From Georgenia yuyongxinii (GTDB lineage Bacteria; Actinomycetota; Actinomycetes; Actinomycetales; Actinomycetaceae): a DNA stretch of 64,000 nt. A program made the translations under genes and the position numbers. Below, piece by piece: positions 1-64,000 of this stretch (position 1 is its first letter; each line of letters opens with the position of its first letter). The notes beneath the pieces are model-generated. The model did no database searches and was not told the DNA's origin. It saw nothing but the letters and a program-made list of their open reading frames with translations. The stretch is taken from positions 3,100,001 to 3,164,000 of the forward strand of contig NZ_CP040915.1 of the NCBI RefSeq assembly GCF_006352065.1. Direction: 5' to 3'.

Positions 1-580
1 GAGTGGCCTCGTCGAGCAGGGTGGTGAACACGGTCCGCACGCCCGCTGCCGTCGGCTCCGCCCGGAGCGCGGCGTGCAACCGACGGGCGAGCGGGGTCTC
101 CAGCCCCGCGAACAGCTCCGCGGCGCGGCGCGGCGCGCGGAACCCGCACATCGCCTCGAAGGTGGTCAGGGCGTAGACCAGCTCCGGCTTGTGATTTGGG
201 TCGCGGTAGTTCCGCTCAGGCGCGTCCCGGGGGATCCCGGCGGCGTCCTCGGCGGCGAACCGCTCCCGGGCACGTTCGAGGCTCGGGTGGACCTGCAACG
301 ACAGGGGCCGGGCCGGGGCGATGAGCTTGAGGAGGTAGGGCAGGCGGGGGCCGAACCGGGTGACGACGTCCTCGCCGAGCGTTCCCATCGGGTCGGCACC
401 GATGAGCGCTTCGAGGTCCGCCGGCGCGCGGGGGCTGAGGACGGGTGCCGGGGCGGCCGGATGCGCACCGAACCAGAGCTCGGCCACGGGTGTGCCGTCC
501 GGCCGCTCCCCCAGCAGCTGCGGGATCGAGTCGGCCGAACCCCACGCGTAGTCGCGCCTGACGCCCCGGAGTCTCAGCAC
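1..580 (-). CDS. manA: Mannose-6-phosphate isomerase, class I (N-terminal part; gene runs off the window)
   Basis: The enzyme interconverts mannose-6-phosphate and fructose-6-phosphate, feeding GDP-mannose synthesis in the cytoplasm. The visible 193 codons read with family motifs: DYAWGS near the N-terminus, [30 protein letters not shown]-like text (the zinc-binding QVHP segment) and [10 protein letters not shown] with the glutamate zinc ligand. The start is taken as GTG at 580, preceded by the purine-rich AAGGAAGGGACGAGG; an ATG at 600 is in another frame and stops at once. The C-terminal part lies outside the window. It is divergent from rmlA, with only 62 bp between the starts. Recognition is from motifs I read myself; the class I assignment is secure, the sugar pathway it serves is inference from the polysaccharide neighbourhood. 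Confidence 0.88.
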
Positions 581-642
581 CCTCGTCCCTTCCTTTGCAT
601 CCGAATCTCACCGTAACGCCGGCCGTAGGCAAGAATGGACGG

Positions 643-1512
643 ATGCGCGGAATCATTCTCGCCGGTGGATCCGGCACGAGGTTGCACCCGATCACCCAGG
701 GCGTGAGCAAGCAGCTCGTCCCGGTCTACGACAAGCCGATGGTCTACTACCCGCTGACCACGCTGATGCTGGCGGGCATCCGGGACGTGCTCGTGATCAC
801 CACACCGCACGATGCCGACTCGTTCCACCGCCTGCTCGGCGACGGCTCCCAGTTCGGCATCTCCATCTCCTACACCGTCCAGGAGGTGCCCAACGGGCTG
901 GCCCAGGCGTTCGTGCTCGGCGAGGAGTTCGTGGGCACCGACTCCGCCGCTCTCGTGCTCGGTGACAACATCTTCTACGGCCCCGGCATGGGCACCACCC
1001 TCAACCGGTTCGGCAACATCGACGGCGGCGCGGTCTTCGCGTACCACGTGGCAGATCCCACGGCCTACGGGGTGGTGGAGTTCGACGAGAACTTCAAGGC
1101 CATCTCCCTGGAGGAGAAGCCTGCGCAGCCGAAGAGCTCCTACGCCGTACCCGGCCTGTACTTCTACGACAACGACGTGGTGGAGATCGCCAAGGCGCTC
1201 GAGCCGTCCCCCCGCGGGGAGTACGAGATCACCGACGTCAACCGCGCCTACCTCGAGCAGGGACGGCTCAAGGTGGAGGTGCTCCCCCGCGGGACGGCGT
1301 GGCTGGACACCGGCACCTTCGACTCCCTGGCGGATGCGACCTCGTTCGTCCGTACCGTCGAGGCGCGGCAGGGCCTGAAGATCGGCTGCCCCGAGGAGGT
1401 GGCCTGGCGCCGGGGCTTCCTCACCGACGACGAGCTGCGCGAGCGCGCCGAGCCGCTGCGCAAGTCCGGCTACGGCGAGTACCTAATCAACCTGCTCGAG
1501 CACCGCATCTGA
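643..1512 (+). CDS. rmlA: Glucose-1-phosphate thymidylyltransferase
   Basis: First step of dTDP-L-rhamnose synthesis: glucose-1-phosphate plus dTTP gives dTDP-glucose and pyrophosphate. The 289-residue product has the nucleotidyltransferase signature [13 protein letters not shown] at the N-terminus, [26 protein letters not shown] with the metal-binding aspartate, and EITDVNR near residue 195. Length matches the short RmlA family. The ATG at 643 is chosen because it begins exactly at the conserved MRGIILAGG; an upstream in-frame ATG at 595 would add 16 residues with no family counterpart. It converges with rmlD, the two stops being 28 bp apart, with a small hairpin between them. The other rml genes lie at 2389, 4777 and 35539 in this window. 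Confidence 0.97.
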
Positions 1513-1534
1513 GCCTGTGGTCGGCGGCGTCGAG

Positions 1535-1560
1535 CGGTGCTCAACCGAGGTCGAGCACCG
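1535..1560. terminator. Candidate bidirectional hairpin between rmlA and rmlD
   Basis: Eight-bp perfect arms CGGTGCTC / GAGCACCG at 1535-1542 and 1553-1560 with a 10-nt loop. It lies just after the rmlA stop and overlaps the last codons of the convergent rmlD. There is no T-run, so termination is only suggested. Confidence 0.35.
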
Positions 1561-2389
1561 ACGGCGCCGCCGCTTGCCAGCGCTCTCGCCAGTTCCCGAT
1601 CGGCGAGACGCCGGCAGGCTCCAGCGCCTCGTGCCCCAGGACCGAGTAAGCCGGGCGCGGGGCCGGGCGGACGAACGCCTCGGAGCTGGTCTCCTTGACC
1701 ATCTCCGGGTCCTTTCCGAGGGTGGACACGATCTCGCGTGTGAAGCCGTGCCACGACACCTCTCCTGCCGAGGTGGCGTGGTAGGTACCGGACGGGGCCG
1801 TCGCCTCGACGAGCCGGACGATGAGGTCGGCCACGTCGGCGGTCCAGGTCGGCTGCCCCACCTGGTCGACGACGACCTGCAGCTCGTCCCGCTCGGCCGC
1901 CAGGCGCGCCATCGTCTTGGGGAAGCACCCGCCGTGGGCGCCGTAGAGCCAAGCCGTGCGCACGATGAGGTGATCGTCGGACTCCGCGCGCACCGCCCAC
2001 TCCCCCGCCCCCTTCGTCCGGCCGTACGCCGACGCCGGTGACAGGGGCGTGTCCTCGCGGTAGGGAGATGAAGCACTGCCGTCGAAGACGTAGTCGGTCG
2101 AGACCTGGACCATCCGCGCACCGGCAGCCGCCGCCGCTCGCGCGAGGAGCTGAGGCCCGACGGCGTTGAGGGCGAAGGCTGCCGATTCCTCGGTCTCGGC
2201 GGCGTCGACGGCGGTCCACGCCGCACAGTTGACGACGACGTCGACGTCGTTGACCACTGCGGCCACAGACTCCGGATCGGTGATGTCGAGCTCGGCGCGG
2301 CCCAGCGCGCGCACCTCATGCGCGCCGTCGAGCCGCTGCACCACGTCGGTGCCCAGCATTCCCATCGCTCCCGCTACCAGCCAGCGCAT
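1541..2389 (-). CDS. rmlD: dTDP-4-dehydrorhamnose reductase
   Basis: Last step of dTDP-L-rhamnose synthesis, NAD(P)H-dependent reduction of dTDP-6-deoxy-L-lyxo-4-hexulose. The 282-residue product is an extended short-chain reductase: N-terminal nucleotide-binding GAMGMLG, DITDP, NCAAWTAVDAAE, the STDYVFDG strand, and the catalytic YGRTK (Tyr-x-x-x-Lys) near residue 125. The ATG at 2389 starts the protein directly at MRWLVAGA; an upstream in-frame start at 2440 would place non-homologous residues in front and run into the palindrome copy at 2442-2488. It is transcribed toward rmlA and away from the SpoIID-domain gene at 2737. Confidence 0.95.
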   Translation of the reverse strand: MRWLVAGAMGMLGTDVVQRLDGAHEVRALGRAELDITDPESVAAVVNDVDVVVNCAAWTAVDAAETEESAAFALNAVGPQLLARAAAAAGARMVQVSTDYVFDGSASSPYREDTPLSPASAYGRTKGAGEWAVRAESDDHLIVRTAWLYGAHGGCFPKTMARLAAERDELQVVVDQVGQPTWTADVADLIVRLVEATAPSGTYHATSAGEVSWHGFTREIVSTLGKDPEMVKETSSEAFVRPAPRPAYSVLGHEALEPAGVSPIGNWRERWQAAAPSVLDLG

Positions 2390-2441
2390 GCGTGTCCTTC
2401 CGTCGAGATGCCCCGAGCAGACTAGCCACTGTGCCACCACG

Positions 2442-2488
2442 GACCGGGGAACATCCGTCAGGCATGACCTGACGGAGTCGCCCCGATC
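2442..2488. repeat. Dispersed 47-bp palindrome, copy 1
   Basis: Two 21-bp arms flank a 5-nt loop CATGA. Arm 1 is GACCGGGGAACATCCGTCAGG; arm 2 is its imperfect complement ending GCCCCGATC. It sits between the divergent rmlD and SpoIID-domain genes, so here it is not simply a terminator at a gene end. The same 21-5-21 design recurs at 11894, 24503, 25740 and 54214. Confidence 0.85.
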
Positions 2489-2569
2489 CTGGAGGCGGGC
2501 AGAGTTGCCCCGATCCTGGAGGCGGGCAGAGTTGCCCCGATCCTGGAGGCGGGCAGAGTTGCCCCGATC
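2489..2569. repeat. Three perfect 27-bp tandem repeats abutting the palindrome
   Basis: Three identical units at 2489-2515, 2516-2542 and 2543-2569, followed by a decaying fourth piece. On the minus strand each unit begins GATCGGGGCAACTCTG, which closely resembles the start of the adjoining palindrome arm (GATCGGGGCGACTCCG). The array may therefore derive from half-copies of the palindrome. It lies in the 347-bp divergent intergenic region; the rest of that region (2390-2441, 2581-2736) shows no gene. A ribosome-binding purine tract, GAAGGACGACGACGC, precedes the ATG at 2737. Confidence 0.85.
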
Positions 2570-2736
2570 TTTGAGGCGGCCCGACGCCGGGAGGCCCGGC
2601 CCGCCCCGTCAGCGGCCCTCCGCCGCCACGCCGACCCGAACCCCATCCCGGTCGACAACCGGCCGTTATGGTGGCGCCAACGGCCCGGTGCACCGCACGT
2701 GCACGCCTCCGGATCCCTCGTGAAGGACGACGACGC

Positions 2737-4671
2737 ATGCGCGCACTTCGACACCTGCTTTCCTCCGCCCTCGTCCTCGCGCTGGCGGTGGTCGGTCTGA
2801 TCGCGATGCCCGAACGTGCCGCGGCCGCGGAGGAGCGGTACTCCGCGCCCTCGAGCGGCTACTGGAACATCACCGGCCGCGGCTGGGGCCACGGCATCGG
2901 CATGTCGCAGTGGGGCGCCCTAGGCGCCGCCCAGCAGGGCCGTGGATATGCCGAGATCCTCGACTTCTACTACCCCGGCACCTCGATGAGCACGCTGGGG
3001 AACTCGCTCATCCGGGTGGCGCTGACCGCGTACACCCCGACCGCCAGCGTGACACTCTCCGCCCCCGCCGGTCAGAAGCTGTCCATCGGCAACGCCGGTC
3101 AACAGCCCGCACACACCGGCACCGGCCGCTACTCGGTGGTCCGCACGGCGGCAGGGTACGTCGTCGAGCGCCGCGACAAGATCAACGGCCCCGTGCGCGA
3201 CAGGTTCACCCTTCCCGGCAAGGACCTCGAGGTCTCCTCCGGCGACGGCGCCGCGGTCTTCCCGCGCCAGGACGGGACCGACGGCACGTGGTACCGCGGG
3301 ACGCTGCGGCTGGTGGGCAGCGGGAACGTCGCCGGCGCCTTCGACGTGGTCAACCACCTCACGCTCGAGGACTACCTGCGCGGCGTCGTGCCGCGTGAGT
3401 CGCCCTCCGGGTGGCACGCCGAGGCGCTGAAGGCCCAGGCCGTCGCCGCCCGCAGCTACGCGCTCACCGAGAAGAAGGCCGGCCACTTCGACACCTGCGA
3501 CACCACGCAGTGCCAGGTCTACGGCGGCCGCGCGGCCGTCGTCGCCGACGGGGTGGACTTCAAGCCCGCCGCCAAGGAGGCCGCCAGCACCGACGCGGCC
3601 ATCCGCGCGACCGCCGGCCAGGTGCGCTGGCACAACGGCGCGGTCGCCTTCACGCAGTTCTCCTCCACGAACGGCGGGTACTCGGTCAAGGCCAGCAACC
3701 CCACCCGGCATCCGTACCTCGTGGCCCGGCCCGACCCGTGGACCGGCACCGCCCGGGGCGACTCGCGCACGTCCTGGTCCGCCCGGCTCAACGTCGGCAC
3801 CGTCCAGGCGCAGTGCCCGCCCGGCGGCACCCTGCGCACCCTCGTGATCACGGGCCGCGACGGCAACGGGCCCCTCGGCGGGCGGATCACCGGCGCACGC
3901 GTCGAGTGCTCGAACGGGTCCAAAAACCTCGCCTCGTTCACGCTCGGCATGCTCTCCCGGTGGTGGAAGCCGACGGCCAGCCCGGAGCAGCAGTACGGCT
4001 TCTTCCTCAACGACGCCTGGACCACCACGGCGAACCACGTCTTCCAGTACGGCCGAGACACGGACGAGGTGCTCGTCGGCGACTGGGACGGCGACGGCGC
4101 CGACACCCTCATGGTGCGCCGCGGCGCCACGTTCTACGTCTCCAACGACCTCGCGGGCGGCAACGCGGAGCAGGTCTTCACCTACGGCCGGCCCGGCGAG
4201 ACCATCCTCGTCGGCGACTGGGACGGCGACGGCGTGGACACCCTGGCGGTGCGCCGCGGCGCGCAGTACTTCATCAAGAACTCCATGGGCGGCGGTGGCG
4301 CCGACGCCGTGATCACGTACGGTCGGGCCGGGGACACCGTCCTCGTGGGCGACTGGGACGGCAACGGCACCGACACGCTCACGGTGCGCCGCGGCCCGGA
4401 GTACCACGTCAAGAACGCCATCGCCGGTGGCCGCGCGGACCAGGTCGTGGTGTACGGCCGCGGCGGGGACGCCGTCGTCGTCGGGGACTGGGACGGCAAC
4501 GGCACCGACACCCTGGCCGTGCGCCGCGGGGCCGAGTACCACGTGAAGAACTCCATCAGCGCCGGCCCGGCCGACCGGGTGCTCGTCTACGGGCGTGCGG
4601 ACGACGTCGTCCTGGTCGGTGACTGGAACGGTGACCGTGCCGACACCCTCGGGGTGCGCCGCCTGCCCTGA
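2737..4671 (+). CDS. Secreted SpoIID/LytB-domain protein with C-terminal GDWDGDG repeats
   Basis: A 644-residue exported protein. Residues 1-30 form a signal peptide (MRALRHLLSSALVLALAVVG..., cleavage after an AAAA run). GWGHGIGMSQWGA near residue 50 and SPSGWHAEALKAQAVAARSY at about 222-241 are hallmarks of the SpoIID family, whose founding member is a glycan-strand lytic transglycosylase in sporulating Firmicutes; LytB-like relatives modify amidase activity. From about residue 435 there are five tandem units of about 45 residues with YGR..D..LVGDWDGDG.DTLAVRRG, the same module as in five other proteins of this window. The ATG at 2737 gives the signal peptide; the in-frame ATG at 2668 would put charged sequence in front. 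Lytic activity on peptidoglycan is inference. Confidence 0.9.
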   Translation: MRALRHLLSSALVLALAVVGLIAMPERAAAAEERYSAPSSGYWNITGRGWGHGIGMSQWGALGAAQQGRGYAEILDFYYPGTSMSTLGNSLIRVALTAYTPTASVTLSAPAGQKLSIGNAGQQPAHTGTGRYSVVRTAAGYVVERRDKINGPVRDRFTLPGKDLEVSSGDGAAVFPRQDGTDGTWYRGTLRLVGSGNVAGAFDVVNHLTLEDYLRGVVPRESPSGWHAEALKAQAVAARSYALTEKKAGHFDTCDTTQCQVYGGRAAVVADGVDFKPAAKEAASTDAAIRATAGQVRWHNGAVAFTQFSSTNGGYSVKASNPTRHPYLVARPDPWTGTARGDSRTSWSARLNVGTVQAQCPPGGTLRTLVITGRDGNGPLGGRITGARVECSNGSKNLASFTLGMLSRWWKPTASPEQQYGFFLNDAWTTTANHVFQYGRDTDEVLVGDWDGDGADTLMVRRGATFYVSNDLAGGNAEQVFTYGRPGETILVGDWDGDGVDTLAVRRGAQYFIKNSMGGGGADAVITYGRAGDTVLVGDWDGNGTDTLTVRRGPEYHVKNAIAGGRADQVVVYGRGGDAVVVGDWDGNGTDTLAVRRGAEYHVKNSISAGPADRVLVYGRADDVVLVGDWNGDRADTLGVRRLP

Positions 4672-4686
4672 CCGGGCCCCACCCGA

Positions 4687-4717
4687 GCGGGGCCCGGCCA
4701 CGTCGGCCGGGCCCCGC
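4687..4717 (+). terminator. Strong GC hairpin after the SpoIID-domain gene
   Basis: Perfect 13-bp arms (GCGGGGCCCGGCC / GGCCGGGCCCCGC) with a 5-nt loop ACGTC, starting 15 nt after the stop at 4671. No T-run follows, as is common for actinobacterial terminators. It separates the gene from rmlC. Confidence 0.65.
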
Positions 4718-4776
4718 GCGCGTCGGTACTGTGGAGGCCGCCGGGCGGCTGCCCGGAAGCGACGAGGGAGAGTGAC

Positions 4777-5394
4777 GTGGAGTTCCGTGAGCTGACGGTC
4801 CCCGGTGCGTGGGAGATCACGCCGAAGCAGTTCGGCGACCCCCGCGGGGTCTTCCTCGAGTGGTTCAAGGACAGCCCCTTCGTCGAGGCCGTGGGTCACC
4901 CGCTCGACCTGCGCCAGGCCAACGCGTCGGTCTCGGCCGCCGGTGTGGTGCGCGGCATCCACTTCGCCGACGTCCCACCCTCGCAGGCCAAGTACGTCAC
5001 CTGCCCGTCCGGCGCCGTGCTCGACATCGTCGTCGACATCCGCGTGGGCTCCCCGACCTTCGGTCAGTGGGACAGCGTGCTGCTCGACGACGTCGACCGT
5101 CGCGCCATCTACCTCTCGGAAGGGCTCGGGCACGCGTTCTGCTCCCTCGAGGACGACTCGACCGTGATGTACCTGTGCTCCGCTCCGTACGCCCCGGGCC
5201 GCGAGCACGGCATCAACCCGCTCGACGCGACCGTGGGTATCACCTGGCCCGACACCGGCCGGAACGGCGAGCCGCTCGAGCTCCTCCTCTCCGAGAAGGA
5301 CACCGCCGCGCCCGGTCTGCGGGAGGCCGAGGAGCAGGGCTTGCTGCCGCGGTTCGACGAGGTCCAGGACTTTCTCGCCTCGCTGCGCCGGTGA
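4777..5394 (+). CDS. rmlC: dTDP-4-dehydrorhamnose 3,5-epimerase
   Basis: Third enzyme of dTDP-L-rhamnose synthesis, double epimerisation at C3 and C5 of the 4-keto-6-deoxy sugar. The 205-residue cupin has ITPKQFGDPRGVFLEWFKD near the N-terminus, RQANASVSAAGVVRGIHF carrying the catalytic histidine, then SEGLGHAFCSLEDDSTVMYLCS and the NPLDATVGITWP segment. Length is typical. Translation starts at GTG 4777 with GAGGGAGAGTGAC just upstream. The stop overlaps the GTG of the next glycosyltransferase (GTGA), so the two are probably translated together: the pair may make the rhamnose donor and use it. Confidence 0.96.
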   Translation: MEFRELTVPGAWEITPKQFGDPRGVFLEWFKDSPFVEAVGHPLDLRQANASVSAAGVVRGIHFADVPPSQAKYVTCPSGAVLDIVVDIRVGSPTFGQWDSVLLDDVDRRAIYLSEGLGHAFCSLEDDSTVMYLCSAPYAPGREHGINPLDATVGITWPDTGRNGEPLELLLSEKDTAAPGLREAEEQGLLPRFDEVQDFLASLRR

Positions 5395-6302
5395 ACCCGA
5401 CCGTCGGCGCCGTCGTCGTCACGTACCGGCCCGACCTAGTCCTCACCGTGCCGCTCCTGCGGGCGCTGGCGGACCAGTGCGCGCACGTGGTGGTGGTCGA
5501 CAACGGGTCTCCCCAGGACGCGCGGGAAGGACTGGCGGCCGTGTGCGCAGAGGTCGGCGCCGAGCTCCTGCCGCTCGGGCACAACGCCGGCATCGCCCGC
5601 GCCCAGAACCTCGGGACCGACCGGGCGCGTGCACTGGGTGCCGATCTCGTGCTGTTCTCCGACCAGGACTCCCTGCCCGCACCGGACATGGTGAGCCGAC
5701 TCCTCGACGGCTGGGCGCGCGCCGCCTCCCGGGGGGTGCGTGTGGGCGCGGTCGGTCCGGTCTCATCCGACACCCGCTCGACGACGGAGCAGATGGTTTA
5801 CGTTGCCCGCCGCTGGGGCCCGCGCCGCGCCCGTCCCGAGGAGGCCCACGACGGCCTGGTCGAGGCGGCGTTCCTCATCGCGTCCGGCTGCCTGATCGAC
5901 GTCGCGGCCCTCGACGAGGTGGGCGGCATGAACGAGGCCTGGTTCATCGACCACGTCGACCTCGAGTGGGGGCTGCGCGCCCGACGCGCCGGTCTTCGTC
6001 TCTATGCCGTGCCGGACGCCCGCCTCGACCACGAGCTGGGCGACCGGCTCACCAAGCTGCCCGGCCGCGCCCAGGAGGTGCACGTCCACTCCCCCGTGCG
6101 CACCTACTACCTCGCCCGCAACACCGTGCTGCTCATCCGCTCGGGGCTGATGACTCCGGCGTGGCGACTGGGCTACGCCGTGTGGCTGGCCAAGTACGTG
6201 GCGTTCAACGCCCTCCTCGCGGCGCCGCGCCGCCGGCGGATCGCCCTCATGGCCCGTGGCCTGCGCGACGGCGTGACCGGCCGGACCGGTCCGCTCGCCT
6301 GA
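5391..6302 (+). CDS. Family 2 glycosyltransferase, probable rhamnosyltransferase
   Basis: A 303-residue GT-A enzyme. It opens VGAVVVTYRPD, has VVVVDNGS for the nucleotide-sugar fold, HNAGIARAQNLG, and the metal-binding DQDS (DxD-like) at about residue 93, then WFIDHVDLEWGLRARRAG, the downstream acceptor-side motif of RfbN/WbbL-type rhamnosyltransferases. The start GTG 5391 overlaps the rmlC stop by four bases. Coupling to rmlC supports L-rhamnose as the donor, but that is inference. A hydrophobic stretch near residues 250-270 may attach it to the membrane. Confidence 0.88.
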   Translation: MNPTVGAVVVTYRPDLVLTVPLLRALADQCAHVVVVDNGSPQDAREGLAAVCAEVGAELLPLGHNAGIARAQNLGTDRARALGADLVLFSDQDSLPAPDMVSRLLDGWARAASRGVRVGAVGPVSSDTRSTTEQMVYVARRWGPRRARPEEAHDGLVEAAFLIASGCLIDVAALDEVGGMNEAWFIDHVDLEWGLRARRAGLRLYAVPDARLDHELGDRLTKLPGRAQEVHVHSPVRTYYLARNTVLLIRSGLMTPAWRLGYAVWLAKYVAFNALLAAPRRRRIALMARGLRDGVTGRTGPLA

Positions 6303-6365
6303 TCGTGCGCTCGGCCCTTCGCCCGCCGGGCTGATCGTCCGCTCGTCCCTTCGCCCGCCCGGCGG
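6302..6365. repeat. Two near-identical 32-bp direct repeats in an intergenic region
   Basis: The segment at 6302-6333 is repeated at 6334-6365 with few differences (core CCCTTCGCCCGCC). It lies directly after the glycosyltransferase stop in a 209-bp gap before the next gene. Function unknown; slippage duplication is the simplest explanation. Confidence 0.6.
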
Positions 6366-6511
6366 CACCCCGTGCGACCGGGGCCTCTCGCGCGTACGGG
6401 GAATATGGGTCGGGCCCGGCGCGATCACAGTAGGGCAACGACACACCGCACCCATTGCTGCAGGCCAGAGCCGAGGTCGACCATAGGAGCACCTCAGCCC
6501 GGGAGCTCGCC

Positions 6512-7900
6512 ATGACCGCGCGTCAGCCGATCCGCCGTCGAATCCTCCTCGCTCTGCTCAGCACCCTCGCACTGGTGCTGGCGCCAGCCGCGCTCGCCGC
6601 GGCGGCGGACCAGGCGGTGTCCGTGCGTGATGCGCGGTGGAGCGTGCAGGGCGGTCCCACCTTCACCTACGGACGCGCGGGGGACGTCCAGGTCATGGGT
6701 GACTGGGACGGCAACGGCACGGCGACCCCCGGCGTGGTCCGAGACGGCGTCTGGTACCTGCGCAACACTCTCGGTGGTGGCGCCGCGGACCGCACGGTCG
6801 CGTTCGGCCGGGCCGGCGACGTGCCTGTGGTGGGCGACTGGGACGGCAACGGCACCACCGGGATCGGCATCGTGCGCGGCACAACATGGCACCTGCGCAA
6901 TGCCCTGACTTCCGGACCGGCGCAGTTGACGGCCAGCTACGGACGCCTCGGCGACGTGCCGGTCGCCGGGGACTGGGACGGCAACGGCACCACCGGCATC
7001 GGCGTCGTCCGCGGCGCCACCTGGCTGCTGCGGCAGCTCCCCTCGGGCGGAGCCGCACAGCTCACCTTCAACTACGGCCGCGCCGGGGACGTGCCGGTCA
7101 CCGGCGACTGGGACGGCAACGGCACCACCGGCGCCGGCGTCCTGCGCGGTGACACCTGGCTCCTCACCGACCGGCTCTCCGCGGGCCCTGCGACCCGCAC
7201 GTTCACCTTCGGCACGTGCGGCGACGCCGGGCTCAGCACCTCGTCCGCCGTCACGGCACCCGCGGTGCCAGGTTCGCTCAGAGCGAACGAGTGGACCACA
7301 CTCCCGACCGGCAGCCGAGTCGTGGCGCTGACCTTCGACGCCGGCGGCAACGCGCAGGGCCTGCCGTCCATCCTCGACACGCTCGCCCGGACGAACACCC
7401 CGGCCACCTTCTTCCTCACCGGGGCGTGGACGTTGCAGAACCCGGCGCTTGCCCGGCAGGTCGCCGCGCGCTACCCCGCGGGTAACCACTCCGTGAACCA
7501 CCCCGACTTCACCACCCTCTCGGACGCGGCGGTGCGGGACCAGGTGGTCGGCGCCCACCAGACGATCCGCACCACCACGGGCGCCGACCCCCGGCCGTGG
7601 TTCCGGTTCCCGTTCGGCGCGCGCGACAGCCGGACCATCGGGCTCGTGAACTGCCTGGGCTACGGCTCGGTGCGGTGGACGGTGGATTCCCTCGGCTGGC
7701 AGGGCACCTCGGGCGGGCAGTCGACGACCTCCGTGCGCCAGCGCGTGGTCAACGCGCTCACACCTGGAGAGATCGTCCTCATGCACGTCGGCTCACACCC
7801 GACCGACGGCTCCACGCTCGACGCCGCCGCGCTGGCCGGCATCATCAGCGACATCCGGGCGCGCGGGTACCAGTTCGTCACGCTCGAGGCGTTCGGGTGA
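6512..7900 (+). CDS. Secreted polysaccharide deacetylase (NodB fold) with N-terminal GDWDGNG repeats
   Basis: A 462-residue exported protein. The signal peptide spans about residues 1-31 (RRRILLALLSTLALVLAPAA). Residues 50-240 hold four to five tandem units with GRAGDVPV.GDWDGNGTTG, a divergent branch of the module seen in neighbouring secreted proteins. The C-terminal half is a carbohydrate esterase 4 domain: LTFDAGGN near 272 (metal/catalytic Asp motif; the canonical second Asp is replaced by Ala), NHSVNHPD near 326 with the two metal histidines, RFPFGARDS near 366 and LMHVGSH near 423. The family removes N- or O-acetyl groups from peptidoglycan, chitin or related glycans. ATG 6512 is chosen for its GGGAG box and the signal peptide. 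It converges with the VanY-type gene, 4 bp apart. Confidence 0.9.
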   Translation: MTARQPIRRRILLALLSTLALVLAPAALAAAADQAVSVRDARWSVQGGPTFTYGRAGDVQVMGDWDGNGTATPGVVRDGVWYLRNTLGGGAADRTVAFGRAGDVPVVGDWDGNGTTGIGIVRGTTWHLRNALTSGPAQLTASYGRLGDVPVAGDWDGNGTTGIGVVRGATWLLRQLPSGGAAQLTFNYGRAGDVPVTGDWDGNGTTGAGVLRGDTWLLTDRLSAGPATRTFTFGTCGDAGLSTSSAVTAPAVPGSLRANEWTTLPTGSRVVALTFDAGGNAQGLPSILDTLARTNTPATFFLTGAWTLQNPALARQVAARYPAGNHSVNHPDFTTLSDAAVRDQVVGAHQTIRTTTGADPRPWFRFPFGARDSRTIGLVNCLGYGSVRWTVDSLGWQGTSGGQSTTSVRQRVVNALTPGEIVLMHVGSHPTDGSTLDAAALAGIISDIRARGYQFVTLEAFG

Positions 7901-7904
7901 GAGG

Positions 7905-9176
7905 TCAGCGGCGGTAGTCGAAGTGCCACGGCTCGGGGACCGAGCCGGTCTCCCAGTGCCAGGGCATGTTGTACCAGCCAAAACGTGGCCCGTTGGCCCG
8001 CAGCCACGGGTACGGTTCCTGGCCGAACTCGATCTCGGTCCTGCCGCCGAAGTCGACGGCGAGGCCGTAGCCGTGCGGGGACGTGCCCGGTCGGGCAGCG
8101 ACGGGCGGGCCGGTCTCCTGCCACACGTGCAGCTGGTCGGCGTAGGAGCGGTAGGTGGTGAACGGCGCGCCGTTGATGGGCAGCGGCTTGCCGAAGCGTG
8201 CCTCGTAGGCTCGGTGGAAGGCGACCAGGTCGTCCACCGCCCGGCACTGGATGGCGTGCGTCGGCAGGAACGGGATCGGGCACAGCAGCGAGTGGCTGAG
8301 CCGGCCGTTTCGAGCGTCGTAGTCACCGGAGACGGCGTCGACCCCCGCCAGGTTGGTCACGGCGCCGTTGGCCGTGCGTTCGAGCGCGGGCCGCAGGCGC
8401 TGGATGCCGAGGGAGTCGACGCCGTCGCCGTTCCAGTCCCCCACGAGTGTGGTGTCGGTCGACCGGCCGTACACCACGGTGCGGTCGGCCTGGCCGGCGC
8501 GGATCTCGTTGGCGACGAAGTACTGGGCGCCGCGGCGCACGGTGAAGGAGTCGTCCCCGTCGCCGTCGAAGTCTCCGACGTAGACGTCGTCGTCGCTGCG
8601 GCCGTACACGGCCACGCGGTCCGCCGCCCCGGCGGAGATGGTGTTCTTCACGTGGTACACGGCCCCGCGGCGCACGGCGAAGGTGTCGGTGCCGTTGCCG
8701 TCCCAGTCGCCGATCAGCACCGTGTCGTCGCCGCGTCCGTAGACGGCGACGACGTCGGCCCGGCCGGCCGTGAGGGAGTTCTTGACGTGGTACTCCGCAC
8801 CCCGGCGCACAGCGAGGGTGTCGACGCCGTCGCCGTCCCAGTCCCCCACGAGGACCGTGTCGCCGGCCCGGCCGTACGTGAAGGAGTGCTCCGGGGCGCC
8901 GGTCGAGTTGGAGTTGCGCACGAAGAATGTCCCACCGCGACGATAGGCGAGGGTGTCGACGCCGTCGCCATCCCAGTCGCCCACATAGAAGTAGTCGGTG
9001 ATCTCGCCGTAAGTGAAGACGGTGCTCGCCTGGGCGGCGAAGGTGTCGGAGAGGTAGAAGTCGTTGCCCCACCCGTCGGACTGGCCCTTGGCGGCGGTGG
9101 TGGTCACCCCGGTGACCATGGTTCCCAATACGAGGAGGGCCACTGCGGACGCGCTCCCGATCCGTCGCAGTTTCAT
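7905..9176 (-). CDS. Secreted VanY-type D,D-carboxypeptidase (M15B) with GDWDGDG repeats
   Basis: A 423-residue exported protein: signal peptide at 1-30, then five 45-residue repeats (about 45-265), each with GDWDGDG or a close variant, the fifth closing with GDWNGDG. The C-terminal domain (about 300-423) has SPHGYGLAVD near 363-372 and EPWHFDY near the end, which match the SxHxxGxAxD and ExxH zinc motifs of M15B D-alanyl-D-alanine carboxypeptidases. It would trim the terminal D-Ala of peptidoglycan stem peptides outside the cell. The ATG at 9176 begins MKLRRIGSAS, a clean signal peptide; the upstream in-frame start at 9209 adds charged residues. The catalytic assignment is from motifs; the target wall is inferred. 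Confidence 0.9.
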   Translation of the reverse strand: MKLRRIGSASAVALLVLGTMVTGVTTTAAKGQSDGWGNDFYLSDTFAAQASTVFTYGEITDYFYVGDWDGDGVDTLAYRRGGTFFVRNSNSTGAPEHSFTYGRAGDTVLVGDWDGDGVDTLAVRRGAEYHVKNSLTAGRADVVAVYGRGDDTVLIGDWDGNGTDTFAVRRGAVYHVKNTISAGAADRVAVYGRSDDDVYVGDFDGDGDDSFTVRRGAQYFVANEIRAGQADRTVVYGRSTDTTLVGDWNGDGVDSLGIQRLRPALERTANGAVTNLAGVDAVSGDYDARNGRLSHSLLCPIPFLPTHAIQCRAVDDLVAFHRAYEARFGKPLPINGAPFTTYRSYADQLHVWQETGPPVAARPGTSPHGYGLAVDFGGRTEIEFGQEPYPWLRANGPRFGWYNMPWHWETGSVPEPWHFDYRR

Positions 9177-9394
9177 CTCCGGGCCCCCATGTTCGCGCTG
9201 ACGAGTCACCGAGAGGTTAGGACGCCTCCGGTCCGTTTCACGGGACGCGCCGGGAGGCGTGTCCGGGCGGCGGGAGCGAGCGCTGGCTCCCTCCCGCCGC
9301 CCGCCGATGGCCGTCGGCTGGTCGCCGGTGGCCAGCGGCCGGTCGTCGGCCGCCGGTGGCCTTTCGCCGGTGGCCAGCGCTCAGCGCTCAGCGC

Positions 9395-10378
9395 TCAGCC
9401 GAAGTAGCTCTCGCAGGCTTCGCCGTCCTTGTCGGCGTCGAGTCGGTGCACGTCGCCGCGTCCCTGTGCCTTCCAGTAGTCGAGCGTCGCCTGCGCCTCC
9501 GCCTTCGTGCGGAAGTCGGGGCAGTCCAGGTCGGGCGAGCTCGGCCGGTGGGCAGGCTTCGGCGCGGGAGCCGGGGCCGGCGCGGGCGCGGGCTGGGGCG
9601 CGGGTCGGCGGATGCCGAGGGTGTCGGTGCGGTCGCCGTTCCAGTCGCCCACCAAGGTGGTGTCCGTCGTCCGCCCGAAGACCACGGTCCGGTCCGCCGA
9701 GCCCGGCCGGATCGCGTTGGCCACGAAGTAGGTCGCCCCGCGGCGCACGGTGAACGAGTCGTCCCCGTCACCGTCGAAGTCGCCCACGTAGACGTCGTCG
9801 TTCGCCCGGCCGTACACGGCGACCTGATCCGCCCGGCCCGCGCTGATGGAGTTCTTCACGTGATACTCCGAGCCACGACGCACCGCGAAGGTGTCCTTGC
9901 CGTCCCCGTCCCAGTCCCCGACCAAGATCGCGTCACCCGCGCGGCCGTACACGGCCCGGTGGTCGGCCGGACCACCCGCGAGGGAGTTCTTCACGTGGTA
10001 CTCCGCGCCACGACGAACCGCGAAGGTGTCGGAACCGTTGCCGTCCCAGTCCCCCACCAGCACCACGTCACCAGGACGGCCGTAGGTCACCACCTGGTCC
10101 GCGTTACCACCGGCGTTGGAGTTCTTGATGTAGAACGTCGCACCGCGCCGCAACGCCAGGGTGTCCGTGCCGTTGCCGTCCCAGTCACCGACGAAGACGT
10201 CGTCGGTGGCGCTGCCGTAGCTGAACTCGATGTTCGCCTTGGCCGAGAACGAGTCCGACAGGAAGTACTGGTTCCCGGATCCGCCGATCTCGCCGCCCTT
10301 GGCTCCGGCCGGCGCGGCGATTAGCACCGCCGTCAAGCATGCGGCCCCGGCGGCCGCGATCATGCGTCGTGCACTCAT
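9395..10378 (-). CDS. Secreted GDWDGDG-repeat protein with Excalibur calcium-binding domain
   Basis: A 327-residue exported protein. Signal peptide about 1-28 (ACLTAVLIAAPAGA), five 45-residue repeats at about 40-262, a Pro/Ala linker (repeated PAP), and a C-terminal Excalibur domain whose DADKDGEACE has the DxDxDGxxCE pattern known from extracellular calcium-binding Excalibur domains. No enzyme domain is present, so a structural or adhesive role is possible. ATG 10378 has GAAGGGGA eight bases upstream. The repeat-coding DNA is nearly identical to that of the neighbour at 10526-11734. The 218-bp gap upstream of the VanY-type gene (9177-9394) carries short tandem copies of GCTCAGC near 9385 and no gene. 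Confidence 0.9.
   Translation of the reverse strand: MSARRMIAAAGAACLTAVLIAAPAGAKGGEIGGSGNQYFLSDSFSAKANIEFSYGSATDDVFVGDWDGNGTDTLALRRGATFYIKNSNAGGNADQVVTYGRPGDVVLVGDWDGNGSDTFAVRRGAEYHVKNSLAGGPADHRAVYGRAGDAILVGDWDGDGKDTFAVRRGSEYHVKNSISAGRADQVAVYGRANDDVYVGDFDGDGDDSFTVRRGATYFVANAIRPGSADRTVVFGRTTDTTLVGDWNGDRTDTLGIRRPAPQPAPAPAPAPAPKPAHRPSSPDLDCPDFRTKAEAQATLDYWKAQGRGDVHRLDADKDGEACESYFG
9610..10270. repeat. About 650-bp duplicated DNA segment, copy A
   Basis: By eye the segment matches 10965-11625 almost base for base (for example both share GAACGAGTCGTCCCCGTCAC and the stretch over the first repeat unit). It covers the five-repeat module and the end of the signal-peptide region. The downstream domains of the two genes are unrelated (Excalibur versus CAP). 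Confidence 0.85.
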
Positions 10379-10525
10379 CTGTGGTTCCCCTTCGATCCCC
10401 ATTGCGTGGCACAGTTGCCCCGCCGCGTCCGCATTCCGATCACCGCTGATCGAGCGAGTCGTGTACGGACACCTGTTGCCGATAATAGTCGCCCGCTTCG
10501 GTCGTGCCCGCGCCCACAACCACAC

Positions 10526-11734
10526 TCAGCGGCAGGTGTAACCGAACCGCTGGGTGTTGTAGAGCTCGCCGCCGACGACCACCGTCCCGGTCGCGACGAA
10601 GCCGAGCTCGGGGTTGAGGATGTTGGCGCGGTGACCGGGTGAGGCCATGTACCGCTGCATCGCCAGCTCGGGCTTGCTCGAGTAGCTCGACCAGAAGATG
10701 TTCTCGGCGTAGCCGCTCGGGCAGCCGGCTCCGGCAGCGTCGTCCCACAGGGTGCGACTAGTGGCGTGCTGGAACGAGTCGGTCCGGGCCATCCAGGACG
10801 AGTGGGAGAGGGCGCCGCCTCGTAGCGGTGGCCAGTACGCGAGGGGCGGCAGGCCGTGCCGGGCCCGTTCGATGTTGATGAGCCCGACCATCTGGGCGTC
10901 GTAGGCCTCCTGGGCCCCGGAGACCGTGCCGCCGATGTGCTGCACGGTGGATGCGCGCCGTAGGCCCAGGGTGTCGGTGCCGTCGCCGTTCCAGTCCCCG
11001 ACCAACGTGGTGTCGGTGGTACGGCCGTAGACGATCGTGCGGTCCGCCGAACCAGGACGGATCACGTTGGCGACGTAGTACGTGGCGCCACGGCGCACGG
11101 TGAACGAGTCGTCCCCGTCACCGTCGAAGTCGCCCACGTAGACGTCGTCGTTCGCCCGGCCGTACACGGCGACCTGATCCGACCGGCCCGCGCTGATGGA
11201 GTTCTTCACGTGGTACTCCGAGCCACGGCGCACCGCGAAGGTGTCCTCGCCGTCCCCGTCCCAGTCCCCCACCAGAATCGCGTCCCCGGCTCGGCCGTAT
11301 ACCGCCTTGGCATCCGCCGGACCACCCGTGAGGGAGTTCTTCACGTGGTACTCCGAGCCACGACGAACCGCGAAGGTGTCGGTGCCGTTGCCGTCCCAGT
11401 CCCCCACCAGCACCACGTCGCCGGGACGGCCGTAGGTCACGACCTGGTCCGGGTTTCCACCGGCGTTGGAGTTCTTGATGTAGAACGTCGCACCGCGGCG
11501 CAGGGCCAGCGTGTCCGTGCCGTTGCCGTCCCAGTCACCGACGAAGACGTCGTCGGTGGCGCTGCCGTAGCTGAACTCGATGTTCGCCTTGGCCGAGAAC
11601 GAGTCCGACAAGAAGTAGGTGTCCCCGCTGCCGCCGACCTCCTGCCCCGCAGCGGTGGCGGGCGCAGCGGTCGACAGGCCGGTCATCACGAGACCGGCAA
11701 CCATCAGCGTCCTGAGGCACATCCTGCGCGGCAC
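10526..11734 (-). CDS. Secreted CAP/SCP-domain (YkwD-like) protein with GDWDGDG repeats
   Basis: A 402-residue exported protein: signal peptide in the first 29 residues, five 45-residue repeats (about 40-262, fifth unit GDWNGDG), then a CAP domain. The CAP part shows MVGLINIERARHGLPPL, LSHSSWMARTDSFQHA, YAENIF and SPGHRANILN, the standard conserved boxes of bacterial SCP/PR-1-like proteins. The family's biochemical role in bacteria is not settled; wall or sporulation-related roles have been proposed. The start is GTG 11734, with AAGGGGA at a usable distance; the ATG at 11722 has a poorer site. It sits 147 bp upstream of its near-duplicate, the Excalibur gene. Confidence 0.9.
   Translation of the reverse strand: MPRRMCLRTLMVAGLVMTGLSTAAPATAAGQEVGGSGDTYFLSDSFSAKANIEFSYGSATDDVFVGDWDGNGTDTLALRRGATFYIKNSNAGGNPDQVVTYGRPGDVVLVGDWDGNGTDTFAVRRGSEYHVKNSLTGGPADAKAVYGRAGDAILVGDWDGDGEDTFAVRRGSEYHVKNSISAGRSDQVAVYGRANDDVYVGDFDGDGDDSFTVRRGATYYVANVIRPGSADRTIVYGRTTDTTLVGDWNGDGTDTLGLRRASTVQHIGGTVSGAQEAYDAQMVGLINIERARHGLPPLAYWPPLRGGALSHSSWMARTDSFQHATSRTLWDDAAGAGCPSGYAENIFWSSYSSKPELAMQRYMASPGHRANILNPELGFVATGTVVVGGELYNTQRFGYTCR
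10965..11625. repeat. About 650-bp duplicated DNA segment, copy B
   Basis: Partner of the segment at 9610-10270, in the same orientation. Even synonymous positions look conserved over long stretches, pointing to recent duplication or ongoing gene conversion rather than ancient domain sharing. Confidence 0.85.
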
Positions 11735-11893
11735 ATCTCCCCTTGCAGCGTCGAGTGGCTACCTGGGATATCGGTCGCACTCTGACGCGGATGAGGCATC
11801 GGAGGGAGACGCTCGCCCTCAGCGACAAGCGCCGTCACGCGGGCGGACTGGCTGGCTGGCGCGCCGGCTCGCGCGCGGGCTGGCTGGCTGGCG

Positions 11894-11940
11894 GACTGGG
11901 GAACTTTCGTCAGGCCAGGCCTGACGGATCTTCCCCGATA
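11894..11940. repeat. Dispersed 47-bp palindrome, copy 2 (encodes a protein C-terminus)
   Basis: 21-bp arms with a 5-nt loop CCAGG. The minus-strand gene ending at 11910 reads into it: its last residues RIGEDPSGLA and its stop codon come from the palindrome. The 175 bp upstream (11735-11909) otherwise shows only low-complexity GC text. Confidence 0.85.
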
Positions 11941-12932
11941 CGGTCGCCAGACGCACCAGCACGGCCACCCGGCGCACCAGCACGGCCGCCCGACGCAGCG
12001 TCAGCACCTTCCACCCCGGCCCGGCGTCGCGCCAGCACCGCGCCGGTGAGCCCCAGCAGCAGGTCGGCAAGTGTCAGAAGCACGCGGCTCAGCAGCACGA
12101 CGACGACTACGGAACCAGCGCCGAGCTGACCGAGCAGCATCGCACCGAGCACCGCCTCACGAGCACCCACGCCGGCCGGGACGACGATGATCAGGAACCC
12201 GACCGTCCAGGCGAGCGCATACCCGCCCACGGCCAGGGCGTAGGTGGCCGGCGTCGGCTCCATCCCGACCGCTGTTGCCAGCAGCCAGACCTGCAGCCCT
12301 GCGAGGAACCAGGAGATCAGGGCCCACCCGCTCGCGGCGGCGATGCCGCGTGCGGTGAGCGGTTGCTCGAGCGGGGGCCGGCGCGTCAGGCGCAGGGCGA
12401 GGTTGAGCAGTCGGTTGAGCACCGGCGGGACGAGCATGACCAGAACGAGCGGCAGTGCCCAGACCACCCAGCCGTACCGGTCGGTCACCCCGCCCGGTGC
12501 CAGTGCCACCGCCCCGGCGGCGAGTGCGAGCGCGGTGACGATCGAGACGAGGATCGAGACCGCCATCACGGAGACCGAGCGCCGCCGCGGGATCTGGTGG
12601 TCGGCGCCCATCTCGGCCGCCGCCACGATGTTCCACACCCCGCCCGGCAGGTACTTGCCCACCTGCGAGACGAAGAAGACTGTCGACGACGCGCGAACCG
12701 TCAGCGGCGATCCGAGATCGTGCAGCACGGCACGCCAGGACAGCATCGTGAAGAACACGTACACGACACTGAGCGCCAGCGTGGCGGCGAGGATGCCGCC
12801 CGGGATGGCGCCGAGCGCGTCCCGGACGTCGTCCCACTGCGACGCGACCGCCCACGCGGCGGCCCCGAGGGCGAGGAGGACGAAGATCGTGCGCACGGCG
12901 CGCGTCCGGAGCAGCTCGAGGAGGCGTCCCAT
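11910..12932 (-). CDS. Flippase-like integral membrane protein (lysylphosphatidylglycerol synthase TM-region family)
   Basis: A 340-residue membrane protein with about eight hydrophobic segments. FFVSQVGKYLPGGVWNIVAAAEMG and the VVPAGVGAREAVLGAMLL segment are the two signature regions of the LPG synthase transmembrane (UPF0104) family, which includes lipid and polyprenyl-linked flippases. The substrate is unknown; a lipid-linked glycan is a fair guess from context. ATG 12932 overlaps the TGA of the upstream glycosyltransferase (TGATG), so translation is coupled. The C-terminal 35 residues are low-complexity (GRAGAPGGRAGASG) and the final ten plus the stop are encoded by the dispersed palindrome, suggesting the ancestral end of the gene was overwritten. 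Confidence 0.85.
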   Translation of the reverse strand: MGRLLELLRTRAVRTIFVLLALGAAAWAVASQWDDVRDALGAIPGGILAATLALSVVYVFFTMLSWRAVLHDLGSPLTVRASSTVFFVSQVGKYLPGGVWNIVAAAEMGADHQIPRRRSVSVMAVSILVSIVTALALAAGAVALAPGGVTDRYGWVVWALPLVLVMLVPPVLNRLLNLALRLTRRPPLEQPLTARGIAAASGWALISWFLAGLQVWLLATAVGMEPTPATYALAVGGYALAWTVGFLIIVVPAGVGAREAVLGAMLLGQLGAGSVVVVVLLSRVLLTLADLLLGLTGAVLARRRAGVEGADAASGGRAGAPGGRAGASGDRIGEDPSGLA

Positions 12933-14110
12933 CACCGCTCCAGCGCCGCGACGAGCGGGCGTACCACGGCCTGAGGGGTGAACCGCTCAGCCGCCACCAC
13001 GGCGGCGCGACGGCGCAGCTCGGCAAGCCGTGCCGGGTCTCCGGCGAAAGCGGCCAGGGTGTCCGCGAGCGCCTCGGCGTCACCCGCCGGCACGTAGGCG
13101 GCGGCGTCACCGAGCGCGCGCCGTTGGGGGGCGGTGTCCGAGGTGACGACGGCCGCCCCGGCCGCGGCGCCCTGGTAGACCTTGTTCGGTACCACGCGCA
13201 GTGCCTTCGGCGTCGTGCCGAAGATCCCCAGGCTCACGTCGTGCTGTGCGACGACAGCCGGGAGCTGGCTGCCGTCGACCCAGGTGTGCCAGGTCACCTC
13301 CGGCAGGCCGTCGACGTCGCGGTGCACCGCCGCCACGTCTTGGCCCGACCCGATGAGGGTCGCTCGCACCTCGACGCCGCGCTGGTGCAGGAGCCGCAGT
13401 GCGCGCCCGATCACCGGCGCCCCCTGCAAAGGTGTGAAGAGGCCGAAGAACACCACGGAGAGCGGACGCAGCTGGACGCCCGCCGCAAGCTCGGACGGCG
13501 GTGCCGCCGCCGCCGGACCCGCGGCATCGGGCGAGCTCGTCGCGCCGTCGCGCGCGGCCGCGAACCACACACCCGTCGCACCCACCGGGACGACGACGGC
13601 CTTGCGTCGTTCTGCCTCGGGCATCAGCTCGCGGTGCTCGTCGGTGTCGAGCACCACCAGCGAGGCCGCGGCGATCGCCAGCCGGTCCAACCGCCCGAGC
13701 AGGCGCGTGCGCAGCCCGTGTCCGGCGCCCCGGTCGACCGCCGTGTCGGCCGCGAAGACCAGGTGGTCGAGCACGATGGTGCGACGTGGGAACAGCACTC
13801 GGGCCAGGAGCACATCGAAGTGGCCGAGATAGCCCACGAGCACGGCGTCGGGGCGGCGACCTGTCCGGCGCGTACGGGACCGCAGGCGGAGGGCACCGAC
13901 GGTGAGGCGCCCCCAGAGCGAGGCAAGCCGCGCAGCGAGGACCGGAAGACGCCAGGGCTGGCGCAGCATCTGCACACGCTGCGCGGTGGTGAGGTCGAGG
14001 GGATGGTTCAGCTCGTCGACCGTGACGCCGCTGTCACGCAGCCCATCGATGAGGACCTGAACCCGAGGATGCTTCGCGACGTCGTAGGTCCCGAAGGCCA
14101 GGACTCTCAC
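12932..14110 (-). CDS. Family 4-type (GT-B) glycosyltransferase
   Basis: A 392-residue cytoplasmic or membrane-associated GT-B enzyme. The N-terminus MRVLAFGTYDVAKHPRVQVL is a common opening for this class. The C-terminal donor-binding half has LSVVFFGLFTPLQGAPVIGRAL, the loop HDVSLGIFGTTPKALRVVPNKVYQ, and GAAVVTSDTAP, resembling the usual E-x7-E region. The start is GTG 14110, overlapping the upstream GT2 stop by four bases (GTGA). With the genes on both sides it forms a three-gene coupled unit (GT2, GT4, flippase-like protein). Donor and acceptor cannot be told from sequence. Confidence 0.85.
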   Translation of the reverse strand: MRVLAFGTYDVAKHPRVQVLIDGLRDSGVTVDELNHPLDLTTAQRVQMLRQPWRLPVLAARLASLWGRLTVGALRLRSRTRRTGRRPDAVLVGYLGHFDVLLARVLFPRRTIVLDHLVFAADTAVDRGAGHGLRTRLLGRLDRLAIAAASLVVLDTDEHRELMPEAERRKAVVVPVGATGVWFAAARDGATSSPDAAGPAAAAPPSELAAGVQLRPLSVVFFGLFTPLQGAPVIGRALRLLHQRGVEVRATLIGSGQDVAAVHRDVDGLPEVTWHTWVDGSQLPAVVAQHDVSLGIFGTTPKALRVVPNKVYQGAAAGAAVVTSDTAPQRRALGDAAAYVPAGDAEALADTLAAFAGDPARLAELRRRAAVVAAERFTPQAVVRPLVAALER

Positions 14111-15252
14111 CGTGAGGCGACCGTCTCACCCGTCGCGGTGGTGGCCGGCCGCGCCCCCGGGACGGCGTCCGCGGGGGCGGCGATGGTGACTGGCCGCCCG
14201 GACCTGCGGGCACCGTCCGAGGACACGACGTTGCCGGCGGTGACGACGGCCACCGGACCAAGGTGGCTCAGCCCGTCCTGGTGCGCGACCTCGAGAAGCG
14301 TGACCTCGGCGGCGGGCCGGTACTGGATTTCCTTCAGCCGCTCGAGGGACTCCTCGAGCAGCACGCGGTTGGTGCGCAGCAGGTCGGCGATGATCAGCAG
14401 CGCGTAGCACAGCAGCGCGCCGACCAGCATGGCCGTGCCGAAGATCAGGGACTGCACGTGCCCGCCGGCATCCCCCTGGAGCCAGAAGAGGAAGAACCGC
14501 ACGAACGGGATCATCGCCGCGACCAGCATGACGCTGCCGAGGGTCCCCAGGATCATGTGCGGCTTGAACATCAGGTAGGACCGGGTGATCGCGGTCCCCG
14601 ACTTGAACATGTGCTGCCAGATGTTCTTGAACAGTCGGGACTCGCGGGTCTTCGGGTTCGTGGTGATCGGCAGGGACGCGATGCGCAGACGCTTGTTCCC
14701 CGCCTGGATGATCGTCTCCATGCAGTAGCTGAACTGCGTGACGACGTTCAGCCGAATGAGCGAGGACTTCGAGTACGCGCGGAACCCGGAGGCGGCGTCG
14801 GGCAGCGCGGTGCCGGCGGCCTTGTTGACCACCTCGGAGCCCACCCGCTGCATGGCCTTCTTGAACGGGGAGAAGTGCGCGATCTTCGAGGTTTGCCGGT
14901 CGGCGATGACGATGTCCGCCTGGCCGTGGATGATCGGCTGGACGAGGTCCGCAATGCGGTCCTGCGGGTACTGGTTGTCGCCGTCGGTGTTGACCACGAT
15001 GTCTGCCCCGTGCGCCAGGGCGTAGTCGATGCCGTCACGGAACGAGCGGGCGAGGCCCATGTTGCGGGCATGCCGCACGAAGTGCACCACCCCGTGCTCC
15101 TCGGCCACCTCGATGGTGCGGTCGGTGGAGCCGTCGTCGATGATGAGGATCTCGATCGAGTCGATCCCGGGGATCTCCCGCGGGATCGACGAGAGCACCA
15201 GCGGCAGGGTCTCCTCCTCGTTGAGGCAGGGGACCTGGACGAACAGCTTCAT
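14107..15252 (-). CDS. Family 2 glycosyltransferase with C-terminal membrane helices (polyprenyl-phosphate type)
   Basis: A 381-residue enzyme. VQVPCLNEEETLPLVL, ILIIDDGSTDRT and VVNTDGDNQYPQ (DxD metal site) give a GT-A fold of the DPM1/GtrB type, which usually transfers a sugar onto a polyprenyl phosphate. Two hydrophobic helices near residues 235-300 anchor it. The ATG at 15252 follows GAGGAAAAC and opens directly at MKLFVQVPCLN; upstream in-frame starts would add non-family residues. It heads the coupled unit with the GT4 and flippase-like genes, which fits synthesis of a lipid-linked sugar that is then flipped. That pathway reading is inference. Confidence 0.88.
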   Translation of the reverse strand: MKLFVQVPCLNEEETLPLVLSSIPREIPGIDSIEILIIDDGSTDRTIEVAEEHGVVHFVRHARNMGLARSFRDGIDYALAHGADIVVNTDGDNQYPQDRIADLVQPIIHGQADIVIADRQTSKIAHFSPFKKAMQRVGSEVVNKAAGTALPDAASGFRAYSKSSLIRLNVVTQFSYCMETIIQAGNKRLRIASLPITTNPKTRESRLFKNIWQHMFKSGTAITRSYLMFKPHMILGTLGSVMLVAAMIPFVRFFLFWLQGDAGGHVQSLIFGTAMLVGALLCYALLIIADLLRTNRVLLEESLERLKEIQYRPAAEVTLLEVAHQDGLSHLGPVAVVTAGNVVSSDGARRSGRPVTIAAPADAVPGARPATTATGETVASR

Positions 15253-15470
15253 GTTTTCCTCGCTCACCTCGTGCGGCACGCTCTCGGCGCGCCGCCGGCG
15301 CAGCCGTCGACCCGAGGGATAGGGACAGTGACAGACGGTCGTGAGTCTAGTCGGGACCGCACCGGCGTGGCCGGGACAGTGTCGTCGCACGCGTCACACC
15401 GGGAGCGGGCCGGCCCTGGGAGTGGTGACGCTTGACGGCCCGCCAACGGGCGAACAGTAGCCTTCACCCC

Positions 15471-16991
15471 ATGACGGACCAGCAGGAAACCGAGCTCCAG
15501 GCGACGACGGCGCAGCCTCCGTCGCCCGTCGGCAGGGCTTATCGCGTGAGCGGGACCCGGCCCGACCCCGCGCCGGCGAAGGACGCCGGGCCGGCCGTCC
15601 CCGGGCCGGCCGTCCCCGGGCCGGCCGTCCCCGGGCCGGCCGTCCCCGGGGCGCCGGCCCAACGGAGCGCGGGCGGCCGGGCCTGGGCGGTCACAGCCGT
15701 GTGGTGCCTGGTCCTGGTGCTCCTGAGCGTCGGCGTCTCCGCACTCGGCACGCTCAACGGCCCCAGCCTCTCCGCGCTCGACGAGCACACGCATCTGGAC
15801 TACGCGTGGAAGATCTCTCACGGGCAGGTTCCTCGCGCGGGCGACACCCTGAGCCCGGAGATCCGCGAGGAGTGGGCGTGCCGCTCGCAGGACAACCTCG
15901 CCCAGCTGCTGCCCGCGTGCGGGTCCTCCTCGTCGGCCGCCGACTTTCCGTTCGACGCCGAGAACTACAACACCTGGCACCCGCCGGTGTACTACGCCGT
16001 CACCGGCGTGCTCGCGCGCGCCATCACCGCCCTGCCGGTGGACCTGACGTTCACCACGGCCGCCCGCCTGCTTGGCGGCGCGTGGCTCGCCGCCGGCCTG
16101 GTGGCGCTGTTCGGGGTGCTGCGCATGTGGCGGCTGCCGCACTGGCTCGCCGCCGCGGCCGCGGCGCTGGTGGCCGGCATCCCGGGGGTGGCGCACGCCG
16201 CCAGCACCGTGACCAACGACGCCCCGGCCGTACTGATCGGCGCGGGCGCCGCGTGGGTGCTGACCCGCGTGGTGCGGGACGGGCGCACCGGATGGGCGTT
16301 GCCGGCGCTCGTGGCACTGCTGGCGGCAAGCACGAAGCTGATGAACGCCGTCGCCATTCTTACGGTGGCCGGGGTGCTCCTGCTGTGGGCGGTTGGCCTC
16401 TGGCGAGCCGGGCACCGTCCCAAGGCGTACCGGCTGCTGCTGATCACCGGCGCCGTGGTCGCGGCCGTGGGGCTCGTGGCCTTCGGGTGGGGCGCGCTCC
16501 AGGGCGCCCGCACGCCGGCGGGGTGGACGAACCCGATCGGTGGGACGAACACCGCCCCCGTCCACGGGCTCCCGCTCGACGAGTGGGCACCCACACTGAT
16601 GAGCGCCTTCGGGCTTGTGCAGAACTACTACCTGCAGCCCGCCGTGACCTCGACCCTCGTGGTCGCGGTCGTCGGTCTGCTGGCTGTGCTGTTCACTGCG
16701 GCCCCGCTCCTCGGCCTGGTCGGCTTCGCCAAGGGCACCCCGGAGCGGATGGCCGGCTGGGCGACGTTGGCGGGCACGCTGGCCGTCCCGCTCCTCGTCC
16801 AGGTCCAGGAGTTCCTCCGCGGCGGGGAGTACTTCGGGATCGTCTCCTCCCGCTACGCCGTCACGCTCATCCCGCTGACCGTCATCACGCTGGCGCTCGT
16901 GGCACACCGCCAGCAGTGGCGGGTCGCGTCCGTCGTCGTGCCCGTGGTCAGCGTGGGCGCCGTCGTGCTGAGCTTCGCCACGGTCTTCTAG
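15471..16991 (+). CDS. Multi-pass membrane protein, DUF2142/GT39-like
   Basis: A 506-residue protein with about ten transmembrane segments. After a cytoplasmic N-terminus containing four PAVPG repeats (residues 40-60) come a first helix and an extracytoplasmic loop with DEHTHLDYAWKISHG and WHPPVYYAVTG, the acidic and aromatic loop features of GT-C-fold enzymes such as DUF2142 and GT39 proteins that use polyprenyl-linked sugars. Later helices include a YAVTLIPLTVI segment. ATG 15471 avoids the short upstream in-frame start at 15432, which has no homologous text. It converges with the next gene, the two stops overlapping by four bases (CTAG). Function beyond a probable GT-C enzyme is not supported. 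Confidence 0.75.
   Translation: MTDQQETELQATTAQPPSPVGRAYRVSGTRPDPAPAKDAGPAVPGPAVPGPAVPGPAVPGAPAQRSAGGRAWAVTAVWCLVLVLLSVGVSALGTLNGPSLSALDEHTHLDYAWKISHGQVPRAGDTLSPEIREEWACRSQDNLAQLLPACGSSSSAADFPFDAENYNTWHPPVYYAVTGVLARAITALPVDLTFTTAARLLGGAWLAAGLVALFGVLRMWRLPHWLAAAAAALVAGIPGVAHAASTVTNDAPAVLIGAGAAWVLTRVVRDGRTGWALPALVALLAASTKLMNAVAILTVAGVLLLWAVGLWRAGHRPKAYRLLLITGAVVAAVGLVAFGWGALQGARTPAGWTNPIGGTNTAPVHGLPLDEWAPTLMSAFGLVQNYYLQPAVTSTLVVAVVGLLAVLFTAAPLLGLVGFAKGTPERMAGWATLAGTLAVPLLVQVQEFLRGGEYFGIVSSRYAVTLIPLTVITLALVAHRQQWRVASVVVPVVSVGAVVLSFATVF
15588..15650 (+). repeat. 15-bp in-frame tandem repeat encoding PAVPG units
   Basis: Four near-perfect copies of a 15-bp unit (CCGGGCCGGCCGTCC in phase variants) within the N-terminal cytoplasmic tail of the membrane protein at 15471. 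Copy number could vary by slippage without shifting frame. Confidence 0.85.
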
Positions 16992-19837
16992 CGGGCGCTG
17001 CCGGCCGGCTGGCCGGCATCGCCGTCCCGCCGGGCGGCATCGCCGTCCCGCTGGGCGGCCCTGCGGTCGCGGCGGGCGAGCCAGACCCAGGCCGCGGCGA
17101 GCGCGAGCGCCGTCGCACCGGCCACCCACGGACCCACGCCCCAGCCCACCGGCCGGTACGCGAGGTCGATCACGTGCTCGCCGGCAGGCACCGGCACGCC
17201 CTTCATGGCGTGGTCGGCACGAACGATCGGGACCTCCCGGCCGTCGACGGTGGCGACCCAGTCGTCCTGGAAGCCGTCCGCCACCACGAGCATCCCGGCG
17301 CCGTCGGACGTGACGCGCACGCGCTGGAGGTCGTCGTCGTCCTGTTCCACGAGGACGACGGCGGGCGCCCCGTCGAAGGCGTGGGCGGCGGCGTCCGACC
17401 CGGTCAGCAGCACCGTCGTGGGCGCGACGTCGGCCATGAGCTCGGCACACTCCACGGCCGTCTCGCACGTCTCAGCGCCCGACGCCCACCGGAAGCGCGG
17501 CAGTACGCTCTCGCGCTCGTAGACCTGGGCGTCCGCGGTCTGCACGAGGGTCAGACCGTCGTCGGGGGCCACGATGACGCCCGCCCAGGCCGCGCCCTGC
17601 TGGTCCGGGAACCCGCCCGCGGCGCGCACCTCGAGGTCGGCGCCACCCTCGGCGCGCACGGTGACCGTGTAGGGCTCGGTCGTCGTGGCGAGGTGTTCCC
17701 CGGCGACGGCGACCGTGACGGTGCCGGTCTCGTGGTCCCGGAGCCGGCGCGAGCTCTCGGCGAGGACCCGGCCGTCGGCGGCAACCGCCTGGGCGACGAG
17801 GCGGCCGGTGTCCCCCGACTCCGGGACGTCACCGGTGGATCCGACGAGCTCGACGACGGCGCCGCGCACGGGCGTCCCGGCGGGCACGACGCGGGCGGCG
17901 ACGGCTTCCTGCAGCACCACGCTGCGGGCGTCGTCCTGCTCTCCGTCGCCCCAGAAGGACCCGAGCGGCACCATGGTGGTGTCGGCGACGCCGTAGCGGA
18001 CGGCGAACCGGTCCATGACCGGGCCTTCGAGGGCGCCCAAGGTGCTGAGCGAGTGGGAGGTCGCCGAGGCGAACATGCCGGGATCGGCCTCGAGGAGCAG
18101 GGCACGCCACTCCTCCGGGGTGAAGGTGTGCCCAGAGAGGGAACGCAGCCCGTGGACCTGGCCGGCCCCGCCCCAGTACGCGCTGTGCACGCCGACGAGG
18201 CGTTCCCGGCCCAGGTTGGCCCGCAGGAAGGCGTCTGTGCTGGTCTCGCGGTACGCCAGCTCCGGGTCCACACGGGGCCACATCGCGTGGGCGAAGGTGA
18301 GCCCGTCCACCGCCAGCAGGACCGGGATCGCGGCGACGGCGACGGCGCGCCACCGGACCCGCGGAGCCATCGCCCACGCCCAGGCCAGCGCGACGCCCGC
18401 GCCGCAGAGGAAGCCGAGCAGCACGGTGCCGCGCACCTGCTGCCACTCCTGCGGACCCGGTGCGACGGAGTATGTCGCCCAGGCGGCGGCGCCGAGCAGG
18501 ACCGGCCCCGCCGCCACGGCGAGCCAGCGCCACCAGCGGCCCTGCCCGGCTGAGCGGGCGACGGCGTCGAAGCCGACGGCGGCGAGCATGGCGAGCATGA
18601 GGCCGCCGACGGCGCGCATGCGGTGCAGGCCGGAGCCGCCCATCAGGGGCAGCAGCTGGAGGAGGTAGTTGAGCGGTCCGCCCAGGAAGGTCGCGGCGAG
18701 GGCCACCAGGCCACCGACGAGGAGGAAGGTGCGCACACCCCGGCTGAGCCATGCCCCGACGGGCAGCACCACGGCGGCCAGGCACAGCACGACGGCGCCG
18801 GCGCCGACGAACGAGATGCCCTCGACGGGGATGTAGCTGCCCCAGCGTGCGTCCCCGCTGTGGCACGTGCCCAGGGCCTGGGGATAGGCGATGGTGAGGA
18901 TCTCGCCCAGCCCGATCGTCGCGGTCCAGGCGTTCGCCCGGCGCTCGAGGTCCACGGTGCCCATGAGCTGCTGCGCCCAGGGCACCACCTGGAAGCCGAC
19001 GAGCAGCAGCGCCACCGCTCCCCCGCCCGCGGCGAGCAGCGGGGCACGGCCCCAGCGTTCCCAAGGACCGCCCCGGGCGGCGCGGCCCGTCGTCCGGTTG
19101 AGCACCACCAGCCGGACGACGGCGTAGGCGGCGGCGAGGTAGACGGCGTGCACCGCGATGGCCGGGAATCCACCCAGCACGATCGCGGCGACCACGAGCG
19201 GCAGCGGCAGGGCGGAGCGCACGGTCCGGTCCTGGACGAGGCGCTCCATCGCCCAGAACAGCAGCGGGAAGAACGCGGCGGTGCGGGTCTGTGGCCAGTT
19301 GGTCCACATGACCATGAACGAGCCGGTGGCGTAGAGGAAGCCGCCCACCACGCCCGCCGGCACGGAGAGCCCGACCCGACGCGCCCACAAGACCGTGCCG
19401 GCCAGGATCGCGGCGACCTCGAAGAGCTTCATCCACCCCTGGAACGCGGCATCCGGCATGGCGAGCGTCGCCTGGAAGATCGGGGAGACCACCCCCTGGA
19501 AGGGAGCGGCGGCGAGGATCGTGCCGGCCGAGGCGTAGTTGTCCCACAGCGGTGCCGGATCCCCCGCGGCGAGCCGGTCGCGGTACACGAGCTGGTGCGG
19601 GAGGGAGGCGTCGATGGTGTCCGAGACGCAGGTGTTGACCACCTGCTCGACCGTGCTCGTCTCTGCCCAGGGCGCGCGCCGCTCGATGAGGTCGCCGGCG
19701 GCGAACAGCCGCAGGCCCAGGAGGGAGGGGCCGAGCAGCACGACGACGAGCAGCACCGGGGCCAGCCAGGCCGTCCAGCGCGCGGGGGCCCGCTGGACGT
19801 CCCGCGCCCGGTGGTCTGGCTCCTCCCCCGACCTCAC
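16988..19837 (-). CDS. Large YfhO-like bacterial membrane protein
   Basis: A 949-residue protein with a dozen or more N-terminal transmembrane segments and a large extracytoplasmic C-terminal domain closed by a last helix (ATALALAAAWVWLARR). DLIERRAPWAE, ASAGTILAAAPFQGVVSP and YATGSFMVMWTNWPQTRTAA resemble the YfhO family, members of which modify teichoic or lipoteichoic acids with sugars taken from a polyprenyl carrier. The tail near residue 930 carries degenerate RRDGDA repeats. GTG 19837 directly follows the TGA of the upstream gene (TGAGTG), so translation is likely coupled. A GT-C role in decorating a surface polymer is inference. Confidence 0.8.
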   Translation of the reverse strand: MRSGEEPDHRARDVQRAPARWTAWLAPVLLVVVLLGPSLLGLRLFAAGDLIERRAPWAETSTVEQVVNTCVSDTIDASLPHQLVYRDRLAAGDPAPLWDNYASAGTILAAAPFQGVVSPIFQATLAMPDAAFQGWMKLFEVAAILAGTVLWARRVGLSVPAGVVGGFLYATGSFMVMWTNWPQTRTAAFFPLLFWAMERLVQDRTVRSALPLPLVVAAIVLGGFPAIAVHAVYLAAAYAVVRLVVLNRTTGRAARGGPWERWGRAPLLAAGGGAVALLLVGFQVVPWAQQLMGTVDLERRANAWTATIGLGEILTIAYPQALGTCHSGDARWGSYIPVEGISFVGAGAVVLCLAAVVLPVGAWLSRGVRTFLLVGGLVALAATFLGGPLNYLLQLLPLMGGSGLHRMRAVGGLMLAMLAAVGFDAVARSAGQGRWWRWLAVAAGPVLLGAAAWATYSVAPGPQEWQQVRGTVLLGFLCGAGVALAWAWAMAPRVRWRAVAVAAIPVLLAVDGLTFAHAMWPRVDPELAYRETSTDAFLRANLGRERLVGVHSAYWGGAGQVHGLRSLSGHTFTPEEWRALLLEADPGMFASATSHSLSTLGALEGPVMDRFAVRYGVADTTMVPLGSFWGDGEQDDARSVVLQEAVAARVVPAGTPVRGAVVELVGSTGDVPESGDTGRLVAQAVAADGRVLAESSRRLRDHETGTVTVAVAGEHLATTTEPYTVTVRAEGGADLEVRAAGGFPDQQGAAWAGVIVAPDDGLTLVQTADAQVYERESVLPRFRWASGAETCETAVECAELMADVAPTTVLLTGSDAAAHAFDGAPAVVLVEQDDDDLQRVRVTSDGAGMLVVADGFQDDWVATVDGREVPIVRADHAMKGVPVPAGEHVIDLAYRPVGWGVGPWVAGATALALAAAWVWLARRDRRAAQRDGDAARRDGDAGQPAGSAR

Positions 19838-22426
19838 TCAGCGTCCCAGCCGGCGGCGCGCCACGCCCACGGCCCGGACGGCGACGGCGCGGGCGCCCTC
19901 CGCGCGGTAGACCCGCCGTGCGGCGGCGGCCTTGCCGAGCAGCGGCGCCGCCCGGCGGGCCAGCGGGTGCCGGCGCACGCCGGCGCGCAGCCCGTCCGCG
20001 GTGGGGACGGCATAGGGCTCGACGAACGCGTCAGCGGCGGAGAGCGGCTCGTCGTCGACCACCGGCTCCCAATCGGTGGGGCGGCGCGCCCCGTGCAGCC
20101 GCACGTGCTCGGCGGCGGCGAGGAGGTTGTCGAGGTACACCGGTCCCTGGACGTGCGGGGACCAGCGCAGCAACGCCTCGCGCCGCGCCTGGGTGCCGAT
20201 GCGGCGGCGCAGGGCGACGTCGTCCAGGAGCGCCGTGATCGCCTCCTGCCACTGGCTCGGGGACGTGGCCAGGAACCCGGTGCGGCCGTGGTCCACGGAC
20301 TCGCGGAACGGCTGGGTGGAGGACGCCACCACCGGGGTCTCCACCAGGGCGGCCTCGAGCCACTTGATGGCGGACTTCGCCTCGTTGAACTGGCTGGCCT
20401 CGGTCAGCGGCGCGAGGCAGACGTCCACGTCGCGCAGCAGGCCGGGCAGCTCGTGCCAGGGTGTGAACGGCAGCCGGTGCACCCTGCCCGCCACCTGCTC
20501 CAGGGCGGCGGTCGGCTTGAGGTGGCCACCGAGCCAGAGCTCGACGTCGGGATGGGCCCGCATGACCTCGAGGACGGCGGGCTCGACGTACGCCCAGTCG
20601 GCGTCGTGGGTGGTGGTGCCGGAGAAGTAGCCGATCCGCAACGGTCCGGGGGTGCGCTCGCGCTGCACGGCGGCGTCACTGGCCTGCGCGAGCAGGGTGC
20701 CCACGCCGTTGGCGAAGCGGCGGGCGGGCAGCCCGGTCACCGCCGTCGCGTGCCGGCACAGCTCCTCGGTGCTGCCGATGAACACGTCCGCCAGCTCCAT
20801 GGTGGTGCGGTACCGGGCGACTCCGCGCCACCACAGGGCGATCTCCTCCTCGGGCAGCCCGGCCAGGCCGTGCACCTGGCTCTGCAGCGAGGGGTCGAAG
20901 ATGAGGTCGTCGACGTCGAAGAGCACCGGGACGCGCCGCTCCCGCGCCCGCACCTTCTCGACCAGGTCGACCACCTGGGCGGTGGCCGGCACCCGGTAGA
21001 AGACGACGGCGTCAGCCTCCTCCACGAGGTGGGTCAGCTCGGGGTCGCGGTAGTGCCGCACGTCGACGTGGCGGCCGAGGGCGCGCAGCGCCTCGGCGGG
21101 CAGGTGCGCCCGGTAGCGCAGCGGCGCTCCCTGGATGCCGACGACGAAGAGGATCCGCTGCATGAGCTGGTCCGCGGCCGCTCGCACGGGCCGTGCGTCG
21201 GTCTCGGGCTGGAGCGAGGGCGCAGCGAGGAGGTCCTCGTACCGGCTGATCAGCCCGGCGGCCTGGTCGGCGAACGAGCGCATCGGGGTGGCCGACCCCT
21301 CGCCCTTCATCGCCGCCACCCGGGACGGCTCCTCGATGATCCCGCGCAGCGCCGCGGCCAGTGCGGTCGCGTCCGCGGCGGGCACCACGAGCCCGTTGCG
21401 GCCGTGCGCGACCGCTTCCTCGGGGCCGAGCGTGTCCGAGCACACCACGGCCAGCCCGGCGGCGAGCGCCTCCCGGGTGAGGATGGAGTGGGACTCACGC
21501 ACCACCGAGGGGAGCACGAGGACGTCGTGCGCGGCGAGCACGTTCCCAAGGTCCGCGGGGCGGTAGGCCGGACGCAGCCGGACCTGCGCCGGCACGTCGC
21601 CGGCGGCAGCCTCGTCCACGCCGTACAGGTCCAGCTGCCACCCCTCGGTCCCGGCGAGCTCACGCGCCGCCGTCCGCAGGATCGTGAAGCCCTTCATCGG
21701 GTCCGCGCCCCCGGCGTACATCAGCCGCAGGGGTGACCCGACCGGTCCGGGCGGCGCAGTGACCACACCGGCGGGAACCGTGGCGTCGAGCTCGGCCAGG
21801 CCGTTCTCGTCCACCTGCAGCTTCTCGGCGGGCACGCCGTTGGCGATGAACACCCGGGCGGCGGAGGCGGAGGGCGCGAGGACGAGGTCGGCGGCGGCGA
21901 GGTCGGGCGCCAGGCGGGCGTTGCGCTGCTCGAGCCAGGCGTGGTCCACCTGGCACGGGCACGCGCCGCAGCTGACCACGAGGGAGCAGGGCCGCAGCTC
22001 CTTCGTGGCGAGGAACTGCCGGGCGCAGAACCACCAGAAGTCGTGCATCGTGACGACCACCTGGGCCCCGGCGTCCTTGGCGGCCCGCACGAGGGAGCCG
22101 CCGAGGGTCTGCAGGGAGTGCAGGTGGACGACGTCGGGGCGCACCTGCGCGAGCCAGTCCCGGAAGTCGGCCTCGACGTCGGGGTTGACGGTGTTCTTCG
22201 GGTCGTCCCAGGCCGTCCATGGCGTGATGACCACCCACCGGACGGTGACGTCGTCGTCCTGGTCGGTCCAGGTCTCCAGCGGCGGGCGCGCGGCGTCGAG
22301 GTAGCCGGCGTAGACCAGGCTCTCGTGCCCGGCGGCGGCCACCGCCCGCGCGATGCGGTGCGGGACCAGGGTGCCGCCGCTGACGAAGTTGGGCGGGAAG
22401 TGGGCGGAGACCTGGGCGACGCGCAT
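19838..22426 (-). CDS. Two-domain glycosyltransferase (tandem GT-B units)
   Basis: An 862-residue protein with two complete GT4-like halves. Domain 1 (about 1-410) starts MRVAQVSAHFPPNFVSGG, has PDVVHLHSLQTLGG, LRLMYAGGADPMKGF and the donor-site SHSILTREALAAGLAVVCSD with the paired glutamates. Domain 2 (about 430-800) starts RILFVVGIQGAPLRYRA, has LFDVDDLIFDP, LRIGYFSGTTTHD and NEAKSAIKWLEAALVETPVV. Each half could add one residue, so the protein may build a disaccharide step. A CGACPCQ cluster near residue 160 is unusual and may bind metal or form disulfides. ATG 22426 starts at the conserved opening. It is transcribed into the YfhO-like gene. Confidence 0.88.
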   Translation of the reverse strand: MRVAQVSAHFPPNFVSGGTLVPHRIARAVAAAGHESLVYAGYLDAARPPLETWTDQDDDVTVRWVVITPWTAWDDPKNTVNPDVEADFRDWLAQVRPDVVHLHSLQTLGGSLVRAAKDAGAQVVVTMHDFWWFCARQFLATKELRPCSLVVSCGACPCQVDHAWLEQRNARLAPDLAAADLVLAPSASAARVFIANGVPAEKLQVDENGLAELDATVPAGVVTAPPGPVGSPLRLMYAGGADPMKGFTILRTAARELAGTEGWQLDLYGVDEAAAGDVPAQVRLRPAYRPADLGNVLAAHDVLVLPSVVRESHSILTREALAAGLAVVCSDTLGPEEAVAHGRNGLVVPAADATALAAALRGIIEEPSRVAAMKGEGSATPMRSFADQAAGLISRYEDLLAAPSLQPETDARPVRAAADQLMQRILFVVGIQGAPLRYRAHLPAEALRALGRHVDVRHYRDPELTHLVEEADAVVFYRVPATAQVVDLVEKVRARERRVPVLFDVDDLIFDPSLQSQVHGLAGLPEEEIALWWRGVARYRTTMELADVFIGSTEELCRHATAVTGLPARRFANGVGTLLAQASDAAVQRERTPGPLRIGYFSGTTTHDADWAYVEPAVLEVMRAHPDVELWLGGHLKPTAALEQVAGRVHRLPFTPWHELPGLLRDVDVCLAPLTEASQFNEAKSAIKWLEAALVETPVVASSTQPFRESVDHGRTGFLATSPSQWQEAITALLDDVALRRRIGTQARREALLRWSPHVQGPVYLDNLLAAAEHVRLHGARRPTDWEPVVDDEPLSAADAFVEPYAVPTADGLRAGVRRHPLARRAAPLLGKAAAARRVYRAEGARAVAVRAVGVARRRLGR

Positions 22427-22548
22427 GGTCACGCATCGTAGTTCGGGGTCCGATGGCGCCCGCACCGCGACCGCGACCGGGATGCCGGCGTCCGGGGGCG
22501 CGTCGGGTGTTCCGGGGGCCGGGGTCGCGATGCCATAGCGTTGGGCGC

Positions 22549-22908
22549 ATGTCCAGCCACCCACCCGTCCCCGCGCCGGACGCCTACTGGCGCGAGCACC
22601 TGCGGCCGCAGGACGCCGCCGCCCACGCCGCCGAGGCGGACCGTGCCGCGGCGCTGGAGATCGACGGCCTGCACGAGCGTTGCGCCGAGCTCACCGCCGC
22701 CCTGACCCAGGCCCGCGCCGCCATCACCGTGCGCCACCAGCTGCTCACGGACCAGTCGGTAGCACTGGAGAAGGCCCGAGCCAGTGCGGACCAGGCGCAG
22801 GCCGCGCTGACGGAGGTCCTCGGCTCCCGGCGCTGGCGGGCAGCCGGCGCCGTGGCCGCCCTGGCCCGTGTCCCGCGCGCCGTCCTCAACCGCCTGCGCG
22901 GCGCATGA
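22549..22908 (+). CDS. Small coiled-coil protein coupled to a glycosyltransferase
   Basis: A 119-residue protein with no recognisable catalytic motif. Residues 25-85 are rich in Ala, Glu, Arg and Gln with heptad character (AAEADRAAALEIDGLHERC), predicting a coiled coil. The C-terminus SRRWRAAGAVAALARVPRAV resembles the SWRLTxPLR tail often found after coiled coils in actinobacterial and other glycosyltransferases, so this may be a detached domain of the next protein. Its TGA overlaps the ATG of the GT2 gene at 22905 (ATGA). A scaffolding or membrane-targeting role is inference. Confidence 0.75.
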   Translation: MSSHPPVPAPDAYWREHLRPQDAAAHAAEADRAAALEIDGLHERCAELTAALTQARAAITVRHQLLTDQSVALEKARASADQAQAALTEVLGSRRWRAAGAVAALARVPRAVLNRLRGA

Positions 22909-24413
22909 GCACCGTGCTGCTGAGCGTCGTGGTCGCGGTCGGGCCGATCACCGACCAGGTCGACGACGCCCCTCGGACCGCCCGCGAGGACGCCGTCGCC
23001 GCGACGGAGGGCTCGTTCGAGGCGCAGGGCGACGGCCCGTGGGAGCTGGTGCTCACCGAGGGCGCCGGTTCTCTGGCCGCTCGGTTGAACGCCGCCGTGG
23101 CACGCACGACCGGCCGGTTCGTCGCCGTCGTCGAGGCGGGCGACCGGCTCGAGCCCGGTGCGCTGGCCGCCGTCGCCGGCATGATCCGCGCGCGTGAGGG
23201 CGGCGCTCAGGAACCGGGCGTCGTCTACACGGACGAGCAGTGGGAGGGCGAGGGGGCCGCCGGCATCTTCATCAAGCCCCGGTGGGTGCCGCGCTACCTG
23301 GAGGGTTACTCCTACCTGGGACGGCTGTGCTTCGTGCGCCGTGACCTGCTCGACGCCGCGGGTGCCTGGCGCGACGACCACGCGCCCGTGCGGGAGTGGG
23401 ACCTGCACCTGCGCGTCACCGAGCTGACCGACGACGTCGTTCACGTGCCGGTGCTCGGCGTCGCCCGCGTGAACCCGCCGGCCGACGACGTCGAGGCGCG
23501 CGAGGCGGGGCGGAGAGCGGTCACCGCCCGCTATGACCGGCGTGGCGTGGCGGCCACGGTGGAGCTGACCGGTGAGGGGGACGAGCCGGGCGGCTTCGTC
23601 CGCGTGTGGCGCGAGAGCGGCACCCCACTGGTGTCCATCGTCGTCCCGACGGCCGGCGGGCGGCGGCGCGTGCGTGGTCAGGACCGGGTCCTTGTCGAGA
23701 ACCTGCTGACCTCGCTGCTCGCGCGCACCACCTACCCGGCCTGGGAGATCGTGCTGGTGCCCAGCGAGGGCACGCCCGAGGACGTGCTCGAGCGCTGCAC
23801 CGCGCTGCTCGGGGAACGGCTGCACGTTGCTCCCGTCGCCGGCCCGTTCAACTTCTCCCGGTCGGTCAACACCGGCGTGGCCGCCGCGGCAGGCGAGCTC
23901 GTGCTCCTGCTGAACGACGACACGGAGGTCCTCGAGCCGCGCTGGCTGGACCGCATGGTCGCCGTGGCCGCCGAGGAGGGCGTGGGCGCGGTCGGGGCGA
24001 AGCTCCTGTTCGAGGACGGCCGCATCCAGCATGTCGGGGTCACGTTCGACAACGCCGGGCAAGCTGGGCACGCGTACATCTTCGAGCGTGAGGACGCCGG
24101 CCACTTCGGGTCCAAGGTGGTGGACCTGGACTACCTCGCCGTCACCGGCGCATGCCTCCTGGTGCGGCGGTCGGTGTACGAGGAGGTCGGCGGCTTCACC
24201 GAGGCGCTGCCGCTGAACTACAACGACGTGGACTTCTGCCTCAAGGTCGTCGCCTCCGGCAGGGGAATCGTCTGCACGCCGTTCGCCCGTCTCTACCACT
24301 ACGAGTCGAGCACCCGGGACACGACGAAGACTGCCGATGAGGCCCAGGCCATGGACTGGTGGTACCCGCGAACGCTGACTGACCCCTATGTGAACGTCCG
24401 CGGCCTGGGCTGA
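22905..24413 (+). CDS. Family 2 glycosyltransferase with N-terminal GT-like extension
   Basis: A 502-residue protein. Residues 1-230 look like a degraded GT-A unit (GRFVAVVEAGDRLEPGAL, YTDEQWEGEG, REWDLHLRVTEL). Residues about 235-500 form an intact one: TPLVSIVVPTAGG, FNFSRSVNTGVAAAAGELVL, LLLNDDTEVLEP with the DxD-type metal site, AVGAKLLFEDGRIQHVGVTF and NYNDVDFCLKVVASG. This arrangement resembles two-domain O-antigen and rhamnan glycosyltransferases. It is coupled to the coiled-coil gene by ATGA. Translation of this frame could extend upstream of 22905, but the ATG at the overlap is the natural start. Confidence 0.88.
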   Translation: MSTVLLSVVVAVGPITDQVDDAPRTAREDAVAATEGSFEAQGDGPWELVLTEGAGSLAARLNAAVARTTGRFVAVVEAGDRLEPGALAAVAGMIRAREGGAQEPGVVYTDEQWEGEGAAGIFIKPRWVPRYLEGYSYLGRLCFVRRDLLDAAGAWRDDHAPVREWDLHLRVTELTDDVVHVPVLGVARVNPPADDVEAREAGRRAVTARYDRRGVAATVELTGEGDEPGGFVRVWRESGTPLVSIVVPTAGGRRRVRGQDRVLVENLLTSLLARTTYPAWEIVLVPSEGTPEDVLERCTALLGERLHVAPVAGPFNFSRSVNTGVAAAAGELVLLLNDDTEVLEPRWLDRMVAVAAEEGVGAVGAKLLFEDGRIQHVGVTFDNAGQAGHAYIFEREDAGHFGSKVVDLDYLAVTGACLLVRRSVYEEVGGFTEALPLNYNDVDFCLKVVASGRGIVCTPFARLYHYESSTRDTTKTADEAQAMDWWYPRTLTDPYVNVRGLG

Positions 24414-24502
24414 CGGCTGGTTCCCGCCACCGGCAGCGGGAGCCGCCCACAGCGACGACTCGCGACCCGCGCCGGGGTACGGGATAACTTCGACCACGCC
24501 CG

Positions 24503-24549
24503 CGCCGGGGAAACTTCGTCAGGCTCTGCCTGATGGACTTACCCCGATC
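24503..24549. repeat. Dispersed 47-bp palindrome, copy 3 (supplies a stop codon)
   Basis: 21-bp arms with 5-nt loop CTCTG, between the convergent GT2 and AbiEi-like genes. The minus-strand gene takes its TAA (24541-24539) and its penultimate codons from the right arm. A fragmentary arm-like stretch (GGGATAACTTCG) lies at 24481. Confidence 0.85.
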
Positions 24550-25534
24550 GAGGCGCCCCGGCACGCCAAGACGGGCCTTCCACCAGGCCTGCCACGGCGC
24601 ACCCGGGACCACATGGTCTGGGCGTGTCCTGCCACCCACGCGAACGCAAGGCGATCGCTACCTGGCGGGCCACCTCGCACGGCGTCACGACGACGTGTCG
24701 CCACCGGTAGCGCAGCGTCAGCTCGCTTGCGCTGATCGACACCGCGTTGTCCCGCCAGACGTCCTTGTCGGTGCGACCGAACGGGTGGGCCAGCTGACCG
24801 TCGAGCTCCACGCGGACCAGCAGGCCCTTGTACACGCAGTCCGCGCGCAGCCACAGACCGTCAAGCACCTGTCGCAGCTGGAGCCGCGAGACAGGGAGAC
24901 CATGAGCACGCTCGATGCGGTGATAACGGTACTCGAGCGTGGACTCGACACCCCTGGCGATCACCTCCAGGAGCTCGCGCAGGAGCGCTCGGTGGCGAAG
25001 TCTGGGCCGTGCGTGGACCGCACGGCGAAGCTGCTCGAGGTCGGTGTTGTGCTGCAGCGCGCCGCACACGATGCTCACGACGCTGTCCTCGTCCGCGGCC
25101 TGGTGATCGGCCATGTCCAGCACCGTGTCGATCATGTTGACGGCTCTCAGCCGCCCCCATGACAACGGCATCCGTTTTCGGCGGCATACGCGCAGACCGG
25201 GCTGGCGCCTGACCTTTCGGCTGTGCGTCACACTGACGTGGATCACGTTGCCCGGTCGGTCGAGCAGTCCGCGGTGGAACGCGGCGCTCGCATGACTCAG
25301 TGCCGCTCCTGGCCCGGCGTACAACAGCGCTGCCCGAGCACGGCTGTGCCATGACAGGCGCCCGGTGTACACGACAAAAACCCCGGGGAACACCCGCTGC
25401 CAGCGCTTCGAGTCGACCTGGCGCGAGATCCAGTCCGGGGAGCCCCCCAGAGCGAGGACCTGCGCACGGGTGATTGCACCGTCCTGTCGCTGAGCCAGCT
25501 GATCGATCTTCTCGACGTTCGCTCGAGGAGCCAT
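24539..25534 (-). CDS. AbiEi-type antitoxin-domain / DUF559 endonuclease-fold protein
   Basis: A 331-residue protein common in actinobacteria. Residues 1-60 form a winged helix of the AbiEi antitoxin class (LAQRQDGAITRAQVLALGGS, RQVDSKRWQRVFPGVFVVY). Residues 220-310 look like a DUF559/Vsr-type PD-(D/E)xK nuclease fold: ESTLEYRYHRIERAHGLP, LRADCVYKGLLVRVELDG and DKDVWRDNAVSISA, with E, D and E-x-D positions that could bind a metal. No AbiEii toxin gene is adjacent, so this is not shown to be a toxin-antitoxin pair. ATG 25534 has a weak upstream site, and GTG 25537 is possible. The C-terminus (WRAGAPRSG) runs into the palindrome, which supplies the stop. Cellular role unknown. Confidence 0.75.
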   Translation of the reverse strand: MAPRANVEKIDQLAQRQDGAITRAQVLALGGSPDWISRQVDSKRWQRVFPGVFVVYTGRLSWHSRARAALLYAGPGAALSHASAAFHRGLLDRPGNVIHVSVTHSRKVRRQPGLRVCRRKRMPLSWGRLRAVNMIDTVLDMADHQAADEDSVVSIVCGALQHNTDLEQLRRAVHARPRLRHRALLRELLEVIARGVESTLEYRYHRIERAHGLPVSRLQLRQVLDGLWLRADCVYKGLLVRVELDGQLAHPFGRTDKDVWRDNAVSISASELTLRYRWRHVVVTPCEVARQVAIALRSRGWQDTPRPCGPGCAVAGLVEGPSWRAGAPRSG

Positions 25535-25941
25535 CACGCCAGGGTGCGGCCGGCGCCCACCACCAGGTGATCGACCCTCGCGATCCTGTGGATGAGCTGG
25601 CAAGACCGGCCCGCCTACGGCTGGGCCGGCAACCTGGGGCGTCCCGGAGGGGAGCCGGAGCATCGGCCAGCGAGGCCGAGTAGCGCCCTGCTCCGGTCTG
25701 GTGGGGCCCGAGCCGGATGATGGAAGGGCCAAGCCGGAAGATCGGGGAACATCCGTCAGGCCTTGCCTCACATTGTTTCCCCGATCGGGCCGACGGGTGT
25801 GGCAGCGCCGGAGGCGGGGCGGGAGCCAGGCAGCGCGCCGACGGGCCGGCAGGGAGCCGGGCAGCCGCCGCAGGTGATGGTCCACCGGCAGCCACCGCCC
25901 AACAGCTCCGCGCGGCACCTTGGCGCCCCGGCGCGGACGAG
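25535..25941. other. 407-bp intergenic region without a supported gene
   Basis: Between two minus-strand genes. It holds palindrome copy 4 (25740-25786), two AGCCGGA(A/T)GA-like words just before it, and an imperfect GGGAGCC(A/G)GGCAGC direct repeat near 25830-25860. Open frames here have no consistent codon bias or recognisable motif. Confidence 0.6.
25740..25786. repeat. Dispersed 47-bp palindrome, copy 4
   Basis: Arm 1 GATCGGGGAACATCCGTCAGG, loop CCTTG, arm 2 more decayed (CCTCACATTGTTTCCCCGATC). It lies alone in an intergenic region and is the least symmetrical of the five copies. Confidence 0.8.
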
Positions 25942-27384
25942 TCAGCGGCCCCGCCGCTTCGCCATCCGCCAGCGGATCTTCCCGACGACTGCCCGCGGCC
26001 CGCCCTCGCGCAGGTAGTGCAGCACGGCGAGGGCGTCCAGCCGCGCCCGGGTGTACCAGGGCAGCGTCCCGAACTCGGGTCCGCGCAGCCGGTCGGCGTC
26101 CCGCGCTCGTCGGGGGGCGCGGCAGAACGCGAGCAGCGGCTCGAGCACCACGGGCCAGGTGTACCGCTCGGCCACCCGCGCCACGTTCGCCCGCGCGGCG
26201 GCGTGTGCGTCGTCGTCCAGGAGGAGAAGCTCCAGGGCGTCGGCGAGCGCGTCGACGCCCTCGGTGGGCACCGTGGCGCCGAGGCCCTCGGCGGCGACGA
26301 GGTCGCCGAAGGTGTCCCCGGCCGAGCACACGATGGGCAGGTCGGCCCACAGGTAGTCGAGGATCCGGGTGCGGAAGCTGAACGCGGTCTCGATGTGCTC
26401 GAAGTGCGCGCTGACGCCGATGTCGGCGTCGAGCAGGTAATCGGCGCGGCGCTCGTAGGGCACCCAGTCCTCGTTAAAGAACACGTGGGTGCCGGTCAGG
26501 CCCAGCTCGTCGGCGAGGCGACGGGTGCGGGTGGCCATCGCCATCTCGGGCACGTCGGGGTTGGGGTGCTTCATGCCGAGGAAGTACAACCGCACCTCGG
26601 GCACCCGCTCACGCACCCGGTCGACGGCGCGCAGCACCGTGACGGGGTCGAACCAGTTGTAGACCCCGCCGCCCCACAGGACGACCTTGTCGTCCGTGCC
26701 GATGCCCGGCACCACGCCCTTGATCGCCGGCGCCTGCCGCTGGGGCGGCGTCGCTGCGGTCCCGAACGGCACCACGGTGAGGAGGCTGCGCAAGGAGGGG
26801 TCGGCGTCGTACGTGTCCGGGTTGATCCGGCCGGCGACGCCGAGGTGACCGAGCCAGAGGTCACGCTGCTTCTCCGAGGCACACATGAAGAGGTCGCCGC
26901 GCGCGGTCTGGGCGGAGAGCTCGCGCAGCGCGTTGGCGAGCGACGCGTTCCGCTCCTCCACCGGCTTGTAGCGCTCCACCTCGAGCGACTCGAGGTGGAA
27001 GGGGTCGTACAGGTCGAGCACGAGTACCTGCGGGCACTGCTGCAGCCACGCGAAGGTTTGCATGACGAAGCCCTGGATGATGACGACGTCGGCGCCGTCC
27101 ACCTCGGCGCGGAAGTCCCCGACCGTGATGTGGGCGGTGTCGAAGCCGACGCCGGGGCGCTCGCACGCACCGAAGGTCACCAGGCGCACACGGTGCTGCT
27201 CGGCGGCCAGGGCGGTGGAGATCTCCCAGGCACGGATGGCCGGCCCTGCCATCCGCTCGGCGAGGGTGTCGAGCGTGACGACGAGGATGCGCTGGGCGCC
27301 GATGCGGGCGTCCGCATGCTCCGCACGCGCGTCCGCCGGCGCGACGACCTCCCTCGCCGCACCCATGTCCCCCGCCGCGCCCAT
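25942..27384 (-). CDS. Glycosyltransferase (GT-B, family 4-like) of the export operon
   Basis: A 480-residue protein. After a short variable N-terminus it reads RILVVTLDTLAERMAGPAIR, VLVLDLYDPFHLESL, a central KVVLWGGGVYNWFDPVTVLRA (start of the donor-binding Rossmann domain), DIGVSAHFEHIETAFSFRTR and ILDYLWADLPIVCSAGD. This matches glycosyltransferases encoded next to Wzm/Wzt exporters. The ATG at 27384 overlaps the TGA of the ABC ATPase (TGATG). Alternative in-frame ATG 27366 would shorten it by six residues. It may add a sugar to the exported polymer or its cap; the donor is not known. Confidence 0.85.
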   Translation of the reverse strand: MGAAGDMGAAREVVAPADARAEHADARIGAQRILVVTLDTLAERMAGPAIRAWEISTALAAEQHRVRLVTFGACERPGVGFDTAHITVGDFRAEVDGADVVIIQGFVMQTFAWLQQCPQVLVLDLYDPFHLESLEVERYKPVEERNASLANALRELSAQTARGDLFMCASEKQRDLWLGHLGVAGRINPDTYDADPSLRSLLTVVPFGTAATPPQRQAPAIKGVVPGIGTDDKVVLWGGGVYNWFDPVTVLRAVDRVRERVPEVRLYFLGMKHPNPDVPEMAMATRTRRLADELGLTGTHVFFNEDWVPYERRADYLLDADIGVSAHFEHIETAFSFRTRILDYLWADLPIVCSAGDTFGDLVAAEGLGATVPTEGVDALADALELLLLDDDAHAAARANVARVAERYTWPVVLEPLLAFCRAPRRARDADRLRGPEFGTLPWYTRARLDALAVLHYLREGGPRAVVGKIRWRMAKRRGR

Positions 27385-28586
27385 CAGCGCGCCTCCACGT
27401 CCGCCGCCTGCCAGCGCGACGGCGTGTGCATGTAGCCGCCCCACCAGCGCTGCTGGCCGCTCTCCACGCTGAACTTGGCGCTGTCGCGGACCTGGTCGTA
27501 CACGTGCTGGGTGGTGGAGTCGGTGATCGAGGTGACGACCACATAGCTGCCCGGGGCGAAGGCGACGGCGTCGGCGTGGCAGTCGATGTAGCCCGGCCCG
27601 TGGACGGTGCCGAGCCGGGGCCCGTGGTCGAAGGTGTTCGACGCCCACAGGTACGTGCCGTCGGAGCTCTCGATCGCGCACCCCATGACCGGGTTCTCCA
27701 CCGGCTCGTGCGCGTCGTAGTGGATCCGCACGGTCATGTCCTCGCCGGAGACCACCGGGCTGCCCGAACCCTGCCGCCCGAACACCTCCACCCGGCCGAC
27801 GGTGAGCTCGCCGGAGCCCCAGTGGGTGCGGCCGTGCTCGTCCAGCCGGGTGGAGTCGTGGGTGGAGTCCATGTAGGACTCGAGCACGCCGGCGGCCGGG
27901 CCGACCGCCTGCAGTTTCCCGCCGGCCAGCCACGCGGCCTGGTCAGCCATGGTGCGAAGCGACGGCATCGAGTGGCTGACCACCACCACGGTGCGGCCCT
28001 CGCGCCGGAAGTCGGCGAACTTCGCCGCGCACTTCTCCTGGAACGCGGCGTCACCGACGGCGAGGACCTCGTCCACCAGCAGGATCTCGGGATCGACGTG
28101 GATGGCCACCGAGAAGCCGAGCCGCACGTACATGCCGGACGAGTAGTTCTTCACCGGCTGGTCGATGAACTGCTCGACGCCCGAGAAGCCGACGATCTCG
28201 TCGAACTTCGAGTCGATCTCGGGCTTCGTCATGCCGAGGATCGAGCCGTTGAGGTAGACGTTGTCCCGCCCGGACAGCTCGGGGTGGAACCCCGAGCCGA
28301 CCTCGAGCAGGGCCGCCACCCGTCCGCGGGTGACGATGCGCCCCGAGTTGGGGTACAGGATCTTGGCCATGCACTTCAGGAGGGTGGACTTCCCGGAGCC
28401 GTTGTCCCCCACCAGCGCGAAGGTGGAGGCCTCGGGGATCTCGAAGGAGACGTCCTTGAGGGCCCAGAAGTCCTCGTGCACCGAGCGCCGCCGGCGCATG
28501 ACCGCGGCCTTGAGAGTCTGGTTGCGCTCGTGGAAGATGCGGAACTTCTTCGAGACGTCGTCGACGGTGATGGTGGCGGTGCTCAC
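27384..28586 (-). CDS. wzt: Polysaccharide ABC exporter, ATP-binding subunit with carbohydrate-binding C-domain
   Basis: A 400-residue ATPase. Walker A GDNGSGKST is at about 60-68, the signature YSSGMYVRL near 150, Walker B ILLVDEVLAVGDAAF near 170, and the switch histidine in VVVSHSMPSLRTMA. Residues 250-400 (starting around VGRVEVFGRQGSGSPVV) are a beta-rich extension typical of Wzt proteins, in which the C-domain binds the exported glycan before transport. The tail ends WWGGYMHTPSRW. The start is GTG 28586, overlapping the permease stop (GTGA). With the permease it would export a lipid-linked polysaccharide across the membrane. Confidence 0.92.
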   Translation of the reverse strand: MSTATITVDDVSKKFRIFHERNQTLKAAVMRRRRSVHEDFWALKDVSFEIPEASTFALVGDNGSGKSTLLKCMAKILYPNSGRIVTRGRVAALLEVGSGFHPELSGRDNVYLNGSILGMTKPEIDSKFDEIVGFSGVEQFIDQPVKNYSSGMYVRLGFSVAIHVDPEILLVDEVLAVGDAAFQEKCAAKFADFRREGRTVVVVSHSMPSLRTMADQAAWLAGGKLQAVGPAAGVLESYMDSTHDSTRLDEHGRTHWGSGELTVGRVEVFGRQGSGSPVVSGEDMTVRIHYDAHEPVENPVMGCAIESSDGTYLWASNTFDHGPRLGTVHGPGYIDCHADAVAFAPGSYVVVTSITDSTTQHVYDQVRDSAKFSVESGQQRWWGGYMHTPSRWQAADVEAR

Positions 28587-29416
28587 AGTGCCTCAGCCAG
28601 CCCCTTCTCGCTGCGCTTGAACAGCGCGTAGCCCAGGAAGAACGCGCCCAGGCTCCAGGCCGCGCAGGCCAGCGCGGTCGACAGATCGGGCCAGCGGTTG
28701 TCGTACAGGAGGTTGCGGAACACCTCGGCGAACTGGCCGATGGGGTTGAGCAGATACAGGTCCAGCAGCGTCACCGAGCCGAACAGCGGGCCCAGGCGCT
28801 CGGACTGGTCGGCCACCAGCGAGACCGGGTAGACGATCGGCGTCAGGTAGAACCACACCTGGAACAGGATGCCCACAAAGTGCTGGGTGTCTCGGAAGTG
28901 GACGTTGGCCACGGACAGCATCAACGAGACCCCGGTGGCGAACAGCGACATGAGCGCCATGAACACCACGACGAGCGGGAGCCACACCAGCGCGTTCGAG
29001 CCCACGATCAGCAGGGCGAGCACCAGCACGACCATCTCGATGGACCAGCTGAACATCCACGAGAACGAGTTGGCCACCAGCAGCGCGATGCGGGGGAAGT
29101 AGACCTTCTTGATGAGGTTCTCGTTCCCCACCAAGGTGCCCATGCCGCCGTTGACGACGTTCGTGAAGAACGTCCACGGCAGCAGGGCGCAGAGCAGCCA
29201 CAGCGCGAAGATGTTGAGGCCGCTGGGGTCACCGGGGTCGGGCTGGACCCGGATGATGAAGGCGAAGACGACCGTGTAGATCGCCATCGCGGCCAGAGGG
29301 TTCGCCAGCGACCAGAGCTGGCCGAGCGCGGTGCGCTTGTACTTGCCCTTGATCTCACGGCGCGTGAGGTTGAGCACGAGCTCGCTCGAGCCCTGCAGGT
29401 CCTTCACGATGCCCAA
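28583..29416 (-). CDS. wzm: Polysaccharide ABC exporter, permease subunit
   Basis: A 277-residue ABC-2 type permease with six hydrophobic segments. LTRREIKGKYKRTALGQLWS near the N-terminus and ANVHFRDTQHFVGILFQVWF, followed by LTPIVYP, are standard for Wzm/TagG exporters. The start is TTG 29416 with GGGAGG about nine bases upstream; GTG 29407 is a weaker alternative. It heads the three-gene coupled unit permease, ATPase, glycosyltransferase. The exported polymer is probably the rhamnose-containing glycan made by the surrounding genes, which is inference. Confidence 0.92.
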   Translation of the reverse strand: MGIVKDLQGSSELVLNLTRREIKGKYKRTALGQLWSLANPLAAMAIYTVVFAFIIRVQPDPGDPSGLNIFALWLLCALLPWTFFTNVVNGGMGTLVGNENLIKKVYFPRIALLVANSFSWMFSWSIEMVVLVLALLIVGSNALVWLPLVVVFMALMSLFATGVSLMLSVANVHFRDTQHFVGILFQVWFYLTPIVYPVSLVADQSERLGPLFGSVTLLDLYLLNPIGQFAEVFRNLLYDNRWPDLSTALACAAWSLGAFFLGYALFKRSEKGLAEAL

Positions 29417-29531
29417 CGGCTGCCGCCTCCCTCTCCGGTCCCGGTCACCAGGAGAACCCGGCCCACCGCTCCGGACAGATTACGGCACGGCAACGGCCGT
29501 CCTCCCGAGCGGGTGGGAGCTGTGTCGGGAC

Positions 29532-31508
29532 TCACCCGCACGCCGTGATCCGGTACACCCGCGCCGGCCCGCCCTCGGCGACGAGATCGAACCCGGTGGT
29601 GGTGTCGACGTCGTACAACCCTGGGGAGTCCTGCGCCCACGCCTGAGGCCCGGAGTCGTCGGCGTAGAAGTACTCGATCCCGTCCTCGGCAACGATCTCG
29701 CACACCTTCGGATCCGACCGCAGCTGGCCGAAGTGGGCCTTGAGGTACGACTGGTCGGGGTCCCAGCTCGAGGGGTTGACGTGCGGGATGAAGGCCACTG
29801 CCCCGCCCACCGACTGGACGAACGCCGCCCCGTTGCGCGGGTCCCCGAGCACGACCGCGTCGTCCGGGAGCACGTCGTCGAGCGAGCGGATCATCGTCAG
29901 CTCCTCGGTCGAGGCGTGCGCGGTGGTCAGGATTCGGTCGGGCTGGAACCCCCAGGCCGTCCAGCCGTTCTGCCGCTCGTCGTACCGGAACGCGCCGGAG
30001 GTGACGAATGCCAGCGCCAGCACACCGACCATGACGACCGGGGCCAGCCAGTCGCGGGTGCGGCCGTGGCGCGCACCCGCCCGGGACTCGGCGAGCAGCC
30101 GCTGCGCGGCCCGTCCCAGCGCGACGACCCCCAGCGCCCCCAGGACGGCCGCCACCGTGGGCAGCATGGCGAAGGTGCGGTCGGCGGACTTGTACCAGAA
30201 CCCCGCCAGGTCCCGCAGCACGTTGTTCGGCCCTGCAGCCACGACGTAGATGCCCAACGTCAGCAGCCAGGACACGGCCAGCCACCGGGTGCGCACGGAC
30301 ATGGCGGCCACCACGACGCCGATGAGCACGAGCGCCGCCACGACGACGTTCGCCCACGGACTTGTCCACCCGATGGTGGTGGAGAACGTCAGCCCCCGGA
30401 ACAGGGCGAGCCGACGCGACCCTTCTACTGCCGGGAAGGCCGCCATCGCCTGCAACGCGGGCACCGTGTAGACGGCCACCACGAGCGCGAGCGCGACCGC
30501 GGGGGCGGCGCCGGCCGCGACGACCGCGGCGGCGCGGTGCCCCAGCCGCCACTGCCGGAGCCCCCGTCGGGCGCCGACCTGGCCCAGGTAGGGCAGCACG
30601 AACAGCCCGAGCACCGCCAAGCCGGCCGGCTGGGCGGCCACCACCCCGGCGCACGTGACGACGGCGGCCAGCCCGCCTCGCAAGGCGTGACCCGGCGACC
30701 GGTCGGTCCGGGCGCGCTCCACCACGCCCACGACCAGCGCGACCGCGCCAGGGGCAAGCGCAATCGCGAGGCAGTAGGGGAACATGCCCTGCAGCACCAG
30801 CAGGTTGGCCGGGAAGATGAGGAAGGAGGAGGCCACCACGGGCGCCACCGCCGCAACCGCGCCGTCGCGCGGAGCGACCGCACGGGCGAGGGCCACGATG
30901 CCGACCAGCCACACCGCCAGGGCGGTGAGCAGCATGAGCATGTTCGAGGCCACCACCACGGAGGACAGCCGCGCCCCGAGCGCGACCATCGAGTGCCACA
31001 CCGCGGGGTAGAAGACGCCCGTGCTCGACCCGTACATCGGGTCCAGGCCCCCGAGGGAGGAGGCGTTGCCGGTGCGCAGGACGGTCTCGGCGGCGTTGAG
31101 GTGGAACACGGGGTCGTAGATCTGCTGGACGGCGTCGGGCCGCCCCATCCCGTTCAGGTAGGCGCCGGCCTGCACCCCCGCGCCCACCGCGAGGCCGATC
31201 CCTACGAGCGCCCACGAGCGGGGCGTCAGGGGTGGGAGCGACACCGTGCCGGGTGGGAGCACCCGTCCCAGCAGCGCGCACAGCCCGAGCACCACCGCGA
31301 GCAGGAGGACCACCGGGGCCGGGGTCCACGCCACGCCCACGACGTCGAGCACGACCGCCCCGAGCGCGAGCACCGCGACCACCGCGGCGGGCGCGCCGGC
31401 GACGGCGAGGACGCCGCGGACCCCGAGCAGTCGCAGACCGACCCATCCCGGCAGGTACAGGAGGGCCAGGAGCACCGTCGCCGTGGGTAGTGCGTCGATC
31501 CAGCTCAT
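29532..31508 (-). CDS. DUF6541-like actinobacterial multi-pass membrane protein (paralogue 1)
   Basis: A 658-residue protein with about fourteen transmembrane segments and a C-terminal extracytoplasmic domain. Conserved pieces include PVFHLNAAETVLRTGNASSL, YGSSTGVFYPAVWHSMVAL, ANLLVLQGMFPYCLAIALAP and the C-terminal DDAVVLGDPRNGAAFVQSVGG and EDGIEYFYADDS. The same layout recurs in the protein at 39634-41709. The DUF6541 label is my recollection of this architecture and should be verified. A GT-C-type enzyme acting on a lipid-linked sugar is plausible from the fold and position beside the exporter. ATG 31508 opens at MSWIDALPTAT. Confidence 0.75.
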   Translation of the reverse strand: MSWIDALPTATVLLALLYLPGWVGLRLLGVRGVLAVAGAPAAVVAVLALGAVVLDVVGVAWTPAPVVLLLAVVLGLCALLGRVLPPGTVSLPPLTPRSWALVGIGLAVGAGVQAGAYLNGMGRPDAVQQIYDPVFHLNAAETVLRTGNASSLGGLDPMYGSSTGVFYPAVWHSMVALGARLSSVVVASNMLMLLTALAVWLVGIVALARAVAPRDGAVAAVAPVVASSFLIFPANLLVLQGMFPYCLAIALAPGAVALVVGVVERARTDRSPGHALRGGLAAVVTCAGVVAAQPAGLAVLGLFVLPYLGQVGARRGLRQWRLGHRAAAVVAAGAAPAVALALVVAVYTVPALQAMAAFPAVEGSRRLALFRGLTFSTTIGWTSPWANVVVAALVLIGVVVAAMSVRTRWLAVSWLLTLGIYVVAAGPNNVLRDLAGFWYKSADRTFAMLPTVAAVLGALGVVALGRAAQRLLAESRAGARHGRTRDWLAPVVMVGVLALAFVTSGAFRYDERQNGWTAWGFQPDRILTTAHASTEELTMIRSLDDVLPDDAVVLGDPRNGAAFVQSVGGAVAFIPHVNPSSWDPDQSYLKAHFGQLRSDPKVCEIVAEDGIEYFYADDSGPQAWAQDSPGLYDVDTTTGFDLVAEGGPARVYRITACG

Positions 31509-31625
31509 CGTTTCCGTCTTCCGGGCCGGGCCGAGCGCCAGGTCCGCGATCGATCATGCCCGATGGCCGGCCCTCCGTGGTGCGGGCACCCTCGACGACG
31601 GCGGCTCACCCCCGTGCCGGCATCC

Positions 31626-33944
31626 CTACGGACGGCGCACCCCCAGGGAGTCGGTGCCGTCACCGTTCCAGTCGCCCACCAGGATGAGGTCCTCGGCGCG
31701 GCCGTAGACCACCTCGAAGTCGGCCGGACCTGTCGCCACCGTGTTCTTGATGTAGTACCGGGCGCCGCGGCGCACGGCGAGGGTGTCGCGACCGTCGCCG
31801 TCCCAGTCGCCGGTGAGCACGGTGTCGGCGGGGCGGCCGTAGGCAACCGTGTAGTCGGCCACCCCGGTGGCGACGGAGTTCTTCACGAAGTAGATCGACC
31901 CGCGGCGCACACCGAAGGTGTCGCGCTTGTCACCGTCCCAGTCCGCGACGAGCACCTCGTCCCCGGCACGCCCGTACGCCACCACCTGGTCCGCCGGCCC
32001 CGAGGTGATCGAGTTGCGCACGTGGTAGATCGCGCCGCGGCGCACGGCGAAGGTGTCGGTGCCGTTGCCGTCCCAGTCCCCCACCAAGATGTCGTCACCC
32101 GGGCGGCCGTAGGCGATGACGGTGTCGGGCTCGTTGTAGGTGTTGGAGTTGGAGATGTAGAACGTGCGGCCCACCCGAGCGGCGAGGGTGTCCACGCCGT
32201 CGCCGTCCCAGTCGCCCACGTAGATCTGCGCGGACTTGTCCCCGTAGCGGAACTGGGTGTCCGCCGTCGGCCCGAAGTCGTTGTTGAGGTAGAAGAGCTG
32301 CAGAGCCTGGCTGTCGACGGCGCGGGTCAGGCTGGGCAGCCAGGACTGGATCGCGTTGCCCGGGCACGTGGTGGCGCCGACGTCGCGGTGGCCGAAGATG
32401 CGTGCGAGACCGCGACCCTTGGGGGTGTAGGCGGTGCCGGGCGAGGTGATGCCGCTGGGCGTGTCCAGGTCGATGCCGGCGCGGGCGAACTGCCAGGCGA
32501 TGACGTTGGCCATGGAGTTGAAGATCTCCCGCGGCGGGCTCACCTTCGTGTAGTCGCCCATCGCGGAGATGCCCAGGGTGCCGGTGTTGTACCCGCCGGC
32601 GTGCGCCCCGATGGTCATCTTCCCGGCCGGCGCGGCGAGCGAGCCGGTGCGGCCCTCGAACACCCGGCCCCACTTGTCGACGAGGAAGTTGTAGCCGATG
32701 TCGCCCCAGTCGCGGGTCTCGGCGTGGAAGAAGTAGATGCCGCGCACGATCGAGGCGGACTGGGCCGGCGTGTAGTCGTTGGTGCCGGCGGTGTGGTGCA
32801 CGACGGCAGCCTTCAAGGTGGCGTAGCCCGGCCGCCAGGACATGATCTTGGGGTCCGCCCCCCAGCCCGCGCGGCTGGTGATGGTGGGCCTCGGCACCGT
32901 CGCTGCGGCGGGCATGACGCCGGCCATCTGCGCGGCGGCGGTGACGCCGGAGGTCCACGCCGCCGTGCTCGTGGAGGACGAGGGGCCCAGCGCGGCGGAG
33001 CTCGCCCCTGTCACGGCTGTGCCCAACGACACCGGTGCCACGGTGGCCGCCGGCTGGGAGACGTCGCCGAGCAGACTCCGGAACGCAGCGGGCTCGGTGG
33101 TGGCGGTGGGCTCCTCGGTGGGCAGCTCGGCCGGGGGCTCAGGGGCCTCGGTGATGACCTCTTCGGCGGGCTCCGGGTTCGCCGGGATGAGGCTGAGCTC
33201 GAGGCCGGCCGGGAGGGCACCGGCGTCACCGGTGACCTGGAGCTGAACAGCGTCCGCGCCGCCCGTGACGAACGGGTCGGTGCCGGCCTTGACGCCCGCT
33301 CGCGCCTCGCCGGAGTCGAGGGCGTCCTCCGCCTCGGTCTCCAGCCACTGCGACCACTCGCCGTCCTCGAGGACGCGCAGGAACACTCGCGCACCGGTGG
33401 GCAGGCGGTCCTGGGCGTCCCAGGTGAGGCCGGCCACGAGGAACTCCTCGGTGGCGATCGGAGGGGTCAGGACCGCGATCTTGTCGAGGTCCGCATCCGG
33501 GTTCTGGGCGGTGGTGGTGGCGGCGGTCAACGTGCTGCCGGGCGCCGCGTCCGCCAACCCGCCTAGGCGCACCGTGGCGAGCCCACGACCGGCCCCGCCG
33601 CCGTGCAGGCCGGCTGCGGCCAGTGCCGCAGCCGAGCCGGCCGCACCGGTCGCACCGGTCGCACCGGTCGCACCAGTCGCCGCCGGAGCATCCGTGCCGA
33701 GCTGCTCCAGCCCTTCCTCGGCCACCGCAGTGCGCCGGCCTGCAAGGTCGGTGAGCGAGATCACCGTGACCGGCGCGGCCGGTCCGGGGTCGTCCGGAGC
33801 GGTGTCGAGCGGCAGGGGCAGGTCGTCCGCGGAGGCCTCGGTCACGGGCGGCGCGGCCGCGGCGGAAACAGCGGCCGGCGCCCCCATGGGGGCTAAGAGC
33901 AGGAGCGACGTCCCAAGAAGGGCAGTGGTACGGGGAAAGAGCAA
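31626..33944 (-). CDS. Secreted PGRP-type N-acetylmuramoyl-L-alanine amidase with GDWDGDG repeats
   Basis: A roughly 772-residue exported protein. A hydrophobic signal (TTALLGTSLLLLAPMGAP) is followed by an acidic, Pro-rich region with an ATGATGATGATG tract. The amidase-2/PGRP domain spans about 355-530: SRAGWGADP, VVHHTAGTNDYTP (zinc His), DWGDIGYNFLVDKWGRVFEG, IFGHRDVGATTCPGN (second His and Cys ligands). Five 45-residue repeats follow to the C-terminus, closing with GDWNGDGTDSLGVRR. It should cut between MurNAc and the stem peptide. The start is uncertain: TTG 33944 gives a good signal peptide; ATG 34034 overlaps the divergent ugd start and adds a charged prefix. Confidence 0.88.
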   Translation of the reverse strand: MLFPRTTALLGTSLLLLAPMGAPAAVSAAAAPPVTEASADDLPLPLDTAPDDPGPAAPVTVISLTDLAGRRTAVAEEGLEQLGTDAPAATGATGATGATGAAGSAAALAAAGLHGGGAGRGLATVRLGGLADAAPGSTLTAATTTAQNPDADLDKIAVLTPPIATEEFLVAGLTWDAQDRLPTGARVFLRVLEDGEWSQWLETEAEDALDSGEARAGVKAGTDPFVTGGADAVQLQVTGDAGALPAGLELSLIPANPEPAEEVITEAPEPPAELPTEEPTATTEPAAFRSLLGDVSQPAATVAPVSLGTAVTGASSAALGPSSSTSTAAWTSGVTAAAQMAGVMPAAATVPRPTITSRAGWGADPKIMSWRPGYATLKAAVVHHTAGTNDYTPAQSASIVRGIYFFHAETRDWGDIGYNFLVDKWGRVFEGRTGSLAAPAGKMTIGAHAGGYNTGTLGISAMGDYTKVSPPREIFNSMANVIAWQFARAGIDLDTPSGITSPGTAYTPKGRGLARIFGHRDVGATTCPGNAIQSWLPSLTRAVDSQALQLFYLNNDFGPTADTQFRYGDKSAQIYVGDWDGDGVDTLAARVGRTFYISNSNTYNEPDTVIAYGRPGDDILVGDWDGNGTDTFAVRRGAIYHVRNSITSGPADQVVAYGRAGDEVLVADWDGDKRDTFGVRRGSIYFVKNSVATGVADYTVAYGRPADTVLTGDWDGDGRDTLAVRRGARYYIKNTVATGPADFEVVYGRAEDLILVGDWNGDGTDSLGVRRP

Positions 33945-34032
33945 GACGATCGACCTCGCATGGGGAAGACAGGCGCGAGGGGCCCGACCTCGGACCCAGC
34001 AGGCCCCCCGCGTTCGACGGTACCTTGACCCC

Positions 34033-35361
34033 ATGCAGATTTCGGTTATTGGTTGCGGCTATTTGGGTGCCGTGCACGCGGCGTGCATGGCCGAGCTCGG
34101 TCACGACGTCGTCGGCATCGACGTGGACGCCGCGAAGGTCGCGTCGCTGTCCGCGGGACGAGCGCCGTTCCACGAACCAGGCTTCGAGGAGGTCCTGGTC
34201 CGCAACATCGAGGCCGGGCGCCTGCGCTTCTCGACCGACTACGCCGACCTCGCCGACGCCCAAGTGCATTTCATCGGCGTCGGCACCCCGCAGGTGCCGA
34301 GCGGTTACGCGGCGGACCTGCAGTACGTCGACGCCGCGGTGGACTCCGTGATCCCCCACCTCAAGGCCCACCCGGACGGCCCGACGCTGGTGGTCGGCAA
34401 GTCGACCGTGCCGGTGGGCACCGCCGCCGCCCTCGCGAAGCGGATCGCCGCCGCCGGCGACGGCGTCCATCTCGTATGGAACCCGGAGTTCCTGCGCGAG
34501 GGCTTCGCCGTGCAGGACACCATCGCGCCCGACCGCATCGTGTACGGAGTGCCCGCGGACGAGTCGGCGGCTCGTGCGTCCCAGGCGGTGCTCGACGCCG
34601 TCTACGCGGACCTGCTGGAGCGGGACATCCCGCGCTTGGTCACCGACTACGCCACCGCCGAGCTGGTCAAGGTGGCGGCCAACTCCTTCCTCGCCACGAA
34701 GATCTCGTTCATCAACGCCATGGCGGAGCTGTGCGAGGCGACCGGCGCCGACGTCACCCAGCTGGCCGAGGCCATCGGATTCGACGACCGCATCGGCAAG
34801 AAGTTCCTGCGGGCCGGGATCGGCTTCGGCGGCGGGTGCCTGCCCAAGGACATCCGGGCGTTCATGGCCCGCGCCGGCGAGCTGGGCGTGGACCAGGCGC
34901 TGACGTTCCTCCGCGAGGTCGACGCCATCAACGACCGCCGCCGGGACCACGCCGTCGAGCTTGCGCGCCGGGCCGCCGGCGGCACGTTCCTCGGCAAGAA
35001 GGTCGCCGTCCTCGGTGCCGCGTTCAAGCCGGACAGCGACGACATGCGCAACTCCCCCGCGCTGGACATCGCCAACACGATCGCCGGTCAGGGCGCCGAG
35101 GTGGTCATCACCGACCCCGCCGCGGGCCCGAAGCTCGCCGAGCTGCGGCCGGACATGAGCGTGGCCGAGGACGCGCACGCTGCCGCGGCCGGCGCCGACG
35201 TGGTGATGCTGCTCACCGAGTGGCGTGAGTTCCGCGACCTCGACCCGGTCGCGCTCAAGGCCGCGGTGCGCACACCGTGGATCATCGACGGACGCAACGC
35301 CCTCGACCCGGCCACCTGGCGTGCCGCCGGCTGGACCTACAGCGGCATCGGCCGCCCCTGA
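34033..35361 (+). CDS. ugd: UDP-glucose 6-dehydrogenase family protein
   Basis: Oxidises UDP-glucose to UDP-glucuronate with two NAD+. The 442-residue product opens with the Rossmann motif VIGCGYLGAVHAA, then IDVDAAKVASL, GTPQVPSGYAADLQYVDAA, VGKSTVPVGTA, WNPEFLREGFAVQDT, the KVAANSFLATKISFINA helix, and GIGFGGGCLPKDIRA with the catalytic cysteine at 269. The C-terminal domain includes LGAAFKPDSDDMRNSPA. ATG 34033 sits at the conserved opening. It is divergent from the amidase gene. The substrate is inferred from closest motif pattern; a related UDP-sugar is possible. Confidence 0.92.
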   Translation: MQISVIGCGYLGAVHAACMAELGHDVVGIDVDAAKVASLSAGRAPFHEPGFEEVLVRNIEAGRLRFSTDYADLADAQVHFIGVGTPQVPSGYAADLQYVDAAVDSVIPHLKAHPDGPTLVVGKSTVPVGTAAALAKRIAAAGDGVHLVWNPEFLREGFAVQDTIAPDRIVYGVPADESAARASQAVLDAVYADLLERDIPRLVTDYATAELVKVAANSFLATKISFINAMAELCEATGADVTQLAEAIGFDDRIGKKFLRAGIGFGGGCLPKDIRAFMARAGELGVDQALTFLREVDAINDRRRDHAVELARRAAGGTFLGKKVAVLGAAFKPDSDDMRNSPALDIANTIAGQGAEVVITDPAAGPKLAELRPDMSVAEDAHAAAAGADVVMLLTEWREFRDLDPVALKAAVRTPWIIDGRNALDPATWRAAGWTYSGIGRP

Positions 35362-35445
35362 CCCGCCCACTTCTCCGCGAGACGTCAAGTCCTCCGCGAC
35401 ATGTCATCCTGCCCGGCGCGCTGCCGAACTCGCTGACGTTCCTAG

Positions 35446-36534
<1,089 letters not shown>

Positions 36535-37118
36535 AGCGCCTCCTTCCTTCTCGGGAGTCAACAGTCAACTGATTTCCAATGCTGAGGGAGATGAACGAGC
36601 GCCTCTCCCGGAGGCAGACGCAACGGTGAGGAAACGACGGCGTACAGCCGTCATTTCCTCACCGTTCCGCTCTTTGCGCCGAAAATTTCATGCTCGCCCG
36701 CCCCGGGCAAGTGACGAGGACGCCCGACACCAATTCCAAGAGTCGGTAACAGATCAAACGCGGCGGGGAAGGCAACCCACCGCGACGATCTTGGGTGCTC
36801 TGTCGGCGACGGCGCCGCGATGTGCCACACAGTGGCGCCAGTTTGACCTTGACCAGCGGTGGGACGAGGGACTCGAAGTGCGTCCGCTGACTGTTGGTCG
36901 AACCCACCAGAGATGCCGAGACCGCGTTCTGATGCCGAGGCCCAACCGAGGGGACCGCGCCAACGTCGCACCAACGGTGGCGGGCGGCAGGTGGACTTCG
37001 CCGAGTTGCGGCAGAACGAAACCGGGCCATTTTCGCATTTCGGATGCTCAAAACCATCACAAACCGGACGGTGCTTGGTAGTTATAGGTGTCACCTGTTC
37101 CCCTCCCAAGGAGCTCAG
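36535..37118. other. 584-bp intergenic region of lower GC with a long hairpin and no supported gene
   Basis: The region is visibly less GC-rich than its neighbours. Open frames on both strands lack recognisable motifs, ribosome sites or third-position GC bias, so I call none. It contains the hairpin at 36624-36664 and, near the right end, TATAGGT at 37084, a possible -10 element for the gene at 37119. Decayed mobile DNA or a structured RNA are both possible. Confidence 0.5.
36624..36664. terminator. Long hairpin downstream of rmlB
   Basis: Two 18-bp arms (CGGTGAGGAAACGACGGC / GCCGTCATTTCCTCACCG) with one mismatch and a 5-nt loop GTACA, 90 bp after the rmlB stop. It could terminate rmlB transcription or mark an old element end. 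Confidence 0.5.
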
Positions 37119-38573
37119 ATGACACTCTCCAAACGAAGTTCTCAAGTCCGGCAGGTTCTTACCGCCGGGGTCGTCGCCGTTCTAGCGATGGTTGGACTTG
37201 CCTCCGCAGCTGCGGCAGCTCCTGACGGCGACCCACCTAAGTGGAGCGGTGTATCTGTCGACCAGAAACGCCACGCCAATGGCTCCACTTCCGTCACCGT
37301 CAGCATCCAAATCTCCGACGCCTCTGGTTTTGACACGCCTTCGATTTTTCTCTGGGAGCTGCCCGAGAAGAAGGCCATGGTCAGCTTCGGTGCGCAATCG
37401 GTGCATGACGAAATGGTTATCGGCGGCGTGGTTGTCCAGGCCACGTTCTGATACCAGTTCACAATTCCTGCCGGTAAAAGCGGCGACTGGATGATCGTTC
37501 TAGAGAGGCTTCACGATAAAGCGGCCTCACCGAACGCCCGCGATGAGGTGGGGGTCGGAGAGATTACTGTCTTGCCATTGGGTTCCGAGCCCGGTGACAC
37601 AAACGAGCCCGACGACCCCGGTCCCACCATCCCAGACGACCCCACCTCACCCGTCTCCCGCCTCGGCGGTGCGGACCGCTACGAGACTGCCGCGAAGGTC
37701 GCGGGCAGGTACTCCCCCGGCGTGGAGGTGGCCTATGTCGCCACGGGCATGGACTACCCCGACGCTCTGACCGGCGCCGCCCTGGCTGGGAAGAACGACG
37801 GCCCAGTCCTGCTCACCCGGCCCAACAGCCTCCCCACCGCAACCGCCGACGCGCTGGCGCGGCTCAAACCGCGTCGCATCGTCGTTCTCGGCGGCCCGGC
37901 GGCTGTCTCCAAGGCGGTCGCCGATCTGCTACGCGCCTACTCCACGGCCAACACCGCAGACGAGGTCACCCGCCTCGCAGGCGACGACCGGTACGGCACC
38001 GCCGCCGCGGTAGCCGCCAAGTACCCCGAGCGAGTCGCGGTCGCCTACCTCGCCACCGGGACCGACTACCCCGACGCCCTCACCGGCGCGGCGCTGGCCG
38101 GACACACCGGCGGCCCGGTGCTGCTGACGCGATCCGACAGTCTCCCCACCGCAACAGCCGACGCGCTCGCCACCCTGCAGCCGCGTCGCATCGTGGTCCT
38201 CGGCGGCCCCGGAGCAGTCTCGAAGGCGGTCGTCGACCGGCTGCCCGCCTACGCCACGGCCAACACCACCGACGAGGTAACCCGCCTCGCCGGCGAGGAT
38301 CGGTACGGCACCGCCGCCGCGGTCGCCGGCAAGTACCCCAAGGGAGTCGAGATCGCCTACGTCGCCACCGGGACCGACTTCCCGGACGCCCTCACCGGTG
38401 CGGCCCTCGCCGCCTCCACCGGCGGGCCAGTGCTGCTCACGCGACCCGGCACGCTACCGGCGTTCACCGCCACGGCGCTCGGGAACCTCGCGCCCAGGCA
38501 CGTGACCATCCTGGGTGGCACCGCAGCCGTCAGCACCACGGTGGAGAAGGCGGTGGCGGCACTTCTGAAGTAG
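37119..38573 (+). pseudogene. Secreted CWB2-repeat protein interrupted by an in-frame TGA
   Basis: From ATG 37119 (strong AAGGAG box) a signal peptide (VLTAGVVAVLAMVGLASAAAAA) and about 75 residues of an unrecognised beta-like domain run to VVVQATF, where TGA at 37449-37451 interrupts. The same frame continues at once with YQFTIPAGKSGDW through a Pro/Asp linker into three CWB2 (PF04122-type) repeats, each beginning RLxGxDRYxTAA and containing VVLGGPxAVS, to the stop at 38573. The downstream ATG at 37491 has no ribosome site. A Trp or Arg codon mutated to TGA is the simple reading; a sequencing error or readthrough cannot be excluded. CWB2 domains anchor proteins to wall polymers. Confidence 0.82.
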
Positions 38574-38581
38574 CCGTACGA

Positions 38582-38610
38582 GCCGGCGGGCCCGACCGGG
38601 GCCCGCCGGC
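38582..38610 (+). terminator. GC hairpin after the CWB2-repeat gene
   Basis: Perfect 12-bp arms GCCGGCGGGCCC / GGGCCCGCCGGC with a 5-nt loop, nine bases after the stop at 38573. It also lies downstream of the convergent glycosyltransferase at 38695 and could serve both. Confidence 0.65.
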
Positions 38611-38694
38611 CCAACCGGCGTGGCCGGGGCCCAACCGCGGCCCGGCAGCCCGCGGGCCCGAAGCCCACATATCCCGAAGCCCACAGGCCCGCCA

Positions 38695-39561
38695 CTACCT
38701 CCCGCGCGTCTCCCACCACGCCCGCGTCCGGAGCCCCAGCGTGATGGCCCACCGCAGCGGTGCCTGCCACCACGCCGCGTAGCGCCCGTGCAGGTACTGC
38801 TCCGCGCTGCGGTGGTGGGCACGGATCATCGCGGTGGGCCGCTCGCGCCAGCTCGCGCCCTGGTCGTGCACCACCGCGGCCGTCGGCACGTAGAGGTTCT
38901 GCCAACCCGCCCGGCCCAGCCGGTCACCGAGGTCGACGTCCTCGAAGAACATGAAGTAGCGCTCGTCGAAACCCCCGAGCGGCGCGAGGGCCTCGCGGCG
39001 CAGCAGCAGGCATGCGCCGGACAGCCACCCCACGGCGTGCTCGCTCGCCTCCACGACCTCCTGCTGGCGCCGGTACGCCCGCGACCACGGGTTGCCCGGC
39101 CAGAACCGCGCGAACACCGCGTGCCCGGCACCCTGGGTCAGCGAGGGGATCGCCCGGGCGGAGGGGTACAGCGTGCCGTCGAGGTTGAGGATGCGCGGTC
39201 CGAGCGAGCCCGCGCGGGGGTGTCGCGCGCCGGCGGCGAGCAGCTCGTCCAGCGCCCCCGCGTGCCACACGAGATCGGGGTTGGCCACCACCACCCACGG
39301 CTCCTCGCCCTCCCGCGCGCCGAGGTTGGCGGCGGCGCCGTAGCCCAGGTTGCGGCCGGGGCGCAGCACGGTGGCGCCGTACCGGGCGGCGACGTCGTCG
39401 ACCACCGACGGGTCCGAGCCGTTGTCCACCAGCACCAGCGTCACCGGCCGGGACGTCGCATCGGCGAGCGAGCGGGCGAAGGCCTCGAGCTCGTCGCCGG
39501 GGTTGAAGGTCACACTCACCACGCGCACCGCTGCGTCCGCGTCCGCCCCTGTCCCGCTCAT
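38695..39561 (-). CDS. WbbL-like family 2 glycosyltransferase, probable rhamnosyltransferase
   Basis: A 288-residue GT-A enzyme: VRVVSVTFNPGDELEAFARS, LVLVDNGSDPSVVDD, RNLGYGAAANLGA, VVVANPDLVW with the metal-binding NPD (DxD-like), GWLSGACLLLRREAL, and YFMFFEDVDLGDRLGRAGW. This motif set is that of WbbL-type proteins, which in mycobacteria add L-rhamnose to GlcNAc-PP-decaprenol to make the wall linker. The presence of rmlABCD supports rhamnose as donor; the acceptor is not shown. ATG 39561 is used because the in-frame ORF start at 39588 adds nothing conserved; the ribosome site is weak. Confidence 0.88.
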   Translation of the reverse strand: MSGTGADADAAVRVVSVTFNPGDELEAFARSLADATSRPVTLVLVDNGSDPSVVDDVAARYGATVLRPGRNLGYGAAANLGAREGEEPWVVVANPDLVWHAGALDELLAAGARHPRAGSLGPRILNLDGTLYPSARAIPSLTQGAGHAVFARFWPGNPWSRAYRRQQEVVEASEHAVGWLSGACLLLRREALAPLGGFDERYFMFFEDVDLGDRLGRAGWQNLYVPTAAVVHDQGASWRERPTAMIRAHHRSAEQYLHGRYAAWWQAPLRWAITLGLRTRAWWETRGR

Positions 39562-39633
39562 CGGGTCCAGGTTAGTGCCCCGAAGCACGTGCCCGACGAC
39601 GCAGCTCGCCCCGCGTGGTGACGTGCCGCGCCC

Positions 39634-41709
39634 TCAGCACGCCGTCAGCCGCCACACGCGCGCCGTCCCACCCGAGTCCACCAGCTCGAACCCGCTCGAG
39701 GTGTCGAGGGCGCGCATGGCTGCGGTGCGCTCGTGCACCTTCGCCCCGTCTGCCGCACCGGCGTTGTCGGTGTAGACGTGCGTGACGCCGAGCGCCGTCG
39801 CGGCACCACACACGGCCGGGTCGGTGCGGATCTGGTCCAGGGAGCTCTCCAGCGTGCGCGCGTGCGCGCCCTGGACCGCGCCGAGCTGGGGAAAGACCAC
39901 GTCCACCCCCGCCAGCGCGGGCAGGTAGGCGGAGCCGTTGAAGGGGTCCCCCAGCACCACGGCGTCCGCGGGCAGCTGGTCGGGCAGCCGCTGCATCATG
40001 GCCAGCTCCGCCTCGGTGAGCATCGTGCCCCAGGCGATCTGCCCCGGCTCGTACACCGACGCCGTCACCCGCTCCTTCACCCCCCAGCGCATCCCCCCGC
40101 TGGTGGCGACGACCATCACGAGCACCGCGACGGATGCCACCAGAGCCCGTGGCCCGCCGGACGCCGTCGCCCCACCCCGAGCGCCGCCCAGGAGCCGGGC
40201 GAGCCGGTCCCCCACGGCCGTGAGCCCGACCGCGGCGAGCAGCGCGGCGGGCAGCACGATGAGCGGCGCGATACGCGCGGCCTGGGTGTACCAGAAGCCG
40301 GTCAGCCCGCGCAGCGGGTTCTCCACCGGCCCGGCGGCGAGGAGCACGAGCACGACGGCGCCGGCCCAGCCAAGCACCAGCCAGCGGGCGCGCCGTCTCA
40401 GCAGGCACACCACCGCACCCACGGCCGCGAGCACGGTGACTGCCACGTGACCGAAGCCGACGTCGCCGTACTCGTACACCAGGGGCGCGTCGACGAGGAG
40501 CTTCTTGAGGGTGGGCACATAGCTGTCCGCCCCTCCCCGCTCGAACCCGAGCGTGCTGCGCAGGGCCGGGAATCGCGCGACCGCGAGCGCCGACGTGGCG
40601 AAGAGCCCCGCGCAGGCGACGGCGACCACGGTCACCAGGCGCGGTCGTCCGGCCCACCAGTGGCGCGCCTGCCGGGCGAGCACCACCACCACCAGGGCAC
40701 CGGCCACCGCGATGACCGAGAATGCCCCGGAACCATGTGCGGCCACCGTCCCACCCAGGGCCAGCGCCGCGATGAGCGTCCCTGCGAGCTTCGGCCCCCA
40801 CATCCACGGCGTGCGGAGCGCGACGACGAGTGCGGCGAGGGCTCCCGGCAGCACGGCGATGGAGAGTCCGTAGGGCCACGGGGCCAGGACCGTGAGGACC
40901 ACCGTCGGATAGGCCACGAAGCTCGCGGCCAGCACCGGGGCAACCAGCGCAGGCAGCACCGGACGCACCGCGACGCGGGTGAGCGCGGCGACACCGGCAG
41001 GCCACACGACGGCCCCCAGCACCAAGTTCTGCAGGTTGGCCGCTGCGGGAACCGAGCTCAGCCCGGGCGCGACGGCCGCCATGGCGTGCCACACGATCGG
41101 GTAGTAGGGGCGGCCGCCGCCGTACATCGGGGCGAGCGCCCCCAGCGTGGACGCGTTGCCGCTCTCACGCACCAAGGCGAGGGCGTTGAGGTGGAAGACG
41201 GCGTCCCACGCCTGCTCGGGCCGGTCGGGGGCGCCCATGCCGGCGACCATCGGGCCTGCGATCAGCACCGCGGCGACGGCGAGAGCGAGCGTGAGGCCCG
41301 CCGCCTCAGCCCGGGCGAACGGGGCGGGCAGGGCGAGGCCGCGCCACCAGGCAGACGACGCCGCCGACGACGACGACGACGACGGACCGAACCACTCCCC
41401 CGGCCAGACACCTGCCCCAGGCGCGGGAACTACGAGGCGGCCGACCGACCGGCGTCGCAGGAGTGCTCCGGCCGCCGCGGCCAGCAGCACCACACCGAGG
41501 AGGCCGGTCAGCGCGCTTCCGAGTGACCACCGAACCCCGACGGCGCCATAGAGAACTCCCAGCCCACCGAGCATCGCCGCCGTGACGGCGGGCCCGGCGC
41601 CGAGCCCGACGATCCCCCGGGCTCCCAGCGCCCGCGTCACAGCCCAGCCGGGCAGCACCCACAGCGCCACCAGCGCCAGCGCGCCGGGCAGCGCCGCCCA
41701 CCAGCTCAA
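39634..41709 (-). CDS. DUF6541-like multi-pass membrane protein (paralogue 2)
   Basis: A 691-residue membrane protein, paralogous to the one at 29532-31508: AVFHLNALALVRESGNASTL, GGRPYYPIVWHAMAAVAPGL, VLTVLAPWPYGLSIAVLPGA and a C-terminal DAVVLGDPFNGSAYLPALAG. A serine-rich stretch near residue 110 comes from GTC triplets. Comparing the paralogues places the start at TTG 41709 (LSWWAALPG against MSWIDALPT). That TTG overlaps the TGA of a 12-codon ORF with a strong ribosome site, pointing to coupled translation. As with paralogue 1, a GT-C-type role in polysaccharide assembly is only inferred. Confidence 0.72.
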   Translation of the reverse strand: MSWWAALPGALALVALWVLPGWAVTRALGARGIVGLGAGPAVTAAMLGGLGVLYGAVGVRWSLGSALTGLLGVVLLAAAAGALLRRRSVGRLVVPAPGAGVWPGEWFGPSSSSSSAASSAWWRGLALPAPFARAEAAGLTLALAVAAVLIAGPMVAGMGAPDRPEQAWDAVFHLNALALVRESGNASTLGALAPMYGGGRPYYPIVWHAMAAVAPGLSSVPAAANLQNLVLGAVVWPAGVAALTRVAVRPVLPALVAPVLAASFVAYPTVVLTVLAPWPYGLSIAVLPGALAALVVALRTPWMWGPKLAGTLIAALALGGTVAAHGSGAFSVIAVAGALVVVVLARQARHWWAGRPRLVTVVAVACAGLFATSALAVARFPALRSTLGFERGGADSYVPTLKKLLVDAPLVYEYGDVGFGHVAVTVLAAVGAVVCLLRRRARWLVLGWAGAVVLVLLAAGPVENPLRGLTGFWYTQAARIAPLIVLPAALLAAVGLTAVGDRLARLLGGARGGATASGGPRALVASVAVLVMVVATSGGMRWGVKERVTASVYEPGQIAWGTMLTEAELAMMQRLPDQLPADAVVLGDPFNGSAYLPALAGVDVVFPQLGAVQGAHARTLESSLDQIRTDPAVCGAATALGVTHVYTDNAGAADGAKVHERTAAMRALDTSSGFELVDSGGTARVWRLTAC

Positions 41710-41744
41710 GAGCAAGAGCCAGGAGCGAGGACGGCGATGCGCAT
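41706..41744 (-). CDS. Putative 12-residue leader ORF coupled to the membrane protein
   Basis: ATG 41744 is preceded at proper distance by AAGGAGT, the best ribosome site in the area. It encodes MRIAVLAPGSCS and stops with TGA (41708-41706) that overlaps the TTG start of the downstream gene (TTGA). The downstream gene has no good site of its own, so the leader may feed ribosomes into it. A frameshift near the true start is the alternative. Confidence 0.4.
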   Translation of the reverse strand: MRIAVLAPGSCS

Positions 41745-41944
41745 GCGACTCCTTGACTCAGCTGGGGAAGTGCCGCCGTCCTCCGCGCACGGCACGGCTG
41801 CCAGCATAATCGGCCCCTTGTGCGGCACCCCGGCCGGGCTCTGTCTTGGACTCAGCGCGAAGCGGCCGCGCCGAGCAGTTCTGCGAGCGACGTCATGGTG
41901 GGGTCGGCATGGCATTCGCCGAGGCGTGAGCAGATCCTCTCGCC

Positions 41945-44023
41945 TTAACGCGCCACGAGCTCCGCAAGCGTCTGCGCGACGGGCCCGGGCACGACGCCGG
42001 TGCCCCCGAGCACCACGATCCGCCCCGGGCGCAGCCGGGCGAGCTCGGCCGCGAGCGACGGCGGCACCCCGGTCGGGGCGGTCAGCAGCACCGGGCCGCG
42101 CCCACCGGCGGCCGGCGCACCGGCCAGGGCGTCGGCGTAGTCCTGACCGGTGGCGACGTACGCGACCGGGACGCCGCCGTCGAACGTGGCGGCCGAGACC
42201 CGCGCGGCCGTCTCATACCGGTCCCCGCCGAACAGCCGCCGCACCTCCCCGCCGGTGTGCCCGCCGACCCGGTCCAGCACCGCCTCGGAGACCACCGACG
42301 GCCCGCCGAGCACTACGACCCGCCGCGGACGCAGCCGCTCGAGCTCGGCGGCGACCGAGGGCGGGAGCCGGTCGCGGCCCGTCAGCAGCACCGGGCCGCG
42401 CCCGCCGGCGGCCGCGGCCCCGGCCAGGGCGTCGGCGTACCCGCCGCCCGTGGCCAGGTAGGCGACCGGGACGCCGGGGTCGAACGTGGCGGCCGAGACC
42501 CGTGCCGAGGTCTCGTACCGGTCGGCGCCGGCCACCCGGGTCACCTCGCCGTACGTGTACCCGGCGAGCTCGGTCCGCACCGCCCCCGAGACCACCGACG
42601 GCCCACCGAGCACGACGATCCGGCCCGGCCGCAGCCGTGTCAGCTCGGCGCGGACCTCGGCGGGAACCGCTCGGGGGGACACCAGCAGCGTGGGCCCGTG
42701 GTCGTGCGCGGCGGCCGAGGCGGCGGCGAGGGCGTCGGCGTAGCCCTGCCCGGTGGCCACGTACGCCACCGGCACGCCGGGTTCGAACGCGTCAGTGGCG
42801 ATCAGCGCCGCCGTCGCGTACCGGTTCGCTCCCCCCAGCCGGTCGAGGCCGTCGAGGGGCTTTGCCGGCTGCGGCACCCGCAGGAGCAGGTCCGGGGACC
42901 CCGGGCCGGTGCCGGTCAGCACCCGCCCGGCCTGGCCGGTGAGCGTCGCGGCCACCTGGGCCGGCGTCGCGCCTGGCACGTCGCCCAGGAGGAGCGCGGC
43001 GGCGCCCGCGACGTGCGGGGCGGCCGCCGAGGTGCCCGTCATGGCGGCGGTCCGGCCCGGGGCGGCGTAGTGCAGCGAGTGCACCTCGGCGCCGGGGGCG
43101 AACAGGTCGACCTTGGCCCCCCAGTTCGACCCGCGGCCGGCGTTTTCCGTCCACCGGGTGTCCGCCCTGGTCGACGCCCCGACGGTGACGGCCTCGTCGA
43201 CGCGGGCCGGGGACGTGCGGGCGGCGGCGGTGTTCTCGTTCCCCGCGGCGACGACCACCGTCAGGCCGGCGTCGCGGACCGCACGGCGGATCGCCTGCTC
43301 CAGCCCCAGGTCGGGGTCCGTGCCGCCGATGCTGAGGTTGAGGACACCCGGGGTGCCGGCGGGGTGGGTGGCCAGTATCCAGTCGATGGCCTCGTGGACG
43401 TCGGTGGTCTCGCCGCGGCCGTCACAGCCGAGCACGCGTACGGGCACGATCGTCGCCCGCTTCGCGACGCCGTAGGTCTGCGAGGCGATCGTGCCGGCCA
43501 CATGTGTGCCGTGGCCCTGGCAGTCGGTGGTCGTACGCCGGCCGTCGTCGGTGAAGTCCGCTCCCGGGGCCAGACGGCCGCCGAGCTCGGGCAGCGGCGT
43601 GACGCCGGTGTCCAGCACGTACACCCGGACGCCGCGCCCGGCGGTGTCGGGGTAGGTGTAGCGCCCGTCGAGCGTGCGGGCGGCCTGGTCGATGCGGTCG
43701 AGGCCCCAGGTGGGGTCGTACTGGGTGCCGAGGATGGAGACGGGCCGGGCCCGCTCCGCCGACGTGACGGCGGGCAGGTCGGCCAGGGCGGCGGCCTGCT
43801 CCTCGGTGAGCTGCGCGGTGAACCCGTCGGTCGTGGTGGTGAACTCGTAGCTGGGCTCGATGCCCAGCTCGGCGAGCTTGTCGCGGACGAGGTCCTGGGT
43901 GCCGGGAGCGACCTCGATCGTGTGGGCCGATACGTCCTCCGCCGAGACACCGTGCGCCGGGGCCCCCGCGAGAGCCGCAGTGAGAACGGCGGCCGCCGTC
44001 AACGTCTTGCCCCACCGCCTCAC
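41945..44023 (-). CDS. Secreted subtilisin-family (S8) serine protease with three CWB2 repeats
   Basis: A 692-residue exported protease: signal peptide about 1-28, I9-like propeptide (HTIEVAPGTQDLVRDKLAEL... to about 95), then the S8 catalytic domain with Asp138 in YVLDTGV, His171 in GHGTHVAG, the oxyanion AAGNEN and Ser332 in GTSAAAPHVAG. From about residue 400 three CWB2 repeats (LGGANRYATAA, VAGADRYETSA, LFGGDRYETAA, each with VVLGG) would hold it at the wall. The start is GTG 44023, with GAGGTGGG upstream. All catalytic residues are present, so it should be active after propeptide removal. Its targets are unknown. Confidence 0.94.
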   Translation of the reverse strand: MRRWGKTLTAAAVLTAALAGAPAHGVSAEDVSAHTIEVAPGTQDLVRDKLAELGIEPSYEFTTTTDGFTAQLTEEQAAALADLPAVTSAERARPVSILGTQYDPTWGLDRIDQAARTLDGRYTYPDTAGRGVRVYVLDTGVTPLPELGGRLAPGADFTDDGRRTTTDCQGHGTHVAGTIASQTYGVAKRATIVPVRVLGCDGRGETTDVHEAIDWILATHPAGTPGVLNLSIGGTDPDLGLEQAIRRAVRDAGLTVVVAAGNENTAAARTSPARVDEAVTVGASTRADTRWTENAGRGSNWGAKVDLFAPGAEVHSLHYAAPGRTAAMTGTSAAAPHVAGAAALLLGDVPGATPAQVAATLTGQAGRVLTGTGPGSPDLLLRVPQPAKPLDGLDRLGGANRYATAALIATDAFEPGVPVAYVATGQGYADALAAASAAAHDHGPTLLVSPRAVPAEVRAELTRLRPGRIVVLGGPSVVSGAVRTELAGYTYGEVTRVAGADRYETSARVSAATFDPGVPVAYLATGGGYADALAGAAAAGGRGPVLLTGRDRLPPSVAAELERLRPRRVVVLGGPSVVSEAVLDRVGGHTGGEVRRLFGGDRYETAARVSAATFDGGVPVAYVATGQDYADALAGAPAAGGRGPVLLTAPTGVPPSLAAELARLRPGRIVVLGGTGVVPGPVAQTLAELVAR

Positions 44024-44161
44024 GTCCGACCCACCTCACTTGCCACCACGGGTGTCAGCCGTGCCGATGCCTTCTAGCTGTCACATCACATGCACCCATT
44101 CTCGATATCGGCGGCTGGACGAGCTTCATGAGCCGAGCTGGACGATCTCGTGATCGGCCAG

Positions 44162-46090
44162 TCAGTCGACCGGCATCCACACGCGCATGGTCGACGACCC
44201 CCGGTTGGCCCACCGGTGGTAGGGCGTGAGCGGCACGAGCCGGGGTTCGCTCGCCGGCGGGTTCGGTGCCCCGTGGCGGTAGGGCCAGGCCGCGTCGTCG
44301 AGCTCGGCGGTCACCACCGGGACGAGGACGGCGCCGTCGCGCTCGAGCGGCGGTTCGTCGGTCCGCACCCGGGCGGTGGCGACGTCGGCGCCGAGGTCGA
44401 CCGACTCCAGGCACATGACGACCGGCCCACGTTCGACGGCGACCTGCCCGCGGGCCGCGTCCACCCGGGGGTCCGCCCAGCTCCAGCGGGCGTGGACGGG
44501 TAGTTCGAGCTGCACCACCTCCCCGGCCGCGAACGCACGGGTGACCCGGGCGTACCCGGCGGTCACGGGCTCCGAGCTGCGGGCGGCGGTCACGGTCGCA
44601 CCGTCGGCCCAGGCGGGCACCCGCAGGCTGAGGGTCCACGGGCGCGCGGCCCCGCGCAGCACCTCGACCCGGATGTGGCCGTCGGCGGGGTACTCGGTCA
44701 GCACGCGCAGCTCGACAACCTCGCCGTCGGGCAGGGTGGTGCGGATGTCGGCCGGGGCGTACTGGTGGAGCTGGACGCCGTCGTCGTCGGCCGTGGCCAC
44801 GTAGGCCCCGAGCGAGGCGAGCGTGCGGGCGACGTTCGTCGGGCAGCAGGAGACCGCGAACCACGGCGCGCGCAGACTGGCCGCGGCGCGGGGGCTGACG
44901 GCGTCGGGCGCCGCCACGATCCCGGGCGTGCGCTGGTGCAGCGTGTTCGTGTAGAAGAAGGCCTTGCCGTCCTCCGCCGGTGAGGTGGCGACCACGTTGT
45001 ACAGCGCCCGCTCGACGAGGTCGGCGTGCCGGGCCTTCCCGGTGGCCAGCAGCATCCGCTGACCGGTCATGACGGCGGCCACGCCGGCGCACGTCTCGGA
45101 GTAGGACCGGTCGGGCGGCAGCTCATAGTCATCGCCGAAGGACTCGCCCTCGTGGTGAGCGCCCATGCCCCCCGTGATGTAGGTGCGGCGGGCCAGCGTG
45201 GTGGCGAGCTGACGGTCGACGGCACCGAGCAGCTCGGCGTCGGCGGTCTCGACGGCGACGTCGGCCGCGCCGGACGCGAGATACAAGGCCCGCACGGCAT
45301 GCCCGCGCAGCACCTCGGCGTCCCGCACCGGCACGTCGTCCTGGAAGTACTGCTGCCCGAACTCGATCTGCGCGAGCGTGCCACGGCCGCGACGCTCGAC
45401 GAACAGGCGGGCCTGCTCGAGGTATCGACGATCGCCGGTGTACCGCCCCAGCTCTACCAGGGCGACCTCGACCTCCGGGTGCCCGCACACGGCGTCGAGC
45501 CCGTCCGGGCCGAACGTCTCGCACACGTGGTCGGCGGCGCGCACCGCGATCTCCACCAGCTTGTCACGCCCGTGGGTGCGTCCGCGGGCGACGGCGGCCT
45601 GGAAGAGGTGGCCGTAGCAGTACAGCTCATGGCCCCACTCGAGGTCGCTGTAGCGCGGCTGCTGCCCGGGCCGGCCGAACATGGTGTTCAGGTAGCCGTC
45701 GGCCTCCTGGACCGGGGCGACGCGGTCCACCAGCGCGACGAGCCGGGCCTCGAGGGTCCGGTCACCGGTCCGTCCGATCTCCCAGGCCATGGCCTCCATG
45801 AGCTTGTAGACGTCGGAGTCGGAGAACTCGCGCCCACGGCGGTCGGCGGGGAGCCGGTTCTCGACGGCGGCGTCGAAGTTGCCGATCCAGCTCACCCGCT
45901 CCATCCACCGCTCGGCGTGGTCGATGATCGTAGTGGCGTTGAGCTCCTGGAACCGGCCCCAGAAACCGCCGGTGATCCGGACCTCATCGAGCCCGAGGGG
46001 CCGGAGCACCCCGGTCGACGGGGCAACGGGGCGGCCGTGGTCCGGGCCGGTGGCGAGGGCCGACGCGGCGTCAGCCGAAGGTGTGGACAT
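44162..46090 (-). CDS. Glycoside hydrolase family 127, beta-L-arabinofuranosidase-like
   Basis: A 642-residue enzyme without a signal peptide, so cytoplasmic. VRITGGFWGRFQELNATTI opens the family; YNTEC-type zinc/catalytic residues are visible as Glu332 and Cys334 in SETCAG and Cys415-Cys416 in VSCCPTN, matching the Glu-Cys-Cys-Cys site of the Bifidobacterium enzyme HypBA1. DGYLNTMFG and EWGHELYCYGHL are also family boxes. It is last in the order binding protein, permease, permease, hydrolase on the minus strand, 34 bp after the permease. It would release L-arabinofuranose from imported oligosaccharides; GH127 also has members on other sugars, so the substrate is not certain. Confidence 0.92.
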   Translation of the reverse strand: MSTPSADAASALATGPDHGRPVAPSTGVLRPLGLDEVRITGGFWGRFQELNATTIIDHAERWMERVSWIGNFDAAVENRLPADRRGREFSDSDVYKLMEAMAWEIGRTGDRTLEARLVALVDRVAPVQEADGYLNTMFGRPGQQPRYSDLEWGHELYCYGHLFQAAVARGRTHGRDKLVEIAVRAADHVCETFGPDGLDAVCGHPEVEVALVELGRYTGDRRYLEQARLFVERRGRGTLAQIEFGQQYFQDDVPVRDAEVLRGHAVRALYLASGAADVAVETADAELLGAVDRQLATTLARRTYITGGMGAHHEGESFGDDYELPPDRSYSETCAGVAAVMTGQRMLLATGKARHADLVERALYNVVATSPAEDGKAFFYTNTLHQRTPGIVAAPDAVSPRAAASLRAPWFAVSCCPTNVARTLASLGAYVATADDDGVQLHQYAPADIRTTLPDGEVVELRVLTEYPADGHIRVEVLRGAARPWTLSLRVPAWADGATVTAARSSEPVTAGYARVTRAFAAGEVVQLELPVHARWSWADPRVDAARGQVAVERGPVVMCLESVDLGADVATARVRTDEPPLERDGAVLVPVVTAELDDAAWPYRHGAPNPPASEPRLVPLTPYHRWANRGSSTMRVWMPVD

Positions 46091-46123
46091 GTCAGACCAG
46101 CTTCTTCCGTGCGGGTGGTGGTG

Positions 46124-46939
46124 CTACTTGACCGCGCCGACCGTGAGGCCGTCGCGCAGCAGCCGGTAGCTGAGGGCGTAGACGAGGAGGATGGGGATCG
46201 AGGTGAGGACGGCGAGGGCCATCAGGCCCGGCCAGTTGATACCGAACGCCCCCACCTGCTGGGCGAGCAGGGCGCTGAGCGGGTAGGTGCCGGGCGAGAG
46301 GAACAGGTTCACGGCGTAGAGGAACTCGCCCCAGGCGAGCATGAACACGAGCGTGCCGGAGGTCGCGATGCCGTTGCGGGCCATGGGCAGGACCACGGAG
46401 AAGAACGAGCGCCGGACCGAGGCGCCATCGATGGAGGCGGCTTCCTCCAGCTCGATCGGCACGGCGCGGAAGAACGGCCGCATGAGCATCACGGCGAACG
46501 GGGTGAGCAGTGCGGTGTCGGCGAAGATCACGCCGAGCGTGCTGTCGAGGAGCCCCCAGTTCCCGAACACCTGGAACAGCGGGATGATGTTCGCCGTCTG
46601 CGGGAGCATCTGCAGGACGATGAGCAGTCCAAGCCCGATCGTCGCCACGTGGCCGCGCGTGCGGGCCAGGCCGTAGGCAGCCGGGACCGCGATGAGGAGC
46701 ACTAGAACGGTGGTCCCCACGGCGATGAGGACCGACTGCTGCAGGGCAGCCATGAGGTCACCGTTCAGCGCGTCCACGTAGGCGGTGGTGACGGGACGGA
46801 ACAGGAACGTCGCGTCGGAGGCGAAGACGTCTGCCGAGCTCTTGAACGACGTGAGGATGATCCACAGCAGCGGGATGCCGTACATGATGGCGAGCAGGAT
46901 CTTGATGGCCCCGGTGACGAGGCCGGCCTTGCGCCTCAT
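46124..46939 (-). CDS. Carbohydrate ABC transporter permease (CUT1, second subunit)
   Basis: A 271-residue permease of the MalG type with six hydrophobic helices. IPLLWIILTSFKSSADVF is the conserved N-terminal segment and ELEEAASIDGASVRRSFFSV is the EAA loop that contacts the ATPase. No ATPase gene is in this operon; CUT1 systems in actinobacteria often share an MsiK-type ATPase encoded elsewhere. ATG 46939 overlaps the stop of the first permease (ATGA). Confidence 0.93.
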   Translation of the reverse strand: MRRKAGLVTGAIKILLAIMYGIPLLWIILTSFKSSADVFASDATFLFRPVTTAYVDALNGDLMAALQQSVLIAVGTTVLVLLIAVPAAYGLARTRGHVATIGLGLLIVLQMLPQTANIIPLFQVFGNWGLLDSTLGVIFADTALLTPFAVMLMRPFFRAVPIELEEAASIDGASVRRSFFSVVLPMARNGIATSGTLVFMLAWGEFLYAVNLFLSPGTYPLSALLAQQVGAFGINWPGLMALAVLTSIPILLVYALSYRLLRDGLTVGAVK

Positions 46940-47880
46940 TCCGACTCCTCCCGCTTGATGCTGCGGGCGTAGACCACCGCGAGGACGATGACGAACAGCA
47001 CCGCGATCACGGAGGTCGAGGCGCCGAGGCCGAAGTCGTAGCGGCTGAACGCCTGGAGGTACCCGAGGAACGGCAGGGTGTTGGTGGCCGTGCCTGGACC
47101 GCCGTAGGTCATCACGTAGATGTAGTCGAAGCTGCGGAACCCGAAGACGATCGTCAGCACGAGCAGCACCAGCGCGGTGGGCCGCGCGGCCGGGATCATG
47201 ATGTGCCGGATCTCCTGCCAGCGGGAGACGCCGTCGAGCGCGGCCGCCTCGAAGACCTCGGGATTGATGTTCATCAGCGCCGCCCGGAACACCAGCGCGT
47301 TGAACGGGATGCAGGCCCAGGCGTTGACGAACGCCACCGACCACAGGGCCCAGTACTGGTCGTACAGGAACGGCAGTGCGGTGTCCGTCAGGCCGATCCA
47401 CCGGGCGACGACGTTGAGCAGGCCCGCGTCGGCGAAGAGGAACTTCCATACGCTGCCGTTGACCACCGGCGGCAGCGCCCAGACGAAGACCATCAGCGCC
47501 AGCACCACCTCCGACCAGCGGCCGGCGGTGCGCAGCGCCACCGCGGCCGCCAGGCCGCCGACCATGGAGACGATCGTGACGGCGACGACGAACACCAGCG
47601 TGCGGGTCAGGGCCGCGGTGGTGTCGCCCGAGGCGATCCCGTCGCGGAAGTTCTCCAGCCCGGTGAACACCCACTCCGAGTTCAGTGTCACGGAGGTGAC
47701 GTCGCTCAGGCTCATCCGCACGAGGGTCATGAGCGGGTAGATGGCGAACAGGGCGAGGAAGACGGCGGCCGGGAGCAGGAAGAGGTACCGGCTGTGGCGC
47801 CGGGCGCGCCACGGGGACGGACGGGCGGCCGCCCGTCCCCGCGCCGACCGCGTGGGCACTGATGTGTCGATCACCGCCAT
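46936..47880 (-). CDS. Carbohydrate ABC transporter permease (CUT1, first subunit)
   Basis: A 314-residue MalF-type permease: basic N-terminus, six helices starting YLFLLPAAVFLALFAIYPL, and an EAA loop NPEVFEAAALDGVSRWQEIR. The final helix ends in KREESE. It follows the binding-protein gene by 40 bp, with GGAGGGTC before ATG 47880. Together with the next permease it forms the membrane channel for the sugar delivered by the lipoprotein. Confidence 0.93.
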   Translation of the reverse strand: MAVIDTSVPTRSARGRAAARPSPWRARRHSRYLFLLPAAVFLALFAIYPLMTLVRMSLSDVTSVTLNSEWVFTGLENFRDGIASGDTTAALTRTLVFVVAVTIVSMVGGLAAAVALRTAGRWSEVVLALMVFVWALPPVVNGSVWKFLFADAGLLNVVARWIGLTDTALPFLYDQYWALWSVAFVNAWACIPFNALVFRAALMNINPEVFEAAALDGVSRWQEIRHIMIPAARPTALVLLVLTIVFGFRSFDYIYVMTYGGPGTATNTLPFLGYLQAFSRYDFGLGASTSVIAVLFVIVLAVVYARSIKREESE

Positions 47881-47920
47881 GGCTGACCCTCCAGTGATTC
47901 GTGCGACCGGTGCCGGGCGC

Positions 47921-49210
47921 TCAGCCGAGGAGCGTCTGGAGCTTGGTCATCACCTGCGCCGCGGCCTGCTGGGGCGTCATCTGGCCAGCCAGGGCGGAGC
48001 TCCAGGCCTGTCCCACGGAGGTCTGCAGGTCCGCGACCGCCTCCGGCGGCACGACGGCGTCGGGGTAGTTGGCGCCCATCTCGTTCAGCGTCTGCGAGAA
48101 CGGGGCCAGCAGCGGGTCGTCCGTGACGGCGGCGTCCTGGGACGCGTCGGCACGCGACGGGATGGACCCGACGAGCTCGACAGCCTTGGCCTGCCCCTCG
48201 GCCGAGAGGTACGTGGCCTGCAGGTACACCCAGGCCAGGTCGGGGTTCGCGCTGAAGGCGCCGATGGACTGGCCTTCTCCGCCGAGGTAGACCTTGCCCG
48301 AATCGCCCAGCGGGAGCGCGACGACGCCGTACTCGAAGGAGGCGTCCGTGGCGGCGGCCCCGGACTGCCAGTTGCCGTTCTCGGCAAAGGCCACCTTGCC
48401 GGAGGTGAACTGCTGGAAGGGGACGGTCTGATCCCACGTCACGGCCTCTTGGGAGAGGAAGCCGTCATCGATCCAGCCGCGGACCATCTCGAAGCCGGCG
48501 GTGAGCGCGGCCTCGTCGGGATCGGCGTAGTCGAAGCCCTGACTGGTCAGCCACGGGTAGGCCTGCCACTCGCCCTGTGACTGCGGCAGGCCGGAGAGCG
48601 TGATGCCCATGTAGCCGGCGTCCTTGGCCGTGGCCATGGCGGCCTCGAGCTCGTCGAGCGTGGTGGGCGGCTCGACGCCGATCTCCGCCAGGATGTCGGC
48701 GTTGTACCAGAGGCCCAGCAGGTTCACGTAGCCCTGCACGGCGTAGATGTTGTCGTCCATGCCGTGGATGACCGACTCGGGCAGCTGGTCCGCGTCGGCG
48801 TAGCCGTCCCAGTACTCGTTCAGAGGCGCCAGGGCGCCGGCCATGGCGAGGGTGCTCCACTCGGCGCCGTTGAAGACGACGACGTCGGGTCCCTGCTGCG
48901 CACCGGCGGCGGAGATCACCTTGGAGTTCATCTGGTCGTACGGGACGAAGACGTTGTTGACGGTCACGCCGTCGTGCGCCTCCTCGAACATGGCCGCGTA
49001 GTCGTCCATGAGCTGGACCTGGTTGTCCGCGTTGAAGTAGTGCCAGACGGTGAGCTCGGCGCTCTCGCCGCCCGCGGCGCTCTCACCGCCCTCCGGCGCG
49101 GTGGCGTCGCCCCCGCCAGAGCATGCGGCTAGGACGAGTGTGCCCGCCGTGATCGCTGCGGCGGCGGCCGCGAGCCGCCGGGTCCGCGCTGACCTGATGG
49201 TGATGTTCAC
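47921..49210 (-). CDS. Sugar ABC transporter substrate-binding lipoprotein
   Basis: A 429-residue extracytoplasmic solute-binding protein. The signal peptide ends in the lipobox LVLAACSGG, so Cys is the lipidated residue near position 30. Mature text includes LTVWHYFNADNQVQ, EEAHDGVTVNNVFVPYDQM and QSQGEWQAYPWLTSQGF, typical of family 1 sugar-binding proteins. GTG 49210 follows a perfect GGAGGAA. It is the first gene of the operon and faces the LacI regulator across a 140-bp region. Ligand unknown; an arabino-oligosaccharide is suggested by the linked GH127 gene. Confidence 0.93.
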   Translation of the reverse strand: MNITIRSARTRRLAAAAAAITAGTLVLAACSGGGDATAPEGGESAAGGESAELTVWHYFNADNQVQLMDDYAAMFEEAHDGVTVNNVFVPYDQMNSKVISAAGAQQGPDVVVFNGAEWSTLAMAGALAPLNEYWDGYADADQLPESVIHGMDDNIYAVQGYVNLLGLWYNADILAEIGVEPPTTLDELEAAMATAKDAGYMGITLSGLPQSQGEWQAYPWLTSQGFDYADPDEAALTAGFEMVRGWIDDGFLSQEAVTWDQTVPFQQFTSGKVAFAENGNWQSGAAATDASFEYGVVALPLGDSGKVYLGGEGQSIGAFSANPDLAWVYLQATYLSAEGQAKAVELVGSIPSRADASQDAAVTDDPLLAPFSQTLNEMGANYPDAVVPPEAVADLQTSVGQAWSSALAGQMTPQQAAAQVMTKLQTLLG

Positions 49211-49254
49211 GCCATTCCTCCGGATCGTCTTTGAGTGAGGTTTGTGGTGAGGCG

Positions 49255-49273
49255 AAACGGTCCGAAACCGTTT
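49255..49273. promoter_or_regulatory. LacI-type operator palindrome
   Basis: Inverted repeat AAACGGT-CCGAA-ACCGTTT between the divergent binding-protein and regulator genes, 45 bp upstream of the former. Size and AAACG...CGTTT character fit LacI-family operators. A TATGAT at 49314-49319 may be the -10 of the regulator gene. Confidence 0.6.
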
Positions 49274-49350
49274 TCGTTACCGTATCGCGTGGCTATCAAC
49301 ACGTCAACAGCGCTATGATCTCAACCGGTTCACGGAGGAGGTGCGGCCCA

Positions 49351-50376
49351 ATGGCCCAGGACGCCATGGCGCGACCACGAGGTGCGACTCTCCGCGATGT
49401 CGCCACCGTTGCCGGGGTGTCGGTCTCGACCGCCTCCAAGGCCCTCAACGGGCGCGCGCACGTGCATCCGGACACCCGCCGCCGGGTGATGGACGCCGCG
49501 GAACGGCTCTCGTTCACCCCGAACGTGCTCGCACAGAACCTCACCTCGGGCCAGAGCGGCACGGTCGGGCTCATCACCAACGACCTCGAGGGCCGTTTCT
49601 CGATCCCGATCCTCATGGGGGCGGAGAACGCGTTCGGTGCGGGAAAGATGTCGGTGTTCCTGTGCGACGCCCGCGGGGACGCGATCCGGGAGCGGTACCA
49701 CCTGCAGGCGCTGCTGAGCCGCCGGGTGGACGGGATCATCGTGGTGGGCAGCCGGACGGACGTGCGCCCGTCTCTGGGCCACGAGATCCCGGTCCCAGTG
49801 GTGTACGTGTACGCCCCATCGGACGATCCCGAGGACCTCTCGCTCGTGCCTGACAACGTAGGCGCCGGCCACCAGGCGGTGGACCACCTCCTGTCGATCG
49901 GGCGCCGCACCATCGCCCACATCGCGGGCGACCCGACCTACGCGGCCGCCCAGGATCGGGTGCGCGGGATCCAGCACGCCATGGCGGCCGCCCAGCTGCC
50001 GCTCGTCGCCCCGACGCCGTTCGGGAACTGGTCCGAGGCCTGGGGCCGGGCCGCCACCCGGCAGCTGTTGGCTACCCATCCCGAGGTCGACGGCCTGATC
50101 TGCGGCAGCGACCAGATCGCCCGCGGCGCCCTCGACACCCTGCGCGACCTGGGGCGCGACGTCCCCCGGGACGTGGCCGTCGTCGGGTTCGACAACTGGG
50201 AGATCCTCGCGACCGGCTCGGCTCCGCCGCTGACGAGCGTGGACATGAGCTTCCAGGCGCTCGGCCGGATGGCGGCCGAACGTGTCTTCGCCGCGCTCGA
50301 CGGCGAGCAGGGGTCCGGCGTCCTCACCCAGCCGTGCCGCCTGGTGGTACGCGGCTCGACCATCGAAGGGGCCTGA
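49351..50376 (+). CDS. LacI-family transcriptional regulator
   Basis: A 341-residue repressor-type protein. The N-terminal helix-turn-helix reads ATLRDVATVAGVSVSTASKALNG with the hinge RVMDAAERLSFTPNVLAQNL, followed by a periplasmic-binding-protein-like sensor (TVGLITNDLEGRFSIPIL, VVGFDNWEILATGSAPPLTS). It is divergent from the sugar-transport/GH127 operon, whose control region holds the palindrome at 49255-49273, so it probably represses that operon and itself until a sugar binds. ATG 49351 lies after CGGAGGAGG at a slightly long distance; the in-frame ATG at 49366 is an alternative. Confidence 0.93.
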   Translation: MAQDAMARPRGATLRDVATVAGVSVSTASKALNGRAHVHPDTRRRVMDAAERLSFTPNVLAQNLTSGQSGTVGLITNDLEGRFSIPILMGAENAFGAGKMSVFLCDARGDAIRERYHLQALLSRRVDGIIVVGSRTDVRPSLGHEIPVPVVYVYAPSDDPEDLSLVPDNVGAGHQAVDHLLSIGRRTIAHIAGDPTYAAAQDRVRGIQHAMAAAQLPLVAPTPFGNWSEAWGRAATRQLLATHPEVDGLICGSDQIARGALDTLRDLGRDVPRDVAVVGFDNWEILATGSAPPLTSVDMSFQALGRMAAERVFAALDGEQGSGVLTQPCRLVVRGSTIEGA

Positions 50377-50403
50377 GCGAGTTCGCGCGAGGTGTCGGGC
50401 GAC

Positions 50404-51699
50404 TCAGGCCCCGCCGCCCACCGTCAGCCGCGGCGTGCCCGCCCACCGCGCGGCATCGGTCACCCGACGCCCGTCGAAGAGGAGCCGCACCCCGGGCAGG
50501 TCCGCCGGGGTCAGGTCGGCGTACTCGGGGTGGTCGGCCTGCACGATCGCCAGGTCCACCGGCTCGGCGAGGTGGTACGGCGTCCAGCCGAACCCGGCGA
50601 GCTCGTCGTCGGAGAACATCGGGTCGTGCACGGCCACCTCCGCACCGCGCGCCCGCAGCGCGTCCACCGTGGCGAACACCCCGGAGAACGCCGTCTCCTT
50701 GACCCGACCGCGGTAGGAAGCGCCGAGCACGACGGCGCGCAGCCCGCTCAGGTCGCCGAGCACCTCGGCGGCCCGGTCCACCACGTACTGCGGCATGGCG
50801 GCATTCGACTGCCGCGCCATGCGCACGATCGAGGCGTCGGGGTCGGTGGACAGGTACAGGCGCGGGTAGACCGGGATGCAGTGCCCGCCGACGGCGATGC
50901 CGGGGCGATGGATGTGCGAGTACGGCTGGGAGTTGCAGGCCTCGATGACCTTGTACACGTCGATGCCGGCCTTGTCCGCGAACAGCGCGAACTGGTTGGC
51001 CAGGCCGATGTTGACGTCCCGGTAGGTGGTCTCGGCCAGCTTGGCCATCTCCGCGGCCTCGGCCGTCCCCATGTCCCACACCCCGTTCGGCCGCGGCAGG
51101 TCCGCACGCTCGTCGAAGGTCAGCACCGACTCGTAGAACTCCACCGCCCGGGCGGTGCCGGCGTCGGACAGCCCGCCGACCAGCTTGGGGTAGCGGCGCA
51201 GGTCCTGGAACACCCGCCCCGTGAGCACCCGCTCCGGGGAGAAGACCAGGTGGAAGTCCTCCCCCTCGCGCAACCCGGAGAGCTCCTCGATGAGCGGCTT
51301 CCACCGGCTCCGCGTGGTCCCGACGGGCAGCGTGGTCTCGTAGGAGATCAGCGTGCCCGGCGTGAGGTGCTCGGCGAGGGACCGGGTGGCGGCGTCCATC
51401 CAGGCGAAGTCCGGTTCCCACGTGGCGTCGTCGACGAACAGCGGGACCACGACGACGACGGCGTCCGCGCCGGGAATGGCCGCTGCGTAGTCCGTGGTCG
51501 CCTTCAACCGCCCGGCCGGGACGAGCTCGCCGAGCTTGTCCTGCAGGTGGGCCTCGCCGGGGAACGGCTCGGTGCCGGCGTTGACGAGGTCGACGATCTG
51601 CTGCTGCACGTCCACGCCGATGACCTCGTGCCCGGCGTCCGCGAACTGGACGGCCAGGGGCAGGCCGATCTTGCCCAGGGCGACGACGGCAATACGCAT
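50404..51699 (-). CDS. Nucleotide-sugar dehydrogenase (WecC/VipA-like)
   Basis: A 431-residue NAD-dependent UDP-sugar 6-dehydrogenase. VVALGKIGLPLAVQFADAGH opens the Rossmann domain; EPFPGEAHLQDKL, ISYETTLPVGTTRS, FSPERVLTGRVFQDL and VGGHCIPVYPRLYL with the catalytic Cys274 follow, the last motif being typical of the UDP-ManNAc/UDP-GlcNAc dehydrogenase branch rather than UDP-glucose dehydrogenase. The C-terminal domain has LGASYRGRVKETAFSG. ATG 51699 has GGAGCT upstream. The product would be a UDP-hexosaminuronate for a surface glycan; no partner epimerase is in the window. Confidence 0.9.
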   Translation of the reverse strand: MRIAVVALGKIGLPLAVQFADAGHEVIGVDVQQQIVDLVNAGTEPFPGEAHLQDKLGELVPAGRLKATTDYAAAIPGADAVVVVVPLFVDDATWEPDFAWMDAATRSLAEHLTPGTLISYETTLPVGTTRSRWKPLIEELSGLREGEDFHLVFSPERVLTGRVFQDLRRYPKLVGGLSDAGTARAVEFYESVLTFDERADLPRPNGVWDMGTAEAAEMAKLAETTYRDVNIGLANQFALFADKAGIDVYKVIEACNSQPYSHIHRPGIAVGGHCIPVYPRLYLSTDPDASIVRMARQSNAAMPQYVVDRAAEVLGDLSGLRAVVLGASYRGRVKETAFSGVFATVDALRARGAEVAVHDPMFSDDELAGFGWTPYHLAEPVDLAIVQADHPEYADLTPADLPGVRLLFDGRRVTDAARWAGTPRLTVGGGA

Positions 51700-51779
51700 G
51701 GAGCTCCTCAGGTGGTCGGTGGCGCCACAGACGCGGCGGACGCGTTTGACAGCATAATCTTCGGCCCCCGGCCCGGCCT

Positions 51780-52940
51780 GTGACCGAGGCCCCACGTACG
51801 CTGCGGCGTATGCGGTCCGCTGGGACGAGGGCGACGGCGCTGGGCGCCGACCGCGGCCCCGGCCGGCCCGGGCGGCTCACCGGTCTGGACTGGGCCCGCG
51901 GGCTCGTCGCCCTCGTCCTGGTCGGCACCGAGTCGGTCCTAGCGCCGCGGCCCGCGCAGCTCGTGCACGCGGAGTGGACCGGCGTGACGGCCTATGACCT
52001 GATCTTCCCGTTGTTCGTGCTGCTGGCGGGCTGCGGCATGGCGTTGGCGTACCAGAACGAGGTCCCGGCCCGCCGCACGGCCAGGCAGGTGCTGGTCCTG
52101 CTGCTGGCCGGGCTGGCCTACAACGTGGCGACGACGGCGGAGGTCACCTGGGCGACGTTCCGCGTCACCGGCCCGTTGCAGGTCTTCGCCGTGCTCGTGC
52201 TCGTCATCGCGCCGCTGCACCGGGTCATCCGCACGGCCCGCGCCTGGGCGGTCCTCACCCTGCTCGCCGCCGTCGGCCACGCCGTCGCCCTGGCTGCGTG
52301 GGCGGGCCGGTGCGGTGGTGAGCTGACGCCGGGATGCAACCCGTCACGAACGATCGACGGTGCGCTGTTCGGCGCGCACATGTACGCCCAGGGCGCGCTC
52401 GGCCACGACCCCGAGGGCGTCGTCGCCATCGCCGGCGCCTTCGTGACCGCGGCCGCCGGGGTCACCGCCGGACATCTGGTCGCGCGGTACCGGCGGGCCC
52501 CGCTCGCGCCGCTGTACCTGCTCGCATGGGCAGCCGGGTGCTTCGGCGCCGGGGCCGCGCTGGCGCAGTGGGTGGAGCCGATGAAGCGGCTGTGGACACC
52601 CAGCTTCGCGCTCACCACCGCCGCCGCAGGGATCCTCCTGGTCGCCGTCGGCCTTGCCCTGCATGACGGTCCCGCGCCGGCGTGGTGGGCGACCGTGCGG
52701 GTGCGGCTGGCGGTGCCGCTTGTCGCGGTGGGCCGCAACAGCCTGCTCGTCTACTTCGGGTCCAGCGCGGTGCTTGCGCTGCTCCTCCGCAGGGGCGGGG
52801 AGCCGTCGGCGGCGGTGCGCATCGCCGACGCCGTCAGCCGGGACGGGGACCCGCGCCTGGAGTTCGCCTTGCTCTCGGTCGCCGCCTGGTGGCTGCTCGC
52901 CCTCGTGCTGCACCGGTGGCGGATCTATGTGCGCGCGTGA
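51780..52940 (+). CDS. Multi-pass membrane protein, heparan-alpha-glucosaminide N-acetyltransferase-like
   Basis: A 386-residue protein with about ten hydrophobic helices. The opening RLTGLDWARGLVALVLVGTE followed by DLIFPLFVLLAGCGMALAYQ resembles the DUF1624/DUF5009 acyltransferase families (LDxxRGxxxxxM... then DxxxPxFxFxxG). The C-terminal part has PLVAVGRNSLLVYFGSSAV. Such proteins move acetyl groups across the membrane to sugars. The start is uncertain: GTG 51780 or ATG 51810, neither with a clear ribosome site. It is divergent from the dehydrogenase. Function is by family resemblance only. Confidence 0.7.
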   Translation: MTEAPRTLRRMRSAGTRATALGADRGPGRPGRLTGLDWARGLVALVLVGTESVLAPRPAQLVHAEWTGVTAYDLIFPLFVLLAGCGMALAYQNEVPARRTARQVLVLLLAGLAYNVATTAEVTWATFRVTGPLQVFAVLVLVIAPLHRVIRTARAWAVLTLLAAVGHAVALAAWAGRCGGELTPGCNPSRTIDGALFGAHMYAQGALGHDPEGVVAIAGAFVTAAAGVTAGHLVARYRRAPLAPLYLLAWAAGCFGAGAALAQWVEPMKRLWTPSFALTTAAAGILLVAVGLALHDGPAPAWWATVRVRLAVPLVAVGRNSLLVYFGSSAVLALLLRRGGEPSAAVRIADAVSRDGDPRLEFALLSVAAWWLLALVLHRWRIYVRA

Positions 52941-53040
52941 GAGCCCGTCGAGATTCTATTCTCTGCATTTCCGGTCGCGTGTGAAGTGTGCACTACCGCA
53001 CTCATGAAACACACCGACGCGTACTTGCCAGCATCGCGGT

Positions 53041-53946
53041 TCACCTCACGAACGGGACCGCCGGGAGACGGGAATCGTCGGAGGGCCCGAGGGGCTTGAG
53101 CACCTCCCGCTCGAGCACCTGAGCCACCCCGTCCTCGGCGGCCGCCGGCGCGAGGTGCGCGGCCGCCGCGATGGCCTCGGGGTGCCCACCTTGCATCGCG
53201 TAGCCGGCGCCTGCCCAGGCGAGCATCTCCACGTCGTTGGGCATGTCCCCGAAGGCGATGACCTCCGTGTGGTGCACCCCAAGGGAGCTTGCGAGGGCGG
53301 CCAGTGTCGAGGCTTTCGAGACGTCTCGCGGACCGAGCTCGAGCAGTGCGAGACCTGTGCTGGAGTGGGTGGGAACCGCAAGGTCGCCAACGGCCTCCCG
53401 GCCGACGGCGAGCAGCTCGTCGGGGCTCAGCGTGGCGCTCAGCGCGACAACCTTGATGATCGGCTCGTCGTCGAGGAGCTGCTCGATACGAGGCGCCTCG
53501 GGCATCGCCGCCACGGTACGCGGCGCCAGGCTCTCCACGTGCACCCCGCCGCGGACAGCGCGGTAGCCGGCCTCCGCACGGAACTCGTGCGGTGTCTCGA
53601 TCGCGAAGAGCACGTCCCGGACGCGACGCCGCAACGCATCGACCACTTCGTGGACGGTGGCTGCGGTGAGGCGATGGCGGGTCAGCATCCTGCGGGCCGA
53701 ATCTATGACCACTGCGCCGTTCGCGGCGATCACCGTGCCGCGGTGCCCTGTCGCCTCGAGGATCGGTGTCACCCACCGCGGCGGCCTGCCGGTGGCGAGG
53801 ACGACGTGGGTTCCGGCGTCCGTGCAGGCTGCCAGCGCTTTTCGCGTCCGGGCGGAGATGGTGCCGCCATGGGGAAGGATCGTGCCGTCGATATCGGTTG
53901 CCACCAAACGGTAGGTGGGGGCGCCGGCCACATTCATTTCCGCCAA
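53041..53946 (-). CDS. Cof-type HAD-family phosphatase
   Basis: A 301-residue cytoplasmic hydrolase. VATDIDGTILPHGGTIS carries the nucleophile and acid/base aspartates (DxD); LATGRPPRWV is motif 2; KVVALSATLSP lies before motif 3, and FGDMPNDVEMLAWAGAGYAM is motif 4 with the metal aspartates. Class IIB (Cof) HADs remove phosphate from sugar phosphates or nucleotides. TTG 53946 has GAGGAG close upstream and is preferred; ATG 53937 is too far from it. It sits 361 bp from the transketolase operon, so a role in the same sugar metabolism is possible but unproved. Confidence 0.88.
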   Translation of the reverse strand: MAEMNVAGAPTYRLVATDIDGTILPHGGTISARTRKALAACTDAGTHVVLATGRPPRWVTPILEATGHRGTVIAANGAVVIDSARRMLTRHRLTAATVHEVVDALRRRVRDVLFAIETPHEFRAEAGYRAVRGGVHVESLAPRTVAAMPEAPRIEQLLDDEPIIKVVALSATLSPDELLAVGREAVGDLAVPTHSSTGLALLELGPRDVSKASTLAALASSLGVHHTEVIAFGDMPNDVEMLAWAGAGYAMQGGHPEAIAAAAHLAPAAAEDGVAQVLEREVLKPLGPSDDSRLPAVPFVR

Positions 53947-54306
53947 GATTCTCCTCGTTTACGCCGTTCAACAGTCTCGCATGCACCGGGCACTCCAGGA
54001 AATCTCCCTGCAGTTGACCGCCGAGATGGAAAGCGTGCACCACGCCGACGTCACCACCGGCGGTCGCTACGCCGTCGGCGGTGACGAGGTCTGGCTGGTC
54101 GGGTCGACGGTGTCGGGGTGAACCTGGCGGGCTAGCCGCGCGGGCGGGGACTCTCACACGGGGCCCGCACCACGCCCGAGGCCACCGTGTCGCCATCGGC
54201 ACCCGGACGAACGGATCGGGGAGCTTTCGTCAGGTATGCCCTGACGAAAGCTCCCCGATCGTGTGGAGAAGGCCCTGCCAGGCGGTCACCGCCGGGCGTG
54301 AAGCTC
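53947..54306. other. 360-bp region with a gene fragment and palindrome copy 5
   Basis: Between the HAD phosphatase start and the transketolase stop, both minus strand. A plus-strand frame at 53981-54121 (46 codons, MHRALQEISLQLTAEMESVH... to VGSTVSG) has strong third-position GC bias but no ribosome site and no family I recognise; it may be the tail of a lost gene. Palindrome copy 5 is at 54214-54260. Confidence 0.4.
54214..54260. repeat. Dispersed 47-bp palindrome, copy 5 (perfect)
   Basis: Perfect 21-bp arms, GATCGGGGAGCTTTCGTCAGG and its exact complement, with loop TATGC. It lies 46 bp beyond the transketolase stop and could act as its terminator. It is the best-preserved copy of the five. 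Confidence 0.9.
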
Positions 54307-56298
54307 CTAACCCCTCAGCACCTCGTCGACGACGTCGGTGAGGTGCTCGACGGTGAACCCGTACCGCTCCGCGATCACCTCGGCGGGTGCTGAGGCCCCG
54401 AAGTCCGTCACGCCGACGCACCGGTCCGTCGGCCGCAGCACGCGGTACCAGGACATCGGGTGCGCGGCCTCGACCACCACCCGCGGCACCGCGGCCGGGG
54501 CGAGCCGCTCGAGGGCCTCGGTCGGCAGGGTCGAGAACCGCTCGACGTCGAGCACCGAGACCACCGCGGCGCGCCGGCCGCACGTCCGGGCAGCCTCCAC
54601 GGCCAGGTGGGTCTCGCTGCCGGTGGCGATGAGCACCACCTCGGGGTCCTCTACCGGCACCAGCAGGTAGGCGCCGTCCTCAGCCGAGCCGACCTGCACC
54701 GAGTGGTCCAGCTGCGGCAGGTCGGAGCGGGAGAGCACCAGGCAGGTGGGACGGTTCTGCTCCTGCAACGCGAGCTTCCACGCCACCTTGGTCTCGTAGA
54801 AGTCCGCCGGCCGGAGCACCTGCATGTGCGGGATCGACCTCAGGAAGGGCAACACCTCCACCGGCTGGTGCGTGGGGCCGTCCTCCCCCAGCAGCACCGA
54901 GTCGTGGCTGAAGATGTGGATGGACGGGCACTCCTGCAGCGCCGCCATCCGCAGGGCGTTGGCCTGGTAGGTGGCGAACATCAGGAAGGTGCCGCCGAAG
55001 CCGCGGAGCACCGAGTGCATCGTGATGCCGTTGGCGATCGCGCCCATGGCGTGCTCGCGGACCCCGAACCGGATGTTCTGCCCGGCCCGCTCCGCCGGCC
55101 CGAACACCCCGCCGTCCGAGAGCCGCGCGAAGGTGGCCCCGGCGAGGTCGGCCGAGCCCCCCAGCAGGAACGGGGCGTACGGGGCGATCGCGTCGAGCAC
55201 GGCGCCCGACGACGCCCGGGTGGCCTCCGCGCCGGCGGGCGCCTCGAGCACCTCAAGCACCTCGACGCACGCGGCCACCATCTCCTCCGGGCTCAGCAGC
55301 GACTCCGCGCCGCCCGCGCACGCAGTGCGCGTCTCCCAGGCGTCGTACACGGCCTTGTTGCCTTCCCGCACAGCCGCCCAGAACTGGGCGACCTCGGCGG
55401 GCACCTCGAACGGTGCATACCCGTCCAGCCCGAGATGGGCGCGAGTGGCCGCCAGGTCGGCGGCGCTGGGCGCCCCGGAGTGGCTCAGCCGGTCGTCCGT
55501 CAACGGCGACCCGGCGCCGATGGTCGTGCGCACGCGCACCAGGGTCGGCCGCTGCGACTCGGCGGCCGCCTCGGTGAACGCCCGGCTCAGCCCGCCGACG
55601 TCCATGCCGTCGACGGCGTCGACCACGTGCCATCCCAGCGCCCGGAACGCCTCGACGATGCCGTCGCTGTCCATGGTCTCCGAGGCGCGGGAGTCGATCA
55701 CCACGTCGTTGTCGTCGTAGACCACGCACAGGTGGGACAGCTCGAGCTTGCCCGCGATCGCCGCGGCTTCGTAGGCGATGCCCTCCATGAGGTCACCGTC
55801 CGAGGCGAGCACCCAGGTGCGGTGGTCGACGACGTTCGGCCCGAGCCGTGATCGCAGGTACTCCTCGGCGATGGCGAGCCCGACGGCATTCGCCACCCCC
55901 TGGCCCAGCGGGCCGGTGGTGACCTCCACGCCGGGCGTGTCGCCCCGCTCGGGGTGGCCGGGCGTCTTGGAGCCCCACTGCCGGAAGTCGCGCAGGTCCT
56001 CCACGGACAGGTCGTACCCGGCGAGATGGAGCGCGGCGTAAAGCATCGCGCTGCCGTGCCCGGCCGACAGGACGAACCGGTCGCGGTTGAGCCAGGCCGG
56101 GTCCTCAGGGTTGAACCGGAGGTGGTGGGCGAAGAGGGTGTGCACGATGGCGCCGGCACCCAGCGGGAAGCCGTAGTGGCCGGACTTGGCGATGGCGACC
56201 TGGTCCATCGCCAGCATGCGGGCGGTGTTGACGGACAGGGCCTCGACGTCGGAGCAGTGGTGCGGGTGGAGCGAGATGGTCGTGGGTTCGGCCAGCAT
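54307..56298 (-). CDS. Transketolase-family protein of a sugar ABC operon
   Basis: A 663-residue full-length transketolase with thiamine-diphosphate and pyrimidine domains. Recognisable are LSAGHGSAMLYAALHLAGY, TPGHPERGDTPGVEVTTGPLG, ASDGDLMEGIAYEAAAIAG (ThDP-binding GDG), REHAMGAIANG with the catalytic Glu, and GEDGPTHQPVE. The N-terminal substrate loop reads KSGHYGFPLGAG where housekeeping enzymes have GHPG(A/L)P, an unusual change. The gene is the last of the operon binding protein, permease, permease, transketolase, starting 6 bp after the permease stop. It probably acts on a sugar phosphate derived from the imported substrate rather than being the central pentose-phosphate enzyme. Confidence 0.9.
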   Translation of the reverse strand: MLAEPTTISLHPHHCSDVEALSVNTARMLAMDQVAIAKSGHYGFPLGAGAIVHTLFAHHLRFNPEDPAWLNRDRFVLSAGHGSAMLYAALHLAGYDLSVEDLRDFRQWGSKTPGHPERGDTPGVEVTTGPLGQGVANAVGLAIAEEYLRSRLGPNVVDHRTWVLASDGDLMEGIAYEAAAIAGKLELSHLCVVYDDNDVVIDSRASETMDSDGIVEAFRALGWHVVDAVDGMDVGGLSRAFTEAAAESQRPTLVRVRTTIGAGSPLTDDRLSHSGAPSAADLAATRAHLGLDGYAPFEVPAEVAQFWAAVREGNKAVYDAWETRTACAGGAESLLSPEEMVAACVEVLEVLEAPAGAEATRASSGAVLDAIAPYAPFLLGGSADLAGATFARLSDGGVFGPAERAGQNIRFGVREHAMGAIANGITMHSVLRGFGGTFLMFATYQANALRMAALQECPSIHIFSHDSVLLGEDGPTHQPVEVLPFLRSIPHMQVLRPADFYETKVAWKLALQEQNRPTCLVLSRSDLPQLDHSVQVGSAEDGAYLLVPVEDPEVVLIATGSETHLAVEAARTCGRRAAVVSVLDVERFSTLPTEALERLAPAAVPRVVVEAAHPMSWYRVLRPTDRCVGVTDFGASAPAEVIAERYGFTVEHLTDVVDEVLRG

Positions 56299-56304
56299 CG
56301 AGAA

Positions 56305-57201
56305 TCAGCCTTTCGTAGCACCGGCGGACAGGCCCGCCACGATGTGCTTCTGTGCGAAGAGTGAGAAGACGAAGACGGGCAGCGTCATCAGGACGGCCGC
56401 CGCCATGAGGCCGCCCCAGTCGATGCTGGCGTAGCCGATGAAGTCGAAGAGGGCCACGGGCAGCGTCTTCTTCTGGGAGGCGCCGAGGATCATCGAGAAC
56501 AGGAACTGGTTCCACGAGAAGATGAACGACAGCAGCGCCGCGGTCGCGATGCCTGGCTTCGACAGGGGCAGGACGATGCGGAAGAACGCGCCGATGCGGG
56601 TGAGCCCGTCCACCCGGGCGGCCTCCTCGAGCTCGATCGAGACGTTCTCGAAGAAGCTGATCATGATCCACACCACCATCGGCATGGTGATGACGAGGTG
56701 GCTCACGATGAGCGAGAAGTAGCTGCCCACCAGCCCGAGCTTGGTCAGGATGATGTACCACGGCACGAGGTAGGTGATGCCGGGGAGCATGCGCACGAGC
56801 AGCAGCACCACGCCGGTGCGGCGCAGGCTGTAGCGGGCGATGGCGTACGCGGCGGGCAGGCCGATCACCAGGGACACCAGGGTGGCGCCGACGGCGACGA
56901 TCACCGAGTGCTGAGCGGCCTCGGGAATGTTCGACTCCGTCAGCACGGTGCCGTAGTTCTGCAGCGTGGGCGTGAAGGCGAGCAGCTTGTCCGGGTTGTA
57001 GATGTCGACGTTCGCCTTCAGCGACGAGACGATCATCCACACGATCGGGAACACGCACACCACCGCGACGAGCACGATGAGCACGGTCCGGATGAGGTCG
57101 GCGCGGTGCTTGGCACGGCGGAAGCCGGTCCGTATCGGGGCGGGCGAGGTGACGGCTGCCGGCTCGACAGCGGTGCGGGGACGGTCCTGGATGGCGGTCA
57201 C
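56305..57201 (-). CDS. Carbohydrate ABC transporter permease (CUT1, second subunit)
   Basis: A 298-residue MalG-type permease: cytoplasmic N-terminus rich in Pro/Arg, six helices beginning LIRTVLIVLVAVVCVFPIVW, EAA loop ELEEAARVDGLTRIGAFFRI and C-terminal GLSAGATKG. The start is GTG 57201, overlapping the stop of the first permease (GTGA). No ATPase is encoded here, so a shared one is needed. Confidence 0.93.
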   Translation of the reverse strand: MTAIQDRPRTAVEPAAVTSPAPIRTGFRRAKHRADLIRTVLIVLVAVVCVFPIVWMIVSSLKANVDIYNPDKLLAFTPTLQNYGTVLTESNIPEAAQHSVIVAVGATLVSLVIGLPAAYAIARYSLRRTGVVLLLVRMLPGITYLVPWYIILTKLGLVGSYFSLIVSHLVITMPMVVWIMISFFENVSIELEEAARVDGLTRIGAFFRIVLPLSKPGIATAALLSFIFSWNQFLFSMILGASQKKTLPVALFDFIGYASIDWGGLMAAAVLMTLPVFVFSLFAQKHIVAGLSAGATKG

Positions 57202-58082
57202 TTGAGGGTCCTCCCGGCCATCTCGTTGCCCTTCGAGGTGATCAGCGTGATCACGAGGACGATGAGGATGAACAGCATGATGACGGCGGAGGCCATCCCG
57301 AAGTTGGTGTACTCGAACGCCTGCATGAAGCCGTAGGTGTTCAGGGTCTCCGTGGCGTACCCCGGCCCGCCCTTGGTGGTGGCGTAGATGATGTCGAAGG
57401 TCTTCAACGAGTCGACGAGGCGCAGCACGATGGCGGCGAACATTGCCGGGATCATCAGCGGGAAGGTGATGAAGCGGAACCGCTGCCACGCCGTCGCACC
57501 GTCCACGAGGGCCGCCTCGTAGGGCTCCTCGGGCAGCGAGGTCAGGCCGGCCAGGAGGATCAGGGCGATCATCGGCGTCCACTGCCACACGTCCACCACC
57601 ATCAGCCACCACAGCGCGCCCTGCGGGTCGGCGAGGAACTGCTGGGTCTGCAGGCCGATCGCCTGGAAGAGCTGGTTCGCCACCCCGATGTTGGGGTCGT
57701 AGATGATCATCCACGCCATGGAGATGGCCACGGGCGTGGCGACCACGGGCAGGAGGATCAGGGTGCGGGTGACGCGTTCGCCCTTGAACGGCTTACGCAG
57801 CAGCAGCGCGATGGCGTAGCCCAGGGCGATCTCCACCGCGACGGTCACGAAGGTGAACAGCAGCGTGCGGCCGGCTGCCGCCATGAACCGGGCATCGGTG
57901 GTGAGCAGCTTGACGAAGTTGGTCACGCCGACGAACGTCGGTGCCTTGACGGCGCTGCCGCTCCACGTGGTCAGGCTCATGTAGAGCGTGTAGGCCAGCG
58001 GGAACACGAGCAGGGCCAGCGTCAGGAGCAGCGCCGGGGCGATGAAGACGTGCTTGATGTGCTTGTTGAGCCACGTGGACAT
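57198..58082 (-). CDS. Carbohydrate ABC transporter permease (CUT1, first subunit)
   Basis: A 294-residue MalF-type permease with six helices (APALLLTLALLVFPLAYTLY first) and the EAA loop PEEPYEAALVDGATAWQRFR. ATG 58082 follows GAGGAAAC. A strong hairpin at 58096-58129 lies right before this ribosome site, between the binding-protein and permease genes, which could lower permease expression relative to the binding protein. Confidence 0.93.
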   Translation of the reverse strand: MSTWLNKHIKHVFIAPALLLTLALLVFPLAYTLYMSLTTWSGSAVKAPTFVGVTNFVKLLTTDARFMAAAGRTLLFTFVTVAVEIALGYAIALLLRKPFKGERVTRTLILLPVVATPVAISMAWMIIYDPNIGVANQLFQAIGLQTQQFLADPQGALWWLMVVDVWQWTPMIALILLAGLTSLPEEPYEAALVDGATAWQRFRFITFPLMIPAMFAAIVLRLVDSLKTFDIIYATTKGGPGYATETLNTYGFMQAFEYTNFGMASAVIMLFILIVLVITLITSKGNEMAGRTLK

Positions 58083-58095
58083 GTTTCCTCGATCT

Positions 58096-58129
58096 GGGGG
58101 GCGTCACGGCCGGGGTCGTGACGCCCCCC
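58096..58129 (-). terminator. Intra-operon hairpin after the binding-protein gene
   Basis: Perfect 13-bp arms GGGGGGCGTCACG / CGTGACGCCCCCC with an 8-nt loop. It sits 31 bases after the binding-protein stop and immediately before the permease ribosome site. Such hairpins commonly stabilise binding-protein mRNA or partly terminate. Confidence 0.75.
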
Positions 58130-58160
58130 ATGTCTCGTTCTCGGTCGGGTGGTCGGGCGG

Positions 58161-59462
58161 CTACTCCAGCCCGAACTCCGTCTTCTCCGAGTCGATGAGC
58201 TGCTGGAAGGCCTCGTTCGCGGTCTTGGCGGCCGCGGCGACGTCGCCGCCCTCGATGGCCGTGACGAGCGCGCCGCCGATGGCGTCGCGGGCCTCGCCGA
58301 CGCTGACGATGCGCGGGCGGTCGTAGGGCACGCCGTTGGCGTTGCCGTCCTGGACGGCGGTCACGACGTCGGCCGGGAACTTCTCGGCCGTCTGCTCCGA
58401 CTCCCACGCCGAGTCACGCGCGCCCATGACGCCCGCGGCCTGCATCTCGGCGGCCATCTCCTTGCTGGTGGCCCAGCGGATGAACTCCCACGCGCCGTCG
58501 GGGTTGTCGCTGCCCGCGGCCATGCCGAAGGCCTGCGGGGTGACCACGGAGGTCTTCGCGGGCGACGGCGCGTAGCCCACCTGCTCGGTGGTCAGGGTGG
58601 ACTTCTCCGGGTCGGTGAACTCGGGCCAGCGGTCGTCGCCCTCGATGTACATGGCGAGCTTGCCCTGGGAGAACAGCGCGCTGCACTCGGCCCAGGACAT
58701 GTTCAGCACGCCGTCGGGGCCGTAGTTGCTCACGAGGTTGCCGTAGTACTCCAGGGCCTCGATCGCCTCGGGGCTGTCGATGGTGGCGTCGCCGTACGGC
58801 GCGCCGCCGTCGTTCCAGTCGCCGTCGAAGGCGTAGAGGAACTGGCCGAAGGTGGTGACCGCCTGGGCACGCTGGCCGCGCAGGCAGATGCCGGCGACGT
58901 CGTCGCCGTCCAGCTTGGCGGCGGTCGCCTCGAGCTCCTCGAGGGTGGTGGGCACGTTCTCGATGCCGGCCTCCGCGAAGAGGTCGGTGCGGTAGAAGAG
59001 CATCTGGCGGGCGGTCGCCACGGGGACGGCGATGACGTTGCCCTCCGTGGAGGTGACCGCCTCGCGGGTGGGGGCACCGAAGTCGTTCCAGTCGAACTCG
59101 GCGTCGCCCTCGACCTTGTCGGTGAGGTCCGCGATCCAGGCGTTGTTGACGAACTGTGCGGAGTCCTGCGGCGGGCGGTAGAGGAAGACGTCGGTCTCGC
59201 TGTTGCCGGAGCCGAACTCCACGCGCAGCTGCTGGGAGACCTGGTCCTCGTTGAGGCTGGTGATCTCGACGTCGATCCCGGTCGCCTCCTCGAACTCCGG
59301 GAGCCTCTCCTCGATCATGTCGGTGATCGAGTGCGGCGACATCATGACCTGAAGGCTGGAGGTTTCCCCGCCCTCGTTCGCGGCGCCGCTCGTCCCGCAG
59401 GCGGCGAGCCCGCCGGCCAGAACGGTGGTCCCGAGCACCGCAATCACTCTCGTGCTTCTCAT
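58161..59462 (-). CDS. Sugar ABC transporter substrate-binding lipoprotein
   Basis: A 433-residue lipoprotein: signal RVIAVLGTTVLAGGLAACG with the lipobox ending at Cys near residue 22, then LQVMMSPHSITDMIEERLPE, TGIDVEITSLNEDQVSQQL and QMLFYRTDLFAEAGIENVPT, standard for family 1 solute-binding proteins. ATG 59462 has GAGGAAG at good distance. It is the first gene of the transketolase operon and faces the GntR-LacI regulator. The ligand is unknown. Confidence 0.93.
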   Translation of the reverse strand: MRSTRVIAVLGTTVLAGGLAACGTSGAANEGGETSSLQVMMSPHSITDMIEERLPEFEEATGIDVEITSLNEDQVSQQLRVEFGSGNSETDVFLYRPPQDSAQFVNNAWIADLTDKVEGDAEFDWNDFGAPTREAVTSTEGNVIAVPVATARQMLFYRTDLFAEAGIENVPTTLEELEATAAKLDGDDVAGICLRGQRAQAVTTFGQFLYAFDGDWNDGGAPYGDATIDSPEAIEALEYYGNLVSNYGPDGVLNMSWAECSALFSQGKLAMYIEGDDRWPEFTDPEKSTLTTEQVGYAPSPAKTSVVTPQAFGMAAGSDNPDGAWEFIRWATSKEMAAEMQAAGVMGARDSAWESEQTAEKFPADVVTAVQDGNANGVPYDRPRIVSVGEARDAIGGALVTAIEGGDVAAAAKTANEAFQQLIDSEKTEFGLE

Positions 59463-59773
59463 CGCAACTTCCTCGTTGTCGGCAATGTGCAGCCCCACGA
59501 CTGTGTGAGCAGCCCCACGAACTGTGGAGCGCCGCCAGGTTAGGGAAGTTGTCACTGACATGTCAAAACAATCGACAGAAGGCCGAAACGGGATGCACCG
59601 ACACCCTGGGCGGATCACCGGGAATGTCTGTATTTTCACTGGTCGCCTTCGATCTCGGCAGTGTCACGGCATTGTCCGGACATTACGTGTGTTGTAAGGT
59701 CTGACACAATCCGGACGCAGAGGTCCGGCGCCGCGAAGCAGCGCAGCACGCGAACGGATGGGCACCGCCAGCC
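59463..59773. promoter_or_regulatory. Divergent control region of the transketolase operon
   Basis: The 311-bp gap between the binding-protein gene and its regulator. It holds two perfect 10-bp palindromes, TGACATGTCA (59556-59565) and TGTCCGGACA (59673-59682), and a looser TTGTAAGGTCTGACACAA near 59692. All have the GT...AC symmetry usual in GntR-type operators. Confidence 0.55.
59672..59700 (+). promoter_or_regulatory. Promoter of the GntR-LacI regulator with overlapping operator
   Basis: TTGTCC (59672-59677) and TAAGGT (59695-59700) are separated by 17 bp, a good actinobacterial housekeeping-type -35/-10 pair. The palindrome TGTCCGGACA overlaps the -35 box, which would fit autorepression. 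Expected transcript leader is about 65 nt. Confidence 0.6.
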
Positions 59774-60925
59774 ATGGAGACTCAGCAGCACGCATCACAT
59801 CTACCGATCGAGCTCGACAGGTCGTCGACCACCCCGCTGTACCTCCAGCTCGCCGACGCCATGGAGACCGCGATCATGGAGGGGGCCCTCGCCCCCGGGT
59901 CCCGGCTGGAGGCCGAGGTGGGCCTGGCCGCGCGGCTGGGCCTGTCACGGCCCACCGTCCGCCAGGGCATCCAGGAGCTGGTCGACAAGGGCCTGGTGGC
60001 TCGCCAGCGCGGGGTGGGCACGCAGATCGTCTCGCCCGAGCTCCGGCCGTCCGTGGCCGCTCCTCGCCGTCCGGGGCTCGCGGGAACTGCTGACGACGGC
60101 GCCACGGCCCTCACCGGCACCGTGGGCCTCGCCGTCCCCGACTTCTCCAACCCGTTCTTCTCCGGCATCGCGCAGGTGATCGAGCGCCGCGCCCGCCAGC
60201 TCGGGTACTTCCTCCTCATGGCGGACACCGACGAGGACCCGGCCACCGAGCTGAGCACGCTGCAACGTATGAGCGAGCAGGTGGACGGCGTGATCGCCGT
60301 CGCCCCCCGCGCCGGCGACGAGGATCTGCACGGCGTCCTGGCCGGCATGGAGAACGTGGTGCTGATCAACCGTCAGCTCCCCGGACTGGCGAGCGTGAAC
60401 GTCGACGTCGCGCTCGGGATGCGGCAGGCGGTGGCGCACCTGGCAGCCCTGGGCCACCGGGACCTGGGCTACATCGGCGGCCCGGAGGCCTCCCGCGCCG
60501 GGCGGACGATCGCGGCGAGCCTACGGGCCGCGGCCACCGAGTTCGGCTGCCAGCTGAGCGAGCTCGCACACGTGGAACCCAACCACCGCGGCGGGTTCGC
60601 GGCCGCGGACGTCGTCGTCGCGTCGAAGGTGACAGCCGTCGTCGCCCACAACGACCTCATCGCCTTCGGGCTCATCTCCCGGCTCGTGGAGCGGGGCCTG
60701 GCGGTGCCCGACGACGTCAGCGTGATCGGCTGCGACGACATCCCCTTCAGCTCTATGCTCACCCCGACCCTGACCTCCGTGGCGGTGGACCCCGACCGGG
60801 TCGGCCGCTCGGCGGTGGACCTGCTCATGCGCAGCATCCACGCCGGTGAGGACATCGGCGCGGTGGAGGTCACGGTGCCCTCCCAGCTGGTGGTGCGCGC
60901 CTCGACCGGGGTGGCGCCGGTCTAG
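59774..60925 (+). CDS. GntR-type DNA-binding domain fused to a LacI-type sugar sensor
   Basis: A 383-residue chimeric regulator. Residues 10-85 are a GntR winged helix: STTPLYLQLADAMETAIMEG, LPSE-like RLEAEVGLAARLGLSRPTVR, and KGLVARQRGVGTQIV. From about 110 on it has a periplasmic-binding-protein sensor (TVGLAVPDFSNPFFSGIAQV, VDGVIAVAPRAGDE, HRDLGYIGGPEASRAGRT, SVIGCDDIPFSSMLTPTLTS). The same domain pairing is known from AraR of Bacillus. It is divergent from the binding-protein/transketolase operon and probably controls it in response to a sugar. The start is ATG 59774. Confidence 0.93.
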   Translation: METQQHASHLPIELDRSSTTPLYLQLADAMETAIMEGALAPGSRLEAEVGLAARLGLSRPTVRQGIQELVDKGLVARQRGVGTQIVSPELRPSVAAPRRPGLAGTADDGATALTGTVGLAVPDFSNPFFSGIAQVIERRARQLGYFLLMADTDEDPATELSTLQRMSEQVDGVIAVAPRAGDEDLHGVLAGMENVVLINRQLPGLASVNVDVALGMRQAVAHLAALGHRDLGYIGGPEASRAGRTIAASLRAAATEFGCQLSELAHVEPNHRGGFAAADVVVASKVTAVVAHNDLIAFGLISRLVERGLAVPDDVSVIGCDDIPFSSMLTPTLTSVAVDPDRVGRSAVDLLMRSIHAGEDIGAVEVTVPSQLVVRASTGVAPV

Positions 60926-61053
60926 TCGACCGTCACGCCCCACCCACCCGTCGGTCGAGGCCTGGTCGTGGCGCTGGTATCGATCTGCGAGCACCTGCGG
61001 GTGTGTGGCCGGAGGTCGGCGATAACGCCGCGATAACATCGAGGTGACGACGT

Positions 61054-61076
61054 CGTGACCATGCTCTGAGGTCACG
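61054..61076 (+). promoter_or_regulatory. Hairpin that contains the ribosome-binding site of the first unknown gene
   Basis: Arms CGTGACC (61054-61060) and GGTCACG (61070-61076) flank a 9-nt loop ATGCTCTGA. The likely ribosome site TGAGG (61067-61071) runs into the second arm, and the ATG follows at 61077. Folding could limit translation. Confidence 0.35.
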
Positions 61077-62645
61077 ATGAACGCGACACCGGGCCCACGA
61101 AGCGTCATGCCCGAGATCTTCCGCGTCTGCGCCGCCGGCACGGACGCCGAGAGCGAGGCCCTGGCCGATCGCGAGCTCCGGCGCATCGCCGAGGAGCTCG
61201 ACGCCGCCCCCACCCAGACGCGGGCCCGCGCCGGGTCGGTCTTCACCGCACACCTGTGGCCACGGGGCGCGGCCTACGACCCCCGCACACTGAACCAGGA
61301 CCTCGTCCCCCTCCACTTCCCGTGGCCGGAGCCGACCGCCCTGGCGAAGATGATGCGGCGTGAGGTCGACGACCTGTACGTCGGGGGCGGGGAGGACGGC
61401 GCGCGTCATCTGCTGGCCAGCATCGCCTACAGCGAGACCGTGTACGCCACCGGCCACGATCTGCCCGGTTCCCCGTTCCGCAACCTCGTCCCGTTCAGCA
61501 ACTCCCAGGAGGCGTTGGAGGCCGGGCGGCGAACCTACGTCGCTTGTGACAACGCGATACGGGACGTGCTCAGACGTGCCCGAGCCACCCTGTCCGCCAC
61601 CGAACAGACGGCCTTGGCGCTGGCCGACCACGACCTTCAGGCGGCGCGGGCAGAGATCCATCGCGAGGCGGAGCGGTACCTCGACATCGCCTCGGCGCCC
61701 GGCGCCGACGCCCGGCAGATCCTCGGCTGGGACGGCCCGTTGTCCGAGGTGGTGCTGCGTGGTCCGGATGTCGCCGCACTGGCGGGTGCCCTGCGGCGGA
61801 TCCACGAACAGCTCCGCGCGCTCGAGGGTGCCGTCCACGCCCTGGTGCGGACCACCGCCGCCGGCGGCCCGCGAGCGCCGGGTGCACTGGCGGTCGAGGC
61901 CGCCGCACAGGACCTGGCCGTGGTGGTGGCGGCGGAGGCCGCCGGCTTCCCGATCCTGTACCGCGTCTGGCGAGACCACCCGCTGCCCGCCGGCATCGTC
62001 GCCGTCCCGGCCGACGGCGGATCCACCCTCACCACGGCGCCTCGCCGCGGTGAACGGCAGTCCGTCGCGGAGGCGAGCGGGAATGCGCGAGCCATCGCCG
62101 ACCTGCAGAACGCCATCTTCCGCACCCTGCAGCGGGCCGACCGGGCGAATGCCGGCTTCAACGCCGCCCTGGTGAGCGATCCGCACAAGGTGTGGCGCTA
62201 CGCACCGCTCGTCGCCCGCGCCCTGGACGCCCAGCAGGTCGACGGCCCCTCGATCGCCTTCCGCGCGGCCGCGGACGAGCTGGACGACGTGTCGGGGATG
62301 TCCGCGCTGGCCACGCTCAACCTCGTCGCGGGGGCCCTGTCCATCGCCGCGGGGCTCACGGCCGCGGCCCCGCCCGTCGCCTTGGCGTTCGCGGTGGCCA
62401 GCGCCGTGCTGGGTGCGGCCGAGACCCTGGAGGACTACTTCAGGCGCGCGGAGCAGGAGGACGCCTTCAACGCCGTGCTGGATCCCGGCAAGGCCGTGGC
62501 CGCCGCGCCCGGCTACCTCGGCATCGTGGTCGGCGTCGTCTTCTCGGTGCTCGACGTCAAGGGCGTGATGGACGCCGTCGCGGCCGCACGCGCGTTCCGC
62601 AGCGCGTCGGCGGCCACCGCGGCGGCTGAGCTGGTGTCACCGTGA
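61077..62645 (+). CDS. Protein of unknown function with a C-terminal hydrophobic hairpin
   Basis: A 522-residue protein I do not recognise. Residues 1-400 are soluble, Ala/Arg/Glu-rich and largely helical, with RGAAYDPRTLNQDLVPLHFP and LLASIAYSETVYATGHDLPG as distinctive pieces. Residues 415-465 are a long glycine-zipper-like hydrophobic stretch (TLNLVAGALSIAAGLTAAAP, VALAFAVASAVLGAA), and 480-500 another (GYLGIVVGVVFSVLDVKGVM), then an Ala-rich tail. Such hydrophobic hairpins occur in secreted toxins and phage-like delivery proteins, but no catalytic motif supports that here. Its stop overlaps the next GTG (GTGA). The start ATG 61077 is 152 bp from the regulator gene; ATG 61107 is an alternative. 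Confidence 0.7.
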   Translation: MNATPGPRSVMPEIFRVCAAGTDAESEALADRELRRIAEELDAAPTQTRARAGSVFTAHLWPRGAAYDPRTLNQDLVPLHFPWPEPTALAKMMRREVDDLYVGGGEDGARHLLASIAYSETVYATGHDLPGSPFRNLVPFSNSQEALEAGRRTYVACDNAIRDVLRRARATLSATEQTALALADHDLQAARAEIHREAERYLDIASAPGADARQILGWDGPLSEVVLRGPDVAALAGALRRIHEQLRALEGAVHALVRTTAAGGPRAPGALAVEAAAQDLAVVVAAEAAGFPILYRVWRDHPLPAGIVAVPADGGSTLTTAPRRGERQSVAEASGNARAIADLQNAIFRTLQRADRANAGFNAALVSDPHKVWRYAPLVARALDAQQVDGPSIAFRAAADELDDVSGMSALATLNLVAGALSIAAGLTAAAPPVALAFAVASAVLGAAETLEDYFRRAEQEDAFNAVLDPGKAVAAAPGYLGIVVGVVFSVLDVKGVMDAVAAARAFRSASAATAAAELVSP

Positions 62646-63901
62646 AGCCGGCCGGCCTGGCGTCGCTCGCCGCCGAGCCGGTCTCCGCCGCGGCGGTGAA
62701 GTTCGAGATGCGCAGCCACGGCGCGGGGCTGCGTCCGTTCGCCGCGCTGCTCGCCCGGTTCGGCAAGGCGGCCGCGCGCGACGTCCAGCTGGTCGACCGG
62801 GTGCTGCGGACCGCGAGCAACACCGTGCTCACCGAGTCCGCGTCCGGCGAGGCGTGGGCGGCCGTGCGGCGGCTCGCCGAGCGTGCCGAGACGATTGCGG
62901 ACGGCCCCGAGCGGCTGCGCACGGCGGTGGAGCTCGAGCGGGCGATGCTGGCCCTGCTCAGCCGCGAGAGCGGGTTCGCCGAGGCCTTCTCGGACGGTGT
63001 CGCAGCGGCAGCCCGAGAGGCACGCGACCTCAAGGACGCGGCGGCGGTCAAGGCCGCCGGCAAGCACCTGCTCCACACGCCGGCGCCCACGACCGCCTCG
63101 AAGGTGCTCGGCCGCATGGCCACCCTGGTCGACGCTGGTGACCCGCTGCTCGCCCGTCTGTGGCGGCGCTACCGAGCCGTGGCGGGCGCACCCGCGGGGC
63201 TGGAGCGGGCCGCCGCCGTCGCGGCCCAGCAGGCCGACGCGATGGCAGCCGTGCTGCGGCGCAAGGGCCTGAGCACGGTCGAGCGGCGCCTGAAGCTGTG
63301 GGGGTATCTGTCGAAGATCCGTGGCGAGCTCGGGGAGGCCTATGCGCTCGGGAACCGGGTCTGGCTCGGCGAGGTGGAGAAGGAGCTCGCCCGCGCCTGG
63401 GCGATCGCCGCGCAGCTGGGGCCCGGGCACACCGTCGAGTACCTGACGCAGGCCGCGCACGGCCTGCGGGTCAACGGGCGCGAGGGTGCGGACGCGATGA
63501 TCGTGATCGTCGACCACGCCAACAAGGTGGTCTACGACACCATGCGCGGCCAGGTCAAGATCGCCACCTTCAGCGAGGGGGCCGGCCAGAGCGCCAACGA
63601 CGTGTTCCGGGCCATCGGTCTCGAGCGCGGGGCCGCCCCCGGTGTCGCCTCCCTGGAGTTCCGCTCGAGCACCACGGGCCTGACCGAGGCGTACACGCTC
63701 GCCAGCCGGCCGGAGGTGAGCACCCGGCTCTACCTCCTCAACGCCGCCGGGAGCGTCACCCCGGCGCAGGATCTCGCAGATCTGGCGGCGCTGGGCTATC
63801 CGGTCACCGAGATCGTCCTCGACATGACGGTCAGCCAGTTCACCCACCTCGCGATCTCGGTCGCGGAGAGCGCCGTCAAGCTCGTGACGGTCGGCCCCTG
63901 A
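62642..63901 (+). CDS. Protein of unknown function, translationally coupled to the previous gene
   Basis: A 419-residue protein without recognisable domain. The N-terminal 270 residues are helical and Ala/Arg-rich (FAALLARFGKAAARDVQLVD, LLSRESGFAEAFSDGVAAAA); the C-terminal part looks alpha/beta (GADAMIVIVDHANKVVYDTM, STRLYLLNAAGSVTPAQDLA, EIVLDMTVSQFTHLAIS). GTG 62642 overlaps the stop of the first gene by four bases, so both are likely made in fixed ratio. Composition matches the previous product, and together they might be parts of one complex or a once-single protein. No signal peptide or transmembrane helix is evident. Confidence 0.72.
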   Translation: MKPAGLASLAAEPVSAAAVKFEMRSHGAGLRPFAALLARFGKAAARDVQLVDRVLRTASNTVLTESASGEAWAAVRRLAERAETIADGPERLRTAVELERAMLALLSRESGFAEAFSDGVAAAAREARDLKDAAAVKAAGKHLLHTPAPTTASKVLGRMATLVDAGDPLLARLWRRYRAVAGAPAGLERAAAVAAQQADAMAAVLRRKGLSTVERRLKLWGYLSKIRGELGEAYALGNRVWLGEVEKELARAWAIAAQLGPGHTVEYLTQAAHGLRVNGREGADAMIVIVDHANKVVYDTMRGQVKIATFSEGAGQSANDVFRAIGLERGAAPGVASLEFRSSTTGLTEAYTLASRPEVSTRLYLLNAAGSVTPAQDLADLAALGYPVTEIVLDMTVSQFTHLAISVAESAVKLVTVGP

Positions 63902-63910
63902 GGACACCCC

Positions 63911-64000
63911 ATGGACATCGCCGAGTTCGCGGCCATCCGGCCGGCGCGCACCGTCGAACCGGAACGGTTGATCCGGCTCGAACCCTCGTTCGTCCTGCCA
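63911..64000 (+). CDS. Start of a third gene of the unknown cluster (cut by the window end)
   Basis: ATG 63911 follows CTGAGGACACCCC, with GAGG at a suitable distance, nine bases after the previous stop. The thirty visible codons read MDIAEFAAIRPARTVEPERL and end LEPSFVLP, with normal GC-rich codon bias. No family can be assigned from this much. Its spacing makes it part of the same transcript. Confidence 0.6.
   Translation, partial: MDIAEFAAIRPARTVEPERLIRLEPSFVLP

Follow-up and report, generated by a model that had tools for sequence, protein, structure and literature searches.

A repeated propeller module on secreted enzymes of Georgenia yuyongxinii, a likely non-covalent anchor on the polysaccharide of its own locus

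Introduction

Some surface proteins are held on the bacterial wall by repeats rather than by covalent linkage. CWB2, choline-binding and SLH repeats are described, in the portions of the literature that concern them, as non-covalent wall anchors (PMC5817068, PMC4973711), and the CWB2 repeats (PF04122) of C. difficile are described in excerpts of PMC4973711 as binding PSII. A different kind of relative is provided by the UmbA lectin domains, which, according to the sections of PMC13274773 that treat them, are part of the umbrella toxins of Streptomyces.

Here we analyse 64,000 nucleotides of the Georgenia yuyongxinii chromosome (positions 3,100,001 to 3,164,000 of contig NZ_CP040915.1; the window), together with related genomes, which are designated by G numbers. 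A first-pass annotation of this DNA had proposed that six secreted proteins share tandem units of about 45 residues joined to different extracellular domains, that their genes lie among rhamnose-polysaccharide genes, and that they form a wall-remodelling set placed by one binding module on a common surface ligand, possibly the glycan made by the same locus.

Results

A 45-residue repeat in modules of five units

All six open reading frames are in place (Table 1). For the PGRP gene the longest frame, from an ATG at 34034, is tabulated; a start near 33944 is also possible. In the six window proteins the shared unit is 45 residues long, RG..Y...N....G.AD....YGR..D.VLVGDWDGDG.DTLAVR, and recurs at a spacing of exactly 45 residues with no insertions or deletions. 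The SpoIID, VanY, Excalibur, CAP and PGRP proteins contain exactly five units each, and the degenerate fifth unit of the NodB protein, which follows four regular ones, lacks the GDWDG box. In the five-unit proteins the array begins with half a unit and ends with the complementary half, as a closed propeller would predict. Mean pairwise column identity over 39 units from the eight module proteins of this genome is 0.49, as against 0.088 (maximum 0.093) in 500 within-unit shuffles; the modules of the Excalibur and CAP proteins are 92% identical. Columns 33-38 of the unit read D-W-[DN]-G-[DN]-G in nearly all units, that is, a DxDxDG cation loop, which is missing from the fifth unit of the NodB protein.

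Searching the whole 4.17-Mb genome revealed two module copies beyond the six in the window, eight in total. One belongs to an S8 subtilase at 3097-3099 kb, whose gene starts 0.7 kb before the window, and the other to a second polysaccharide deacetylase (PDA2) near 3297 kb, about 132 kb after it; seven of the eight copies lie inside about 37 kb of the chromosome. In none of the six window proteins did a Pfam or NCBIfam model score above cut-off on the module. FG-GAP_3 reached 20.4 and 20.0 bits in two of them, against a gathering score of 26.9, and gave no match at E≤0.01 in the other four; PDA2, outside the window, scored 28.0 bits. Judged by these profile scores, the module appears to be a divergent relative of FG-GAP propellers that is not filed as PF13517.

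The attached domains differ as had been claimed, with SpoIID, Polysacc_deac_1, VanY, CAP and Amidase_2 over their Pfam cut-offs and Excalibur slightly under (20.7 versus 22). Signal peptides had been assigned to all six proteins, and crude hydropathy alone does find an N-terminal hydrophobic stretch in each (14-residue maximum 1.73 to 2.93), but the CAP (1.73) and PGRP (1.74) proteins stay under the 1.9 threshold used. An LPXTG motif or a hydrophobic C-terminus was found in none of the six. The genomic setting was also described correctly, since rmlA, rmlD, rmlC, rmlB, Wzm, Wzt and several glycosyltransferases surround the module genes. The best equivalog score of the dehydrogenase that adjoins rmlB is with TuaD, of teichuronic acid synthesis, under that model's cut-off. 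Two CWB2 proteins are also encoded in the window, so that two putative kinds of wall anchor occur in one neighbourhood; S8 proteases and amidases come with either anchor type in this genome, and outside the window a gene for a CWB2-NlpC/P60 protein stands immediately before that of PDA2.

Table 1. Module genes of the window and the genes around them, in window coordinates
Product	Position	Strand	Module or remark
rmlA, glucose-1-phosphate thymidylyltransferase	595..1512	+	
rmlD-type reductase	1541..2440	-	
SpoIID/LytB-domain protein, 644 aa	2737..4671	+	five-unit C-terminal module, 3976-4665
rmlC, dTDP-4-dehydrorhamnose 3,5-epimerase	4777..5394	+	
Family 2 glycosyltransferase	5391..6302	+	
NodB/PdaB-type polysaccharide deacetylase, 462 aa	6512..7900	+	N-terminal module, four units and a degenerate fifth
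VanY-family carboxypeptidase, 434 aa	7905..9209	-	N-terminal five-unit module, 8394-9083
Excalibur-domain protein, 328 aa	9395..10381	-	N-terminal five-unit module, 9602-10291
CAP-domain protein, 402 aa	10526..11734	-	N-terminal five-unit module, 10952-11641 (module modelled)
Wzt, polysaccharide ABC exporter ATPase with Wzt_C domain	27384..28586	-	
Wzm, ABC-2 exporter membrane subunit	28583..29416	-	
Amidase_2/PGRP N-acetylmuramoyl-L-alanine amidase, 802 aa	31626..34034	-	C-terminal five-unit module, 31629-32318
Nucleotide-sugar dehydrogenase, UDP-glucose 6-dehydrogenase type	34033..35361	+	adjoins rmlB
rmlB, dTDP-glucose 4,6-dehydratase	35539..36534	+	one copy in genome
Protein with three CWB2 repeats	37491..38573	+	another wall-anchor type
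S8 subtilase with CWB2 repeats	41945..44023	-	counterpart of the propeller-module S8 protease just outside the window
Another nucleotide-sugar dehydrogenase	50407-51795		

A predicted lectin-like propeller

One module, that of the CAP protein, was modelled (pLDDT 95.9). The model is a five-bladed propeller in which 20 strands, taken in sequence, form five four-stranded blades, and the DxDxDG columns sit between strands A and B. A single-sequence model of the NodB protein failed (pLDDT 36.6). When structural matches were ranked by VIA-align, the best solved relative of the module model was UmbA4 with teichuronic acid, followed by the five-bladed tachylectin-2; Foldseek alone had put KICSTOR subunits, then PVL-type lectins, first, and these superposed poorly. 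In comparisons with PDB sequences no chain matched the module profile at E≤1, and the VanY protein gave a good match through its VanY domain alone. The model suggests that the module is most likely a closed five-bladed beta-propeller of the VCBS type, with a lectin-like character.

Module copies near rmlB

Of 21 relatives that bear the module, 16 have a copy at most 20 kb from rmlB among the matches listed. Fifteen genomes with one rmlB each were tested against chance; in 14 a listed module is that close, where about 1.5 genomes would be expected in sum, and G046 is the one miss. None of the same 15 has a listed module within 20 kb of dnaA, which was the sole control locus and is not a surface-gene cluster. 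As for the other six relatives, a copy is close to rmlB in G037 and G057; no close copy was seen in G029, G042 and G053, where module and rmlB are on different contigs, or in G047, where rmlB was not found. Of the relatives with the module, 20 of 21 have the rmlB gene, and of those without the module 23 of 38 do (Fisher p 0.005, with kinship left out of account). Where a module protein is encoded next to rmlB, it is usually the amidase, which holds this place in several genera, or the SpoIID protein.

The first-pass annotation had proposed checking whether the repeat co-occurs with rml/Wzm loci and wall enzymes, and would have counted equal frequency on unrelated secreted proteins far from polysaccharide loci against its reading. 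Both patterns are found in part. Beyond the order the module-rmlB link is weak: in a wider phylum sample, two (G070, G114) of 12 further module-bearing genomes have an rmlB above the cut-off with a copy at most 20 kb away. Distant copies are also common in some relatives: 10 of the 12 copies counted in G025, a single-contig genome, are more than 50 kb from rmlB, as are 14 of 24 in G005, if copies on other contigs are included. Such counts derive from the matches listed, with overlapping rows merged (for example 4/6 in G006, 4/6 in G007, 9/10 in G008 and 28/31 in G016; for G025, 12 after merging 16 listed of 19).

Replacement by other tails in step

On the C-terminal side of their catalytic domains, orthologues of the amidase and of the SpoIID protein carry several other elements in place of the module. 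They include CWB2 repeats (for example in both proteins of G003, and by eye in G013 and G028), choline-binding repeats (G011, G026), LGFP repeats (G049, both proteins), SLH repeats (G027, G046), an SH3-type tail (G021), other FG-GAP propellers (G048, G051, G056, both proteins), DUF4214 (G045, both proteins) and an unnamed repeat (G053, both proteins, 48% identical over 240 aa); the tails of G007 and G043 were left unplaced. LGFP repeats bind the wall, and some of the other replacements, such as the other FG-GAP propellers and DUF4214, are only putative anchors.

Nineteen genomes have both proteins, 18 of them readable; G050, with an unreadable tail, and genomes with one protein were left out. 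Amidase and SpoIID tails are of the same type in 16 of the 18, against 5.8 expected (0 of 20,000 shuffles), and outside the window's genus in eight of nine (1 of 20,000 shuffles), the concordance being broken by G007 and G052. Where a genome encodes several amidases the best match was taken (G000, G004 and G008 also carry a CWB2-tailed paralogue), and the low-scoring modules of G042 (149 and 128 bits) were still counted as modules. The two genes are close neighbours in G042, G045, G049 and G053, and far apart or on different contigs in G003, G016, G051 and G056; exchange between neighbouring genes may contribute to the concordance. From its position in these tails, the module appears to do the same job as CWB2, choline-binding or SLH repeats. 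The numbers of CWB2 and module copies showed no significant anticorrelation in all 37 family genomes (rho -0.05, p 0.79), in the 15 that bear modules (rho -0.48, p 0.07) or in the nine of the genus (rho -0.62, p 0.07).

A predicted pocket residue that differs by genome

Column 24 of the unit, the x of YGx in loop DA′, is Arg or Asn according to the genome, and alike in amidase and SpoIID modules. It was first noticed in those modules and then tested on 113 aligned modules that include them, which gives the test a post hoc element. The comparison of Arg with Asn covers blades 2-5 of 99 of the 113 modules, from ten genomes; the aligned set is a sample of the copies present (22 modules each for G005 and G016) and has none from G009, G025 and G029. 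In seven genomes column 24 is Arg (291) or Lys (16) in 307 of 324 blades and Asn in two, and in G002, G004 and G008 it is Asn (55) or Asp (17) in all 72. Left out of the comparison were G036 (mostly Arg), G012 (mixed), G046 (Arg and Lys) and G042 (Trp, Ala, Ser and others).

On a scale of 0 to 1, column 24 separates the two groups most strongly (0.994), followed by columns 13 (0.75, loop CD), 25 (0.72, loop DA′), 21 (0.65, end of strand D), 3 (0.63, turn BC), 15 (0.54, loop CD), 12 (0.48, loop CD) and 39 (0.45, end of the calcium loop). Mean separation is greatest in loop DA′ (0.41), as against 0.14 in the calcium loop and 0.10, the least, in strand B. Just one of the 120 possible 3-versus-7 splits of the genomes reaches 0.99 at column 24, the next reaching 0.82. 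Mean likeness between the amidase and SpoIID modules of one genome is 0.58, versus 0.51 and 0.53 between orthologous modules. Since loops CD and DA′ form the sugar pocket in tachylectin-2 and VCBS-type lectins, column 24, in DA′, is a predicted pocket residue on the model.

Covariation with polysaccharide genes

The three Asn/Asp genomes share one Wzm/Wzt allele (77-93% identical mutually), whose Wzm is 25-28% identical to that of the window. Each of the seven Arg genomes has a UDP-glucose-type dehydrogenase gene directly beside rmlB (in G016 it is cut by a contig end); searches of about 54, 57 and 38 kb around rmlB, in G002, G004 and G008 respectively, found none. The presence of Arg in genomes with this dehydrogenase suggests a uronate-bearing polymer, and the Asn/Asp genomes may have a different one, perhaps neutral. 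A neutral polymer is not secured, because G004 encodes another nucleotide-sugar dehydrogenase about 20 kb from rmlB, 87% identical to the product of the window's 50407-51795 gene. Pocket and exporter are also not one-to-one, since the Arg-type genomes have at least three Wzm/Wzt alleles (that of G016 was not found).

In a DnaA-DnaN-RecF tree the Arg genome G000 is sister to G002 and G004 (support 0.994) and G008 groups with other Arg genomes of the genus (0.963), so that the Arg/Asn switch is not a matter of simple descent; there are only about two independent Asn/Asp transitions, one in G002 with G004 and one in G008. G008 and G004 have amidase partners that are 87.5% identical and SpoIID partners that are 80% identical, closer than the tree predicts; this points to cassette transfer, and part of the covariation between pocket and locus may represent one transferred cassette. 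Elsewhere in G008, Asn/Asp modules are found 89-170 kb away from rmlB or on a different contig; for three of these (L222, L225, L229) the nearest homologue of the partner, or the only one, is encoded in an Arg genome. Eight partner classes with Arg-type homologues bear Asn/Asp modules. In a module tree the Asn/Asp modules group across partners, with two changes, even when column 24 is removed, so modules have probably spread or been converted as units.

Distribution and partner domains

The module is patchy, being present in 21 of 59 relatives and in 14 of 296 genomes across the phylum. A survey of named loci, the best 73 of 520 candidates with 87 module ORFs, spanned Georgenia, Oceanitalea, Occultella, Puerhibacterium, Actinomyces, Actinotignum, Bifidobacterium, Actinokineospora and others. 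In these ORFs 300 of 307 spacings are 45 and 62 runs have five units, the maximum; shorter runs may partly come from degenerate units missed by the search pattern. Crude hydropathy finds an N-terminal hydrophobic stretch in 54 of the 78 ORFs whose 5′ end is in sequence, no hydrophobic C-terminus was found in those with a 3′ end in sequence, and one of the 87 has an LPXTG-like string.

Partners were identified by Pfam on 32 C-terminal and 71 N-terminal stretches; one of the two lists holds 25 of 64 families, and several loci are from close strains. Among the families listed, those of wall or protease type are Amidase_2 (7), CAP (6), SpoIID (6), Peptidase_S8 (4), Excalibur (3), VanY (2), M23 (2), YkuD (1) and NlpC/P60 (1), and the others include GSDH (8), AP_endonuc_2 (8), CBM_6 (8), Amidase (5), ThuA (3), metallophosphatases (3), 5′-nucleotidase (2) and multicopper oxidase (1). 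This breadth points to a general surface module. The proposal of a specifically wall-remodelling set, as made in the first-pass annotation, is too narrow, because relatives carry the module on many other secreted enzymes, with GSDH, ThuA, AP_endonuc_2, amidase, nucleotidase, phosphatase and copper-oxidase domains. No trypsin-like domain was found in the eight proteins of this genome or among the partners listed in relatives.

Discussion

We consider it likely that the module is a propeller lectin that serves as a non-covalent wall anchor on the polysaccharide of the adjacent rml, Wzm and Wzt genes. Sugar binding and anchoring are inferred from the predicted fold, the nearness to rmlB, the replacement by wall-binding repeats and the pocket residue that tracks polysaccharide genes; the ligand is read from gene linkage. 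Two earlier surmises gain support from these observations. One binding-type module on several wall enzymes agrees with a modelled lectin-type fold that is replaced elsewhere by known wall-binding repeats, and the position of rmlB together with the behaviour of column 24 fits a shared surface ligand that is tied to the locus's glycan. The module would act as a calcium-loop propeller that, after secretion, keeps the attached enzyme on wall polysaccharide of the same cell, the polymer bound being the one made and exported by the neighbouring genes. Between its blades each module would have a number of like pockets, built from loops CD and DA′, and so would bind a repeating glycan by avidity. All modules of one genome would read the same glycan, with specificity shifting jointly upon any change of polymer. 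The predicted pocket residue here is Arg, which probably faces a uronate derived from the dehydrogenase beside rmlB.

The top structural match, a UmbA lectin bound to the teichuronic acid-like polymer of another species, invites the reading that these lectins are aimed at other cells, with the hydrolases released as bacteriolysins or antagonists that recognise the wall glycans of competitors. Amidase, carboxypeptidase, NlpC/P60 and protease partners could indeed attack foreign walls. We nevertheless hold this very unlikely, because the pocket residue tracks the genome's own polysaccharide genes, the orthologous enzymes of sister genomes have, in place of the propeller, CWB2, choline-binding or SLH repeats, which are described as own-wall anchors, and SpoIID, CAP and sugar oxidoreductase partners are untypical of lysins. 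Peptidoglycan itself, rather than the rml polymer, would be a natural ligand for a module with so many partners that act on peptidoglycan, and tachylectin-2 and PVL-type lectins bind GlcNAc; such binding would not require pocket changes that track Wzm/Wzt and dehydrogenase genes, and we give it little credence. It is also quite improbable that the module is a calcium-stabilised spacer or an integrin-like domain for adhesion between proteins, brought near rml by a general clustering of surface genes. Loops of the FG-GAP/integrin DxDxDG type are kept in nearly every blade, and VCBS propellers also mediate protein contacts, as parts of PMC9218822 describe, but the column that separates the genome types belongs to a loop that forms lectin pockets and varies in step with sugar genes, and the dnaA control was empty.

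A rather unlikely reading, and one compatible with an anchor, is that shared ancestry alone explains the Arg/Asn switch, through movement of a cassette of exporter and module genes and gene conversion within the genome. The two changes seen in the module tree without column 24, the resemblance of the G008 and G004 amidases beyond core-gene expectation, and the greater likeness of amidase and SpoIID modules within a genome than between orthologues all favour it. Ancestry alone accounts less readily for Asn/Asp residues on eight partner classes with Arg-type homologues, for G008 modules distant from rmlB, and for a separation that peaks in loop DA′ rather than extending module-wide.

If the wall-anchor reading is correct, a lectin-type propeller joins the short list of Gram-positive non-covalent wall anchors, and a large set of so far uncharacterised surface modules in actinobacteria acquires a likely function. 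That exporter allele, sugar gene and pocket residue change together would constitute a natural experiment on lectin-glycan coevolution, and it predicts which purified module binds the walls of which species. A broader proposal, which we find somewhat doubtful, the more so as one Asn/Asp genome encodes another sugar dehydrogenase, is a surface address code: many wall-bound exports would share one propeller lectin, the whole set would be re-keyed with the locus (Arg for acidic, uronate-bearing polymers, Asn/Asp for neutral ones), and the unrelated propeller, CWB2, LGFP, SLH and choline-binding domains would be interchangeable labels on the same enzymes.

The fold class, polymer-linked anchors and lectin propellers in toxins are already known. 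As far as open PMC articles show, a propeller as self-anchor on many enzymes is new, as are its in-step replacement by other anchors on an amidase-modifier pair and a pocket that changes with the polysaccharide locus. No description of the module as a wall anchor was found in that literature, and a term search of a 2018 review of non-covalent wall-anchor domains (PMC5817068) found 'propeller', 'FG-GAP' and 'VCBS' absent. The 'VCBS actinolectins' resemble it in being actinobacterial, secreted, VCBS-type and uncharacterised; the description in the relevant part of PMC8023676, as single domains or with a TIM barrel, sets them apart. Neither tachylectin-2 nor PVL is known to anchor enzymes.

In architecture the module resembles tachylectin-2, with five blades of about 47 residues each there, and shares with PVL the DxDxDG loop; a sugar pocket built from loops CD and DA′, as in these lectins, is predicted for it too (PMC4735018, PMC9218822, PMC8023676). 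By the same accounts, tachylectin-like propellers are without the DxDxDG loop and PVL is seven-bladed, whereas the module combines five blades with the loop. UmbA4, as the sections of PMC13274773 portray it, is six-bladed, has a trypsin-like domain and pockets that diverge between blades, and targets other species; the module has five alike blades, occurs on many enzymes and is probably aimed at self. In its use it is closer to CWB2, which parts of PMC4973711 describe as a shared anchor on many surface proteins encoded beside the polymer locus. The two take the same tail position in orthologues and both occur in this window, although CWB2 is an unrelated repeat, three per protein, and the module a five-bladed propeller. 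In B. subtilis both LytB and LytC carry CWB2, and the CWB2 profile matches in our B. subtilis control. Like that pair (LytB: PMC10653849, in part), the Georgenia locus combines a SpoIID-type modifier and an amidase with the same putative wall-binding repeat; unlike it, the amidase here is of the Amidase_2 family and the anchor would be a propeller.

Results

In G007, a relative of the Georgenia strain, the amidase on the rmlB side carries the repeat GW.IDPDT..P.YVWVTVDG at the position of the module; its near relative G006 retains the module in the amidase, and the two genomes differ in their Wzm/Wzt allele. A second repeat, DGS.GSELLLY....G.R.vLD, is common to the amidase and the SpoIID protein of a further relative, G053, and it may be another propeller-type anchor. 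Neither repeat matched any Pfam family over the cut-off. A related array of three units, spaced at 49 residues rather than 45, lies on the minus strand of locus L109.

Within the window, the Excalibur and CAP proteins are neighbours with modules that are 92% identical, and the pair probably arose by recent tandem duplication with a swap of the attached domain. The 637-aa ORF had zero Pfam matches at E<=0.001 and may be no real gene. DUF6541 is represented twice at full length in the polysaccharide region, by proteins that score 481 and 461.5 bits, and weak homologues of these lie close to rmlB in some relatives.

Coordinates of the features discussed
Feature	Location	Strand	Remark
Excalibur/CAP pair	window 9395-11734
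637-aa ORF	window 22584-24497	-	inside polysaccharide cluster
DUF6541 protein	window 29532-31508	-	full length
DUF6541 protein	window 39634-41715	-	full length
GH127 beta-L-arabinofuranosidase-type protein	window 44162-46090	-	adjoins CWB2 protease
G007 amidase	L141:487-1497
G053 amidase and SpoIID proteins	L159:2059-2961 and L182:2470-3441
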